Part shown: positions 1 to 64,000 of the stretch, piece after piece | Layout: each line of letters begins with the position of its first letter | How positions within the stretch are numbered: the first letter of the stretch is position 1 | Origin: Ianthella basta | Taxonomy: Eukaryota; Porifera; Demospongiae; Verongiida; Ianthellidae | Assembly: GCA_964019415.1 (NCBI GenBank) | Contig: OZ025870.1 | Span: forward strand, 8,337,915 to 8,401,914 | Direction: 5' to 3' | Length of the DNA stretch: 64,000 nucleotides | Program-made: the position numbers and the translations under genes | The notes under the pieces: model-generated | What the model was told of the DNA's origin: nothing | What the model saw: the letters and a program-made list of their open reading frames with translations, nothing else | Database searches by the model: none

Positions 1-81
1 GACTGCAGTGCACGTGAGTAATGAGCTGCAAGGTACTCGTGCGTATACTCATTGTACTGTATTGCGTGTGTATAATAATAG

Positions 82-158
82 CCGGAAATATTGGTGGGGT
101 TTTAATTTGGCAGATTTTCTGAAAACCGCCAAATTTAATGCCCCGCCAATAATTTCCG
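82..158. repeat. Short foldback repeat (hairpin)
   Basis: The arms pair over about 30 bp: GGAAATATTGGTGGGG on the left and CCCCGCCAATAATTTCC on the right, around a loop near position 120. The arms have a few mismatches, so it is a decayed foldback or MITE end. No coding sequence is visible in it. Confidence 0.6.
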
Positions 159-168
159 CTATATGGTA

Positions 169-267
169 TTGTATAACCACCAGTTTGCTAGGCTATGCAG
201 GTCTCTTCGCGCCCTCGTGGTTAAATTAGATAACGCCCTCACAGCCATGATATAACTATAACATGCT
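169..267. repeat. Copy of a repeat also found at 48151-48246
   Basis: About 95 bp starting near ACCACCAGTTTGCTAGGCTA is nearly identical to 48151-48246. Both copies lie upstream of the type I ankyrin exon of their gene (A1 and A5), so this is probably shared flanking DNA from the gene duplication that carries an older repeat. What follows it differs between the two genes. Confidence 0.7.
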
Positions 268-1918
268 GATATTTCTAAAAGACACTAGCCAAAGGGGATC
301 AGATATCAGACGTTTCAGCAGCGCTACGGCTGCCTTCATCAGTGATTACAATGACACTTACAAGCAGGTGCATAAATAGGGTGGTGGTCACGTGAGGCAC
401 AGGTGTTTACGGGAATAAGCATACATCATGCAATGTCTCTAGTGTTTACAGAAATAAGCATGCATCATGCAATGTCTCTAACCGGAAAAGGGGGTTAAAA
501 ATAAAAATAATATGTGAAAATGAAATAATACTAATAACGGATGGGCGGTTACATAAATCAATCCAGAAGGGTTGCATAGAGCCCTGGCATGGGGCCCCTC
601 TCTCTGTTGAGAGGGGCTTGCTGGTGTTGAATGTGCCAAGACTCTAGCCAGCACCGGGTCTGGGTGTGCAGATGGTAGTCTTTGACAGGTCAAACTGGTG
701 GCCAGCTGTAAACACATGCTCAGCAACAGCCGAAGCTATGACATCTCCATTCTTCAGGGCCCAACGATGCTCCTGCAGGCGCAGGTCTAGTGACCTCCCA
801 ATCTGTCCAATGTAGGTGGGGGGGGGCACTCAGCACATGGCATGCTGTAGACCACCCTCTTCCTTTTGGATATTGGGACAGGGTCCTTTGGGTGGACCAA
901 CATCTGCTTCAGAGTAATGAAAGGGCGGAACATCACCCGGATGGAGAGGGGGCTGAGGATACGTCTAATTGACTCTGATAGACCCTTGATGTACGGGAGA
1001 GTGAAAGTGGCGCATGTCTCATCACGCTGTGAGCTTTCATCACCCCTGGGACATGTCTGCTTCTTGATGAACCCCTTGGGGTACCTGTTCTTCTGGAGGG
1101 CCTCCATCACATGCTTCTCCTCTTGTACTCGGCTCACTGCTGATGACGACAGACTCTCGGCCCTAGACATCAAAGTTCTGACCACAGACCGCTTGTGTGC
1201 CACTGGGAGGTGAGATTGAAAGTTCAAATACTGGTCAGTATGTGTGGGCTTCCGATAGACTGAGGTGCTGATGGAACCATCACTGTCCCGACTCAGGAGG
1301 ATGTCAAGGAAAGGAAGTTGTCCATCCTTCTCCTCCACAGTAAACTGGATGTTGGGATCCACACTGTTCAGGTGCTGGTGGAGGGAGTCAACCAGGTCCA
1401 GGGGGAGCGCAGTACACGTGTCGTCCACATACCTCCTCCAGAAAAGTGGAGGAGAGTGGAATGTGGACAGAGCTTCCTGCTCAATGTCCTCCATGACGAG
1501 ATTGGCCACAACAACTGACACAGGCGACCCCATTGCCGTTCCATGGACCTGTTGATAGACTGTGCCCTCAAAAGACAGGTAAGTTGCATCCAGGCAGAGA
1601 CCAAGGAGGTCGCAGATGTCGTCCACGCTGAGGCAAGTCCTCTCAGGTAGTGAGGGGTCCCTCTCCAATCTGTCAAATGACACCTGTAGTGCACGGGCAA
1701 TGGGCACACGGGTGAACAACGAGACCACGTCAAAGGACACCAGGACGTCTGTGTCTGCCAAAGTTTGAGTAGTGATGAACTGGGTGAACTGTCCCAAGTT
1801 CTTCACATGGTGGCTTGTTAACCCGACACAGGGCGACAACAAAGATGCCAGGAACTTGGAGAGTTCATAAGTCGGAGACGACACAAAGGACACAATTGGC
1901 CGGAGGGGGATGCGATAC
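268..1918 (-). mobile_element. Penelope-like retroelement fossil, 5' truncated and broken
   Basis: The minus strand encodes a reverse transcriptase with the Penelope-type opening LRPIVSF and a YVDDT catalytic box, followed by a GIY-YIG type endonuclease segment (TYIGQIGRSLDLRLQEHRW region, 644-829) and a 3' tail with the TGATGAAGGCAGCC motif typical of this class. The coding region starts inside the RT, so the copy is 5' truncated as expected for target-primed insertion. It is not intact, but long open stretches remain, so it is fairly young. Right of 1919 the sequence resumes as host DNA matching 49005 onward. Confidence 0.85.
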
Positions 1919-2438
1919 ATACTTGATTGTTACTTGTTTGTTTATTGGTACATCATTTGGTACATTGTCATTGTATAGATAATCACATTAATTTATGCAT
2001 ACAAGTATAAACGCAGGCTTGTGTATTGATGCATCTGTGATTGCATAGACAGTACCTTTTTGGAAGGTTGTCCCGACTGGATGTTTGCAATTGGTTATTG
2101 GCTATCAGTTTTCGACTAGGAACAGATTTCATGAGTACCAACACTTCCACTGCCCATGCTCATGACAGGTGCAGTGCTCTTTTACTAACATAGGAGTAGT
2201 TTTCTTATGACAGTGCCAGCAAAATTAATACTGTGAACTGAATATTGAATAGATCCTTTGCTGTAGCTCCCCCCCACATATCTGATTTAGTGATATTGAG
2301 TCTCTTATTGTATATTGACACAACGTATTTCGCCCTTCCAATTTACTGCTTACTGTTACTGTATTTCAAAGGAAATATCATGCAGTGCATCTGTTGACAG
2401 TTGATGAAATGTGCACTTGTTACTTTCTACATCTGCAG
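1919..2438 (+). other. Intron sequence before exon A1
   Basis: Noncoding. It is nearly identical to 49200-49677 upstream of exon A5 and more distantly like 62040-62402 upstream of A14. The shared landmark is a stretch around CCAACACTTCCACTGCCCAT. The acceptor ctgcag ends at 2438. Confidence 0.75.
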
Positions 2439-2633
2439 GATGGCTGCAATGCTTTTCATTTGTGTGCTGAGGGTGGCAATGTTGCCATTGCTCAGTTCCT
2501 TGCCCCCACGATGGAGGACCACCTATTTGATGTTGATGATAATGGCTACACTGCCTTGCACTGGGCAACCCAGCTGTCCATGGTGGAGTACTTGGTCAAA
2601 TCTTGTGGACTTGATTTGAAAGCAAAGGACAAG
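2439..2633 (+). CDS. Gene 1 exon A1 (two ankyrin repeats, type I)
   Basis: 65 codons beginning DGCNAFHLCAEGG. It has the type I signature DVDDNGYTALHWATQ and lacks three codons before LSMVEYL compared with exon A5, which shortens the second repeat. Acceptor atctgcag; donor AAG|gttggc. Confidence 0.85.
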
Positions 2634-5600
2634 GTTGGCCTACTGTAAATGTTCCTTGTTCCTTAAATGTTTCCTTGTTGTCTGGTCTATTTTCTACTTC
2701 TCTGGGTCTTCTGTTTTTATATGGACATGGCATAAACAAAGGATGCGATACTTGATTGTTCTTTAGACTTGTTTATGTATTGCAAGTTCATTGTGTGATT
2801 GTATGTCTAAGTATCACATGTAATACTGCAGAGTCTCATAGTTAGTCCGTATTTGTACCAGTTGACAATTTCCGTCAAATTCAAGCAAGCTAAATTTTGA
2901 CCATTCACTGACAGTAACTGTTGTGTTCCTGCTCAGTACATGATTGCCATTGTGTAAATTGCACATGTACCAAGTAGAATACAGTCTTGTGCATTGACAG
3001 ACCTGTGGTTGTAATGTTGCACCTTTATACATGTCACACACTGTAAGGCATCACCTGGTATCATATTCCATTGCTTCCTTTAATGAACAGTGGGGCAGGA
3101 CTCCCCTTTTGAGAGCAGTGCTCACTGGTCATGCTGATGTAGCTCGCTTCTTACTGGAGAGTGGCAGTGATGTCCATGAACAGGCTAATGTGAGTATATG
3201 GCAAAGCAATCTTGTGTCTTCTTGGTTTTGGTCTTTGTAGTTGCTAGATCATGCTTGTATCCTGTGCATCATTGGAAATAGAACACTTTCTGTGTGGACT
3301 TTGAAGCACCTCTGCTGAATCTGCCATTACTACCTCATTCTGCACTCTATGCTACAAGTAGCATGGGATGCAGATACAACCTTCCTATCTCAAATATTCT
3401 CTACCGTGGTATTTTAATGGAATGTCCTGCCCTGCACATGTAGTCAGTTGATAGAGTGTTAGTCTTATTCCTTTTTGTCTCTGCAGAATGGCTGCAATGC
3501 CTTTCACTTGTGTGCTGATGGTGGCAATGTTGCCATTGCTCAGTTCCTAGCCCCCAGGATGGAGGACCACCTATTTGATTTGAGTGATGGTGGCTACACA
3601 GCCTTGCACTGGGCAGCTCAATGTGGTCAACTGTCCATGGTGGAGTACTTGGTGAAATCTTGTGGATTTGATTTGAAAGCAAAGGACAAGGTTGGCCTAC
3701 TTTAAATATTTCCTTGTTGTCTGGTCTGTTTTCTGCCTCTCCTGTTTGCTACCTCTGGGTCTTCTGTTTCTGCATGGACGTGGCATAAACGAAGGATGTG
3801 ATACGTACTTGATTGTGCTTTAGTTTTGTTTATGTATTGCAAGTTCATTGTGTGATTATAGGACTAATTATCACATGTAATACTGCAGAGGCTCATAGTT
3901 AGTTCGTATTTGTGACAACAATGTCTTCCAAGTTCAAGCAAGCTGAATTTTGACCATTCACTGACAGTAACTGTTGTGTTCCTGCTCAGTACATGATTGC
4001 CAATGTGTAAATTGCACATGTACCAAGTAGAATGCAGTCTTGTGTATTGACAGACCAGTGGTTGTAATGTTGCACCTTTATACATGTCACACACTGTAAG
4101 GCATCACCTGGTGTCATAGTCCATTGCTTCCCTCAATGAACAGTGGGGCAGGACTCCCCTTTTGAGGGCAGTGTTCAGTGGTCATGCTGATGTAGCTCGC
4201 TTCTTACTGGAGAGTGGCAGTGATGTCCATGAACAGGACAATGTGAGTATGGTAGAGCAACCTTGTGTCTTCTTAGTTTTGGTCTTTGTAGTTGCTAGAT
4301 CATGGTTGTATCCTGTGCATCATTAATATAGAACTCTTTCTGTGTGGACTTTGAAGTGTATATACCTGTGATGAAATGTGTGTTTGACATGTGTTGTACA
4401 ATATGTATTGACTGGCATTTATATGTCACCAATGTGTTATTTTAACTGTGCAATCTGTAAAGGTAGCCTGGTGACTTGTGCAACTTGCACTTCCTCATTC
4501 ATCCTTCCAGTGACTCTAGCTACGTATATTTCTAGAATTTCCTACAAACCCCTCTGCAGTCTCACATCACTAGCAATTGTCTCAACCAGATTCCTGATTG
4601 CATGTACCTGCTTTATTGAATGATCGTCTAATTTATTTCACACTCCTCTTATTGTCTTGGAACTCTCAGGATTTCAGTCATTTTCCATTCCACTTTCAGC
4701 TCCAGACTCCAAAGTGTTTAAGTTATTACCAAGCATTCATAGACTGCATGCTCTGAAGCACCTCTGCTGAATCTGCCATTATTACCTCATTCTGCACTCT
4801 ATGCTACAAGTAGCATGGGATGCAGATACGGCCTTCCTATCTCAGATGTTCTCTTCCGTGGTAAATTTAATGGAATGTCCTGCCCTGCAAATGTAGTCAG
4901 TTGATAGAGTGTTAGTCTTATACCTTTTTGTCTCTGCAGAATGGCTGCAATGCCTTTCACTTGTGTGCTGATGGTGGCAATGTTCCTATTGCTCAGCTCC
5001 TTGCCCCCATGATGGAGGACCACCTATTTGATTTGAGTGATGGTGGCTACACAGCCTTGCACTGGGCAGCTCAATCTGGTCAACTGTCCATGGTAGAGTT
5101 CTTCGTGAAATCTTGTGGATTTGACTTGAAAGCAAAGGACAAGGTGGCGTACTTTAAATATTTCCTTGTTGTCTGGTCTGTTTTCTACCTCTCCTGTTTG
5201 CTACCTCTCTGGGCCTTCTGTTTCTGCATGGACGTGGCATAAACGAAGGATGTGATACTTGATTGTACTTTAGTTTTGTTTATGTATTGCAAGTTCATTG
5301 TGTGATTGTATGACTAATTATCTCTTGTAATACTGCAGAGTCTCATAGTTAGTTCGTATTTGTGACAACAATGTCTTCCAAGTTCAAACAAGCTGAATTT
5401 TGACCATTCACTGACAGTAACTGTTGTGTTCCTGCTCAGTACATGATTGCCAATGTGTAAATTGCACATGTACCAAGTAGAATGCAGTCTTGTGTATTGA
5501 CAGACCAGTGGTTGTAATGTTGCACCTTTATACATGTCACACACTGTAAGTCATCACCTGGTGTCATAGTCCATTGCTTCCCTCAATGAACAGTGGGGCA

Positions 5601-8600
5601 GGACTCCCCTTTTGAGGGCAGTGTTCAGTGGTCATGCTGATGTAGCTCGCTTCTTACTGGAGAGTGGCAGTGATCTCCATGAACAGGACAATGTGAGTAT
5701 GGTAGAGCAACCTTGTGTCTTCTTAGTTTTGGTCTTTGTAGTTGCTAGATCATGGTTGTATCCTGTGCATCATTAGAAATAGAACTCTTTCTGTGTGGAC
5801 TTTGAAGTGTATATACCTGTGATGAAATGTGTGTTTGACATGTGTTGTACAATATGCATTGACTGGCATTCATATGTCACCAATGTGTTATTTTAACTGT
5901 GCAATCTGTAAAGGTAGCCTGGTGACTTGTGCAACTTGCACTTCCTCATTCATCCTTTCAATGACTCTAGCTACGTATATTTCTAGAATTTCCTAGGAAA
6001 CCCTTTGCAGTCTCACATCACTAGCAATTGTCTCAACCAGATTCCTGATTGCATGTACCTGCTTTATTGAATGATTGTCTAATTTATTTCACACTCGATC
6101 CCCTTATTGTCTTGGCACTCTCAGGATTTCAGTCATTTTCCATTCCACTTTCAGCTCCAGACTCCAAAGTGTTTAAGTTATTACCAAACATTCATAGACT
6201 GCATGCTCTGAAGCACCTCTGCTGAATCTGCCATTGATACCTCATGCTGCACTCTGCTACAAGTAGCATGGGATACTGATACGGCCTTCCTATCTCAAAT
6301 GTTCTCTTCCGTGGTGTATTTAATGGAATGTCCTGCCCTGCACATGTAGTCAGTTGATAGAGTGTTAGTCTTATTCCTTTTTGTCTCTGCAGAATGGCTG
6401 CAATGCCTTTCACTTGTGTGCTGATGGTGGCAATGTTGCCATTGCTCAGTTCCTTGCCCCCATGATGGAGGACCACCTATTTGATTTGAGTGATGGTGGC
6501 TACACAGCCTTGCACTGGGCAGCTCAATCTGGTCAGCTGTCCATGGTGGAGCACTTAGTCAAATCTTGTGGATTTGATTTGAAAGCAAAGGACAAGGTTG
6601 GCCTACTTTGAATGTTTTCTCGTTGTCTGGTCCATTTTCTACCTCTCCGGGCATTCTGTTTCTGCATGGACATGTCATAAACAAAAGATGTGATACTTAA
6701 TTGTTCTTGTAGTTCTATGTATTGCAAGTTCATCGTGTGATCTCAATGGCACATGTAACACTGCAGAAGCTCATAGTTTGTCCATATTTATAACCTGTTA
6801 AGTCCCTCAATTGTCAATAGGTTTCCAAATTATCATTGTGTAAATTATATATGTATGTACCAAGTAGAATGTAGGCTTGTGTATTGCCACACCTGTGGTT
6901 GTAATGTTGCACCTTTATACATGTCACACATTGTAAGGCATCACCTGGTATGATATTTGATTGCTTCCCCTAATCAACAGTGGGGCTATACACCCCTTTT
7001 GAGGGCAGTGGCCGGGGGTCATGCTGATGTTGTTCGATTCTTACTGGATTGTGGCACTGATGTCCTTGGACAGACTAATGTGAGTGCGTCAGAGCAACGC
7101 TGTGTCTTGCATTGCATGTTGTCTGCATTTAGTCCTGTATTGTTGTGATTTCCTTGTGACCTGTGCCCATTGATAATAGAATAATTCTTCTAATGTGGAC
7201 TTGAAAGTGTATCTATATAATGTCTATGTAATGTGTGTATATGTAATGTGACAACTGTATCATGTCACCAAGCAACAGCCCAGGTTAATATATGCACCTC
7301 GGTCCCAAATATTGCCTATTTAACTCTCTACCATACTCTACATAAAATTAATGTAGTGTAGTGATTGTGTGGTGGTATGTACCTTCTTTAGTAATGGAGA
7401 GCACGGGCTGAAGTTCCACTTGAGAGAGGTGGCCATTTGCATTAGACAAGAGCCTAATGCAAATGGCTACCAAGCAACTTGAGGCCTAAGGCGCAAAGCA
7501 CCCGAGGACAAGAGCTGCCTATGCATCATATCGCACACTAAGAAGACTATACCTGTTATATCCCCCTTTACTATGGCTTCCCTGGCCTTTCCGGTGGGTC
7601 ACGGGCTCCTTTAAGCGCCTTCTCTTCTGGTGGGAGATCATAGTTAGCTGCTGTGAGGATGGGCTCCATCAATCTCGGTTGCTTTTGCCTATGTCATGGC
7701 GATTTTATTGACTACTCTTGCCTCGACGTTGACAAGTGCTCTAAATGTCGTAGCAAGTGCAGAAAGGGAGAACAAGCCTCCAAAGGGCAAAAAGAAGCTA
7801 ACTCTTGGTGACATTGGAAGCCGCTTCCAGTTTGTTTCTAAGAAAGATGCTGAAGCATCACAGCAGAGGTATGTTCTGCCAAATACTGAGAAATTGACAA
7901 AGTGAGCCATGAAGGGTTTTGCTGACTGGAGCAGACGCAGCAGCTCATGGGTGAAGTATGCTGCCCAGAAAATTTGCTCAAATGAGTGGACCTTAGCCAA
8001 CTGGCCTAGTGGTTGTCTCTGCTCGCTGTTGAAGTCAGGCAGCCCAGTGGCCATTTCTATTACGTAACTAGCAGAAAGACTTGGCTATGCTACGGAGAGT
8101 CCTCCAGAAATAACAACACAGACAGAGTTTGACCAACTTCTGGAGGACTCTCCATAGGATAGCTAAGACATTTTACTAGTTCTAGTAACTGCTATAACAA
8201 ACTTTTACTAAAGCAATGTTTGTACCTTTTGCTATTTTACTGTATGTGGATTTGTTGTGTATAATGAAATTCATGACATTATGATGGCATTTTTGTGGTT
8301 TGACAAGTGCGGAATATGACCCTTGACCTGTGCTGACCCCTCATATATGCACAGGTCAAGACAGCAGCCCTGGGCTCTTAACGTATAATTGTGAAAATTA
8401 TCAGGGGCCGTTGCCATTGTAATGGGAATATTACAACTATCTGAATATCTGCTGATGTATTAATTCACATGATTACATAATCACCATGCTATCTATTTCT
8501 TGAGTGCTATATAAATTACATCTCACACTTGAATTAGATATATTCATTACACACATTAATGTTAAGTGACATATCCACTGTCATCCTTCACCCTCACTTA

Positions 8601-10554
8601 TGCATGGCACTGTTATGACTGAATGATGTAGCATCTCTGCTGTTACCCTTGTTGCTCTACATGCCACACTGTATGGTTTGCTAATTTGTATTGACATTCT
8701 GAAGGAAGCTACTGATTGGAATGTGTACACCTATTGTACCTGGTTAGCTTCAAGCAACGACACACCCCTAGTGATCAGTGACTGCATCCTTGTGTCTTTC
8801 TTCATGCGTTGTTCTATTCTAGCTCTTTTACTATCCTTCTCTTCTCCTGGACCATTGTTTGAATAACTTTGTGCATTGATTTGGAAAAATCCCTGAGTAT
8901 AGTGTGTGTTCATTTCACTTTGTGAAATCTGTTATATTTTCCTGTCAATTTAACCATGTATTTGTGTAATTATAAGGAATGCATATTTAAATGTGTCTAT
9001 TTCTGTCTAAGTGATTCTTGCTTCCCGGCTACATAATGGGACTCATTTTGAGTTGATTGCAGGTGGAATTTGGCAGTCAAGTACGTAAGGGTGCTTTCTA
9101 CATCTCACACAATTCTCATTTTTAAGGTTTTGCTATAGTTCTACAGCTAATGCTGCACTCCACTCATACTTTCCAGCAGAGTTGCACCAAAATAGGCTTA
9201 ATCACCTATTCTATTTCAGATATACCTGTACCCAATCCAATCTGATAATCCAATGTTCCTGCATCCTAATGCACTTTAGATTGTGACACAGAGGGTGGTT
9301 GTCAAAACCAGAGCCAAGTGCATGTGCTATCTTTAGAGATATATATTCTGTGCACAGAGGTTCCATGCTCTCTGATAAAGTTGCAGCCTACTGTGCCATA
9401 CATTTTTGTTGCAAGTCCTTATGCATTTTACTGCACTTGTTCCTCAGTCTCTGAATAACATGATTATAATGCAACATTACAATTTATCGTGTATTTAATG
9501 TGAATGCTCATTTTGACATAATGATGAAAGAGATGGATAAAAGATTCCAATACCAATTGCCTATACAATTATTATTCGAGAAACTTTGTTTTCTATGGTA
9601 CGCACACATTTGGGAAGTGTGATTTTGGTTCGGAACATACTACATCTACAATGTAACCACAAGCACAAATAGTATCAGCAATAGAACCAGATCTGCAGCT
9701 GACATCCCTCAATGCGTGCATCTATTTTGCCATGGTCATCTTGGAAATTTTGTCCATGATAAGTGCTGAGCCACATTGCTTAAGCATCACTTGTATCATG
9801 TAATATCATCACTGAACTGAGAATGGTCTCTATGTTAGTTGTGAATTGAATTTAGTGGCTTTGTTTGTTTTTACTGTGTGATGATTAAAATGACACTTTC
9901 CTACTGAATGACAAGGCAACACTACAGAAGTGCACACATTTACTGCTTTCTAGCATCACATTTCTTTCAGATCTATCTTCGTGATTCTCAGCCATTTTCC
10001 CTCTAATGTCTGCCTGTACAGCGTGGGGAATCTGCCCTCCAGATAGCTGTCAGAGAAGGGCACCTAGACATTGTCAAGATGCTCGTTCAAGTGTACCGAG
10101 CATTGAACATGGGCCACATTGTTGGCCAGTACCACATGGACCTTGCTGAAGATCACCATCATGAACATTTGGTGGAATACCTCTCAAGTGAATTCCCTAC
10201 ACTGAAGAGGAAGGTGGGCTACGTTATACACATTTTACTGTAATGAATATACATGCCTATCTAGCTATAGGTGTTTGGATTGACCATTTGCTCGCTGTTG
10301 TGCAACACTGCTTACATTATAATAGTATTGTGTTCCCCAAGCAGAGTATATGTGCTCTATTGTCTCTTCCCGCTTGTCTTTGTCCACTGCATACGTAACT
10401 GCTTAGATATACTTTTGTTATCACAGCACGAGTAATAATGTATATAATGATGATGATGATGATGATTGTGTTTACTATCTGTGTGCAGGTACAAGTGCCA
10501 CAACCGACTATGTATCCCAATGTGTGGTCTATATCTGGTGATCAGGACTACTAG
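2439..10554 (+). CDS. Ankyrin-repeat gene 1, 3' part (10 exons)
   Basis: Exons: 2439-2633, 3091-3189, 3487-3690, 4144-4242, 4940-5143, 5594-5692, 6393-6596, 6981-7079, 10022-10213 and 10489-10554. All junctions are phase 0 with GT-AG borders, so they read as one frame ending at TAG 10552-10554. The product is a solenoid of 13 recognisable ankyrin repeats with a 21-residue tail. Ankyrin repeats are protein-binding scaffolds; the partner is unknown. The 5' end lies left of the window or was disrupted, since a Penelope-like element sits directly upstream. By its near identity to gene 2 the missing N-terminus may carry CARD-type domains, which is inference. Confidence 0.85.
3091..3189 (+). CDS. 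Gene 1 exon B1 (one ankyrin repeat)
   Basis: 33 codons, WGRTPLLRAVLTGHADVARF to HEQAN. It holds the classic TPL, GH-ADV and LL-SG positions of one repeat. Acceptor tgaacag; donor AAT|gtgagt. Confidence 0.85.
3303..3344 (-). mobile_element. Stub of the intronic LINE fossil
   Basis: Only the last ~42 bp of the ~240-bp fossil in other units remain. The left flank (..gtgtggactttgaag) joins directly to agcacctctgctgaatct, so an internal deletion of ~0.4 kb removed the rest. Confidence 0.6.
3487..3690 (+). CDS. Gene 1 exon A2 (two ankyrin repeats, type II)
   Basis: 68 codons from NGCNAFHLCADGG to DLKAKDK, with ARMEDHLF where most copies have MMEDHLF, and AAQCGQ for AAQSGQ. It carries the type II signature DLSDGGYTALHWAAQ. 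Confidence 0.85.
4144..4242 (+). CDS. Gene 1 exon B2 (one ankyrin repeat)
   Basis: 33 codons, WGRTPLLRAVFSGHADVARF to HEQDN. The FS at the loop replaces the LT or LR of other copies. Confidence 0.85.
4555..4796 (-). mobile_element. Intronic LINE fossil (unit 2)
   Basis: In plus orientation the block resembles 23810-24020 of the better preserved LINE: a ctgctt..aatga core, attttccattccactttc, taagttatt and finally gaatctgccatt. In the LINE this is the region just downstream of the RT catalytic box. The same ~240-bp block recurs in nearly every B-to-A intron of the array. Confidence 0.6.
4940..5143 (+). CDS. Gene 1 exon A3 (two ankyrin repeats, type II)
   Basis: 68 codons. Specific changes: NVPIAQLLAP for NVAIAQFLAP and VEFFVKSC for VEYLVKSC. 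The donor reads AAG|gtggcg instead of gttggc. Confidence 0.85.
5594..5692 (+). CDS. Gene 1 exon B3 (one ankyrin repeat)
   Basis: 33 codons, nearly identical to B2. GSDLHEQDN replaces GSDVHEQDN. Confidence 0.85.
6006..6250 (-). mobile_element. Intronic LINE fossil (unit 3)
   Basis: Same block as in unit 2, with a 3-5 bp insertion (cactcgatcccc) not seen in the gene 2 copies. Confidence 0.6.
6393..6596 (+). CDS. Gene 1 exon A4 (two ankyrin repeats, type II)
   Basis: 68 codons matching the consensus of the array (APMMEDHLF, AAQSGQ) with VEHLVKSC, the H shared with A7, A8 and A13. Confidence 0.85.
6981..7079 (+). CDS. Gene 1 exon B4 (one ankyrin repeat, divergent)
   Basis: 33 codons, WGYTPLLRAVAGGHADVVRF to LGQTN. 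It is the most divergent B exon (VVRFLLDCGTDVLGQTN), consistent with a unit at the array edge that escapes homogenisation. The donor AAT|gtgagt is kept. Confidence 0.85.
7432..7467. repeat. Perfect 14-bp inverted repeat with octamer motifs
   Basis: The arms GCCATTTGCATTAG and CTAATGCAAATGGC surround an 8-nt loop. Each arm contains the ATTTGCAT/ATGCAAAT octamer known as the POU-domain binding site. It may be only a transposon hairpin. Confidence 0.7.
7659..7811 (+). other. Short cysteine-rich open frame (unassigned)
   Basis: A 50-codon frame from ATG to TGA with seven cysteines in its first 34 residues (CFCLCHG, then KCSKCRSKC). It lies in the long intron of gene 1 between two hairpins and has no splice context I can confirm. 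I do not recognise it, and it may be chance. A 70-residue open frame starts in another frame at 7696. Confidence 0.2.
8094..8153. repeat. Perfect 16-bp inverted repeat
   Basis: GGAGAGTCCTCCAGAA and its exact complement TTCTGGAGGACTCTCC are separated by 28 nt. This is a strong cruciform or RNA hairpin, typical of a MITE end. No partner target duplication was identified. Confidence 0.7.
10022..10213 (+). CDS. Gene 1 penultimate exon: last ankyrin repeat and cap
   Basis: 64 codons starting RGESALQIAVREGHLDIVKM, a canonical ankyrin repeat, then a histidine-rich stretch (EDHHHEHLVEYL) and TLKRK before the donor AAG|gtgggc. The acceptor is gtacag. It belongs to neither the A nor the B class, so it is the unique C-terminal cap of the solenoid. 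Confidence 0.8.
10448..10467 (+). repeat. (GAT)n microsatellite
   Basis: About seven GAT units in the last gene 1 intron, 21 nt before the acceptor of the terminal exon, in the branch-point/polypyrimidine zone. Confidence 0.85.
10489..10554 (+). CDS. Gene 1 terminal exon
   Basis: 22 codons including the TAG stop: VQVPQPTMYPNVWSISGDQD then Y. Acceptor tgtgtgcag, phase 0, which fits the phase 0 donor at 10213. It was chosen because the frame is open only in that phase and stops cleanly. A terminal exon this short cannot be proven without a transcript. Confidence 0.6.
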   Translation, partial: VQVPQPTMYPNVWSISGDQDY

Positions 10555-11063
10555 CACTATGTCATGTTGCATGTACTGTATGGTCATTTATTCCCACAGG
10601 GAAATATAGTTTTTTTGGATGATGATGTACTTTATCACATGAATGAATCCAGTCCTGTAATTTATGCATCCTGAAACTGAGTTTTTCTATGCAGTGATGT
10701 ATGATAATGGTTGCTACTGTCTATAATATTAGATATCAGTGTTCATTGTAAATTTATTTCACTAGACAATACATCGATATTGATTTTGGTGCAGTTCTGA
10801 ATGTATAATACATGGCCATGGACTATAATATGATTTCTGGAATGTTTGAGGGAGAAGTCCCCCCTGGGCCAGTAGATTGAACCCTGTGCACCTATATCAG
10901 CACTGGAAGAAAGCTCAACTTTCCTGGTGCTTTTTTGGTGAAGGAAATGTACAGTACATTATAAATATTGCATTTCAGACAAATTTTCTGAGCCAGGAAA
11001 CTTCCACATTTCCTGTACACATTCAATTTCCTGATATAGCACAGGGCACATTATATATGTTAC
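10555..11063. other. Intergenic, nothing recognised
   Basis: AT-rich noncoding DNA downstream of gene 1. No AATAAA that clearly belongs to gene 1 was picked out. Confidence 0.4.
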
Positions 11064-11219
11064 TTAAAGTGGGCTAGGAGTGCTTTACGCGATTTATGGC
11101 TCGAGGTGTGGGGGTCGAGTTACTGATAAAGCACGAGGCGAAGCCGAGTGCTTTATCACGCAACGAGACCCCCACACCGAGTGCCATAAATCGCGTAAAG
11201 CACTCCTAGCCCACTTTAA
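11064..11219. repeat. Foldback element, near-perfect 156-nt hairpin
   Basis: The left arm begins TTAAAGTGGGCTAGGAGTGC and the right arm ends with its complement. Pairing runs for about 37 bp without mismatch, then continues with few interruptions through GGTGTGGGGGTC and TGATAAAGCAC to a small inner loop at GGCGAAGCC. It is GC-rich against AT-rich flanks and has no coding capacity, so it is a foldback MITE. Confidence 0.85.
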
Positions 11220-11223
11220 ATGA

Positions 11224-11922
11224 TATAGAGTGACTTGCGCGGGCGGACGGCCGGCCTTCAGTCTTCCATTTTCCGATTGCGTCATCTGCAAGCCATAATT
11301 GGCTGATTCCATTGCGTCATCTGTAATCCGATTGGTTGACTCCATTCAAACTTACCTCGCATTCTGGTCAGAAGGAAGGTAGAGTGAAGCGAGTAGCTGT
11401 AGCAGTAACAGGCGAAAACGGTCCTTCACTGGCAAGAAGACTCTCAATGCGCCTTAATGGAACAAGTCTGAGTTGCGCTATGTTCTTTTTAGCATCGCAG
11501 AACAACTACTTCCTGCCGTTGTTACTATCCGTTTAGGTAGCTAGTGCGCAGATGCCCGCTCGGACTGCCAGTTCAAGAACCGCAAAAAGGACTAGTGAAG
11601 CACTCTTTCTCTGCCATTAAAGTACTTGTTGCCGCCTTTCAGAAGCAAAGGATGGGTGGCAGGCTAGGCTTTAACTTACGGAGCGGCGAGGTCACACTTC
11701 GGCAGAAATGAAAAGTAACTTTGTAATTCGCGGTCTCAGTCAGACCACACTGGACAGAATCCACCCTTAAAAGCGTAAGGAGGAAGTTTGAGTGCTTGCG
11801 TTTCTCGCTAGAGTTCTTTATGGCTCACCCAGCGTTCTTTAACTTCCATAAAGCACTCTGCAAGATTACGCAATATAAAGTACTCAAAATTCCTTTGATC
11901 CGCCCACGCAAGTCACTCTATA
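11224..11922. mobile_element. Non-autonomous DNA transposon with 24-bp TIRs
   Basis: The left end TATAGAGTGACTTGCG(C)GGGCGGA and the right end are complementary over 24 bp with one mismatch. The ends carry TA, compatible with a TA-target (mariner-like) family, which is inference. The interior (~650 bp) has no recognisable transposase, but its right part repeats the AAGCACTC/CCATAAAG words of the neighbouring foldback, so the two elements may be related. Confidence 0.7.
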
Positions 11923-13072
11923 CTGTATTAATTTAACAATTTCCTGTGCGTAACAGGACATGCAGCTGACATGTCCTGCACTAACATTCCCTGTGGTGCA
12001 GTTCATATGGAATGTCCCTGCACATAATTAAATCCCTTCATTAAAACTGTGCTAGTTATAGCCATGCAATGTAATTTGCTGCAACTTGCAAATAGAGGTG
12101 AAAATTACATTTGTAATATGAATAAATGTGTTATTAGAAGTTATAAGAGCAAAAATGGTTAGTTGTCAGTTGCTTGCACCTCAGTCAGCGTGTGTGTGTT
12201 CCTATCGATCCTTCCTTTCCATGACACTGTGTACAGGCTTTACAGAATCCACAGAATCTGCATGAGAGCATATTATGAACAATTTCAATACATGCACATG
12301 ATGATGAAAGTGAAGAATTAGGACAATGAGTCCTTACCATAGATATTGTGACGGCACACACTGGACAATCTGCAGTTTGTATTTTACTTGCCACTGTCCT
12401 ATTTGTGTATATATACATGCAACGTGACACTGAGGAAATACTCATTGCTATTGTGACATTCTGAAGTACTCTAACTAACTAATGATGAACTAACAGTTAG
12501 TGTGACAAACTGAAAGGTGTGCTGGCTGTATAATTATTATAGCTACTGTTCACTCTCACTATGCCACTGTGTTACCACACTGCACACCAAGCTCACCTCT
12601 ATCCCACTGACTTGCTACTGTTAGAGGGCAGGTCCCTTCAGTGGTAGGCTTGCGGTCGTTGCTTGAGGTGGGGTCCACTGGCAGTGAGGCTCTCTCACAT
12701 GCACCCACTGCAGTCGACAATGCATAACGTGTAATAATGCACCAACTGAAGCACTACCTGTAGTGATGGGTACTGCTTGCACCACATCAGTACTACATGT
12801 ACACACGGCATGGATGCTATATCTGCTGCATGTATTGAATTGCATACTGTAAAGTATACTTGCATTCATCCTGTTCACAGCTGGCTGGACAACCCCCTTC
12901 AGCATGCAGTAGGGCCTGGGTCCTGGGTATAAGAAGTATATACCTTCTGGCATTGCAGGTTCACTGTATATATGCACCACCAGCAGTAGGTGGATGGACA
13001 GCCTCAGGTGCAGTGGGCAGGACACTGGAGGAGTTCTCTGGAATGTTAGATGTACAAAAAATTAGAGCAGCA
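11923..13072. other. Intergenic, nothing recognised
   Basis: No exon with splice borders and known motifs was identified. A long minus-strand open frame at 12621-13025 has no recognisable domain. Confidence 0.4.
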
Positions 13073-13212
<140 letters not shown>

Positions 13213-13559
13213 ATGAATGTAGAGTAGAAGTAAACAAGAAAACCAAATGGCTGCACTTCAGGCCCCAAACACAAGCTGCTCCTTTCCACTGGAGAGCTGC
13301 TGTCATGCACATTTCTCCATCACAGCTCACCTCACATTAATTTGTTTCTGAACTACAAAGTTCATGTCCATGGTTGTGGCAGCTTGTCCCCACTAGTAAT
13401 GGTCCCTGGCCCTTAGAACACTTCCTGATGCACATGGTAGTAGTGTTGTTGGCCTGTTAAGGAGGGAGGGAAGGACACCTCTCACACCTCACACAAGAGC
13501 AGTGTACACAAACACACATGCATGCAGACAGGCAGTGAGTAACACTTGCACTGAGTGCA

Positions 13560-15550
13560 AAGTTAGTTTGATACGTAGGATCCAGTGTCCTACGGGAATT
13601 CCCCCAATGACCCACAGCACATTTATACAACCACTGGTGGGAAAGAGGCACAAGGTGATTGGATCACTCTCACAGCACCACACACAGTGTGCACACTCTG
13701 CAATACTCACACATCAGATTTCTCAGAGAAGAATAGGTTGGTCAGTGCTTCTGGAGCCATCAGTGATATAAGGCAGCTCGGTGTAGCAATGCAGATGGAA
13801 GACATATAGCTCCTTTGCTTCACAAAAGAGGCCAAAGTTGGTTATCTTTAGGCAGGGCCGTCGGAGGCGGTACGGCTGGTACGGCCATGGCCGTACCACT
13901 TTTTGAACAGCTAGCAGTTTTTTAATTTTTAAAAGCAGTGTTTTTAGCTACTAAACCAGATAACCCCTACCCTACCTTAACTAACCATTGAGGAAACAAA
14001 GAAGCAATGATCTTAGGTTGTTAGCAGATGCAATGAAACAGGAGATATCAAGTAGGGTCCAATACTTCACGATTTGCAAGCACGCTCCTTTCTTCCGCCA
14101 TGTTTTGTTACGTAATTGATTCAACATGTAATAAAGATGGAGGCCAGCAGCGCGTACGTAGTCAATCGTTTTCTCGCACCAATAGACCCACATTACCTGG
14201 CGCTACGAAGCATGGCTTGTAGCACCACACGTCAGCGAATCGCTATACCCTTAACGGTGATGTAACAATTCAAAATGGCCTCATCGTCGAAGCACGTGGA
14301 CCTAAGAACGCCGACAATAGGTGACAAGCCTCATCAGCCTCGCGCAAGTTTTTAGTACCGTAAGCATCAATTTGGTGTGAAGAGGATCGTTTCTCGAACT
14401 TTCCAAGAGCGCTGGTATACCGGGTGAAGATTTTGCATAATAGCTAGCAACTTTGAAATGCTAGCTAGCTAAATCAAACACTAGCTATTGTTTCTAATAT
14501 TTAGCTATATATACGTATGTGTAGCCTATGCATGGGCACGTATCTAGCTTCATACAATGCTGAACGTTTAGTAAACATGATTTAGCTGCTTTTTGCTGTA
14601 TATCACTGATATCATTGTGAAATCTTTGTAATCCTTTTAAAACGACTTACTGACTGATTGAGAGTGCATGCTGGGCTAGCAAAGGCATCACCATTCTTGA
14701 GGCACAGATCTGTAGCATACGTTATCTGTATGATAATGAAAAGTAGCTAAAAAATTTCGGTTGCTTCGCTCGCGACATTTTGTATCCTTTACCCAATGGC
14801 CTTACCATGCACTTCTAAATTGCCTCCGACGGCCCTGTTAGGTACTTGTCAACTGCCATATGGACATTCCTGCTATCCAGGTCATGATGCACAACACCCA
14901 TTCCAGCTATATAGGAACTCTTCCACTCTGCGAGGAGTGGATGAGATTGGTGATATGGCACAAAACAAATTATAATGTACTTTCTGCTCACCATTCCAGT
15001 GGTGGCATACAGGTAAATGATAGATGTTCCTAGGCTCCAGAGGGAGGCTAGAGGAGTCTTTCAGCTCTTTTGAGACTTGAATAAGAGGAGGCATGGCTAT
15101 GTATGGCATGAGGGTGCAGTACAGCAACATGCTGCATTAGAGGAACAGAGTAAACAGTGAGGTTAGTAATGAAGCCACGCTCACCTTCCAAACGCAACTG
15201 TCATATTGCCTTTTAGGCCTGTTCTATTATTTAATTGCACATTCTCAGACTTTACTGGTTTCTGTGGGCCTATATATTCATTCGTCCATTGCAGGGAATT
15301 CAATCATGTCTTAATTTGGTAGGTCTGAATGGAACACACAAGAATACTTTCGTTTGACATGCTTCACCTCACCTCTTCCTTAGCCTTCACAAGGAATTCA
15401 TGGAGGCTGTCAAGTGGAGCAAACTCCATGACAATTGCCAGTGGGTTCACTCAAGCAATGTATCCCCCATTGTGATGGCATGTGGATTTCTTCAACTTTG
15501 CAAACTCATTGTACAAGGTCTGCATGTCCTCCGCTCAAGGAGATACTGGG
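13560..15550 (-). pseudogene. Protein kinase pseudogene split by a DNA transposon
   Basis: Reading the minus strand from 15550 to 13560 gives kinase motifs in the right order. An alpha-C/hinge exon (15373 to ~15545) reads NEFAKLKK then NPLAIVMEFAPLDSLHEFL and ends at a gtgagg donor. The catalytic loop GVVHHDLDSRNVHM lies at 14849-14905 (HRDL..N form, H for R). KITNFGL (DFG replaced by NFG) lies at 13835-13850, and the APE motif MAPEALTNLFFSEKSDV with a gtgagt donor at 13711-13760. A degenerate GVLLWE-like stretch follows near 13600. It is broken: an in-frame TGA precedes VNPLAIV, the DFG aspartate is lost, and a 985-bp element sits between the catalytic loop and NFG. The hinge sequence suggests a tyrosine-kinase-like/TKL kinase; the family is uncertain. 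Confidence 0.7.
13853..14837. mobile_element. Non-autonomous CAGGG-type DNA transposon inside the kinase
   Basis: The ends CAGGGCCGTCGGAGGC and GCCTCCGACGGCCCTG are perfect inverted repeats. The flanks carry a 5-bp direct repeat, TTAGG, at 13848-13852 and 14838-14842. Removing the element and one repeat restores a continuous kinase reading, DKYLKITNFG, which supports both borders. CAGGG ends suggest a hAT-like family, although 8 bp is the usual hAT target length, so the assignment is tentative. No transposase is visible. Confidence 0.85.
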
Positions 15551-18500
15551 CGGGAGGGATCAGAGTGCAATAGAATTTGCAACAGAAATGCGGTACAAAA
15601 AGTAGTCACACTGCAGTGGAAGCTCTCTGCACCAGTCTTGTTTGTTACTGTTTGCATGTGTACTTTCATGTCACACCCTGTTCACATGTCATAGATGTCA
15701 TGTCAGAGGAGACATGCTTAGTGTTAACATGTTTGTTGGGGTACATTATGGATGCAATGTCACATGTGACATTATGTAACATTGAGGGTCATGTCACATG
15801 TCATGTCATGGTGTTTTTGTCACAAGTCATGTCACATTGTGTTTGTCACTCCCATTACAGTGCATGTCACTACTACGTTCACATCATAGCAGTGTGTACA
15901 GTGTAGTGTGACCTGTTTCCTTTGAACTTCTACCGTCGAAACGCAATAAATAGTTGAGCAAAGCAAAGTATCAGCAAAGCAATGTGAATCAGAGTAACAA
16001 CAACTATATAATAGAATACACTCGTACACCATTGTAGGAAAGAGAACAACAGTTAGTATATAACATGTGTTTCAAAATGTAGCCTATAGCCAGTAGTCCT
16101 GTTCAGGACAAGATGTGACCACAGATCTAGTTCAAGAACCTACCTTAGGTTGGTGCAGATGGATTGTCTGTGTAGGCATGATTAATATATGTGTGTGTGA
16201 GTTGTGATGTGTGTTGGGTACAAGGTGTCTGCAGAAAATTCTTTACATCTGCAGTGACTGTTCATGGCTCACAATGCATGTGCACTAAGACTGAGCAACT
16301 GTGTGAGGCCCTTATTGACTGGTACGTATTTGTTACATAGTGCATTGCAGCTCATGTCATGTTCTGTGTCCACCTGTCTTGCCATTGCAGTATTTTAAAA
16401 AGAGTGGAGTCTGCACAGTCCCTGTATACTGCAGTGAGTGGAACTGGCAGATGGAGGAACTGATTCTAGAACATATATACACTTCATAATGGCTGGCACA
16501 GAATGAAGCCACATATGATGAGATGGTGACCAAGAAGTCTTCACACTTTACCAGAGATACTGCAAGCTTTGCAGAGAGGCACACCCACTGGTGAGTGGGG
16601 GTGACTAAGTGGTGTGTTTCACTGTGGGCAGGGCAGCTGTCAGCTGACAATTTGTATAGCAATATTCAAAGATATTATATATACCAACTGCATGATTACT
16701 CTAATTACATCACATGGTATTTGCTATACACATGAAATGCAAATTTATCAGACATGCATACTGAGTTATTCACGATTAATAAATACAATGCCATACAATT
16801 ATACAAATCATGAGGTATTCATGTGAACTATTGCCACACAAATAATCTAAAGCTACAGCACACAAGTCACACATGTGCCTTGGAATACATAACAGATAGT
16901 GCACTGAAAGCATCAGAAATGCTCAACACATTGTGACTCGTCACTTTACCATATGTGCTGTCCCATGGCCACTCTGCCCAATACTGTACAGCGATCGATG
17001 TGGGCTTATGGGAAACTCATTGGGGTACAATTATCTGTGTCCGTACTAAACACTGTGATAACATCCTTGTGTGGACTGTGGGCACAAATGTTCTTTGCCA
17101 GCTTGACATGTCACAGAAAACACTTTAACGAGGTATTGCACACAGCCATAGTGAGAAAGGTAGCAGGAGATCTCATCATCTCATTGGACAGCAATGACAG
17201 GTTTAGTTGCACTTGTTTACAATCGCTTGCTCTGCACTCTGGTTTAGTTGCTTTCTGTCATGTTAACCAGATTCATTTAAGGAGTTACTCAAATCGTTAC
17301 GTTGCAGTTAGAAGGGAGTAAGTCTCTTCTTCTCGGTCATTCCAGTCTCCATGGTGCCACCCATGCATGGTTTGAAGGTAATTTATTTGCCTAGCGGATG
17401 CACACAGTACATTGGTGTGGATGCGCATGTGTAAGGCTAACTCAGGCACAATCCAATAACATATTTACCTAGCGGATGCACATGATACATTTGTTGACGT
17501 TAGTACTGTCTGCACTGGTAGCTGGTGCAACCTAATTAACTCATCATGTAATTTATGGATGATGGCCAACTGACCTAATTGGGAGGGCACATGCATACTA
17601 TACACTATATGTGCTTATCTGTATGACTACAGTGCATGTGTCTGTCCTGTGAACCACCCGCCAACTTCTGCAACTGCTCTGCTCACACCTCATTGCTATC
17701 TTTCTAAGCAATTTTAGTCGAACCCGTGTCTCCCTTCAACCACAAAGGGCAATGATGCATGCACAATTATGCATTAATTGTGTGGGAGGCAAGCTATCTA
17801 CCTAAACATAACTCACCATCATGATCTCTCAGTTAGCACACCGCACTACACTATATTACACCAACGCACCACACCATGCTGCATGTGCAGTGATTTTGGA
17901 GTGAGGGTGGAAGGTGGGGAGAAATGAAAATTGACGTAAGGGGATTATTTTTGGGGTGAGTGCTCTAGTGAGAGGGGAGTGTATGGAAGAGAGTAGGGAA
18001 TGAAGGAATAATGTGGAAGGAGGGGAAGGCTCAAATGCCATGACTTCAGCAGACCTAGGACAATAATAGTGAACCGTCAATGATGTCCTTCATCTACATG
18101 AGAGTGCATACAATTGTACCAATTAGCATTACTTGCTACTGTATGGTCCCCCATGCAGTTGAAGCATACATGCAAACTGCAAAGTAACCATAATCTTTTT
18201 GCCTCTTTTAGCCAGGTCTCCCTCCATGTAGCCTACCATTAAAGCCTAGTTTCATAGTGACATATGTGCATACATAATATACTCTACCAGTCTGTAACTG
18301 CCCCTCACTGCAGCTGCATGCATGGAGACAGTACATTAGGCTAGCTGGGTCAGTCTAGTCAGGCATACTATAATTCTTTGTGTATGGAGTGGTCCAGGCG
18401 TGGATGGCTTGGACATGCTGCCCATGTTCATGTGTACATGCTGCAATGCTTTTAAGAGTCAAGAAGGGACGATATAATGTAGACAGATGTTGTAGTGAAT

Positions 18501-19825
18501 CAGCATGCAGGGATAAGAAAACTCTGAAAAAATGCAACTGGCATGGCACAAATTCAGATGTTTCTTATAAGTGGATAAATTTCATTTTGTGCACGTGTAC
18601 CTTGTGAGTGCAGAAAACAGCATCCATATGTATATTAACTACAGAACACACTATAAATTGAAAGCAGTGTTTGGTCTAAAGCTGCTGCTGAGTGAGCAAC
18701 ATGTCAAGTGGACAGAGCAGGACAGTGCTGCAGACCACACTTGCAGCACACATCATGGACCAGACCAAACTTAATAAAGAACAGACCCATGGAGCAATGA
18801 AATATCACACCCACAGCACGCCAGATTTCAACATGTTTGTGTGACTATGAACTTCTTGTGACAGCTCTAGAACACACCATACATAACATGGCAGGGCAGG
18901 GACGTAGAACAGTGTCAGAATTGTAGATGCATGCACCAGTAGCACAGCATATCCCTCAAAGAACTAGCCCATACAACCAACGTGCTCGCCTCACTGTCTA
19001 TGAGTTAGTGGTGACAATAGTAGAATGTTAGGCAGTGCATTAGCTGTCGTGTGTTTCATGTACATGTGTGACTCATGTAATAGAGTACATGATGTGGATG
19101 GCAATTTCGTGGGACATACATTCTGTGCTCATTCTTCGAAACTTAGTTACAATGAGCCAAAAAGGAGGTCACAGATGCCGCAATGAATCAGCAGGGACAA
19201 CAAGTATTTAGTGTTTGAAACACTTGCCTGCACGCATAAAACACGAAATACTTGTTAGCAATTTCCCGGTGATGTATACTGTGGCCTATCAATATAGTTC
19301 TGGTAGTTATATTTAATTATGGATGCAACATTGCTCATGGCCTCAGAGATGATACCTTTTAATTCAGATCTAGTTTCAACTTTGCAAGAGTTTTTAAGTC
19401 ACCGTTACAATCCTGGCAGAGTAAATTTTATTCATTCAGTGAAAACCCTCCCTGGCTAGCTATCAAAATACTTTACTCACAAAGTACTACAGTTTATCTG
19501 ATTGGCATAACATTCTGAATGACGTACAAGTTACTTTGTGCCTGGAAGAGGATTATGCTGTCCAAACAGGCTATACCCTATTTAGATGGAAATCCAATGA
19601 TTCGCTTGTCTCCACCATTGGGGTGGTGACAGGTGCCAATGGGTCAAAGCAAGTGATAAGATACCTTCAGCTACGTTGCATAATACATAGCGGCATTCGT
19701 TCATACATGCTTGGTCACCGATGGATATATAGTTTCCTGCTAATTAGTTTCCAGACATTATTAATATATAATGAAATAGCTTCTCCATGTGGTCACCATT
19801 CCCACAAAGCTATAGCTATATAGCT
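15551..19825. other. Long region without a recognised gene
   Basis: Several open frames (15577-15906, 16953-17321, 18380-18607) lack recognisable motifs and splice context. Upstream kinase exons could hide near 16360-16660 (minus), but I could not confirm them. A degenerate ATGTCAC-rich stretch lies at 15668-15860. Confidence 0.4.
15668..15860 (+). repeat. Degenerate ATGTCAC-rich repeat tract
   Basis: The words ATGTCA, GTCACATGT and CATGTCATGTC recur more than a dozen times in irregular spacing. This looks like a decayed short tandem repeat. No protein with repeat periodicity results. Confidence 0.6.
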
Positions 19826-19829
19826 GTGA

Positions 19830-20340
19830 GAATGGTGGAGGGAATTATATATCTCACCAACAGTGTCAGCTCTGATCAAAGATTCTTAAAGGTAAAGTCT
19901 TTACATAATATTAATTGTGCATATTTAAAAATAGCTATAGCTAGCTAGCATACAGTTGCAGTGGCATCGATGTCAGCTATACAGGAATGCACATGTGACA
20001 GCTTCCCCTTTGCAGTGTATAGCGATAGCCACAGGTTGTGTTCTAGAAGTGGAAGACTTGCACAAGAAAAGAAGTCAGCTATATAGCTGGGTAACTCAGT
20101 TAGCCAGCTAGCTAGATATTGCTAGGTAGCTAGCTAATCCTTTTAACAACTTGCTTAGCTAAGATTGCATTCTTATTAGGGCAAGAGAAAGCTTCTATAT
20201 GTGTTGGGTATACGTTGCTTGCAGTAATGGAGAGTTTTGGACGTGAAGGAAGTAGCTAACTGCCATGCTTCAGGGAGCGCGCGAGGCATGATTAATATTG
20301 CGCAATCCCAAGTGTTGTCCGCCCCTCCAAATTCTTACAC
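19830..20340 (+). promoter_or_regulatory. Duplicated upstream region, copy 1
   Basis: It matches 35830-36295 in order and orientation, with anchors TTGTGTTCTAGAAGT, AAGAAAAGAAGTCAGCTA, TTTGGACGTGAAGGAAGTA and TATTGCGCAATCCCAAGTGT. It lies 70 nt upstream of the first ATG of the small membrane-protein gene. Conservation over the block next to two start codons suggests a promoter or 5' flank. A CTTAAAAG stretch at 20369-20376 might act as a TATA-like element. Confidence 0.6.
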
Positions 20341-20410
20341 GGGAATCGTTACACGTCACGCCACACAAGGGCTTAAAAGCTACTGCAGTGGTTGCTTTTT
20401 TGGAATGTGA

Positions 20411-21607
20411 ATGACTGATCTGCTAGTAGCAAGAGGTATGAAATGCATATAGCTAGCTACAACATGAGTCTCCTTCTGTCAAAGGTAATTCACGCTGTAG
20501 GGAGAAGCTCCTACTAATTTCATTGCTGTTTCCAGTTCTTCTGTCGATTGTTGCAGTGTTAGTGGCTCTGACTCTGGATATAGGTGAGCAGTGTTACACG
20601 TATTCACATGCCCTTCATGAATATAGTTATGTAGATCACTGATCAGCCTGAAGAATTGTACCTGACCTCATCAAAGCAATATTGCCTCTGCTGATTTCTT
20701 TTTACTTACAAGATGACAGTTCCAGACTGGCAGTGTTAGCTGTCTTTGCCATTATCCCGGGAGGAAATGTTTGTCTTGTTATTGCAATCGTGCTAGTTAG
20801 GAATCATGGTGAGCTTGTATAATTGTCACTTTGCACCCTGGCCTATAGCTACTTGCTAAATCTAGTATATCATGCACACACAAGGTCAGCAATGCGTTAT
20901 ACTATTGTTATAGATTAGATTATTCCTTATGCATGCATGGCAATTTGATGTCATTGCTGTCTATAATAGGCTACCTTCCTCTCCAGTTAAGAAAAGAAAT
21001 AAGCCTGTAGCACGTCATGATCAGCTACACTCTCAGTCTGTGAAGGTGGACCAGCAAGCAGTGATCATTACAATGGACAGCAGCTCTGCCAACATGACCA
21101 CAACAGGTAAGGAAGGACATACTCATGCTTTCTTCAATTCATATGTATTTATAACAATATTAATGCAATTATTGGCGATCCACTTCATTCTTGCTTGGCT
21201 GCCAAACTAAACATTTCACTGTCGTTCATTGGCAGACCTACAGTGACAAGTTTAGGCTCACGTGGCCAGACTCTTGCCTTGGCTTTTGCTATTGCATAAC
21301 TCATCCCCAGGAGTGTTGCACAATAGCGGAAGTGGAGGAAAGGGTCTGGCCACGCAAGGCTATGAGAAGTTGGGTTTATATGTGGCCAGGCTGCAGGACA
21401 GTAGCTAGGACACATCAGTCAGCTGCAGGCTATGAATCTGAATCATAATGTTGTGCATGTTCTCACTCTACAGGTGCTGCAGATGCTGATGATAGATATG
21501 ATGTGCCTTGTGTTCCAGGTGTCCAGGTCCTAGGTGGAGATATACAATTGACAGAGAATCCTGCATATGCCGCAATAAGTGAATACTATAATTTTGTTCA
21601 AGATTGA
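20411..21607 (+). CDS. Small two-span membrane protein with tyrosine tail (5 exons)
   Basis: Exons 20411-20435, 20536-20583, 20713-20808, 20987-21106 and 21474-21607, all joined in phase 1 with GT-AG borders, sum to 141 codons including TGA. Residues ~1-24 (MTDLLVARVLLSIVAVLVAL) are a signal peptide or first membrane span. A short acidic-serine loop (DIDDSS) leads into a second span around LAVLAVFAIIPGGNV and CLVIAIVLV. A basic stop-transfer KKRNK follows, then an 80-residue tail with DDRYDVP, ENPAYAAI and SEYYNF, which look like possible tyrosine-phosphorylation or NPxY-like adaptor sites. No ectodomain is encoded, so it may be an adaptor or the tail of a once larger receptor. I do not recognise the family. 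The start was chosen because only this ATG gives the phase 1 donor required. Confidence 0.65.
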
Positions 21608-22940
21608 GTGGCTATAAGTGGATGGAGCAGGCTTTATAGAAAATTTGTTTTGCAATTAAATTGCATAATAATTGCGAATAGTTCATACTGCACCTGCATG
21701 CCCTATAGTTATTCTTCGTATATAATATGCAGGCATATACATACTATGCAAGCACATGCATACACAAGACACTCTCCGAGCTCAGAGTGACAGATGATAG
21801 AGGAATGCATATATCCCTGTTATCTTTGTGAGTGACTCAAAACTAGATCTGCATGAAAGCAGATTCAATATCAGGAGGAAATTCCCTGTAATTTGATATA
21901 AATTTTGATGACCTGCTGCATGGATATCCTATAGCATGCACATTTTTTAATTTTCTACCATTTATGCTGTTCCCATGCATTACATATTTTCAGGCCAAGA
22001 CCTGTAGATTTGATCTGAGGCTGTGCTTGCAGATGAATGTATCAGAGCTATATTTGCATGCAACTAAGTATTTGTATAGTCTATATATGTAGTAGCAAAA
22101 TCATATAATGCAGTTGTCTGGAATCAAAACTGGGCGTACATAATGTGTCATGCTATAGACCAAGAATAGCTATACATACATATACACACCACGGGGCCCT
22201 TACATGTACACCTCGGCACTTCCATAGCACATTTCACACTTTGCAACTGTCGTATACCAGACGAATGCAAACATTGCGGGGGCTAGCGGGAGTATGCATG
22301 CATGCAAGGGGCATGTTGGCACTTAATGACTGCGACAACAGGATTTGCATTAAGGTGTGCCATGCAGTGTCGGACTGTGTGCCATGCACAAGCGCACAAT
22401 ATACAAGGAATAGACTTATACGCAACGTTAACGGCGGCTACAGCGAGCTCGCTGAGTATAAGAAGGTATCTAAATGGTAGCAAAGCTGCAGCATACTTTG
22501 AACCTGGCATGTGCAGTCTTTGCAGAGCCAACTGGTCCAGTGCATCCTCACTCATGTTCTGACAGGTGGCCGTCCAGTGGAATCATAATTATATGTGAAG
22601 CTGTATTGGCAACTGCATCATGTACCGCAGTCAGCTTGCACGACTGGTACCTCTGCACTGGATTAACATTCAGTTAATATCAATTAACTGCACAGTCATG
22701 CACAAATTAGGCAATGCAAACAATAAGATAATCAACAAAATAGTATTCTATTAGCTGCTTGATAAAGCATACATTCCACAAAAGACAATCAAACAAATGA
22801 CAAAATATGCTATTGTCCATATTACACAAAATACATTTTAAATGATCCTAGTAGACACCATGGATGTCAAACTGCTACAGTAGTCAAGACATACCGCCTT
22901 GAAGCAGCATTAATACTCACAAACATAAACAGTATTACTG
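21608..22940. other. Intergenic, nothing recognised
   Basis: Open frames of 63-111 codons overlap on both strands at 22145-22680 without motifs; these look like chance. Confidence 0.4.
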
Positions 22941-23378
22941 TCATAGAGGCCCTCCATGTATTTGTGCCAAGTTCCGTGCCAGGACTCTATCACCCGAAAG
23001 CTGAACTGCCTCAGCTACTGTCTGCCATGAGCGAGGGAGCATCCCCGTCCCGGATTGGTTGGTAGTCCACTTGCTTAGCAGGTCCAGCATGCAGTCAGCT
23101 GGGTTACCACTTTTGTCTCTTTAAATGGCCTCCATGACTTGGTACTCCACATTCAGAAAGGTACCAAAGTGCCACCATTTTGCATCAAGCCAATGATTTA
23201 GGACTGCAAGAATGTCTGTTACGGCAAAAGAGAAATGTACCCAAAGTGGTGTGTATACAACTACACGTTATCTTCAATGGCAACTCACGTTTGGTAACTG
23301 GTGCTTGAGCAGGCTGAGGAGGGCTGGGGTATGCATAGCTAGAGGCGTAAGAGGCTGGTGGCAATGATGAATGGTTAG
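22941..23378 (-). pseudogene. Death-domain gene, last two exons, with in-frame stop
   Basis: Minus-strand exons 23378-23289 and 23215-22941 join in phase 1. The first is proline/tyrosine-rich (PPASYASSYAYPSPPQPAQA). The second encodes a Death domain at the C-terminus: ILAVLNHWLDAKWWHFGTFL, then NPADCMLDLLSKW, PRSWQTVAEAVQLSGDRVLA and the end IHGGPL followed by TGA at 22943-22941. The PRSWQTVAEAV helix with its tryptophan is diagnostic. A TAA codon (plus strand tta at 23121-23123) interrupts the domain after VMEAI, so this is a recent pseudogene, an allele or a sequence error. Death domains pair with each other in apoptosis and immune signalling. 5' exons were not found; a LINE lies upstream. 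Confidence 0.7.
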
Positions 23379-23499
23379 CTGAGGCAAGAAAGAGTACTTG
23401 GTTTAGTATTGGGATAGATTGCAGTCCACTGTGTTCAGTGTATGCAGATTACATGCATATATATGTGGAGGACATGAAGAGCAAGATAATACAACCAGC

Positions 23500-23516
23500 A
23501 ATCAATCAATCAATCA
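23500..23516 (+). repeat. (AATC)n microsatellite
   Basis: About four AATC units between the Death-domain gene and the LINE. Confidence 0.8.
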
Positions 23517-23619
23517 CAAAAGGGAATTTATCTCCAGTGCTGGAGGTCATCCCTCTTGCACTAAAACAGTGCAGACAGTGAGTTAAAATAAAGAATAGGT
23601 ATATAGCTATCATAAGGTT

Positions 23620-25262
23620 ATTTAAAATTGTCAATCCATCTTAAGTGTGGTCTTCCTTTTGGCCGCTTCCTCTCCATCTCTCCAACAAACACTTTCTTCG
23701 TTGTCTTCTCAAAGCTCATTTCTTCTAGTCTGCCCTTCCAACTCTCCTGCTCCTTTTCACCAGATCCAAAACACCTTCTTGATTCAGCCTTCTCCATACC
23801 TCCATCATTACTAACCATCACTCCCTGGTACTTCATTGTGTCCACCTGCTCAATGACCTCATCTCCTATTTCACTTCAAGCTCTTCCCTGTCCCTTGCTA
23901 CCTTCATCACTTTGGTCTTCCTCCAGTTCATTTTCAATTCCCATTTGTTCAGCATGTCACTGACTGCCTTTAAGTTATGTTGCAGCCCCTCTTTAGAATC
24001 TGCCATTACCACCATGTCATCTGCAAACAGTAGTACACCAACCTCACCAGTAGATAGCTGTACCTCATCCACGAAACTTCCTCTTGCCTCCCTCATAACA
24101 TTGTCCATAAACAGATTAAAGAGCCATGGAGACAGCGTACATCCCTGCCTCACATCCCTGCGTACCTCGAACTCCTCTGATGTTAATCCTCCAACTTTTA
24201 CACATGCCTTACTGCCCACATACAATGCCTGAATAGCCCTAAGGAACTTCCCCTTAATCCCATACTTGTCCAACACTACCCACAACTTCTCCCTACCCAC
24301 ATTGTTGTAGGCTTTCTCCAGATCCACAAATGTCATGTAAGTCTTCTTATTCTTCTCAATTATCTTCTCCACAATTTCCTTCACCACAAGGATTTGATTC
24401 TTACAACCTCTTCCAGTCCTGTAACCTCCTTGCTCATCCATCACTTTAACACCTGTTATGGCTTTCACCCTATTATTCAGTATTATCCGCCCAAACAGCT
24501 TGCCAATAATGCTCAATAGCCTTATTCCCCTATAGATTGCACAATCTAGTGTACTGCTCTTCTTGAAAATAGATATGATTACTGCCCTTATCCAGTCACC
24601 TGGGACCACTCCTTCTCTCCATCTTCACCATGCACTCTACCATCACTTCACCACCTGCTTTTAGCATTTCTGGCACTATCCCACCTATGCCAGGTGCCTT
24701 TCTCATCTTCAACCTCCTTGCACTTCTTCTCACTTCCTCTTTCATTATCTCCAGATCACCTTCTAGTAATTTTGTCGCTCCATTTGGCATGTGCAAACCA
24801 GGCCCATCCATTTCTTGGTACAGCCCTTCAAAATGCTCTTTCCACCTCTTCACAACCTCTTCTCCTTCCAACAGTTTATTATTATTATTGTCATAAACGT
24901 GCGTCACCCCCTTCTCTGTCCTTCTGCTTCCATTCACCTTAGCCCAGAATCTTTGCTGATTACTACTAGCATTCTTCTCCAACTTTCTCCCCAACTTTAC
25001 CCACTCCTCATTATTAGCCCTTCTTACAGCATTCTTTGCCACTAACTTTGCTTTATTGTACATTTGCTTAGCTTCTACCGTGCCAGTATCAAGTAACCTC
25101 TTGTACATGACTTTCTTATTTCTCACTGCACACCTCACTTCCTCGTTCCACCAGTTCGTTCTCTTCACTGCTCTCTTTCTCCTCTTCATAGCCCCACACA
25201 CTCAAGTGGCTGTCTTCGCTAAGCAATCCTTCATCTCCTTCCATGCCAACTCTACATCACAT
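23620..25262 (-). mobile_element. Non-LTR retrotransposon (LINE), 5' truncated
   Basis: Minus-strand reading. Upstream linker frame WWNEEVRCAVRNKK (25201-24596), with one in-frame TGA just before it; it runs on to KAPGIGGIVPEMLKAGG. Then the reverse transcriptase (24609-23866) with FVDLEKAYNNVGREKLW, VRQGCTLSPWLFNLF and the FADDMVVMAD catalytic box, and a C-terminal piece ending KGRPHLRWIDNFK near 23620. The endonuclease part is missing. The reading changes frame near 24600 and 23860, so the copy is inactive but young. The clade is uncertain; the F-DLEKA motif fits RTE/CR1-like LINEs. Confidence 0.85.
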
Positions 25263-25589
25263 ACATGAATAGGTGGCAATGTATATCGACAAAATAAGCA
25301 TTCTCTTTGTTGACCCATATTCACATAATAATTATGTGTCAAAATTTTAGCTATACATAACCTTTATCACAGTTCTGAGGAAATTGCATAACAGGATGTA
25401 TTGACCTTACACTATAATCAACATCATTAGGAGTGTATACACATTAACCCATTATGGTATCAGTTGAAGCAATGAGGAATGCTGCATGTACCTGTGACAA
25501 TTAAGGCTTGCATCGTTCAGGTTCATCAGCAGGGGAGAGCATATTAAGGCTTTTGTAATACACCCATGTCGAATGCATATGGCTACATA

Positions 25590-26500
25590 TACTATTCTGA
25601 TGATCATAGAGGTGGAACAACAATGCCCAATCATTATTGTATTGTTGACTCTGAAGAAGAGGAGTCTTAGACACAGTACTTGGGAGATTGGATTTCACAT
25701 TCAATTTTCCTGACCTTTCTTTGTGCATTTGAAATATACTAACAATGGGTGATTGTACATCTATTTATCACATCAATCATGTGAAAATGGAGTGTTCATG
25801 AGCTACAGTTTCACCATTAGGCATGTTGTTTATATGCTACCTCATGCTGTAAGTTCCAATACTTACGTATGCAGATGCATTACAGTATATATGCACCAGT
25901 GCTATAGTACAGTAAGACTCGGGACCACCTCAGGTGTATGACATATATAGAGTGTTTGCACCAGTCGATGGAAGGAATATATACTACCAGCAGTGCAACT
26001 TGCTGAAGGTCAGGGGACTGGGCACCACCATCAGTACTGATCTGCATCAGCTGGCACAGGATACAGTAACAACATGACTTGCACAAGGCAGTGAAGGTAC
26101 AGTATCTTGTTAGTGAACATGTGGTTTAAGTTGCATGCTGCATGTCCACAGATTTGGACAAAATTGTCACTTGTGGGCATATGAATGCATGCACATGCAA
26201 ACACACACACACGTGTACACACATTACACGCACACACATTAAATCATAGTACAGTCATGTGTACACCTATAATGACTATATACCATATAGACTACTGCTG
26301 TCAATGCCAGCACTATTACCATATATGCACAGCTATTGTAGGCATTGAGCTACAAACAATGAAATTACCAAACAAAATTAATTTCACAATCAATATGCAT
26401 CAGCTACTATAAATCTCTTTATATACCAGGCAGTGGAAAAATGTCATACGTGTTTAATAAGGTTAACCATCACAGCTGTGGTTCCACACATTAGTGACAG
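25590..26500. repeat. Duplicated noncoding block, copy 1
   Basis: Matches 34560-35400 in the same orientation: AAAATGGAGTGTTCATGA, ACAGTTTCAC, the atagagtgttt..gcaactt zone, ACTGCTGTCAATG.CCAGCACTATTA and CCAGGCAGT. Divergence is moderate with indels, so the duplication is older than the ankyrin units. Confidence 0.7.
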
Positions 26501-26816
26501 GTACAGGTGGCATTCTTTGGTTGTGAGGTCTCTCACTTTCAGCTGTACAAAGAGCTTACTGTATGTGGATAGGAGTTGCTACAGCCATTTCTGTAAGTCA
26601 GCTTAAACAAGCTATGAAGTTTTGCTTTCCTGTGTTTACCTACTGGTGCCCATTACGTTGTTCTCACTCACTGTTCCTGTTATCTTGTAACTCAACTCCT
26701 TACTCTATGTAACAATTTCATGCCACTATGCAATGACAATGGTTTGTTCGACCATGTACCCTGTTTCTTTTTTTCTACCAATTCCCAACAGAGCTACAGC
26801 AGAGGAAGTCATCACA

Positions 26817-29800
26817 ATGAAGCCCCTTCTTAGCAAACACAGTCTCCTAACATGTGTACTTTGGCTGCTGGCATGCTGCACTGGAACAACTTGCAAGGAC
26901 TACAGAAGAACCATGTTGGTTAGTACAACAGGAGAGGACAGCCACAGTGTATACTGGACTCCTCAGCAGGTGACCCAGTACACCATACACTGCAACCGTG
27001 TAGGTCGCTGAATTATGCTCTTAAGAACATTCGCAGTGAGACTGTCATTGGCATTGCATGTGGCATCCATGTACTTGAGCCAGTGGGCAGTTCGTCACTT
27101 GGGACACCAGTGGTGAATCTCGCAATAGTGGGTGCTTGTGCAAATGATACAACTCATATTCTGTGCACAAATGGAGCAAACTTGGTATTTTACAATATTC
27201 CAAGTGTTGTGATTAAAATGGTGTCATTCCAAGGCTGTGGTGAACAGCTGCAGCACAGTGCACTTGATTCTGTCCCAGATTCATCGACCCTGTACTTTCA
27301 AAACTGCAAAACAATAATGATTCATCATGTTCTCATTAATATAACTGGCCCTTATGGAAGAGGCAGTGCCTTCATTAGACACAACACCTCAATCACACAT
27401 GGGAATGTAGTCATTGAGTCTGTTTCAATACACCATTCCGGCATTCATAGGAGTGGGCTACACTTTGAAGTTCTAACAGGTGAAACAGGAGATGCACATG
27501 CTTCTCTGGCAAGTGAGAGAGTTCTCTTTGATAATATTGAGGTTTATAATAAAAGAGCCTTCCCTGAATGTGGTCCTACTATGACATTCACAGGCATCAT
27601 CGTCACAGTGGGGGGAGATGGAGGAGGTGGTGAGATTATTGCCCTCAATGTTGCTATTGTCAAGAGTACCACCAGAGGCAGTGGTATATCACTGGCTCGA
27701 CTTGGTAGAGTAAATGATTTTCATGCATACTTCAATGACTGTCAAGTCATAGAGGGCTTGAAGAACAATCATAGGAAGAATAGCACTGAAGAGAGTTGTA
27801 AAACCTATGAGCACCATTCAAGTAATACTGAGAGTGATGCAGCATATCATAGTACTAGTATTAATACTGAAGTCAGAGAAAATTCAATGGAGAATTACAT
27901 ACATATTGACTCTGTTCTTGTAAAAGAGCACACACCTGTTTCAGGCATTTTTTGTCTATTAAAGTTGTAGACCAATCAAGGGAGAATGTGATCACTCTCC
28001 AGAAGGTACAACTGCAAAGGTTTAACAGTTCAGGTGCAAACAGGAGAGGGCTGCAATTAATTGTCACAGGAAGGGCAAAGAGAAATACAATACGTGGAAT
28101 TCACTTAATTTCTCTATGGCACAAAGCATATTTGGGTGGTGGGGGCTATGTTGAGTTCAGTGAACATGCCACTGGAAATTTGCTGACATTGGTAAAGATT
28201 TCACAGAATATAATCATGCCCTCAGGGGGGGGAGGTATTGCTGTTGTTTGCAAGGACTTTGCTAAGCAGAATACGTTCCAGTTATTATTCAAAATTGAGA
28301 ACAGTTTTGCAGAGATGGGAGGTGGTGTTTATATGACATTTCAGGATTCCACAGCCAATAACACAATATGCCTCCTAGTTAGGCTTATGAACAACACAGC
28401 ACACTGTGGAGGAGGCATGCTCAATCAGTTTCAAGACAAATCTGTTGGAAGCACTGTTGATTTACTCATGAGTAGGATTATTGAAAATACACTTCTTCCA
28501 TCAAAGACATATGACATCATGGGTGGAGGCATACATGTAGACTTCTCTACTGTTAATGCTACTTATAGAACGGACAACACTCTCAGTTTTAAATGGTGCA
28601 ACTTTTACTTTAACAGCGCAGGGCAAGGAGTTGGTGGTGGTATATCTGTGCTCCACAAACAGTCGCATTATTGTGGAAACAGTGGAGACACAGTGATTAT
28701 GCAAGATCTATTGCTATTCCATAACACAGCATCAAGTGGAAGTGCATGTTCCTTCCAGTCTTATCCTAATCATGGGAAAACGTTGTTCAGAGGTATCAGA
28801 ATTGGAAGTGTGTTGGCACGTTTGATCCCAGAATTTCAGGAAATGGATACTGAGAGTCTGCAAAATTTAAAGTTGGGTGAGCCACAAGAATGAATAAGCC
28901 ACATGTTTAGTGCAGACAAACAGTCCATGGCAACTATATCAGAGCAGTTGTCACAAGCAATCCTTCCTTCTTTTCAGGCAAAAACCAACACAAATTTGAT
29001 ACTTGTAAAGTCAGTACAGCTTGTAGTAATAGGAAACGTAGGCATCCATTGTGTAGCTTCATCGCAGGGATTGTATGCACTAAATTCACAAATTGTGCTT
29101 GTGGCGGATACATTGGCAGACTTTCTGCACTGTGTTGCTACACATGGTGGCGCTATTGCCTTGTATGGAGAGAGCTACATCAGAATTGGCAAAAATGCAA
29201 GTTTAAAACTTAAATTAAATCATGCCTTTGCCATTTATGCTAGCTCTGCACCTGGGGTGGTGCCGGCATTAGACTGCTTCCTCCAGTATGACCAAGGGGA
29301 AGAGAATAGATGTGTATTCATTTTTTGGCAACGTTGCCAAAGCTGAAGGACAATCAGTTTATGTATCAGACATTCAAAACTGCTTCTCTGGTAGAACACT
29401 GAAGAATATTACCACGCATTTAATAAATAACCCCAATGAGAGTATAATGTTAGTAGCACATTTGTGCAACAAGTGAACTTTACATTTATTTTTAACAGAA
29501 CTTTATACAGCACGTACTACAGACTTCACTCACTCTTAATTCTTTCACAATTGGCAAACAGAGAATGACAAGGGAGATAGTGTCTGGCCCCAATCATGTC
29601 AGCAGTACCGCTGTAGACTGGAGCAAGCTATTGACTTTGTGTTTTACACCTGGCAAACAGAAGAGACTGCCCTATACTGTTGTATATGATGAGCTTGGCA
29701 GTAACATCAGCTCAGTGTTCGCAGTACTAATTAACAAAGTGGACAACTTAGTGCCTGTGGAGCTGAATTCCTTTTCCAAGTTCACTGCTGACTTTACAGT

Positions 29801-31717
29801 CATTCTCCATGGTATTCTACAACAACATGGTATAGCCTATCATTCCCTTTCTAGCAATACAAGCAACAAATCTACAGTAAGTAGACCTCAGCTGGTTCTT
29901 CAGCCATTGGACAACAAAGACCTACTCCTGGTGATGAACATAGAGCTTCCGTGCTGTCCTCCTGGCTATGTCTTTCGATATGGATCAGAAGACATGGGAA
30001 CATGTCACTGTGGGATGACCACTGTGACAGGAATAATAGAATGTGATGAGAATCATCCCGAGGCAATCAGTGCAGTCTTGGAAAGAAAACACTGGGCTGG
30101 ATACCTGCCGTCCAATGACCTCCACAGCTGTGATGGGCAGAAGTTCTTCACTGGACCTTGCCCTCCAGGATACTGTCATACACAGAAGATTATTCTTCAT
30201 GAAAACTACAGCTACTCTCATCAAGAACTTCAAGATCTGGCATGTGGTGAGTCTAGTTGCAAAGGTCTTCTCTGTGGCGACTGCATTGAAGGGAAAGGCA
30301 TCGCAGTGAACTTCAATGGGATAAGACCAGTGTGTGTCAGTTGTGAGGAAGGACTCAGTACAGCGGGAATTGTAGTGTGGATCCTTAGTGAATGGGTGCC
30401 CATGCTCATATTCATGTTTGTCTTGATGCACTTCAACATAGACCTGGTGTCTGGAAAGTTCAACTCATTTCTGCTGTTTTCCCAACTCCTGGCCTTCTCC
30501 ACTATCAGAGCTGATGTTGAGCTAGGACCAGTGCACAATGCATTTGTCAAGATATACCGATTTCTGTATGGTATGTGGAACCTGGACTTCTTTGGCGTGC
30601 TCCTCCCTCCATACTGCCTCACACCACATGCCCACCTAACCCTGCTGCAGACACTGTTTCTTCACTTCTCCATCGGACTGCTTCCACTGACAGTGGCCAT
30701 CACATTGGTGGTTTTGGAGAGATCAGCTGAGAAGTGGATATGCTGTCACCGAGTGGACCAGTGCCTCAGACGGATGAGACGATGGAAGGCAAAGTACTCA
30801 GATGGCATGTCATATGACAGGGCACTTCCTGCCTTCATCATTCTTGGATTCACTCGCATCCTAGTCAGCTCCTTTTACATCTTTGTCAACCAGACCATCA
30901 CAGGGGAGGATGGAGAGAGGAAGGTGGTGGTGTGGTGGCAGGGCTCTGTGCCCTATGGCTCCATACAACACATTGTCTACTTCATATCAGCCATTATCAT
31001 ATTGCAGATGTTTGTCTTTCTGCCCTCCTTTCTTCTTCTCACTCTTCCCATCGGACCTCAGCTGTTTGGCAGACTCATCATAGCTGTGCCATCATTGAGA
31101 AAGTTGCAGGCATGCAGACATTCTGCAGCAATGTCTACACTGACAGATGGGTCTACCACTTTGTCAATGTCTTTCAAGGCTGCTACAAGGAGCATTTCTT
31201 GTCCCTCTACCTCTTCCATCGTATTGTCCACCTCCTTGTGGCTATGTTCATACCTAAAGTTGAAGATGCCCTCCGCACCCAGCTCATCCTGACTGTAGCC
31301 TTGCTGCTGCTTATTACCACCTGCCAGCACTACAACTCACGCAAACTCAACACTCTGGACTCAGCCATCCTTGGTAACCTGGCTCTCATCCTCATCCTGA
31401 ATCTTCACATAACTGATCTCAACACACCCATTGGAATAAGATTATTCTATGCTTCCTTCCAGATGATTCTCATCTACTTAGCTCTCCTGTATCCTGGCAT
31501 TCTACTTGGGACGATGGTTTACTTGGAGTGTAGGCAGTTGAAATACTGCCAGAAACAGGATGATGAAGATCAAAGGGAGGGATATATTGAGGCATTGTTG
31601 GAAGCACCAGCAGAGAGACTTGGAAACTTTGCTCTAGTAACAACACTTCATGCTGGAGAGCCCACCTCTGAGCTTGAGGATGATGATACTGTGACTGAGA
31701 CAGAGACAGAAGCATAG
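26817..31717 (+). pseudogene. Beta-helix / multi-membrane surface protein, pseudogene
   Basis: Order of parts: signal peptide from ATG 26817 (MKPLLSKHSLLTCVLWLLAC). Then a long extracellular region with beta-helix-like repeats rich in GGG turns (GGGGYVEF, GGGGIAVV, MGGGVYMTF, CGGGML, MGGGIHVDF, VGGGISV; 28120-28660). A cysteine-rich stalk (CCPPGY, CHCG, CPPGYCH, CGDC, CVSC; 29950-30345). Then about seven hydrophobic spans (30360-31530) and an acidic cytoplasmic tail ending TETETEA. It resembles large sponge/cnidarian beta-helix plus multi-TM proteins of unknown role. It is not one frame: shifts lie near 27000, at T6 runs near 27950 and 29320, and near 31090; in-frame stops fall at 28891 and 29474. 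Expected length is ~1600 residues. No introns are evident. Confidence 0.75.
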
Positions 31718-32839
31718 ATAGTGTAACATCCATGCACTTTTGACACATTTCACCACATGTTATGTAATAGGCTAATTAATTTGATGCAGTGTAAGCATGT
31801 AATATACTGGAAAGCATATACTAATCCTTACTCAAATCAAGATTACAATTGCATGTGTTTAGTGTCATCATTTTTTTCAGGACCAATTTTTCAGTGACAT
31901 CTCAATACTTTGAGTTGTAATTTTTGTGCAGTCTATAATTATAAGGATATGGCAGTGGTTGTTTGTATGCTGTAATACAAACGAAATGTTGCATTTCTCC
32001 TGAATAGGACCGAATACTGGAAAATGAAGCTTCCCATGAAGAAGCGGAAACTGAACAAAGCAAAATTATGGCTAACCTTGCTTCTGAGCGAAGATGCAGA
32101 GAGAGATGCAGAGATGTAGAGAGCGCACTTAACCTTTTCCCATGTTTCGTTGTCTTCTTCTTCGAATCTTCTTCTCTGACAGCTGTACCGCACAAACCAA
32201 AGGGACAAGGAGAATACTTCTCGCACTATATTGCACCATTTTTGGCAAGATTCATTCTTTTGTAGGTTAGAAGGCAGCATAATTTAGTGCAGAAGACAGC
32301 GCTTGCCATGACGTCGTGTTGCTTGACCAAGCGGGACTGACGCCATTTTCAAAAACTAGAAATAGTAAATTTCTAGAAAAATTGCAAGATGTAGGGATTG
32401 CATAAAAAGGACAGAAACACCTCCTCCATATTACTATGCATGCATACTTTACTGCTTGAAATCACATGCATCGCAAATCCAGCCTGTGCATGCCTGGCAG
32501 CCCAATCAATAATATCGTATATGCCCATAATATTGTGTGCAGGTAATTGCATGACTAATTATGTCAGAATATGTAGCCAATTAATGAATGGAAGGAAGTA
32601 CATGTATGTTACATAGGACAGAATTAATACATGCATACATAAATACATATACTAACAGCCATGTACGTTAAAACAATCAGTCATTTGTGCGCATAGTAAT
32701 GTGATCATTATCTCCTGACTTGCTCGGCTGATAATGCATGGTCTCATTTGTCCAGTGCTGTAGCGCTGGATAAAAAGGTCTCTGTCCTGTGCATTGGTGT
32801 GGTCTACGGCATCATTGACCCTGTAGTGTCTGTAGTATA
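31718..32839. other. Intergenic, possible promoter-like CRE at 32308
   Basis: No gene recognised. ATGACGTCGTG near 32309 and GACTGACGCCATTTTC near 32335 resemble CRE/initiator elements, but no start codon with support follows. A minus-strand 113-codon frame (31939-32280) has no known motif. Confidence 0.3.
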
Positions 32840-33036
<197 letters not shown>

Positions 33037-33885
33037 GTTGTGTGCATGTATCTTTGTGCGTGGCTGTGTGCATGTGTCTTTATGTGTGACTGTGTGTGGG
33101 GGGGGGGGGGAGAAGAGGGCTCAGGAGCTAGAGAGAACAGGTATGCAGTTGCAATAGCATGTGGTTGTAATATGACTTCCTTGTGTCCATATTGCTCTGT
33201 TTGCATGCCTAGCGCCACTGTGTGGGTCTGTATCCAGTGTTTGTGTGCACATGTACAGTATGTGAATATGGCCAGTTCTTAATTGATGGTTCATGAGCCC
33301 TTGCTCATTGGACAGTTGCATCTTATATTTGCGTCTCCTTATGACATAATTATTGCTCTGTTTAGCGAACATTGCAGATTGTTCTCATTGCACACATCTG
33401 TGCACGTGAACATATATACGTATGAGAATCTACACATCACTGCACATAGATTCTACAGCCCCAATTTTAACTATGACACTGCAATTGCAAAAAGCCTCCA
33501 CAGTATGCTTCACATGCAGTAATCACTGTCTAGTCCTGCGTAGGGTATGTGCACTATGTGCACTCTAGTAATGCTTAGATATGTATGCTCCAGTGATGAA
33601 TCCCCACACATTGTTATGCATACACATGAAGGGCTAGTCTAAGGGTTATCCAGTCACATATCGCAGCCACGTTTAAGAGTGGTAGCAATGGAAAAGCAAA
33701 CATGTGACCTCACCCATAGCCTCACACTTCTATTGCACTGTGCATTCATGGCAGTGACAAACAACCTGCTACTGCTTACTTTCAGTTACAAGTCTACAAA
33801 CAAGAAGTGTATGACTATTCACCATGTGCCTTTCATAACACAATAGTCCAAATTCTGCATTTTCACTACAATTCATGCATACTTT

Positions 33886-34149
33886 CTATCGTGCACATAC
33901 TGCACTGATCAAGAACATGATGAACCAACCATCACGGGTGTGAGGCACAGAGCAATCCACTTTCTCTGTGAGACGCAGCACTACAGCAATGGCGGACACA
34001 AAGTTTGCTACTGGGTTGTATTCCAAGTAGCTACGTATATACAGAGACCACCCAAAGGTTTCTAGCTTGCTGGTGATTTGATCATTTCCAACACTTACAG
34101 ACTTAGTAATAATAATTATTGGTGAAATGTCCAGGACCAGCTTTTAAAG
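33886..34149 (-). CDS. Candidate exon of an unknown gene
   Basis: An 87-codon open frame on the minus strand with sensible composition: SVGNDQITSKLETFGWSLYI, then YLEYNPVANFVSAIAVVLRL, then CSVPHTRDGWFIMFLISA. It can end at TAG (plus-strand cta at 33886-33888) or at a gtatgt donor after the last A. The start would be an acceptor near 34146 (ttaaaag). I do not recognise the family. It lies upstream of a duplicated block whose other copy lies beside the Death-domain gene. Confidence 0.4.
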
Positions 34150-34559
34150 TCGAAAACATGTTTAGCTTAATAAAATTAATACAGAATATGTAGAATGGAC
34201 AAGCCTGTGTACATGTACATATTATTACATCGGTGGTAATGTATAGACTAAATCAGCATTCTATTTATGATGCTCACATTGGCTTAAAGGTAATCATCGA
34301 CCTTGCACTTGGTAACAGCATAATTATGGAGTATTATGGAGTATATATAGGTATGCCCATAACATATATACATTGCCCTTATGAGGGTCAGTGCATGTGA
34401 AGACAAAGAGGATTTGCTGTAGCTGTGACAAGGCTTGTACTGGGTGTATAGATACTTCATTGGTATGAGAGAGCATGTGGCTTGTGTACAGTATATAATG
34501 TATCCATGTCTCATACATACAACTGTACAGGTAATTATTATGTTACCTGTTTGTCAAGT

Positions 34560-35400
34560 AGACAGAACAATAGTGCACAGAAATTACATGTATTGTTGAC
34601 CCTGAATGAGATAACATAATGCTGGAATTCACATTCAACATTATACTGATCACGAGCATTCACTTTGTATAGACTGTAACAATGGACAATTGTACGTCTA
34701 TCTATCACATCAATGATGCGAAAATGGAGTGTTCATGAACTACAGTTTCACTACATACCCGATGTTATGAATTATTACCGGGTATAGCTATAGAATTGAT
34801 GCTTTGCTCAGCCTGTTATTAGTGGAAGGAGCAAGGCTGCGTATATGTTAATTATATGCTACCACATGCACACTGTAAGTTCCAGTACGTATGTGTATGC
34901 AGTATATGCGCCAATGCCATATAGGTAAAGATCATCAGTGCAGGTTGCAAGTGCAAGACATAGAGTGTTTATGCTAGTTGCATGATGGTAGGAATAACAC
35001 CAGCAGTACAAATGCAAGTTGCTGAAATGAAGGTTCAGGGGACCATGCAGGCACTTGCATTGATAATGATCTGCACAGTCACAAGCAGGTGCAGGACACA
35101 GGATATAGTAACATGACTGCATGTACAAGGCAGTGAAGGCACAGCTGTGAATACCTACATAGGATATAGACTATTGCTGTCAATGGCCAGCACTATTAGC
35201 ATACATGCAGCTATATAATATTGTATGTACTAGAGCAACAAACTCTGAAATTGCCAAACAAATTTTCACATTCAGTGTGCATCAACACTATGAAACATCA
35301 TAATTATACCAGGCAGTTGAAGTATGTCATGTATGTATGGTCCCTTCACAGCTCTGGATTCACTCATCAGGGACTGATCAGTTGGCATTATATATCTAAA
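34560..35400. repeat. Duplicated noncoding block, copy 2
   Basis: Partner of 25590-26500. The short candidate reading frame of copy 1 at 26444-26542 is not kept in frame here, so the block is best viewed as noncoding. Confidence 0.7.
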
Positions 35401-35829
35401 TATAATATTGTTTATCAATATTATACTGCATGCATTGCTCTTAGACTGGGAGTTATGCATTGTCAATGAACGTACAAGTATCATTTGCATGCAATAGCAA
35501 TGATGTGATGTGATAGGAGGAGGACAGACAATTTGACTTTTTCACTGTCTACTGACACTATCTTAACTACAGCTGTGCCTGTGCTACATGGACCTCACTA
35601 TAGTGTTCTCTATATCTTAGATATGGTGGCAACTGTAAATGTGGCAAGAACGCGGACGGAACAACTTTAACCCAAATTTTGGCTCAACCATGTTACTAAT
35701 GCTATGTCTCTTTGTAATAGTAATCCAACCACATTTTCTGAGCATCCATTCAAAACTGAAGAAGTAATTTGGTAACAAACAATTGTGCATTAAGTTCATT
35801 ATAATAAGATGAAATAACCTCTGCATATG

Positions 35830-36295
35830 GACAGGTGGAGGAAATTTTCTCTCCAACAGCGTCAGCTTCGATTCATGATCAGGGTAGCTAATTATGGTAA
35901 ACTCCTCACATAATGTTTAACATAGCTAGCTAGCTAACTAGCTAGTTAGCTGACTGTGGCAGCAGCTTTCATTACCACTGTACATGCATGCACATCTGAA
36001 AGCTTTGCAGTTTATAGCTATAAGTTGTGTTCTAGAAGTAGAGTACATAGTTTGGAAGACTAGTACTTGCATAAGAAAAGAAGTCAGCTAGCTATCTAGC
36101 TAGCTAACTCAGCTATAGCCAGAGAGGTAATCTGCATTATGTTTAGGGCAAGGGAAAACTTCCACTTGTGTTGGCTATAGTAAGTTGTTAGCAATAATAC
36201 AAACTTTGGACGTGAAGGAAGTAACTGTCATGCTGCAGGAACGCAAAAGGAACGATTGATATTGCGCAATCCCAAGTGTTTCGCCCTGCCCATAC
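35830..36295 (+). promoter_or_regulatory. Duplicated upstream region, copy 2 (before gene 2)
   Basis: Partner of 19830-20340, ending a few bases before the first ATG of the CARD exon at 36300. The same TATTGCGCAATCCCAAGTGT block lies 30-40 nt before the ATG. This suggests the block carries the transcription start of both genes. Confidence 0.6.
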
Positions 36296-36299
36296 GGAA

Positions 36300-36703
36300 A
36301 TGGAGGCTACGAAGGCGCACCGAAAGCAAATCCGGATAAGTGCAATTGTTGCCAAATTTCTGCAGAATTGTAGAAAGTTATATTCACAGACGTCGAATAT
36401 TCGCGAGTCAGTGACAAGTCTAAAGCTGAAAACGAGTCTGTGGTAGACGAACTGTTTGAGATCATTTTGTGTAAAGAAGACGATGACTTTGCTACAATTT
36501 GTTCAGCTTTGAGATCTGACGGATACGAAGAATTGGTGGCGAGGCTGGAAGAGACGCAATGGCAAAGAAAAGCCCAAATGTTGTGACAAATGATCAAGAA
36601 TTGTATGTGAAAGTGGAACAAGCTCGGAATGAACCGGCAAAAGCAGAAAGCTCGCCTACAAGCCGTTTCCCAGACGGAATAGAAGAGCATTCTCGGGATA
36701 GAG
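36300..36703 (+). CDS. Gene 2 exon 1: first CARD, frame-inconsistent
   Basis: ATG 36300 opens EATKAHRKQIRISAIVAKFL. The CARD continues one frame over with FTDVEYSRVSDK, VVDELFEIILCKEDDDFATI and SALRSDGYEELVARLEE. The linker is in the third frame (SPNVVTNDQELYVKVEQA to EEHSRDR) and ends at a gtacct donor in phase 1, which fits exon 2. Two single-base offsets (near 36370 and 36560) are needed. They may be sequence errors, a null allele, or a sign that translation really starts in exon 3 (MTDWNKK). Confidence 0.55.
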
Positions 36704-39700
36704 GTACCTGCTTAGGGTCACTGCCAAGTAATCTAGGTCTGTAAGTGTAGCTACTGTAAAGTGTGTCCACACTCTCTGCCTAGCTACTCTTGGACTGTCA
36801 CTGCACATCTCTTCTGATGCCAAAGAGAAGGGAGGCCTTCCACAAACTGTAGTTACCTCAGGTGAGTAGCAAGAACTATACTGTATATTTCAATTTCTGG
36901 TATTGAAGCTATCTCCAATGAATCATTTCTGTACAGCATTATACATTATAACGAGACATGTGGGGGCAATCAAACAGTAATTTAGTCTGTATCACAATGT
37001 ACGTATCATTGTACATGCAGTCACCTGAGCATGCCTACTTGATTTTGATTTTCATCATTGTTGTTCTATGGTTGGCTGGTACACCAAAGCTTATATAGAT
37101 TTTACATGGTTCAAAGCTTAGCTGTTCCATGGTTGACTGGTACATCAAAGCTTAGATTTTCTGCACTGCATTGTAATCCTCACATATTGCCAGGCCCGGC
37201 AGAACTGTCCAGGCAGACCAGATGTTTAGGTCTGCCCATGCTTTTCTATAGCCAAGGTACTTCCTGGCCTGTGCAAGTGGCTGTCTAGGTTAAATATTAT
37301 TCTGACTTGGCCTGACAACCTTTTAAGTGCTTCACCCGGGCCTGATTGCATAGCCACTGCTGTTATTAGAGACCATGCACTTGTTGTGAATAATCATTAG
37401 GGTTTGTGCATGTGATATACATATGCCATGCACTACCTGTACCCAGAAGCAGGGATTGTTGGGTTCATATGAACCCCTATCCTGATCTGTGGTGCATAGT
37501 ATATTTAGTACCTAAACAGTTTATAGTAATCAAAGTCCTTGAGGTTCAGAATCATTGTTTTTTAGGCTTTGCTGCTCTGTTTCGGTGGTTCCATGTAGTA
37601 TGCATGTATGACCATTGCATTGTCTTTCATTTTCTAATGACATAGAATGGCAAAGAAATTCCCTTGCACCATTTCTTATTGGAGTGTAGTTATCAAAACC
37701 CCATATATGGCACTGGTGACCATGTATGCTAAGTTTTCTAAGGGGTCCTAACACTGTAACTTTCAAAACTCTGCTATCACCAAGCACCAGCGTTTGAATC
37801 TCATATACTGCATACTAAATGGTAGAATGTATGCTGAACTAAGTTGCCAAACCATTCCAAGGCTATACTTACTCATCTTCAAAAGTTAGCTGCAACACAA
37901 GTCCACTATTGACAGGTGCATGGTGATATACTTGTGTACCAACTTGTCGAAATGTTTGAGAATTTACTACATCAAGCAGATTTACCAAACTAACTTTTTA
38001 CTTATCCTTGCAGGCAAGTTTATGATGTGTGTCTAAGTTCTATGTAGAGTAGCATATTGTATTTGTACATATGTGGTTGTGTGCATGCATGCATGGGTGC
38101 TATTTTGAGATGATATGGATCCCATTGCCATGGCAACAGGTGTGTATTTGCTGTTCCTAAATCTCTTAGACTGGTCCAAGGCTGTAGAGATGACGTTACC
38201 CGGCTGTATTTTCCATCAGATTGGTTTTGGATGTGGTTCAATAGCCACTAAATGGAATCATATGCGGACCTAGTGGTGTATTCCTGGCTAACTTCGGTCA
38301 GAATTAGCTTGCACTTTATTTCAAAGGACATCCGTGATTGTGCATTTTCCATTCATAATAATTTTAATTACTACATGGTTGGCTTCTAGTCATCGTTTCT
38401 GCATTCTTTTTGGTGGGTGAATGCAGAACCTAGGTATAACTTGTTGACATCTTCAGCACTAGGAATACAGATTGAAATATGGTCCATTACCTCCACCAAT
38501 TTCTTATGGTTGGTATGTAGTTACAGCTTAGCCAAATACTTAAAAAGTCAGAACTTGAATTATAATGACATTGTTTACTACAAAAATAGTACAGGTATAG
38601 AGATGGCAGTAAAAATACAGAAATATATCTAATGGCTGCTACATGGTAGATCATTGACCATGGTCCCTATATTCAAAGTTGTGGGACTGTATTTGGCGTG
38701 AGATTCTTGCATGTACTGTCCATGGTTAGTGCTCTGTTATATACAGCCTTGACTTGTTTCTGTCCCTTTCTGCTATCCCTACTTCCTTGCCATTTTTGTG
38801 GAATTTTTTATACTTTCTAGTTGACTCTATTTTTCTAGGCCTAGCTCTAATGACTGACTGGAACAAGAAGGCATTGGAGGCAATGCGAGCGAATCTCAAA
38901 ATAAATGTGAAAATGACTCAACTTGCTGACATGTTGGAGAGATCAGCAGGAGGCTTTATGAACAGAGCTGAGGCACTCCATGCCAGAGATATGATCGGAG
39001 ATGCAGAGAAGATGGGACAGGTCATTGAAGTCCTACTTGGCAAGGAAGATGAGGCATTCTACACTTTCTGCAGTATGCTGCGACGAAGCAACTATGAGTC
39101 ATGGGCATGTAAATTGGAGTCAACAGCAGAGGGGTTCAAGACTGCTGAAGGCAGTCCAGTAGATAAGGGGAAGTTATACTCACAAGGCAAGTCAACTGCC
39201 TCAGGTGAGAGACAGCATCATGTGTATGGTAGTAGGTAAGGGTGATATACAGTATTATGCATGGTTTTGTCACAGTATAATATGAAGTGTGCATGCACAT
39301 GAATTTGTGTGTATGTATAACCTTTGTTATGCAAATGTGTTCAACACAATGTATAAGTATGTGTGCCTGTGTGTGTTTATGTGCGTATTTGGAATCAGAA
39401 AGGCAAGTAGATTTAGCTACAAGATCTCTGGAGGAGGCTTCAATATGTAATTCTTCTCAGATACCAACAGTATAAGAATTGTGGGCATGATGTGTGCACA
39501 AAAGCATGTATAAAGTATGGAATTTTTACACACCATGCACTATGTGTGTTGAAATTTCTTACTATAAGTGTAAGGCATTATGTACAGATGAAGTTGCTTT
39601 ATGTGAATCTGTTGCTGTTTATGTTTTAGGCTCCTTGGGTACAATTCAGGCAGCATCTCCCAGTGATTATCATGAAGTCTTACATTCCTACACCACGGGT

Positions 39701-40493
39701 ATTGTATCATGTGACTTGAATGTTATGCAATCGAAGAAAGCCCCCCAAGAGGCCATCAAGAGCCTGTTTTTCAATACATACTCTGCTCTCATTCAGATTT
39801 TGAAGACTTGCTATAGTAGCATCAAGAACGTAGCATTAGATGCTGTTGTTATGCAGCAGGTATCTGCCACTGAAGAGAAGGTGAGGCAGGCAAATGATCT
39901 TCGTGATCTGTTTGGAATTTTAGAGATAGGCAAGAAGTGGAATGATCTGCATTTCTTAGATGTCGCCATCACAAACCTCCCACTCCAAGCACATAAGGAG
40001 AGAGAAGCTGCTCAGGTGGTATTAGGGCACTACAAATCTCATCTAAGGGCTTTCATGAAAGCTACCTCCATCAAGGAGGGGAAGAGTGTGCTTAGGTGTC
40101 TTCCACGTAAGCGAGGCAGAGAAGAAAGATTGGCTGTCACTGAGATTACGGTTGACAAAGAAATTGAAGATTATACTTGCAAGGATTGTCTTGATCTGTG
40201 GACATGGTTCCTCATTGAAGCTCTGGAGATACCAGAAGACCGCATTCAGTTTTCTGATGCCAAACGTAGTAACAGCACCACACTTATCTTCAAGTTCCCA
40301 CATACATTTGCTGGAGGGATCGAGGAGAAGCTGTCCAAGCCTGATGTGGTTTGGATCATTGTGCAGTTGGGCATCCTTCGAGTACGTGTTGTAGGGATTT
40401 TCAACAAGGATCTAAGAGAGGTGCAGCCAGTTTTGCTGGCTGTGAATATCAGAGAAGGACTGGAATCTGGAGTAGATTTCATGTCACTAACCA

Positions 40494-40539
<46 letters not shown>

Positions 40540-43500
40540 ATGCATGCATTATCTGCTGGTGTTGATGTGTGGGTATGCATACGTAGCAGCAGACGTACAC
40601 TACTGGAGGAGGCACACACAATTTCTATTGCTAATTGTGTGTCCTTCACTGCTCTATTTTGAAGCTGCCCTAGTGTCTCAATCACACTTTTTTGACACAG
40701 GAGTGGTCCCCCCTGATGTGTTCACTTGTTGACCAAGTGCTGAAGCCCAAGCAGGTCCACTTCGACACAGTACAACCATACTCTGCAAGGCAAACTGAGC
40801 TGCTAGTCTCAGCACCAGTCCAAGAAGTGAGGTGTTTGTGTGGTCTATGCTGTGCGATTGGGGTGTAGTTTTGTGATCCCGCTTCGCTCCTTTAGATGTT
40901 TTCATCATTAGTGAACACTAGTAGCTAATATACATGCACATTTGTCATAATAATTGTAAATATATTCTGTGGATTCACGTTTGTACCGATGATAATTTTG
41001 CAGTCTCCTGCTTGCTAAGACTGTCATCACTTCATGCCATGATCATTATTATACATAGGCTACAGGCAGCTCCACACCAGTGAAAGACCTACTTCATGCT
41101 GCCGAAGAAGGAAGGTTAAATGATGTCCAGTATCTTCTTGATGGAGGTAGATGCAAAGTGGATGACGAAGATGAGGTATGTAGTGTAAGTCTTTGTGTCG
41201 TGTGTCCGTGCGTTTGCAGAATTTGGGGTTGTGTAGTTGGTCGTGTAATATGCATACATATGTTTCATTTTTCCTTTGTGGGATGTGTTATTGATATATG
41301 GTTTGGTTACTATGTCTATTTCAATCAATTAATCAATCAAACAGTCAATCCTTCAATTATAGCCAACGGACAGTTTCTCCTATGCAAGCCGTTGTACTTA
41401 TATACAGAACCATAAAGACGGAACTGTTTTGTTTAACCGTCAACCTGTGCAATGTCAGTATGTCATTACTTATAATTTAGTTGTTATCATCCCATCTTTT
41501 CCTTGGTCACGTACCCTCTTCTTCTGATTCCTTTCATCTCTTCTTCATATACCTCTTTACTAGCCACTCCTGAACCACCTCTGCTAAGGCTTCTCTTCTT
41601 CTTTATATTACGTACAATCTCTTTTGGCTCTTTAGTACTTTAGTACTCTTTAGTACTTTAGTACTCTTTAGTACTTTCTAGTAATTTCTCTAAAACCCCT
41701 TCTTGCTATAGCTGTCCAGTACATAATCTCCACACTCCTCACCCTGTCCAATCTTCCGTTCTCTGTGATTCACCCTACACCTTCACACTAGCCTTTCCTC
41801 TCCTTATAGCTTAACACCCTCATTTCTGTTGCCTGGACTGCTGTCTCTAGTTGTTTGTTTAATACCCACATTTCACTTCCCATACATCTTACATCAGTGT
41901 GGGTATTGTCCTACTCAGTACCTTCCTCTTTCACACTGCTTCGGTTAGCACTCCCCTTACCCTTGCTGCCTTCATCCTTCCATCCCCACTAATCATCGCC
42001 TGCAGATACTTGACTACGTACCTCCAAAGATTCTAAATTCCTGCCCCAACTTCCACACAGCAATGCTGTCTCTTCCCCATGCACCTTCTCTCTATGTCTA
42101 TTTGTGTTGTAAAGATTTTCAGCAAGTTGACATGTAGCCCAGATTAGTCGGGAAATCAATTCCCTGTCCTCTTCCATTTGTGTTATGTTTACAGAAAGGC
42201 TGGACAGCCACCTTAAAAGCAGCTTACAAAGGTCATCTCACTGTTCTGGAGACACTAGTCAAGCAGTATGGTGGGAATGTGCTGCGACGAATGAAGGTAA
42301 CGTGTGTGGTAACTGGTGCCTTGAATTGCACAATACACTCACTATTTTTCTGTCTGGAGCATATTTGAGTATGAGTTTTGAGTATGTGGGCACATGCAAT
42401 TGTGCTTATGAAAATCCCTTGCAAATATGGTAGTTTACCCTATCCTGCATCCTGATGTCACACACCCCTTAGCACAAATAATTCGTCTCTCTTTATTTAA
42501 TAATGCATTGACAAGTCAACCAATGTTTGTTGAGGTTATGTTGATGCTATGTAACTTTTATGTTGGCAAAGTATTAGTAAATTAAACATTTAATTCTACA
42601 TATGGATGTAGGTACATCTCCAGTGCTAGATCATCTGTGTACATGCTCAGCGCAAAGCAAGTTGAAAATGGAGGTAATAATCATTAAGCAGTATGCAACT
42701 AGCAAGTAGATTTTGTATTCACAATAGTCAAGACATTGTCCTCCTCTTGGTGTCCTCTCTTCATCATCCTCCTCTATGTCTCTTCCCATCATCGTCCTCC
42801 TCTTGGTCTCTTCCCTTCATCGTCCTCCTCTTGGTCTCTTCCCTTCATAGTCCTCCTCTTGGTCTCTTCCCTTCATCGTCCTACTCTAGGTCTCTTCCCT
42901 TCTAGGTCTCCAATGAAAGCTTCACTTGCTGTCCTTTCCCCCCAGTTTTCCATTATCCAAGGGGGGTGGAACAAAGGGGGCTATAGGCCTGACTGGCTTT
43001 GCTACCATGAAGCTCCCCAAACCCACTCACCTTCTGCCTGTCATGCATCCCATACTGTATTAGATCTAGAATACCTTCTTGGCCAGACTCCCCCTACAGT
43101 GACCACTTTTTGTCAGTCTGTCTACTCTGCATGCATATTCTTTTAATTCTTAAGTTTGTACTCATTTGTGGATGCTCTGTCAACTCCTGTTACTTCATTG
43201 GACTCCATACTTCCATTAGCAGAGGTAACATGGTGGCATGCATACACAAATTCCTTCCTTTGTATTGCCTCCTTCATCCCTTTAGTTGGTCTAGATGTAT
43301 CTTTCAGAATATCCTGCTGTCAATTTCCATCTGCATACTGCCATCACTGCTGATCATCTCACTCAGATACTTCATCATCAGTCATTCAAATGACCTGCTC
43401 TACTTAATGATCACCTATTTTTATATGACATTCCCTATCTGTCATGTCAGTTATTCTTCCAGTCACTTTCTGCCCCTTCTCCTGAGTGATTTAGTTATTA

Positions 43501-46500
43501 TTCATACACTACTTTCAGGCACCTCTGCTGCATCTACCATTTAAAGTGCCACTGACATGCAAAAATTTTATTTAATTGATGGATGCAGTCTGTTTAGTTA
43601 GAATCATTGGTGGCAGTCAGAATCGCTGCATTTGCGCGCAAGTTGGTGAAAATCTGCAATAATCTGCAACTTCTGGTGAAGGCCGTGCTGAAAGTGCCAT
43701 TATATATTGATGACGTCACAAGGGGAACGCTTTCATAGCGTAACATACGGTAAAATGCAGATCTGTGCCCTATTCGTGCGCTATTGGGCTTAGAAACATT
43801 CGGAAACCGTCTCCAGCGAAGTAGCTGAACACTATATTGTTGCTGGGTGCGATAGGAGAAGAAATGGGAAGTTCAGCCCTTTCATATTATCCAATAATCG
43901 GAGTCCTAAGCTCAATGATCGAAGGAATATTGTCGTAATCGCCGCAGTTGCGAACGATGTGAGTTGAAAACAATCTCACTCAGTTATCCAGTCGATGTCC
44001 ACACGTTGCACTGCCAATGGAAGCGGCAGTGATTTACAAGAGGGCCTCAGCCAACCCAAGCACTCCAAAAACCCTCAGGAATTGGGAAATGATGGGGGAA
44101 TGCAACCTAAACCCGATCAGAATGCATGGCCGGGGAGCAAATGACCAATGGGTTCTCTGCAAATTTACAGGTGAAGACGGCCTTATAATACGTACCTTAG
44201 CAGAATAGGAGAGGCTGACCTCCTCTCCAGGGTCATACCTTGCAATTGCATATTTATCAGTTGCCAGCCATCTCAGTTTACTGATGTGAAGCAGCCAGCC
44301 TCTCTAGTATAACACAAACACCACAACATCTCAGACAGACTGCAATGCATCCATCTACAGCTGATTACAGGCATATAACTGGTCCACAGAAGACTGTCCT
44401 ACAGGTTTCACTATTATATGGCTAGCTATATATTATAATATGTATTCGCTATATCGTGCAGGTTGGAGGTATGTGTGTAACACATCTATAGCACACAATA
44501 GTCATGCTGTCAATCTGCAAGTAAAGTCGTTTGTGACATGCATGTGATCTGAACTGTATGCAGTCATGTTCACCAAGCAGACTGCACTGCACAGGGATAT
44601 ATATCATCACAAACTGATGTCATACAAAGGTAGCTAGTATGATTGATGAAGATGACTATAGCTAACTCAATCGTGAACACTTGCATCTTTGTACTATATA
44701 CTCTTCTGAAGGAGGTTTAGAAAGGATTGAGTATCTGTGGTTGAACACAGTGAATAGTACAGTACTGTTGTGATGTCATCAGGTAGACCCAAGTTAGCTA
44801 GCTACGGGCATGTAGAGCTACATGTCCATAGCTATAGCTACATTGCTGGGCAGAAACTAGGATCTAACTGCTGAATTGAAGTAAATTAGTAGCTAGGTTC
44901 CCATTCTGTCACCTTGCTATGTATCTCTGGGACCTTTACAGCAACACTGTCCTTTATTCTGACGGCATGCCTTCACAAAGTGGCTTAATTGTCACACATG
45001 TGAGCCCGTAGTAAAATGAAATAAACATTTTGCATTTTACGTGGCACTTTAAGACCATATTGCCTGCCAAGGAACTACTTCAACATCATATATATTCTTC
45101 ATCTCCTTACCACTAGGCTACAAATGAGCCAGGCGGAAGGAGTAAACACCAAACGTCTTCTTTATTCTCTACTAACTTTATACATGTCACCTTTACCTTA
45201 ATGTCTACAGAGTCTTTCCATGTATCCGTTGCTACTCCAGCACTATGTATATACAACTTTCCCTTACTTAATACTGTCATAAGCACATAGGTCCACAAAT
45301 GCCAATGCACCTTCCTCAGCAGTGTTCTCAATGATTTGCCTGACTATAAGGCTGTCCATGATCATTTCATCCCCTTTCAATTCTGAATCATCTTGCATCA
45401 CTTTGTCTACTGTGAGCAAATTCATCATGTCAAACCCTTTCAAGCACTTCTCTGAATGTTAATGCAGCTCATTAAACTTGTATTAATAAACCTTTGTCAC
45501 CCATGCTCTCTATTCTCAGGCCTGCATGGGAGCAATCATTGCATTCATGCACTCTCTAGGAGCTACCCCCACTTCACACCATATGTGAAAAGATTTAAGA
45601 AAGGAGGCACATTGCACGCTTTTTGATTTTGAGTTAGTGGCACTGTGCAAAGTACACTTGATAAGCTCTCTGTTGCACTTTGGTTGGCTTCGGTAATACG
45701 TTCAGTGTGATTATGAGGAAATGGCCTGTAATTCTTCCTGTATTATAACTGTAAACATGGCAATGGTGAAACTATTCACTTTACTTAAAAAAACTCTAGA
45801 TGCTCAGTGTCATTGTTTGTGGTGTAATACCTAACACTCACATATGCCTTGGTTGTATATAATTTTAATGGCTATGGACTTCCAAACATACTGTATATAT
45901 TAAGACTAATTATGACAACATATTGCTCAATGAACATAATTATGTATTTGCAGCAGCACAGCACAAGGCAGCATCGAGAAGAGGTGGAGTGAACTAAAGG
46001 AAGCACTTGTGGGACCAGCAGAGCAACGTCTAAGAAGGAGGTGCATGGCAAAGAGGAAGTGGATCTCAACTGGTTGAAACAAAACATTTGAAGACGGCAG
46101 GAACACCACAGATAAGGAGAAATGGAAGTAGTATCAGGCCATCCGTAAGAAAGTGAGACAAGCTTTGAAGGTTGACAATGAGAAGTGGCTCGAGAATGAA
46201 CTGAGGAGATGGAGGAGAACATCAGGCACCACAGACATAGAAATGTCTTTAAAGGATGAGAAAGTTGACCAATAGCAGTGTACTACCTACAAACATGATC
46301 TTGGACAAGGAGGGCCAGATGTTTTAGAGACCTGAGGAGAAATTTGCCAGAAGGCAAAAGCACTTCCCAATAGTGCTTAATGTTCAGAATGAAGTAGCAG
46401 AGGAGGTAGTATCTCAGCTGGAAAACCAGTGACATGGGGAGGCACCAGAAGTGACAAGAGAAGAAGTGAAGAGAGCAGTATGGAAGATATGCAATGGCAA

Positions 46501-47913
46501 GGCAGCAGAACAGGATGAAGTTGAAGCTAAACTAATGAAGAATGGGGAAGACGCTGCTATTGACTGGCTCACAGAGGTGGTGCAGCAGGTATGGCAGTCT
46601 GGGAAGGTACCACAAGAATGGAAAGATGCCACATTGATCCCTGTCCACAAGAAGTGGGCAAGAAACGATTGTGACGACTACATGCAGTCTTGGTAGCTGT
46701 ACTGAGATCTTATGGGATCCCCAACCAGCTGGTAAACCTAGTAGGAGAACTCTACACTGTGACCTAATGCTGTGTCAGAACAACAGAGGCACCTCAGAGG
46801 CCCTCAAAGTTACTGAGGTGAAGCAAGAACGCATCCTGTGTCCCCTCTTGGTCAATTGCTTCCTAGATCGATAGTGCTTGGAGGAGGTATACATGTGGAG
46901 TATTCCACTTAGGGAGGACTCTTCCTGTCTTATCAAGATAAGACTCCTGCCTCAGCCCACATCCAAGATGCCATGTACACAGATGATACGGTTCCAATTG
47001 CAGAGTTCAGGAGTGAGCTACAGCACATGTTAACAGTCTTCAATGGGGTGTGTGAGTGGTGAGGAATGCGTATCAGTGTGGAGAAGACTAAGATATTGGC
47101 AGTAGAACAAAAAGTCTCAGCAGAGCTTCTATCCATCATGCTGCCCGACCAATCTCTGGAGGAAGTTGAGTCTTTTCCATATCTTGGTAGTGAGGTAGGG
47201 CAGTCAGCAAGGGGAGAGAAGGTTGTGGACAAGGCAAGCACTGCATGTGTATCAGATGCTAATACGCAAGATCTTCAGAAGTAGGTATCTGAAGAAATCC
47301 ACCCATCTTCGTGGCATCAGAACGATGATGTCTACCCTCCTTTATGGTGCTGAGACATGGCCAGTGACACAGAAGGACATTCAAAGACTGACAACCTTCC
47401 AAATGTGGTGCCTCTGAGATATCCTAGTTTTCACTTTATGAGACAGAAGAGGGAATGCTGATATCTTGGAAGAGTGTGGGGGCACAACTGTGAGAGAACA
47501 GCTAAGAGTGAAGCAACTACAGTGGTTTTGACATCTGATGAGAACGCATATCCATCATCCACAGTGACCTTCAAGTGTAGACCGTGAGGAAGTGTCGACC
47601 TCCTGGAGAAACACCACTGTGATGGGGTCGATGTAGTCAACAAAGACCTGGCAAGCCTGCCTAACTGGTAAGCAGTGGTGAAAGACCATGTGAAGTGGAG
47701 AGTATTCATCCACCAACTGTGGGAAGGTCACTATAGCACATCTTAGATTCTGCCCAATGTCTTTAAGGACAAGGTGTACAGAGGAGGAGGAGGAAGAGGT
47801 GTGTGTGTGTGTGTTATGTGTGCGAGCACGTGTGTGTGTGAGTGTGCGTGTGTGTGTGTGTGTGTGTGTTATGTGTGTGTTATGTGTGTGAGCACGTGTG
47901 TGTGTGTGTGTGT

Positions 47914-47984
<71 letters not shown>

Positions 47985-50900
47985 TGTTATGTGTGTGTTA
48001 TGTGTGCGAGCACGTGTGTGTGTGTGTGTGCGTGTGTGTGTGTGTGTGTTTGTGTGTGCTGTGGCTGTAATCTATAATCTATCATGTAGAGTGTATCAAT
48101 TAATTTGTTGTATGATGAAGCCATACATCAAAGGAGAAAACTGTGGTACATATTGTACCACCAGTTTGCTAGGCTAGGCAGGTCTTCTTCGCGCCCTCGT
48201 GGCTAAATCAAATATTGCCCTCGCAGCCATAATATAACTATAACATATTAGAGAGATTTAGCATAGCGTAACAACATTATGGATAGTATACCATTATTAC
48301 GATGTGACGGAACTCGCGTATTACCAAAGCAAGAAGACCACAAGCAGGAATAAGATGTGGCTTCTTTGCAATTTAGTGCAAAAAGCAGCCAGACCGGTAG
48401 TCACTTCCACTGCAGCAGATGACACTATACAGGCAGGTCTATTCGTGTCTGATGAACTCATGAAGCAGGAGGACGTCGTCAGCAATGCTAAAATGTACAG
48501 TTGAAGTTGTATGCATCCTTGTACATCCTCAGACAAATGCAATAATTCCATTAATCTGCCAAAATAAAATCCCGCTAAACGTTTTGGCCATACAGCATTA
48601 ATTTTTATGGACACTTGTGTATGCATTGTCGTAGTTGTAACTCTTACCATTCAGGCTATAATTAACAACGATTTGTTGAGTGTGCAAGTGCTTATTCACT
48701 AAATGCAAATTTCAGATCAATGCCCAACTAGCCCAAAGTGCCTTATGTAGTTTGCACTTCATTTGCTTTTAAATTGATGATTTACTGCTGCACTGGGAGA
48801 CATAGCTGAACAGCTTAAATTCTCTTCCTTTACTATAGTCATTCCACATGCAATGGTTTGTTTGTATTGACACTTCGAAGGAAACAGCTGAATGGGTTGT
48901 ATACATCTACTGTGTCTGCATAGTTAGCTTTAAAGAACAGCACACCACAAGTGATCATACCTGTGTAATCTGTAATGTGCCTGTCTAGGCAATGGTGCAA
49001 TACATACTTGATTGTTACTTGTTTTGTTTATTGGTACAAGTTAATGTTTGAAAGCATGCTGTAGTATCCAACATCACACACATGTAATGCTGTAGAGGCT
49101 CATAGTTAGTCCATTCTGTGGTAGGGCAAGTCCTATAAATTTGAATGCACTGCATTTGAATGTTCATGTACAGTAACTGCTGTATTCTTGCTCAGTACAT
49201 GATTATCATTGTATAGATAATCACATTAATTTATGCATACAAGTACAAATGCAGGCTTGTGTATTGATGCATCTGGGATTGCATAGACAGTACCTTTTTG
49301 GACGGTTGTCCCGACTGGATGTTTGCAATTGGTTATCGGTTATCGGTTTTCGACTAGGAACAGATTTCATGAGTACCAACACTTCCACTGCCCATGCTCA
49401 TGACAGGTGCAGTGCTCTTTTACTAACATAGGAGTAGTTTTCTTATGACAGTGCCAGCAAAATTAATACTGTGAATTGAATATTGAATAGATCCTTTGCC
49501 GTAGCTCCCCCCCACATATCTGATTTAGTGATATTGAGTCTCTTATTGTACATTGACACAACGTATTTCGCCCTTCCAATTTACTGCTTTTAAGTTACTG
49601 TATTTCAAAGGAAATATCATGCAGTGCATCTGTTGACAGTTGATGAAATGTGCACTTGTTACTTTATACATCTGCAGGATGGCTGCAATGCTTTTCACTT
49701 GTGTGCTGCGGGTGGCAATGTTGCCATTGCTCAGTTCCTTGCCCCCACGATGGAGGACTACCTATTTGATGTTGATGATAATGGTTACACAGCCTTGCAC
49801 TGGGCAACCCAACAGAGCCAGCTGTCCATGGTGGAGTACTTGGTCAAATCTTGTGGATTTGATTTGAAAGCAAAGGACAAGGTTGGCCTACTTTAAATGT
49901 TCCTTGTTCCTTAAATGTTTCCTTGTTGTCTGGTCTATTTTCTACCTCTCTGGGTCTTCTGTTTTTGTATGGACATGGAATAAACAAAGGATGCGATACT
50001 TGATTCTTCTTTAGACTTGTATTGCAAGTTCATTATGTGACTGTATGTCTAAGTATCACATGTAATACTGCAGACTCTCATAGTTAGTCCGTATTTGTAC
50101 CAGTTGACAAAGTCTGTCAACTTCAAGCAAGCTGAATTTTGACCATTCACTGACAGTAACTGTTGCGTTCCTGCTCAGTACATGATTGTCATTGTGTAAA
50201 TTGCACATGTACCAAGTAGAATACAGTCTTGTGCATTGACAGACCTGTGGTTGTAATGTTGCACCTTTATACATGTCACACACTGTAAGGCATCACCTGG
50301 TATCATATTCCATTGCTTCCATTAATGAACAGTCGGGCAAGACGCCCCTTTTGATAGCAGTGCTCAGTGGTCATGCTGATGTAGCTCGCTTCTTACTGGA
50401 GAGTGGCAGTGATGTCCATGAACAGTGTGACAATGTGAGTATATGGTAAAGCAATCTTGTGTCTTCTTGGTTTTGGTCTTTGTAGTTGGTAGATCATGCA
50501 TGTATCCTGTGCATCATTAGAAATAGAACACTTTCTGTGTGAACTTTGAAGTGTATATTCCTGTGATGAATTGTGTGTTTGACATGTTTTGTACAATACG
50601 TATTGACTGGCATTTATATGTCACCAATGTGTTATTTTAACTGTGCAATCTGTAAAGGTAGCCCTGGTGACTTGCGCAACTTGCACTTCCTCGTTCACCC
50701 TTCCAGTGACTCTAGCTACGTATATTTCTAGAATTTCCTACGAACCCCTCTTCATTCTCACATCACTAGCAATTGTCTCAGCCAGATGACTGATCACATC
50801 TACCTGCTTTACTGAGTGATTGTCTAATTTACTTCACACTCCCCTTATTGTCTTGGCACTCTGAGGATTTCAGTCACTTTATTCCATTCCACTTTCTGCT

Positions 50901-53900
50901 CCAGACTCCAAAGTGTTTAGGTTATTACCAAACATTCATAGACTGCATGCTCTGAAGCACCTCTGCTGAATCTGCCATTTATACCTCATTCTGCACTCTA
51001 TGCTACAAGTAGCATGGGATGCAGATATGGCCTTCCTATCTCAGATGTTCTCTTCCGTGGTAAATTTATAGGAACGTCCTGCCCTGCACATGTAGTCAGT
51101 TGATAGAGTGTTAGTCTTATTCCTTATTGTCTCTGCAGAATGGCTGCAATGCCTTTCACTTGTGTGCTGATGGTGGCAATGTTGCCATTGCTCAGTTCCT
51201 TGTCCCCATGATGGAGGACCACCTATTTGATTTGAGTGATGGTGGCTACACAGCCTTGCATTGGGCAGCTAAATCTGGTCAACTGTCCATGGTAGAGTTC
51301 TTGGTGAAATCTTGTGGATTTGACTTGAAAGCAAAGGATGATAAGGTTGGCCTACTACTATGTTTCCTTGTTGTCTGGTCTGTTTTCTACCTCTCCTGTT
51401 TGCTACCTCTCTGGGCCTTCTGTTTCTGCATGGACGTGGCATAAACGAAGGATGTGATACTTGATTGTGCTTTAGTTTTGTTCATGTATTGCAAGTTCAT
51501 TGTGTGATTATAGGACTAATTATCACATGTAATACTGCAGAGGCTCATAGTTAGTTCGTATTTGTGACAACAATGTCTTTCAAGTTCAAGCAAGCTGAAT
51601 TTTGACCATTCACTGATAGTAACTGTTGCGTTCCTGCTCAGTACATGATTGCCAATGTGTAAATTGCACATGTACCAAGTAGAATACAGTCTCGAGTATT
51701 GACAGACCTGTGGTTGTAATGTGCACCTCTATACATGTCAAACACTGTAAGGCATCACCTGGTATCATATTCCATTGCTTCCCTTAATGAACAGTGGGGA
51801 AAGACGCCCCTTTTGATAGCAGTGCTCAGAGGTCATGCTGATGTAGCTCGCTTTTTACTGGAGAGTGGCAGTGACGTCCATGAACAGGTCAATGTGAGTA
51901 TATGGTAAAGCACTCTTGTGTCTTCTTGGCTTTGGTCTTTGTAGTTGCTAGACCATGCTTGTATCCTGTGCATCATTAGAAATAGAACACTTTCTGTGTG
52001 GACTTTGAAGTGTATATACCTGTGATGAATTGTGTGTTTGACATGTTTTGTACAATACGTATTGACTGGCATTTATATGTCACCAATGTGTTATTTTAAC
52101 TGTGCAATCTGTAAAGGTAGCCCTGGTGACTTGCGCAACTTGCACTTCCTCGTTCACCCTTCCAATGTCTCTAGCTACGTATATTTCTAGAATTTCCTAC
52201 GAACCCCTCTTCATTCTCACATCACTAGCAATTGTCTCAACCAGATTACTGATCGCATCTACCTGCTTTACTGAGTGATAGTCTAATTTACTTCACACTC
52301 CCCTTATTATCTTGGCACTCTGAGGATTTCAGTCATCTTCCATTCCACTTTCTGCTCCAGACTCCAAAGTGTTTAAGTTATTACCAAGCATTCATAGACT
52401 GCATGCTCTGAGGCACCTCTGCTGAATCTGCTATTAATACCTCATTCTGCAGTCTATGCTACAAGTAGCATGGGATGCAGATATGGCCTCCCTATCTCAG
52501 ATGTTCTCTTCCGTGGTAAATTTATAGGAACGTCCTGCCCTGCACATGTAGTCAGTTGATAGAGTATTAGTCTTATTCCTATTTGTCTCTGCAGAATGGC
52601 TGCAATGCCTTTCACTTGTGTGCTGATGGTGGCAATGTTGCCATTGCTCAGTTCCTTGCTCCCTTGATGGTGGACCAGCTATTTGATTTGAGTGATGGTG
52701 GCTACACAGCCTTGCACTGGGCAGCTCAATCTGGTCAGCTGTCCATGGTGGAGCACTTGGTGAAATCTTGTGGATTTGACTTGAAAGCAAAGGACAAGGT
52801 TGGCCTACTTTAGATACTTCCTCGTTCTCTGGTCTGTTTTCTACCTCTCCTGTATGCTACCTCTTGTTGCCTACCTTCTGTTTCTGCATGGACGTGGCAT
52901 TATCGAAAGATGTGATACGTACTTGATTGTGCTTTAGTTTTGTTCATGTATTGCAAGTTCATTGTGTGATTTTAGGACTAATTGTCACATGTAATACTGC
53001 AGAGGCGCATAGTTAGTTCGTATTTGTGACAACAATGTCTTTCAAGTTCAAGCAAGCTGAATTTTGACCATTCACTGACAGTAACTGTTGCATTCCTGCT
53101 CAGTACATGATTGCCAATGTGTAAATTGCAAATATACCAAGTAGAATACAGTCTCGAGTATTGACAGACCTGTGGTTGTAATGTTGCACCTGTATACATG
53201 TCACACACTGTAAGGCATCACCTGGTATCATATTCCATTCCTTCCCTTAATAAACAGTGGGGCAGGACTCCCCTTATGAGAGCAGTGCTCAGGGGTCATG
53301 CTGATGTAGCTGGCTTCTTACTGGAGAGTGGCGGTGATGTCCATGAACAGGACAATGTGAGTATATGGTAAAGCAATCTTGTGTCTTCTTGGTTTTGGTC
53401 TTTGTAGTTGCTAGATCATGGTTGTATCCTGTGCATCATTAGAAATAGAACACTTTCTGTGCGCACTTTGAAGTGTATATACCTGTGACGAAATGTGTTG
53501 ACACGTGTTGTACAATACGTATTGACTGGCATTTATATGTCACCAATGTGTTATTTTAGCTGTACAATCTGTAAAGGTAGCCTGGTGACTTGCGCAACTT
53601 GCACTTCCTCGTTCATCCTTCCAGTGACTCTAGCTACGTATATTTCTAGAATTTCCTACGAACCTCTCTTCATTCTCACATCACTAGCAATTGTCTCAAC
53701 CACATTACTGATCGCATCTACCTGCTTTACTGAGTGATAGTCTAATTTACTTCACACTCCCCTTATTATCTTGGCACTGCGGATTTCAGTCATTTTCCAT
53801 TCCACTTTCTGCTCCAGACTCCAAAGTGTTTAAGTTATTACCAAGCATTCATAGACTGCATGCTCTGAAGCACCTCTGCTGAATCTGCCATTTATACCTC

Positions 53901-56900
53901 ATTCTGCACTCTATGCTACAAGTTGCATGGGATGCAGATACAGCCTTCCTATCTCAGATGTTCTCTTCCGTGGTAAATTTAATGGAACGTCCTGCCCTGC
54001 ACATGTAGTCAGTTGATAGAGTATTATTCTTATTCCTATTTGTCTCTGCAGAATGGCTGCAATGCCTTTCACTTTTGTGCTGAGGGAGGCAATGTTGCCA
54101 TTGCTCAGTTCCTTGCTCCCATGATGGTGGACCAGCTATTTGATTTGAGTGATGGTGGCTACACAGCCTTGCACTGGGCAGCTCAATCTGGTCAGCTGTC
54201 CATGGTGGAGCACTTGGTGAAATCTTGTGGATTTGACTTGAAAGCAAAGGACAAGGTTGGCCTAGTTTAGATACTTCCTCGTTCTCTGGTCTGTTTTCTA
54301 CCTCTCCTGTATGCTACCTCTTGTTGCCTACCTTCTGTTTCTGCATGGACGTGGCATTATCGAAAGATGTGATACGTACTTGATTGTGCTTTATTTTTGT
54401 TCATGTATTGCAAGTTCATTGTGTGATTTTAGGACTAATTGTCACATGTAATACTGCAGAGGCTCATAGTTAGTTCGTATTTGTGACAACAATGTCTTTC
54501 AAGTTCAAGCAAGCTGAATTTTGACCATTCACTGACAGTAACTGTTGCATTCCTGCTCAGTACATGATTGCCAATGTGTAAATTGCAAATATACCAAGTA
54601 GAATACAGTCTCGAGTATTGACAGACCTGTGGTTGTAATGTTGCACCTGTATACATGTCACACACTGTAAGGCATCACCTGGTATCATATTCCATTCCTT
54701 CCCTTAATAAACAGTGGGGCAGGACTCCCCTTATGAGAGCAGTGCTCAGGGGTCATGCTGATGTAACTCGCTTCTTACTGGAGAGTGGCAGTGATGTCCA
54801 TGAACAGGACAATGTGAGTATATGGTAAAGCAATCTTGTGTCTTCTTGGTTTTGGTCTTTGTAGTTGCTAGATCATGGTTGTATCCTGTGCATCATTAGA
54901 AATAGAACACTTTCTGTGTGAACTTTGAAGTGTATATACCTGTGACGAAATGTGTTGACACGTGTTGTACAATACGTATTGACTGGCATTTATATGTCAC
55001 CAATGTGTTATTTTAACTGTGCAATCTGTAAAGGTAGCCTGGTGACTTGTGCAACTGGCACTTCCTCGTTCATCCTTCCAGTGACTCTAGCTACGTATAT
55101 TTCTAGAATTTCCTACGAACCTCTCTTCATTCTCACATCACTAGCAATTGTCTCAACCACATTACTGATCTCATCTACCTGCTTTACTGAGTGATAGTCT
55201 AATTTACTTCACACTCCCCTTATTGTCTTAGCACTCTGAGGATTTTAGTCATTTTCCATTCCACTTTCTGCTCCAGACTCCAAAGTGTTTAAGTTATTAC
55301 CAAACATTCATAGACTGCATGCTCTGAAGCACCTCTGCTGAATCTGCTATTAATACCTCATTCTGCACTCTATGCTACAAGTAGCATGGGATGCAGATAC
55401 AGCCTTCCTATCTCACATGTTCTCTTCCGTGGTAAATTTAATGGAACGTCCTGCCCTGCACATGTAGTCAGTTGATAGAGTGTTAGTCTTATTCCTGTCT
55501 GTCTCTGCAGAATGGCTGCAATGCCTTTCACTTGTGTGCTGATGGTGGCAATGTTGCCATTGCTCAGTTCCTTGTCCCCATGATGGAGGACCACCTATTT
55601 GATTTGAGTGATGGTGGCTACACAGCCTTGCACTGGGCAGCTCAATCTGGTCAACTGTCCATGGTAGAGTTCTTGGTCAAATCTTGTGGATTTGACTTGA
55701 AAGCAAAGGATGATAAGGTTGGCCTACTACTATGTTTCCTTGTTGTCTGGTCTGTTTTCTACCTCTCCTCTTTGCTACCTCTCTGGGCCTTCTGTTTCTG
55801 CATGGACGTGGCATAAACGAAGGATGTGATACTTGATTGTGCTTTAGTTTTGTTTATGTATTGCAAGTTCATTGTGTGATTATATGACTAATTATCACAT
55901 GCAGAGGCTCATAGTTAGTTCGTATTTGTGACAACAATGTCTTTCAAGTTCAAGCAAGCTGAATTTTGACCATTCACTGACAGTAACTGTTGCGTTCCTG
56001 CTCAGTACGTGATTGCCAATGTGTAAATTGCACATGAACGAAGTAGAATACAGTCTCGAGTATTGACAGACCTGTGGTTGTAATGTGCACCTCTATACAT
56101 GTCAAACACTGTAAGGCATCACCTGGTATCATATTCCATTGCTTCCCTTAATGAACAGTGGGGAAAGACGCCCCTTTTGAGAGCAGTGCTCATGGGTCAT
56201 GCTGATGTAGCTCGCTTTTTACTGGAGAGTGGCAGTGACGTCCATGAACAGGACAATGTGAGTATATGGTAAAGCAATCTTGTGTCTTCTTGGTTTTGGT
56301 CTTTGTAGTTGCTAGATCATGGTTGTATCCTGTGCATCATTAGAAATAGAACACTTTCTGTGTGGACTTTGAAGTGTATATACCTGTGACGGAATGTGTG
56401 TTTGACACGTGTTGTACAATACGTATTAACTGGCATTTATATGTCACCAATGTGTTATTTTAACTGTGCAATCTGTAAAGGTAACCTGGTGACTTGCGCA
56501 ACTGGCACTTCCTTGTTCATCCTTCCAGTGACTCTAGCTACGTATATTTCTAGAATTTCCTACGAACCCCTGTACATTCTCACATCACTAGCAATTGTCT
56601 CAGCCAGATTACTGATCGCATCTACCTGCTTTATTCAATGATCGTCTAATTTAGTTCACACTCCCCTTATTGTCTTAGCACTCTGAGGATTTCAGTCATT
56701 TTCCATTCCACTTTCTGCTCCAGACTCCAAAGTGTTTAAGTTATTACCAAACATTCATAGACTGCATGCTCTGAAGCACCTCTGTTGAATCTGCCATTAA
56801 TACCTCATTCTGCACTCTATGCTACAAGTAGCATGGGATGCAGATACGGCCTTCCTATCTCAGATGTTCTCTTCCATGGTAAATTTAATGGAACGTCCTG

Positions 56901-59900
56901 CCCTGCACATGTAGTCAGTTGATAGAGTGTCAGTCTTATTCCTTATTGTCTCTGCAGAATGGCTGCAATGCCTTTCACTTGTGTGCTGATGGTGGCAATG
57001 TTGCCATTGCTCAGTTCCTTGCTCCCATGATGGAGGACCACCTATTTGATTTGAGTGATGGTGGCTACACAGCCTTGCACTGGGCAGCTCAATATGGTCA
57101 ACTGTCCATGGTGGAGTTCTTGGTCAAATCTTGTGGATTTGACTTGAAAGCAAAGGACAAGGTTGGCCTACTTTAAATGTTTCCTTGTTGTCTGGTCTGT
57201 TTTCTACCTCTCCTGTTTGCTACCTCTCTGGGCCTTCTGTTTCTGCATGGACGTAGCATAAACGAAGGATGTGATACTTGATTGTGCTTTAGTTTTGTTT
57301 ATGTATTGCAAGTTCATTGTGTGATTATATGACTAATTATCACATGTAATACTGCAGAGGCTCATAGTTAGTTCGTATTTGTGACAACAATGTCTTTCAA
57401 GTTCAAGCAAGCTGAATTTTGACCATTCACTGACAGTAACTGTTGCGTTCCTGCTCAGTACGTGATTGCACAATCAAATACGTAGAGAGTGGCAGTGACG
57501 TCCATGAACAGGACAATGTGAGTATATGGTAAAGCAATCTTGTGTCTTTGGTCTTTGTAGTTGCTAGACCATGCTTGTATCCTGTGCATCATTAGAAATT
57601 GTATATACCTGTGATGAATTGTGTGTTTGACATGTGTTGTACAATACGTATTGACTGGCATTTATATGTCACCAATGTGTTATTTTAACTGTGCAATCTG
57701 TAAAGGTAGCCTGGTGACTTGCGCAACTTACACTTCCTCGTTCATCCTTCCAGTGACTCTAGCTACGTATATTCTAGAATTTCCTACGAACCCCTCTTCA
57801 TTCTCACATCACTAGCAATTGTCTCAGCCAGATTACTGATCGCATCTACCTGCTTTACTGAGTGATAGTCTAATTTACTTCACACTCCCCTTATTATTGT
57901 GGCACTCTGAGGATTTCAGTCATTTTCCATTCCACTTTCTGCTCCAGACTCCAAAGTGTTTAAGTTATTACCAAGCATTCATAGACTGCATGCTCTGAAG
58001 CACCTCTGCTGAATCTGCTATTAATACCTCATTCTGCACTCTATGCTACAAGTAGCATGGGATGCAGATACAGCCTTCCTATCTCAGATGTTCTCTTCCG
58101 TGGTAAATTTATAGGAACGTCCTGCCCTGCACATGTAGTCAGTTGATAGAGTATTAGTCTTATTCCTATTTGTCTCTACAGAATGGCTGCAATGCCTTTC
58201 ACTTGTGTGCTGAGGGAGGCAATGTTGCCATTGCTCAGTTCCTTGCTCCCATGATGGTGGACCAGCTATTTGATTTGAGTGATGCTGGCTACTCAGCCTT
58301 GCACTGGGCAGCTCAATCTGGTCAGCTGTCCATGGTGGAGTACTTGGTGAAATCTTGTGGATTTGACTTGAAAGCAAGGAACAAGGTTGACCTACTTTAG
58401 ATATTTCCTCGTTCTCTGGTCTGTTTTCTACCTCTCCTGTATGCTACCTCTTGTTGCCTACCTTCTGTTTCTGCATGGACGTGGCATTATCGAAAGATGT
58501 GATACGTATTTGATTGTGCTTTAGTTTTGTTCATGTATTGCAAGTTCATTGTGTGATTTTAGGACTAATTGTCACATGTAATACTGCAGAGGCGCATAGT
58601 TAGTTCGTATTTGTGACAACAATGTCTTTCAAGTTCAAGCAAGCTGAATTTTGACCATTCACTGACAGTAACTGTTGCGTTCCTGCTCAGTACATGATTG
58701 CCAATGTGTAAATTGCAAATATACCAAGTAGAATACAGTCTCGAGTATTGACAGACCTGTGGTTGTAATGTTGCACCTGTATACATGTCACACACTGTAA
58801 GGCATCACCTGGTATCATATTCCATTCCTTCCCTTAATAAACAGTGGGGCAGGACTCCCCTTATGAGAGCAGTGCTCAGGGGTCATGCTGATGTAGCTCG
58901 CTTCTTACTGGAGAGTGGCGGTGATGTCCATGAACAGGACAATGTGAGTATATGGTAAAGCAATCTTGTGTCTTCTTGGTTTTGGTCTTTGTAGTTGCTA
59001 GATCATGGTTGTATCCTGTGCATCATTAGAAATAGAACACTTTCTGTGTGAACTTTGAAGTGTATATACCTGTGACGAAATGTGTTGACACGTGTTGTAC
59101 AATACGTATTAACTGGCATTTATATGTCACCAATGTGTTATTTCAGCTGTGCAATCATTAAAGGTAGCCTGGTGACTTGTGCAACTGGCACTTCCTCGTT
59201 CATCCTTCCAATGACTCTAGCTACGTATATTTCTAGAATTTCCTACGAACCCCTGTACATTCTCACATCACTAGCAATTGTCTCAGCCAGATTACTGATC
59301 GCATCTACCTGCTTTATTCAATGATCGTCTAATTTAGTTCACACTCCCCTTATTGTCTTAGCACTCTGAGGATTTTAGTCATTTTCCATTCCACTTTCTG
59401 CTCCAGACTCCAAAGTGTTTAAGTTATTACCAAACATTCATAGACTGCATGCTCTGAAGCACCTCTGCTGAATCTGCTATTAATACCTCATTCTGCACTC
59501 TATGCTACAAGTAGCATGGGATGCAGATACAGCCTTCCTATCTCAGATGTTCTCTTCTGTGGTAATTTTATAAGAACGTACTGCCCTGCACATGTAGTCA
59601 GTTGATAGAGTATTAGTCTTATTCCTTATTGTCTCTGCAGAATGGCTGCAATGCCTTTCACATGTGTGCTAATGGTGGCAATGTTGCCATTGCTCAGTTC
59701 CTTGCCCCCATGATGGAGGACCACCTATTTGATTTGAGTGATGCTGGCTACACAGCCTTGCACTGGGCAGCTCAATCTGGTCAACTGTCCATGGTAGAGT
59801 ACTTGGTGAAATCTTGTGGATTTGACTTGAAAGCAAAGGACAAGGTTGGCCTACTTTAAATATTTCCTTGTTGTCTGATCTGTTTTCTACCTCTCCTGTT

Positions 59901-62900
59901 TGCTACCTCTGGGTCTTCTGTTTCTGCATGGACGTGGCATAAACAAAAGGATCTGATGCGTACTTGATTGTGCTTTAGTTTTGTTTATGTATTGCAAGTT
60001 CATTGTGTGATTATATGACTAATTATCACATGTAATACTGCAGAGGTGAATAGCTAGTTCGTATTTGTGACAACAATGTCTTTCAAGTTCAAGCAAGCTG
60101 AATTTTGACCATTCACTGACAGTAACTGTTGCATTCCTGCTCAGTACGTGATTGCCATTGTGTAAATTGCACATGTACCAAGTAGAATACAATCTCGTGT
60201 ATTGACAGACCTGTGGTTGTAATGTTGCACCTGTATACATGTCACACACTGTAAGGCATCACCTGGTGTCATATTCCATTGGTTCCCTTAATGAACAGTG
60301 GGGAAAGACGCCCCTTTTGATAGCAGTGCTCAGTGGTCATGCTGATGTAGCTCGCTTCTTACTGGAGAGTGGCAGTGATGTCCATGAACAGGACAATGTG
60401 AGTATATGGTAAAGCAATCTTGTGTCTTCTTGGATTTGGTCTTTGTAGTTGCTAGATCATGGTTGTATCCTGTGCATCATTAGAAATAGAACACTTTCTG
60501 TGTGAACTTTGAAGTGTATATTCCTGTGATGAACTGTGTGTTTGACATGTGTTGTATAATATGTATTGACTGGCATTTATATGTCACCAATGTGTTATTT
60601 TAACCGTGCAATCTGTAAAGGTAGCCTGGTGACTTGTGCAATTGGCACTTCCTCGTTCACCCTTCCAGTGACTCTAGCTACGTATATTTCTAGAATTTCC
60701 TAGGAACCCCTCTTCATTCTCACATCACTAGCAATTGTCTCAACCAGATTACTGATTGTATTTACCTGCTTTATTGAATGATCGTCTAATTTAGTTCACA
60801 CTCCCCTTATTATCTTGGCACTCTGAGGATTTCAGTCATTTTCCATTCCACTTTCAGCTCCAGACTCCAAAGTGTTTAAGTTATTACCAAGAATTCATAG
60901 ACTGCATGCTCTGAAGCACCTCTGTTGAATCTGCCATTAATACCTCATTCTGCACTCTATGCTACAAGTAGCATGGGATGCAGATACGGCCTTCCTATCT
61001 CAGATGTTCTATTCCGTGGTAATTTTAATGGAACGTGCTACCCTGCACATGTAGTCAGTTAATAGAGTGTTAGTCTTATTCCTTATTGTCTCTGCAGAAT
61101 GGCTGCAATGCCTTTCACATGTGTGCTGATGGTGGCAATGTTGCCATTGCTCAGTTCCTTGCCCCCATGATGGAGGACCACTTATTTGATTTGAGTGATG
61201 GTGGCTACACAGCCTTGCACTGGGCAGCTCAATCTGGTCAGCTGTCCATGGTGGAGCACTTGGTGAAATCTTGTGGATTTGACTTGAAAGCAAAGGACAA
61301 GGTTGGCCTACTTTAGATATTTCCTCGTTCTCTGGTCTGTTTTCTACCTCTCCTGTATGCTACCTCTCCGGACCTTCTGTTTCTGCATGGACGTGGCATA
61401 AACGAAAGATGTGATACGTACTTGATTGTGCTTTAGTTTTGTTTATGTATTGCAAGTTCATTGTGTGGTTTTAGGACTAATTATCACATGTAATACTGCA
61501 GAGGCTCATGGTTAGTTCGTATTTGTGACAACAATGTCTTTCAAGTTCAAGCAAGCTGAATTTTGACCATTCACTGACAGTAACTGTTGCGTTCCTGCTC
61601 AGTACGTGATTGCCAATGTGTAAATTGTACATGTACCAAGTAGAACACAGTCTCGAGTATTGACAGACCTGTGGTGGACCTGTGAACTGTGTGTGTGACG
61701 TCATGAGATAAATAATGTATTAACCAATGCATGCATTCATCTTACTCAATGTGTTATGTTGAATTGTTGCCATGCAAGCTGTAATGAACAGCAGTTTGTG
61801 GAGCTGTGTATGTGGTAATTCACTGTGTAAGACTGCACTCACAAGATCACTTCCAACTAACCCCACAGTGCATGATATAATTACCACTTGACCAGCAGCA
61901 TGGCAAGTTTTGAGGCTGAAATTATGTCATAAGTACAGTCTGTACAGTAATTATGTACAGTATACAGTGTTTTGATCAAAGTAGTGGAAAGAATATCACT
62001 TACTGTTCTGCAGCTGACCCTTTTAGAATCACTTGCAGTGGCTAGTCTCTGTAAGTTGTAGGATCAAACATTCTTAGGAACCGATTTCATGACTACCAAC
62101 ACTTCCACTGCCCATACCAATGACAGATGCAGTGCTTTTTTACTAGCACAATAGTAGTTTCTTATGACAGTGCTAGGGAAATTGATACTGTGAACTGACT
62201 AATGTAAAGTTCCTTTGCCTTTGTTGTGCTCCCCCTGCCCCGTAACTGATTTAGTGATATTGAGTCCCTTATCATGTAATCTCACAAAGTACTTACTACT
62301 TCCAATTTACTGCACTGAGTTAATTTGAAGGCGAAATGTCATGCCCTGCATGCATAGACAGTTGATGTTGTGCTGTGCCCTTATTCCTTGCTGTCTCTAC
62401 AGAATGGCTGCAATGCCTTTCACTTGTGTGCTAAGGGTGGCAATGTTGTCATTGCTCAGTTCCTTGCCCCTATGATGGAGGATCATCTATTTGATGTGGA
62501 TGATGATGGCTACACTGCCTTACACTGGGCAACCCAAAAAGATCAGCTGTCCATTGTGGACTACTTAGTCAAATCTTGTGTATTTGACTTGAAAGCAAAG
62601 GACAAGGTTGGCCTACTTTTACATGTTTGGTGGTTGTCTGGTCCATTTTTTAACTCTCTGAGTTTTCTGATTCTGCATGAACGTGGCATGCATGAATGAT
62701 ATGATGCTTGATTTGTGTTAGTCTTGTACCCGTGTGTGCGTGTATGTTTGTGTGTGTGTGTGTGTATGTTTGTGAGTGTGTGTGTGTGGAGTGTGTTATT
62801 TGTTTACAATATCGATGATATACTGCTGCGTTGGTAGACGTAGCTGAATAGATTGAATTCTCTTCTATTCTATCAAAGTGCCGGCGCAACCTAGGATGGC

Positions 62901-63383
62901 ATTGAATAGACTGTCCATCTCATTCTCACTGACGTGTCTATATATAAGCATTTCTTCATGGATCATATGTATCTATTAACACCTTCTGCAGTACATGGCC
63001 ATGTTGTATATAACAGGATTCAAGGATCAGTCCACTGAGTGTATACATATGTGTAGTTCTCTATTCCTGTTTTAGCACATGTGCGTACATACCAAGTAGC
63101 ATTCAGACTTGTGCATTTAATAAACCTGGGGTTTAGGTAATCTTATTACACATGGGAAAGCCACTAGCCACGGGCTACTCTGAGAATTGTCTCTTGTCTG
63201 TTGTCTATTGTTGAACGTTTGCACATGTCACACAATGTCAGGCATCACCTAGTGTCATATTTCATTGCTTCCCTTACTGAACAGTGGGGCTACACTCCCC
63301 TTTTGAGAGCAGTGCTCAGGGGTCATGCTGATGTAGCTCGCTTCTTACTGGAGAGTGGCAGTGATGTCCATGAACAGACCAAT
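36300..63383 (+). CDS. Gene 2: CARD-CARD-unknown domain-ankyrin array (25 exons seen)
   Basis: Exons: 36300-36703, 36784-36861, 38839-39204, 39630-40495, 40701-40826, 41059-41175 and 42195-42296, then array exons A5-A14 with B5-B9, B11, B12 and B14 (49678-63383). The first junctions are phase 1, those after 40495 all phase 0. The gene continues past the right edge. Architecture: CARD (exon 1), linker, second CARD (exon 3), ~330 unrecognised residues (exons 4-5) and at least 30 ankyrin repeats. CARDs recruit caspases or adaptors by homotypic contact and ankyrin arrays bind ligands, so a cytoplasmic sensor or scaffold is plausible. No NACHT NTPase is present, unlike NLRs. Confidence 0.75.
36784..36861 (+). 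CDS. Gene 2 exon 2: linker
   Basis: 78 bp, phase 1 in and out, TLGLSLHISSDAKEKGGLPQ then TVVTS. The intron before it is only 80 bp. Acceptor gcctag; donor cag|gtgagt. Confidence 0.5.
36862..38838 (+). other. Gene 2 intron 2
   Basis: Noncoding; no mobile element recognised. A short direct repeat (tccatggttgactggtac / tctatggttggctggtac) lies at 37064-37147. Confidence 0.5.
38839..39204 (+). CDS. Gene 2 exon 3: second CARD
   Basis: 366 bp, phase 1 in and out. After GLALMTDWNKK comes a six-helix CARD pattern: ALEAMRANLKINVKMTQLAD, MNRAEALHARDMIGDAEKMG and VIEVLLGKEDEAFYTFCSML. The KEDEAFYTFCSMLRRSNYE stretch corresponds to CARD helices 4-5 (RKGPEAFEAFCEALR in known CARDs) and matches KEDDDFATICSALRSDGYE of exon 1. 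A serine/lysine-rich linker follows. Confidence 0.75.
39630..40495 (+). CDS. Gene 2 exon 4: unrecognised domain
   Basis: 866 bp (288 codons plus 2 nt), no stop. The first part is helical (LFFNTYSALIQILKTCYSSI, LRDLFGILEIGKKWNDLHFL, VLGHYKSHLRAFMKATSI). The second looks alpha/beta: AVTEITVDKEIEDYTCKDCL, STTLIFKFPHTFAGGIEEKL, PDVVWIIVQLGILRVRVVGI. There is no Walker A or NACHT signature. I do not recognise it; it may be a sponge-specific domain lying between CARD and ankyrin parts. The donor lies at the first GT of a (GT)n tract. Confidence 0.75.
40496..40538 (+). repeat. (GT)n microsatellite on the exon 4 splice donor
   Basis: The exon ends ACCAAG and the intron starts directly with about 21 GT units. 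The 5' splice site is therefore the first unit of a microsatellite. Confidence 0.9.
40701..40826 (+). CDS. Gene 2 exon 5: end of unrecognised domain
   Basis: 42 codons, phase 0 at both ends: EWSPLMCSLVDQVLKPKQVH to LVSAPVQE. Acceptor ttttttgacacag; donor GAA|gtgagg. Confidence 0.7.
41059..41175 (+). CDS. Gene 2 exon 6: first ankyrin repeat
   Basis: 39 codons, phase 0: ATGSSTP then VKDLLHAAEEGRLNDVQYLL and DGGRCKVDDEDE. KDLLHAAEEGRL is the typical N-terminal capping repeat. Donor GAG|gtatgt. Confidence 0.8.
41490..42180 (-). mobile_element. Degenerate LINE fossil
   Basis: Pyrimidine-rich plus-strand text (cattccttcatcc, catcgcctgcagatacttga) parallels the 3' half of the LINE at 23.6-24.0 kb. 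No open frame survives. A TTTAGTACT tandem stretch (41625-41690) is included. Confidence 0.5.
42195..42296 (+). CDS. Gene 2 exon 7: second ankyrin repeat
   Basis: 34 codons, phase 0: KGWTATLKAAYKGHLTVLET then LVKQYGGNVLRRMK. Joining to exon A5 gives RRMK-DGCNAFHLC in frame across a 7.4-kb intron. Confidence 0.8.
42738..42907 (+). repeat. 28-bp minisatellite, six copies
   Basis: The unit CCTCCTCTTGGTCTCTTCCC plus TTCATCGT repeats about six times. The inner copies are nearly identical, the outer ones decayed. It lies in gene 2 intron 7. Confidence 0.85.
43281..45600 (-). mobile_element. LINE fossil, interrupted by a TTAA element
   Basis: 43281-43540 matches the 23.8-24.0 kb LINE region and the small intronic LINE block of the array (caggcacctctgctgcatct). 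45051-45600 matches the 24.24-24.48 kb region (ccacaaatg.ca, ctcaat.att, catcactttg). The two halves are collinear and separated only by the inserted element at 43545-45048. Confidence 0.55.
43545..45048. mobile_element. TTAA-target DNA transposon, ~1.5 kb
   Basis: The left end AGTGCCACTGACATGCAAAA and the right end TTTTGCATTTTACGTGGCACT form imperfect TIRs, flanked on both sides by TTAA (43541-43544, 45049-45052). TTAA targets are used by piggyBac and Kolobok families. The interior has one 64-codon frame (44017-44208) without a recognised transposase motif, so it is non-autonomous or decayed. Confidence 0.75.
45950..47775 (+). mobile_element. Second LINE fossil, heavily decayed
   Basis: Plus-strand pieces: REEVKRAVWKICNGKAAEQD and VPQEWKDATLIPVHKKW (RT N-terminal part), YTDDTVPIAEF (catalytic box YTDD), MRISVEKTKILAVEQK and LLYGAETWPVTQKDIQRLT (post-RT region). 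Many stops and shifts are present. It ends in a purine-rich tail (gaggaggaggaagag) that passes into a (GT)n tract. Confidence 0.8.
47800..48058 (+). repeat. Compound (GT)n microsatellite
   Basis: GT-rich tract with the interspersed higher-order motif TGTGTGCGAGCACG(TG)n occurring three times. It directly follows the LINE tail. Confidence 0.95.
48151..48246. repeat. Copy of the repeat at 169-267
   Basis: Nearly identical to the left-edge copy, with CGCCCTCGTGG as a landmark. It marks the common flank of the two ankyrin arrays. Confidence 0.7.
49678..49881 (+). CDS. Gene 2 exon A5 (two ankyrin repeats, type I)
   Basis: 68 codons, DGCNAFHLCAAGG to DLKAKDK, with the type I signature DVDDNGYTALHWATQ and QSQLSMVEYL. 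It is the intact counterpart of exon A1. Confidence 0.85.
50333..50434 (+). CDS. Gene 2 exon B5 (one ankyrin repeat)
   Basis: 34 codons. It starts SGKTPLLIAVLSGHADVARF (S instead of the W in other copies) and has an extra cysteine codon, HEQCDN, before the donor. Confidence 0.85.
50751..50995 (-). mobile_element. Intronic LINE fossil (unit 5)
   Basis: Has a short insertion, cactttattcc, where other copies read cattttcc. Confidence 0.6.
51139..51345 (+). CDS. Gene 2 exon A6 (two ankyrin repeats, type II)
   Basis: 69 codons. It has VPMMEDHLF and WAAKSGQ, and an added aspartate, KAKDDK, at the 3' end. The same extra codon occurs only in A9. Confidence 0.85.
51795..51893 (+). CDS. Gene 2 exon B6 (one ankyrin repeat)
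   Basis: 33 codons, WGKTPLLIAVLRGHADVARF to HEQVN. K-T-P-L-L-I is shared with B5 and B12. Confidence 0.85.
52210..52451 (-). mobile_element. Intronic LINE fossil (unit 6)
   Basis: Like unit 5 but without its insertion. It reads ttctgcagtc where others have ttctgcactc. Confidence 0.6.
52595..52798 (+). CDS. Gene 2 exon A7 (two ankyrin repeats, type II, VDQ variant)
   Basis: 68 codons with APLMVDQLF in place of APMMEDHLF, and VEHLVKSC. The following intron has the tggcattatcgaaag variant shared with A8 and A11. Confidence 0.85.
53258..53356 (+). CDS. Gene 2 exon B7 (one ankyrin repeat)
   Basis: 33 codons, WGRTPLMRAVLRGHADVAGF, with SGGDVHEQDN. The acceptor is aataaacag rather than aatgaacag, as in B8 and B11. 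Confidence 0.85.
53669..53908 (-). mobile_element. Intronic LINE fossil (unit 7)
   Basis: A small deletion makes ggcactgcgg from ggcactctgagg. Confidence 0.6.
54052..54255 (+). CDS. Gene 2 exon A8 (two ankyrin repeats, type II, VDQ variant)
   Basis: 68 codons, NGCNAFHFCAEGG (F for L), APMMVDQLF, VEHLVKSC. It is nearly identical to A7 including introns. Confidence 0.85.
54715..54813 (+). CDS. Gene 2 exon B8 (one ankyrin repeat)
   Basis: 33 codons, WGRTPLMRAVLRGHADVTRF to HEQDN. A/T change at ADVTRF. Confidence 0.85.
55126..55367 (-). mobile_element. Intronic LINE fossil (unit 8)
   Basis: Reads gattttagtcatt like unit 11, against gatttcagtcatt elsewhere. Confidence 0.6.
55511..55717 (+). CDS. 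Gene 2 exon A9 (two ankyrin repeats, type II)
   Basis: 69 codons with VPMMEDHLF and the KAKDDK insertion, a near copy of A6. Confidence 0.85.
56159..56257 (+). CDS. Gene 2 exon B9 (one ankyrin repeat)
   Basis: 33 codons, WGKTPLLRAVLMGHADVARF to HEQDN. Confidence 0.85.
56571..56814 (-). mobile_element. Intronic LINE fossil (unit 9)
   Basis: Shares the ctttattcaatgatcgtc variant with unit 11. Confidence 0.6.
56958..57161 (+). CDS. Gene 2 exon A10 (two ankyrin repeats, type II)
   Basis: 68 codons with AAQYGQ and VEFLVKSC. The B exon that should follow is truncated. Confidence 0.85.
57486..57517 (+). pseudogene. Remnant of exon B10, 5' part and acceptor deleted
   Basis: Only the last ~10 codons (SGSDVHEQDN) and the gtgagt donor survive. 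A ~230-bp deletion removed the acceptor and two thirds of the exon. Splicing A10 directly to A11 stays in frame and costs one ankyrin repeat. Confidence 0.85.
57796..58038 (-). mobile_element. Intronic LINE fossil (unit 10)
   Basis: Reads ttattattgtggcac, a local variant. Confidence 0.6.
58182..58385 (+). CDS. Gene 2 exon A11 (two ankyrin repeats, type II, VDQ variant)
   Basis: 68 codons with APMMVDQLF, SDAGYSALHW and KARNK at the end. The acceptor tctctacag is weaker than the tctctgcag of other copies. Confidence 0.85.
58845..58943 (+). CDS. Gene 2 exon B11 (one ankyrin repeat)
   Basis: 33 codons, WGRTPLMRAVLRGHADVARF, SGGDVHEQDN, close to B7. Confidence 0.85.
59254..59497 (-). mobile_element. 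Intronic LINE fossil (unit 11)
   Basis: A mosaic of unit 9 (gtacattctc, ttattcaatgatcg) and unit 8 (gattttagtc) variants, as expected from recombination between units. Confidence 0.6.
59641..59844 (+). CDS. Gene 2 exon A12 (two ankyrin repeats, type II)
   Basis: 68 codons, NGCNAFHMCANGG, APMMEDHLF, SDAGYTALHW. Confidence 0.85.
60299..60397 (+). CDS. Gene 2 exon B12 (one ankyrin repeat)
   Basis: 33 codons, WGKTPLLIAVLSGHADVARF to HEQDN. Confidence 0.85.
60711..60954 (-). mobile_element. Intronic LINE fossil (unit 12)
   Basis: Last copy of the block. It is absent from the introns of units 13 and 14. Confidence 0.6.
61098..61301 (+). CDS. Gene 2 exon A13 (two ankyrin repeats, type II)
   Basis: 68 codons, NGCNAFHMCADGG, APMMEDHLF, VEHLVKSC. 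No exon B follows: the unit sequence breaks at about 61670 and joins sequence that in the next unit lies after exon B14. Confidence 0.85.
62403..62606 (+). CDS. Gene 2 exon A14 (two ankyrin repeats, type I)
   Basis: 68 codons, AKGGNVVIAQFLAP, DVDDDGYTALHWATQ, KDQLSIVDYLVKSC. It is the most divergent A exon and opens a new type I block. Acceptor tctctacag. Confidence 0.85.
63295..63383 (+). CDS. Gene 2 exon B14 (one ankyrin repeat)
   Basis: 33 codons, WGYTPLLRAVLRGHADVARF to HEQTN. WGY and QTN are shared with the edge exon B4 of gene 1. It is the last exon in the window and its donor gtgagt predicts further exons to the right. Confidence 0.85.
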
Positions 63384-63700
63384 GTGAGTATATCTTTTGT
63401 CTACTTGGTTTTGGTCAATTGTAGTTGCTAGATCATGCTTACAACCTTTGCTCACTGGTATTAGAGCATTTTGCTGTGTGGACTGTAAAGTGTACCTGTG
63501 TGATGTCTGTGAAATGTGTGTGTGATGTCATGTGATAAATAATGTATTAACCGACGCATGTATTCCTCTTACCCAATGTGTTATGTTGCAGTTTGTTGAG
63601 CTGTGTATATGGTAATTCACTCTGTAATACTGCACTCACAGGATCACTGCCAACTAACCCCACAGTGCGTGATATGATTATCACTTGACTAGTAACACGG

Positions 63701-64000
63701 TGTTGTATCTTAGTCCTTCTGATAAGGGGCACGCGTACCGTCACTCTCAGTTCGATCAGCAACCAACCAACTCAATGAATAAAACAGGCATATATATAGG
63801 CAAGCAAGCAAATCAGAAACTGTCATGAACAATACACAATAACAGGTAGGTCAATCGTGTTCAATCATAGACAATACACAATAACATGTTCAAGGTTCGC
63901 TTCAATACACATCACTCCTTCCTCCTATTTCCATGAAGCTTGAAACCGGTCTGGCTCTCTGGTCACCCGGCTTGATCGTCGAGGTAGACTTTCCAACTCT
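63701..64000. mobile_element. Unidentified insertion reaching the right edge
   Basis: 63480-63700 matches 61690-61910, but the match stops abruptly at TGTTGTATCTTAG. The new sequence has no relative elsewhere in the window. The sharp border suggests a mobile element of unknown class, cut by the window end. Confidence 0.4.

What the first reader, a model, noticed from the sequence alone, without database searches (positions are those of the whole stretch)
2439..63383. Two-exon ankyrin module amplified in two genes
Seen: a ~1.456-kb unit with exon A (two repeats) and exon B (one repeat) occurs 4 times in gene 1 and 10 times in gene 2, with introns as similar as exons. Known: ankyrin solenoids often grow by tandem duplication. 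Inference: unequal crossing-over and conversion keep the units alike, so repeat number probably varies among individuals. This is a candidate rapidly evolving recognition array.
Basis: partly seen in the sequence, partly recalled or inferred. Interest (0 to 1): 0.85.

Follow-up and report, generated by a model that had tools for sequence, protein, structure and literature searches.

The report
Growing ankyrin-module arrays in CARD genes
Two neighbouring animal genes carry tandem copies of a two-exon ankyrin block whose inner copies multiply and mix while end copies tend to stay put, in a large family that looks like intracellular alarm proteins, so they may be fast-changing sensors of foreign molecules.

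Summary
The window holds 14 intact exon-A copies (two ankyrin repeats, usually 68 aa) and 12 intact exon-B copies (one repeat, usually 33 aa), all in phase 0/0, open and flanked by AG/GT. In gene 2, exon B is lost after two of the ten A exons in the window, and the gene runs past the window (14 A, 11 B seen). Introns are about as similar as exons.

The two genes are paralogues in a ~1-Mb cluster. Upstream of gene 2's array are a death-fold domain closest to the APAF1 CARD (weak scores), an uncharacterised α/β domain and two more ankyrin exons.

First units, and several last units, group by position across genes. Inner units more often resemble units of their own array, are mosaic, and differ in number between genes. 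Sister arrays have other periods and a 7346-bp duplication with 8980 bp free of differences.

Amino-acid variation concentrates on the ankyrin ligand surface. Best reading: arrays of a CARD–ankyrin sensor-like family growing by internal unequal exchange. Recognition is inferred; positive selection is not proven; variation between individuals was not testable. Closest known: sponge Death–TRADD-N–ankyrin expansions and fungal ankyrin NLRs.

The parts
2439..2633 (+). gene 1 exon A1 (195 bp; first-unit type)
3091..3189 (+). gene 1 exon B1
3487..3690 (+). gene 1 exon A2
4144..4242 (+). gene 1 exon B2
4940..5143 (+). gene 1 exon A3
5594..5692 (+). gene 1 exon B3
6393..6596 (+). gene 1 exon A4 (last-unit type)
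6981..7079 (+). gene 1 exon B4 (last-unit type)
36380..36705 (+). second CARD-like stretch upstream of gene 2; lies in two reading frames in this copy, so its status is unclear
38850..39137 (+). gene 2 N-terminal CARD-like death-fold domain
39630..40495 (+). gene 2 middle exon (about 290 aa; start judged by eye from an AG); its last 126 aa model as a beta-alpha-beta-beta-alpha-beta domain, TRADD-N-like but unproven; the donor GT starts a (GT)n run
41059..41175 (+). gene 2 ankyrin exon 3 (39 aa, phase 0/0)
42195..42296 (+). gene 2 ankyrin exon 4 (34 aa, phase 0/0)
49678..49881 (+). gene 2 exon A1 (first-unit type)
50333..50434 (+). gene 2 exon B1 (102 bp)
51139..51345 (+). gene 2 exon A2 (207 bp)
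51795..51893 (+). gene 2 exon B2
52595..52798 (+). gene 2 exon A3
53258..53356 (+). gene 2 exon B3
54052..54255 (+). gene 2 exon A4
54715..54813 (+). gene 2 exon B4
55511..55717 (+). gene 2 exon A5 (207 bp)
56159..56257 (+). gene 2 exon B5
56958..57161 (+). gene 2 exon A6 (its B is deleted)
57483..57539 (+). 3' fragment of an exon B with its donor, acceptor lost
58182..58385 (+). gene 2 exon A7
58845..58943 (+). gene 2 exon B7
59641..59844 (+). gene 2 exon A8
60299..60397 (+). gene 2 exon B8
61098..61301 (+). gene 2 exon A9 (no B follows)
62403..62606 (+). gene 2 exon A10 (diverged type, nearest to the 8.79-Mb array in the tree)
63285..63383 (+). gene 2 exon B10; gene continues beyond the window

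Best explanation
The window holds parts of two paralogous genes of one expanded animal family whose full form, seen in gene 2, is: CARD-like death-fold domain, middle alpha/beta domain, then an ankyrin solenoid encoded by tandem two-exon modules (A two repeats, B one repeat, all phase 0/0). Shown here: inner modules multiply and recombine, more within than between genes; first modules and several last ones keep their identity across genes; and the reading frame survives any number or order of modules because every module exon is symmetric. Also shown: amino-acid differences between modules sit mainly on the ligand-facing positions of the ankyrin fold. Inferred: that these exons are joined in one transcript, that the solenoid is the sensing arm of an intracellular stress or non-self sensor, that the CARD-like domain passes the signal on by CARD-CARD assembly, and that unequal exchange plus loose selection on the surface keeps producing new binding surfaces and lengths. 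Gene 1 lacks a CARD exon nearby and may be truncated or act without it.
For: Module anatomy and open frames. In the fetched cluster stretches, 84 of 88 full-length A (3 frameshifted, 1 bordering unreadable sequence) and 71 of 71 full-length B are open with AG/GT; 5 A and 3 B hits were partial. In nine full units exons carry 2 indels, both 3 bp, in 309 columns; introns 19 indels, 15 not multiples of 3, in 1176. Paralogy of the two genes: 6.2 kb at 94.5% upstream, 2.7 kb at 93.1% downstream. Edge/inner contrast: tree of 64 units, label shuffles, mosaic test, 7346-bp duplication, other periods. Cluster: 148 of 150 listed exon-A matches on one contig (listing capped, 150 of 942 candidates scored). 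CARD: PDB sequence search, 7 of 8 hits are APAF1 CARD at E 0.26-0.34; six-helix model, pLDDT 60; Foldseek rows 1-3 are APAF1 CARD entries and rows 4-5 chains of a CARD-CARD disk, probability 0.87-0.98; Pfam CARD 0.094 here and 0.024 in a paralogue, below its cut-off. Surface: 8 of the 10 most variable of 101 positions are among the 19 at ankyrin positions 2, 3, 5, 10, 13, 14; mean entropy 1.10 against 0.34, 0 of 20000 draws; for the 16 of these with a background value, 1.23 against 0.35 bits at 18 equally free positions, p 3e-4. pN/pS 1.11 against 0.36 (for the set 2, 3, 5, 13, 14, 33). The position set is that randomised in a published ankyrin library (PMC3308923, passages read).
Against: No expression, ligand, interaction or population data. 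pN/pS at the surface is not significantly above 1 (0.61-1.77), so relaxed constraint would fit. Every CARD score is below formal cut-offs: Foldseek has no match with E at or below 0.001 among 149, and in the Pfam scan of the window's own copy an unrelated model (Mo25, 0.077) ranks just above CARD. No CARD exon was found near gene 1: whose listing is capped at 150, none lies between 8286657 and 8376764 on the contig. One of the nine full-length cluster copies of the domain has a stop, and the second CARD-like stretch is in two frames. The middle domain matched no TRADD-N model and TRADD is not among the 50 of 1100 fold matches shown. Two of the ten A exons of gene 2 in the window have lost their B. 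6 of 26 inner units are nearest to a unit of another array. Ankyrin surface positions vary in most ankyrin proteins; the matched control lowers that objection but rests on repeats of eight loci of one genome, some overlapping.
Confidence: 0.6

Rival explanations
1. Neutral turnover of a structural ankyrin spacer. Tandem DNA grows and shrinks by unequal exchange, and variation collects at surface positions only because core positions cannot change; no recognition is involved.
For: Ligand-facing positions 5, 10, 13 and 14 are also the freest positions in other ankyrin repeats of this genome; pN/pS at the surface is about 1, not above it; introns turn over with the exons.
Against: Equally free positions off the ligand face vary much less (0.35 against 1.23 bits); gene 2 carries a death-fold-like domain of a family that fills the listing of 150 matches.
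Confidence: 0.25
2. Partly pseudogenised duplicates: the array grows because it is no longer under strong constraint.
For: No CARD exon near gene 1; the upstream CARD-like stretch is in two frames; B exons are lost twice in the window and 3 of 88 A exons in the cluster are frameshifted.
Against: All 26 full-length module exons in the window are open with splice dinucleotides; indels in exons are multiples of 3 only; pN/pS is 0.36 outside the surface.
Confidence: 0.08
3. Assembly artefact: copies were multiplied or collapsed by the assembler.
For: The duplication in the sister array at 8.70 Mb has 8980 bp without a difference, which alone cannot be told from an assembly error.
Against: The window's own units differ by about 5-7% in introns on average and carry private indels, so accurate long reads would separate them; edge units and deletions are unit-specific.
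Confidence: 0.03
4. Cassette array for alternative splicing: symmetric exons are skipped or joined in varied sets to make many isoforms from one gene.
For: All A and B exons and both upstream ankyrin exons are phase 0/0, and A-A as well as A-B-A joins keep the ankyrin register. A donors are weak (GTTGGC in 12 of 14) while B donors are GTGAGT in 12 of 12 (the consensus is recalled).
Against: Phase symmetry is expected of any exon array that grows by duplication; no RNA evidence was available.
Confidence: 0.1

Closest known systems
Death-like–TRADD-N–ankyrin expansions of the sponge Amphimedon queenslandica (Kaur et al. 2021, PMC8195603; the section on the NCOA6 clade and other passages read)
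   Same: N-terminal death-superfamily domain(s), a domain at the junction, and a fast-evolving C-terminus with ankyrin repeats among the commonest parts; very large lineage-specific family
   Different: TRADD-N identity of the middle domain was not established here; the parts read do not describe two-exon modules, fixed edges or unit-level recombination; the organism of the window is not known
Fungal NLRs with highly conserved ANK, TPR or WD repeats, Podospora anserina (Dyrka et al. 2014, PMC4986451; passages read)
   Same: Nearly identical ankyrin repeats, signs of concerted evolution, differences on the concave ligand face
   Different: There the proteins have a NOD (NACHT/NB-ARC) domain and repeats were sequenced from several isolates; here no NOD domain was found in the exons and ORFs scanned, the unit is a three-repeat, two-exon module with introns, and individuals were not compared
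APAF1 CARD (PDB 2p1h, 1cy5 and others)
   Same: Best match of the N-terminal domain by sequence and by predicted fold
   Different: Weak scores; APAF1 senses with WD40 repeats and has NB-ARC (recalled), this gene has ankyrin repeats
Protein-repeat arrays in general evolving by birth and death or homogenisation (PMC5120217, passages read)
   Same: Propagation of units by duplication, unequal crossing-over and conversion
   Different: That study is of protein repeats in general; 'intron' and 'exon' do not occur in its main text

Membership tests
Ankyrin-repeat proteins | Pfam ankyrin models over their cut-off | tested here: met
   Exon A1 of gene 2: Ank_2 1.4e-12, 48.5 bits (cut-off 27.3); exon B4 of gene 2: Ank 6.1e-9, 36.1 bits (cut-off 21.1) (two exons scanned)
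CARD | Pfam CARD over its cut-off | tested here: not met
   13.2 bits (window) and 15.1 bits (a paralogue) against a cut-off of 23.9
CARD | Six-helix death fold, nearest to known CARDs | tested here: inconclusive
   Six helices, pLDDT 60, no alignment; Foldseek top five are CARD structures (APAF1 or the CARD-CARD disk), E 0.20-0.36, TM 0.48-0.56 by query length; none of 149 matches reaches 0.001
Sponge Death-like–TRADD-N–ankyrin family | 1-3 N-terminal death-superfamily domains | tested here: inconclusive
   One CARD-like domain by methods below cut-off; a second related stretch 2.1-2.5 kb upstream in two frames
Sponge Death-like–TRADD-N–ankyrin family | TRADD-N domain (RRM-like fold, tiny residue plus serine at the beta2-beta3 turn) | tested here: inconclusive
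   Model with beta-alpha-beta-beta-alpha-beta order, pLDDT 52, N-S at the beta2-beta3 turn; no PF13820 or PF09034 among Pfam matches of the middle exon; PF13820 found nowhere in the genome but nor in any control; TRADD not in the 50 fold matches shown
Sponge Death-like–TRADD-N–ankyrin family | C-terminal ankyrin repeats | tested here: met
Sponge Death-like–TRADD-N–ankyrin family | Host is a sponge or other marine invertebrate | not testable with these tools
   Genome unnamed; rRNA and COX1 searches gave no usable answer
Fungal-type NLR with conserved repeats | Central NACHT or NB-ARC domain | tested here: not met
   No such match among the exons and ORFs scanned with Pfam at E up to 1 or 10; exons not recognised could remain
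Fungal-type NLR with conserved repeats | High internal repeat conservation with unit exchange | tested here: met
Fungal-type NLR with conserved repeats | Repeat-number polymorphism among individuals | not testable with these tools
   One assembly only
Fungal-type NLR with conserved repeats | Positive selection on the ligand face | tested here: inconclusive
   Variation enriched there, pN/pS 1.11, interval 0.61-1.77

The most novel reading that the evidence does not exclude
An animal germ line has a receptor system in which the sensing arm is a rewritable string of symmetric exon modules. Each gene of a megabase cluster of CARD–ankyrin genes carries its own number and order of A and B modules, renewed by unequal exchange between fixed ends, so that each individual has a private set of solenoid sensors, perhaps widened further by exon skipping. 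It would be an animal counterpart of the fungal ankyrin NLRs linked to self/non-self recognition.
Probability: 0.2. Interest if true: 0.86.

Novelty: new variant of a known kind. Interest (0 to 1): 0.6.

Why it matters
How animals without antibodies diversify intracellular recognition is open. These genes show, in one assembly, the parts such a mechanism needs: stable ends, labile in-frame inner modules, mosaic units, and differences placed on the binding face, next to a death-fold-like domain. Because the modules are about 1.5 kb apart and differ by 5-7% on average, long reads can count and order them per allele, which makes the idea directly testable.

Tried and rejected
An apparent 1747-codon frame with an A exon in the cluster looked like an intronless copy. 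On fetching, it was an effect of unreadable bases and was dropped.

A naive finding that introns are less diverged than synonymous sites (pS/intron 1.6 in close pairs) was rejected: those pairs had been chosen by low intron distance. Without that choice the ratio is 0.93 (0.70-1.16) for all pairs and 0.71 (0.44-1.01) for the window pairs. In nine full window units synonymous differences are higher than intron differences (12.0% against 6.1%), so the matter is left open.

A direct pN/pS proof of positive selection failed. TRADD-N membership stayed inconclusive. Naming the organism failed: the rRNA search and the COX1 search gave no usable answer. That it is a sponge is a guess from gene architecture only. 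The module DNA search did not list gene 2 itself, the gene its query came from, so its listing is incomplete.

Literature searches listed no paper describing such two-exon ankyrin modules by title or start of abstract: (0 papers). This is not proof of absence, since most subscription journals are not held. Passages of PMC8242945 and PMC9611651 were seen and not used.

Choices made. The surface test was first run with a recalled position set (2, 3, 5, 13, 14, 33: entropy 1.04 against 0.37; matched control 1.31 against 0.42, p 0.001) and then with the published set; both agree. pN/pS used the recalled set. The label shuffle used 26 of 64 units: 3 first units, 5 last or window-last units, one deviating unit and all units of ten other arrays were left out by hand; repeats without the recent duplicates and with all 64 units are. 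Pair statistics used 60 of 64 units. Entropy used 72 distinct 68-aa A and 56 distinct 33-aa B exons, leaving out 3 A and 1 B of other length and identical copies.

The main confidence went from 0.62 to 0.60, that of the neutral rival from 0.24 to 0.25 and the interest from 0.62 to 0.6, because 15 of 22 without duplicates is weaker than 20 of 26.

Full report
Setting. The window is C3:8337915-8401914 of a 209-Mb, 96-contig genome, eukaryotic by its introns.

Observation. A self-comparison shows long off-diagonal matches in 2-7 kb and 49.2-63.5 kb. Aligning the copies fixes the module. Exon A is usually 204 bp, begins mostly after CTGCAG and ends mostly before GTTGGC. Exon B is usually 99 bp, begins after AACAG and ends before GTGAGT. 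Both are phase 0/0, so A-B-A and A-A joins both keep the ankyrin register. 14 of 14 A and 12 of 12 full-length B in the window are open. Two gene-2 units lack B: one keeps a 3' fragment without acceptor, one has none found. Beyond the window gene 2 has 4 more A and 3 more B, one A fragment and a tail exon.

Genes. Upstream of the gene-2 array lie a domain at 38850-39137, a middle exon to 40495 and two ankyrin exons at 41059 and 42195. Gene 1 is a paralogue: matching sequence spans about 20 kb in gene 1 (from 9.0 kb before the window to 10.7 kb) and about 39 kb in gene 2 (39.5-78.2 kb), the difference lying largely in the array and insertions. Its middle exon and first ankyrin exons lie upstream of the window and its tail exon is at 10022-10213. 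No CARD exon was found near gene 1 in the capped listing. The N-terminal domain of gene 2 resembles CARD by three weak but agreeing lines: PDB sequence search (7 of 8 hits APAF1 CARD, E 0.26-0.34), Foldseek on a pLDDT-60 model (first five rows CARD structures of APAF1 or the CARD-CARD disk, none significant by E-value), and Pfam CARD below cut-off. The same domain filled the listing of 150 matches genome-wide (150 of 389 candidates scored), with 9 full-length ones, one holding a stop, between 7.94 and 8.76 Mb of this contig. The end of the middle exon models as a beta-alpha-beta-beta-alpha-beta domain (pLDDT 52). This fits the TRADD-N fold as described by Kaur et al. (PMC8195603, passages), but no profile or fold match confirmed it.

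Cluster. A module DNA search listed 114 matches, 112 on C3, though it left out gene 2 itself. An exon-A protein search listed 150 (the cap), 148 on C3, mainly 7.96-8.97 Mb on one strand plus a group near 7.0 Mb on the other. Among fetched stretches, 88 full-length A were seen: 84 intact, 3 frameshifted, 1 bordering unreadable bases; 71 of 71 full-length B were intact. Arrays have their own periods: 1.45 kb here, 1.575 kb at 8.49 and 8.86 Mb, 2.43 kb at 8.79 Mb with 99.3-99.5% identity in the two longest matches. At 8.70 Mb, 7346 bp holding several modules is duplicated (99.3% over 12.4 kb) with 8980 bp free of any difference. A 19.9-kb stretch, cut by the fetched ends, recurs 319 kb away at 98.6%. 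Module arrays thus expanded repeatedly and recently, unless the identical copies are an assembly error.

How the arrays change. A tree of 64 A-intron-B segments puts the first units of gene 1, gene 2 and the 8.70-Mb array together, and the last units of gene 1 and of the 8.70, 8.49 and 8.86-Mb arrays in one group with a few other units. The true last unit of gene 2, beyond the window, was not in the tree, and the last unit inside the window falls elsewhere. Inner units fall mainly, not always, by array: the nearest neighbour is in the same array for 20 of 26 inner units chosen by hand from five arrays (23% under shuffled labels), 15 of 22 without the recent duplicates (20%), and 28 of 64 over all units (8%), 0 of 2000 shuffles as high each time. 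The six exceptions among the 26 link the 8.49 and 8.86-Mb arrays (4) and gene 2 and the 8.70-Mb array (2). Within units, neighbouring variable sites agree better than shuffled ones (incompatibility 0.241 against 0.335 for nine units, 0.318 against 0.471 for seven gene-2 units; 0 of 1000 as low), the mark of mosaic units. Mean intron divergence among six core gene-2 units is 5.1%, close to the 5.5% of the longest upstream match between the two genes, so array growth and gene duplication are of similar age. Inference: unequal exchange acts on inner units; edge units, with unique flanks, escape.

Selection. In nine full units exons carry two 3-bp indels; introns carry 19 indels, 15 of them not multiples of three. 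Frame is kept. Among distinct A and B sequences of the cluster, 8 of the 10 most variable of 101 positions are among the 19 at ankyrin positions 2, 3, 5, 10, 13, 14, the set randomised on the binding face of a published ankyrin library (PMC3308923, passages). Mean entropy is 1.10 there against 0.34 (0 of 20000 draws). Since these positions are free in most ankyrins, a control used per-position entropy of 209 ankyrin repeats from eight other loci of the same genome, some overlapping: 18 equally free positions off this face average 0.35 against 1.23 bits for 16 on it (p 3e-4; positions are not fully independent). pN/pS is 1.11 (0.61-1.77) on the face, taken as positions 2, 3, 5, 13, 14, 33, and 0.36 (0.26-0.51) elsewhere for 60 units. 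This supports a diversifying or unconstrained binding face in a constrained scaffold; it does not prove positive selection.

Mechanism. Shown: module anatomy, frame symmetry, inner-unit recombination, number differences among paralogues, placement of variation. Inferred: the solenoid binds a target, and the CARD-like domain then recruits partners by CARD-CARD contact. This is the usual logic of such proteins (recalled) and is in line with the model of Kaur et al. for TRADD-N proteins, but nothing here tests it.

Known relatives. Kaur et al. [quoted passage not shown] Dyrka et al. report ankyrin repeats of fungal NLRs with high internal identity, number polymorphism and selected sites on the concave face. 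The present genes work like the second and are built like the first. Membership in either is not shown: TRADD-N is inconclusive and a NOD domain was not found. What I did not see in the parts read is the DNA-level process in an intron-bearing module with stable ends.

Verdict. A real, ordered, recent and recurrent module amplification in a sensor-like family; the recognition role is a good hypothesis, individual variation an untested one.

Noticed in passing
window 793-1929, minus strand: Reverse-transcriptase ORF beside the gene 1 array (Pfam RVT_1 7.3e-6, below cut-off); its C-terminal end looks like the GIY-YIG part of Penelope-like elements (recalled, not tested).
   Followed up: partly
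window 23869-25201, minus strand: Reverse transcriptase (RVT_1 1.1e-36), LINE-like by eye, with a further ORF beside it without Pfam match, between the two genes.
   Followed up: partly
window 63700-63915, repeated beyond the window at 67876-68091: 216-bp direct repeats, 99.5% identical, about 4.2 kb apart: an insertion with terminal repeats inside a gene 2 intron, interrupting the array.
   Followed up: partly
window 40496-40538: The donor GT of the gene 2 middle exon is the start of a perfect (GT)n microsatellite, so length changes there touch a splice site.
   Followed up: no
window 26924-31714: Long plus-strand ORFs between the genes, one of 598 aa with many hydrophobic stretches; no Pfam match over cut-off for the four scanned.
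   Followed up: no
window 42734-42902: 28-bp tandem repeat, six copies, in the long gene 2 intron; also present in the gene 1 counterpart upstream of the window.
   Followed up: no
L001-L008 and listing (contigs C1, C4, C15, C22 and others): Many other ankyrin matches of this genome lie in long open frames (often 800-2500 codons) grouped on a few contigs, unlike the two-exon modules here.
   Followed up: no
75.97, 78.39 and 79.73 kb in window numbering (beyond the window): A segment 3' of gene 2 is present about three times, once in gene 1 near 8.6 kb.
   Followed up: no
L034 (C3:8786000-8793999): A 2.43-kb version of the module with extra intron sequence, repeated at 99.3-99.5% identity: a still younger array.
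   Followed up: partly
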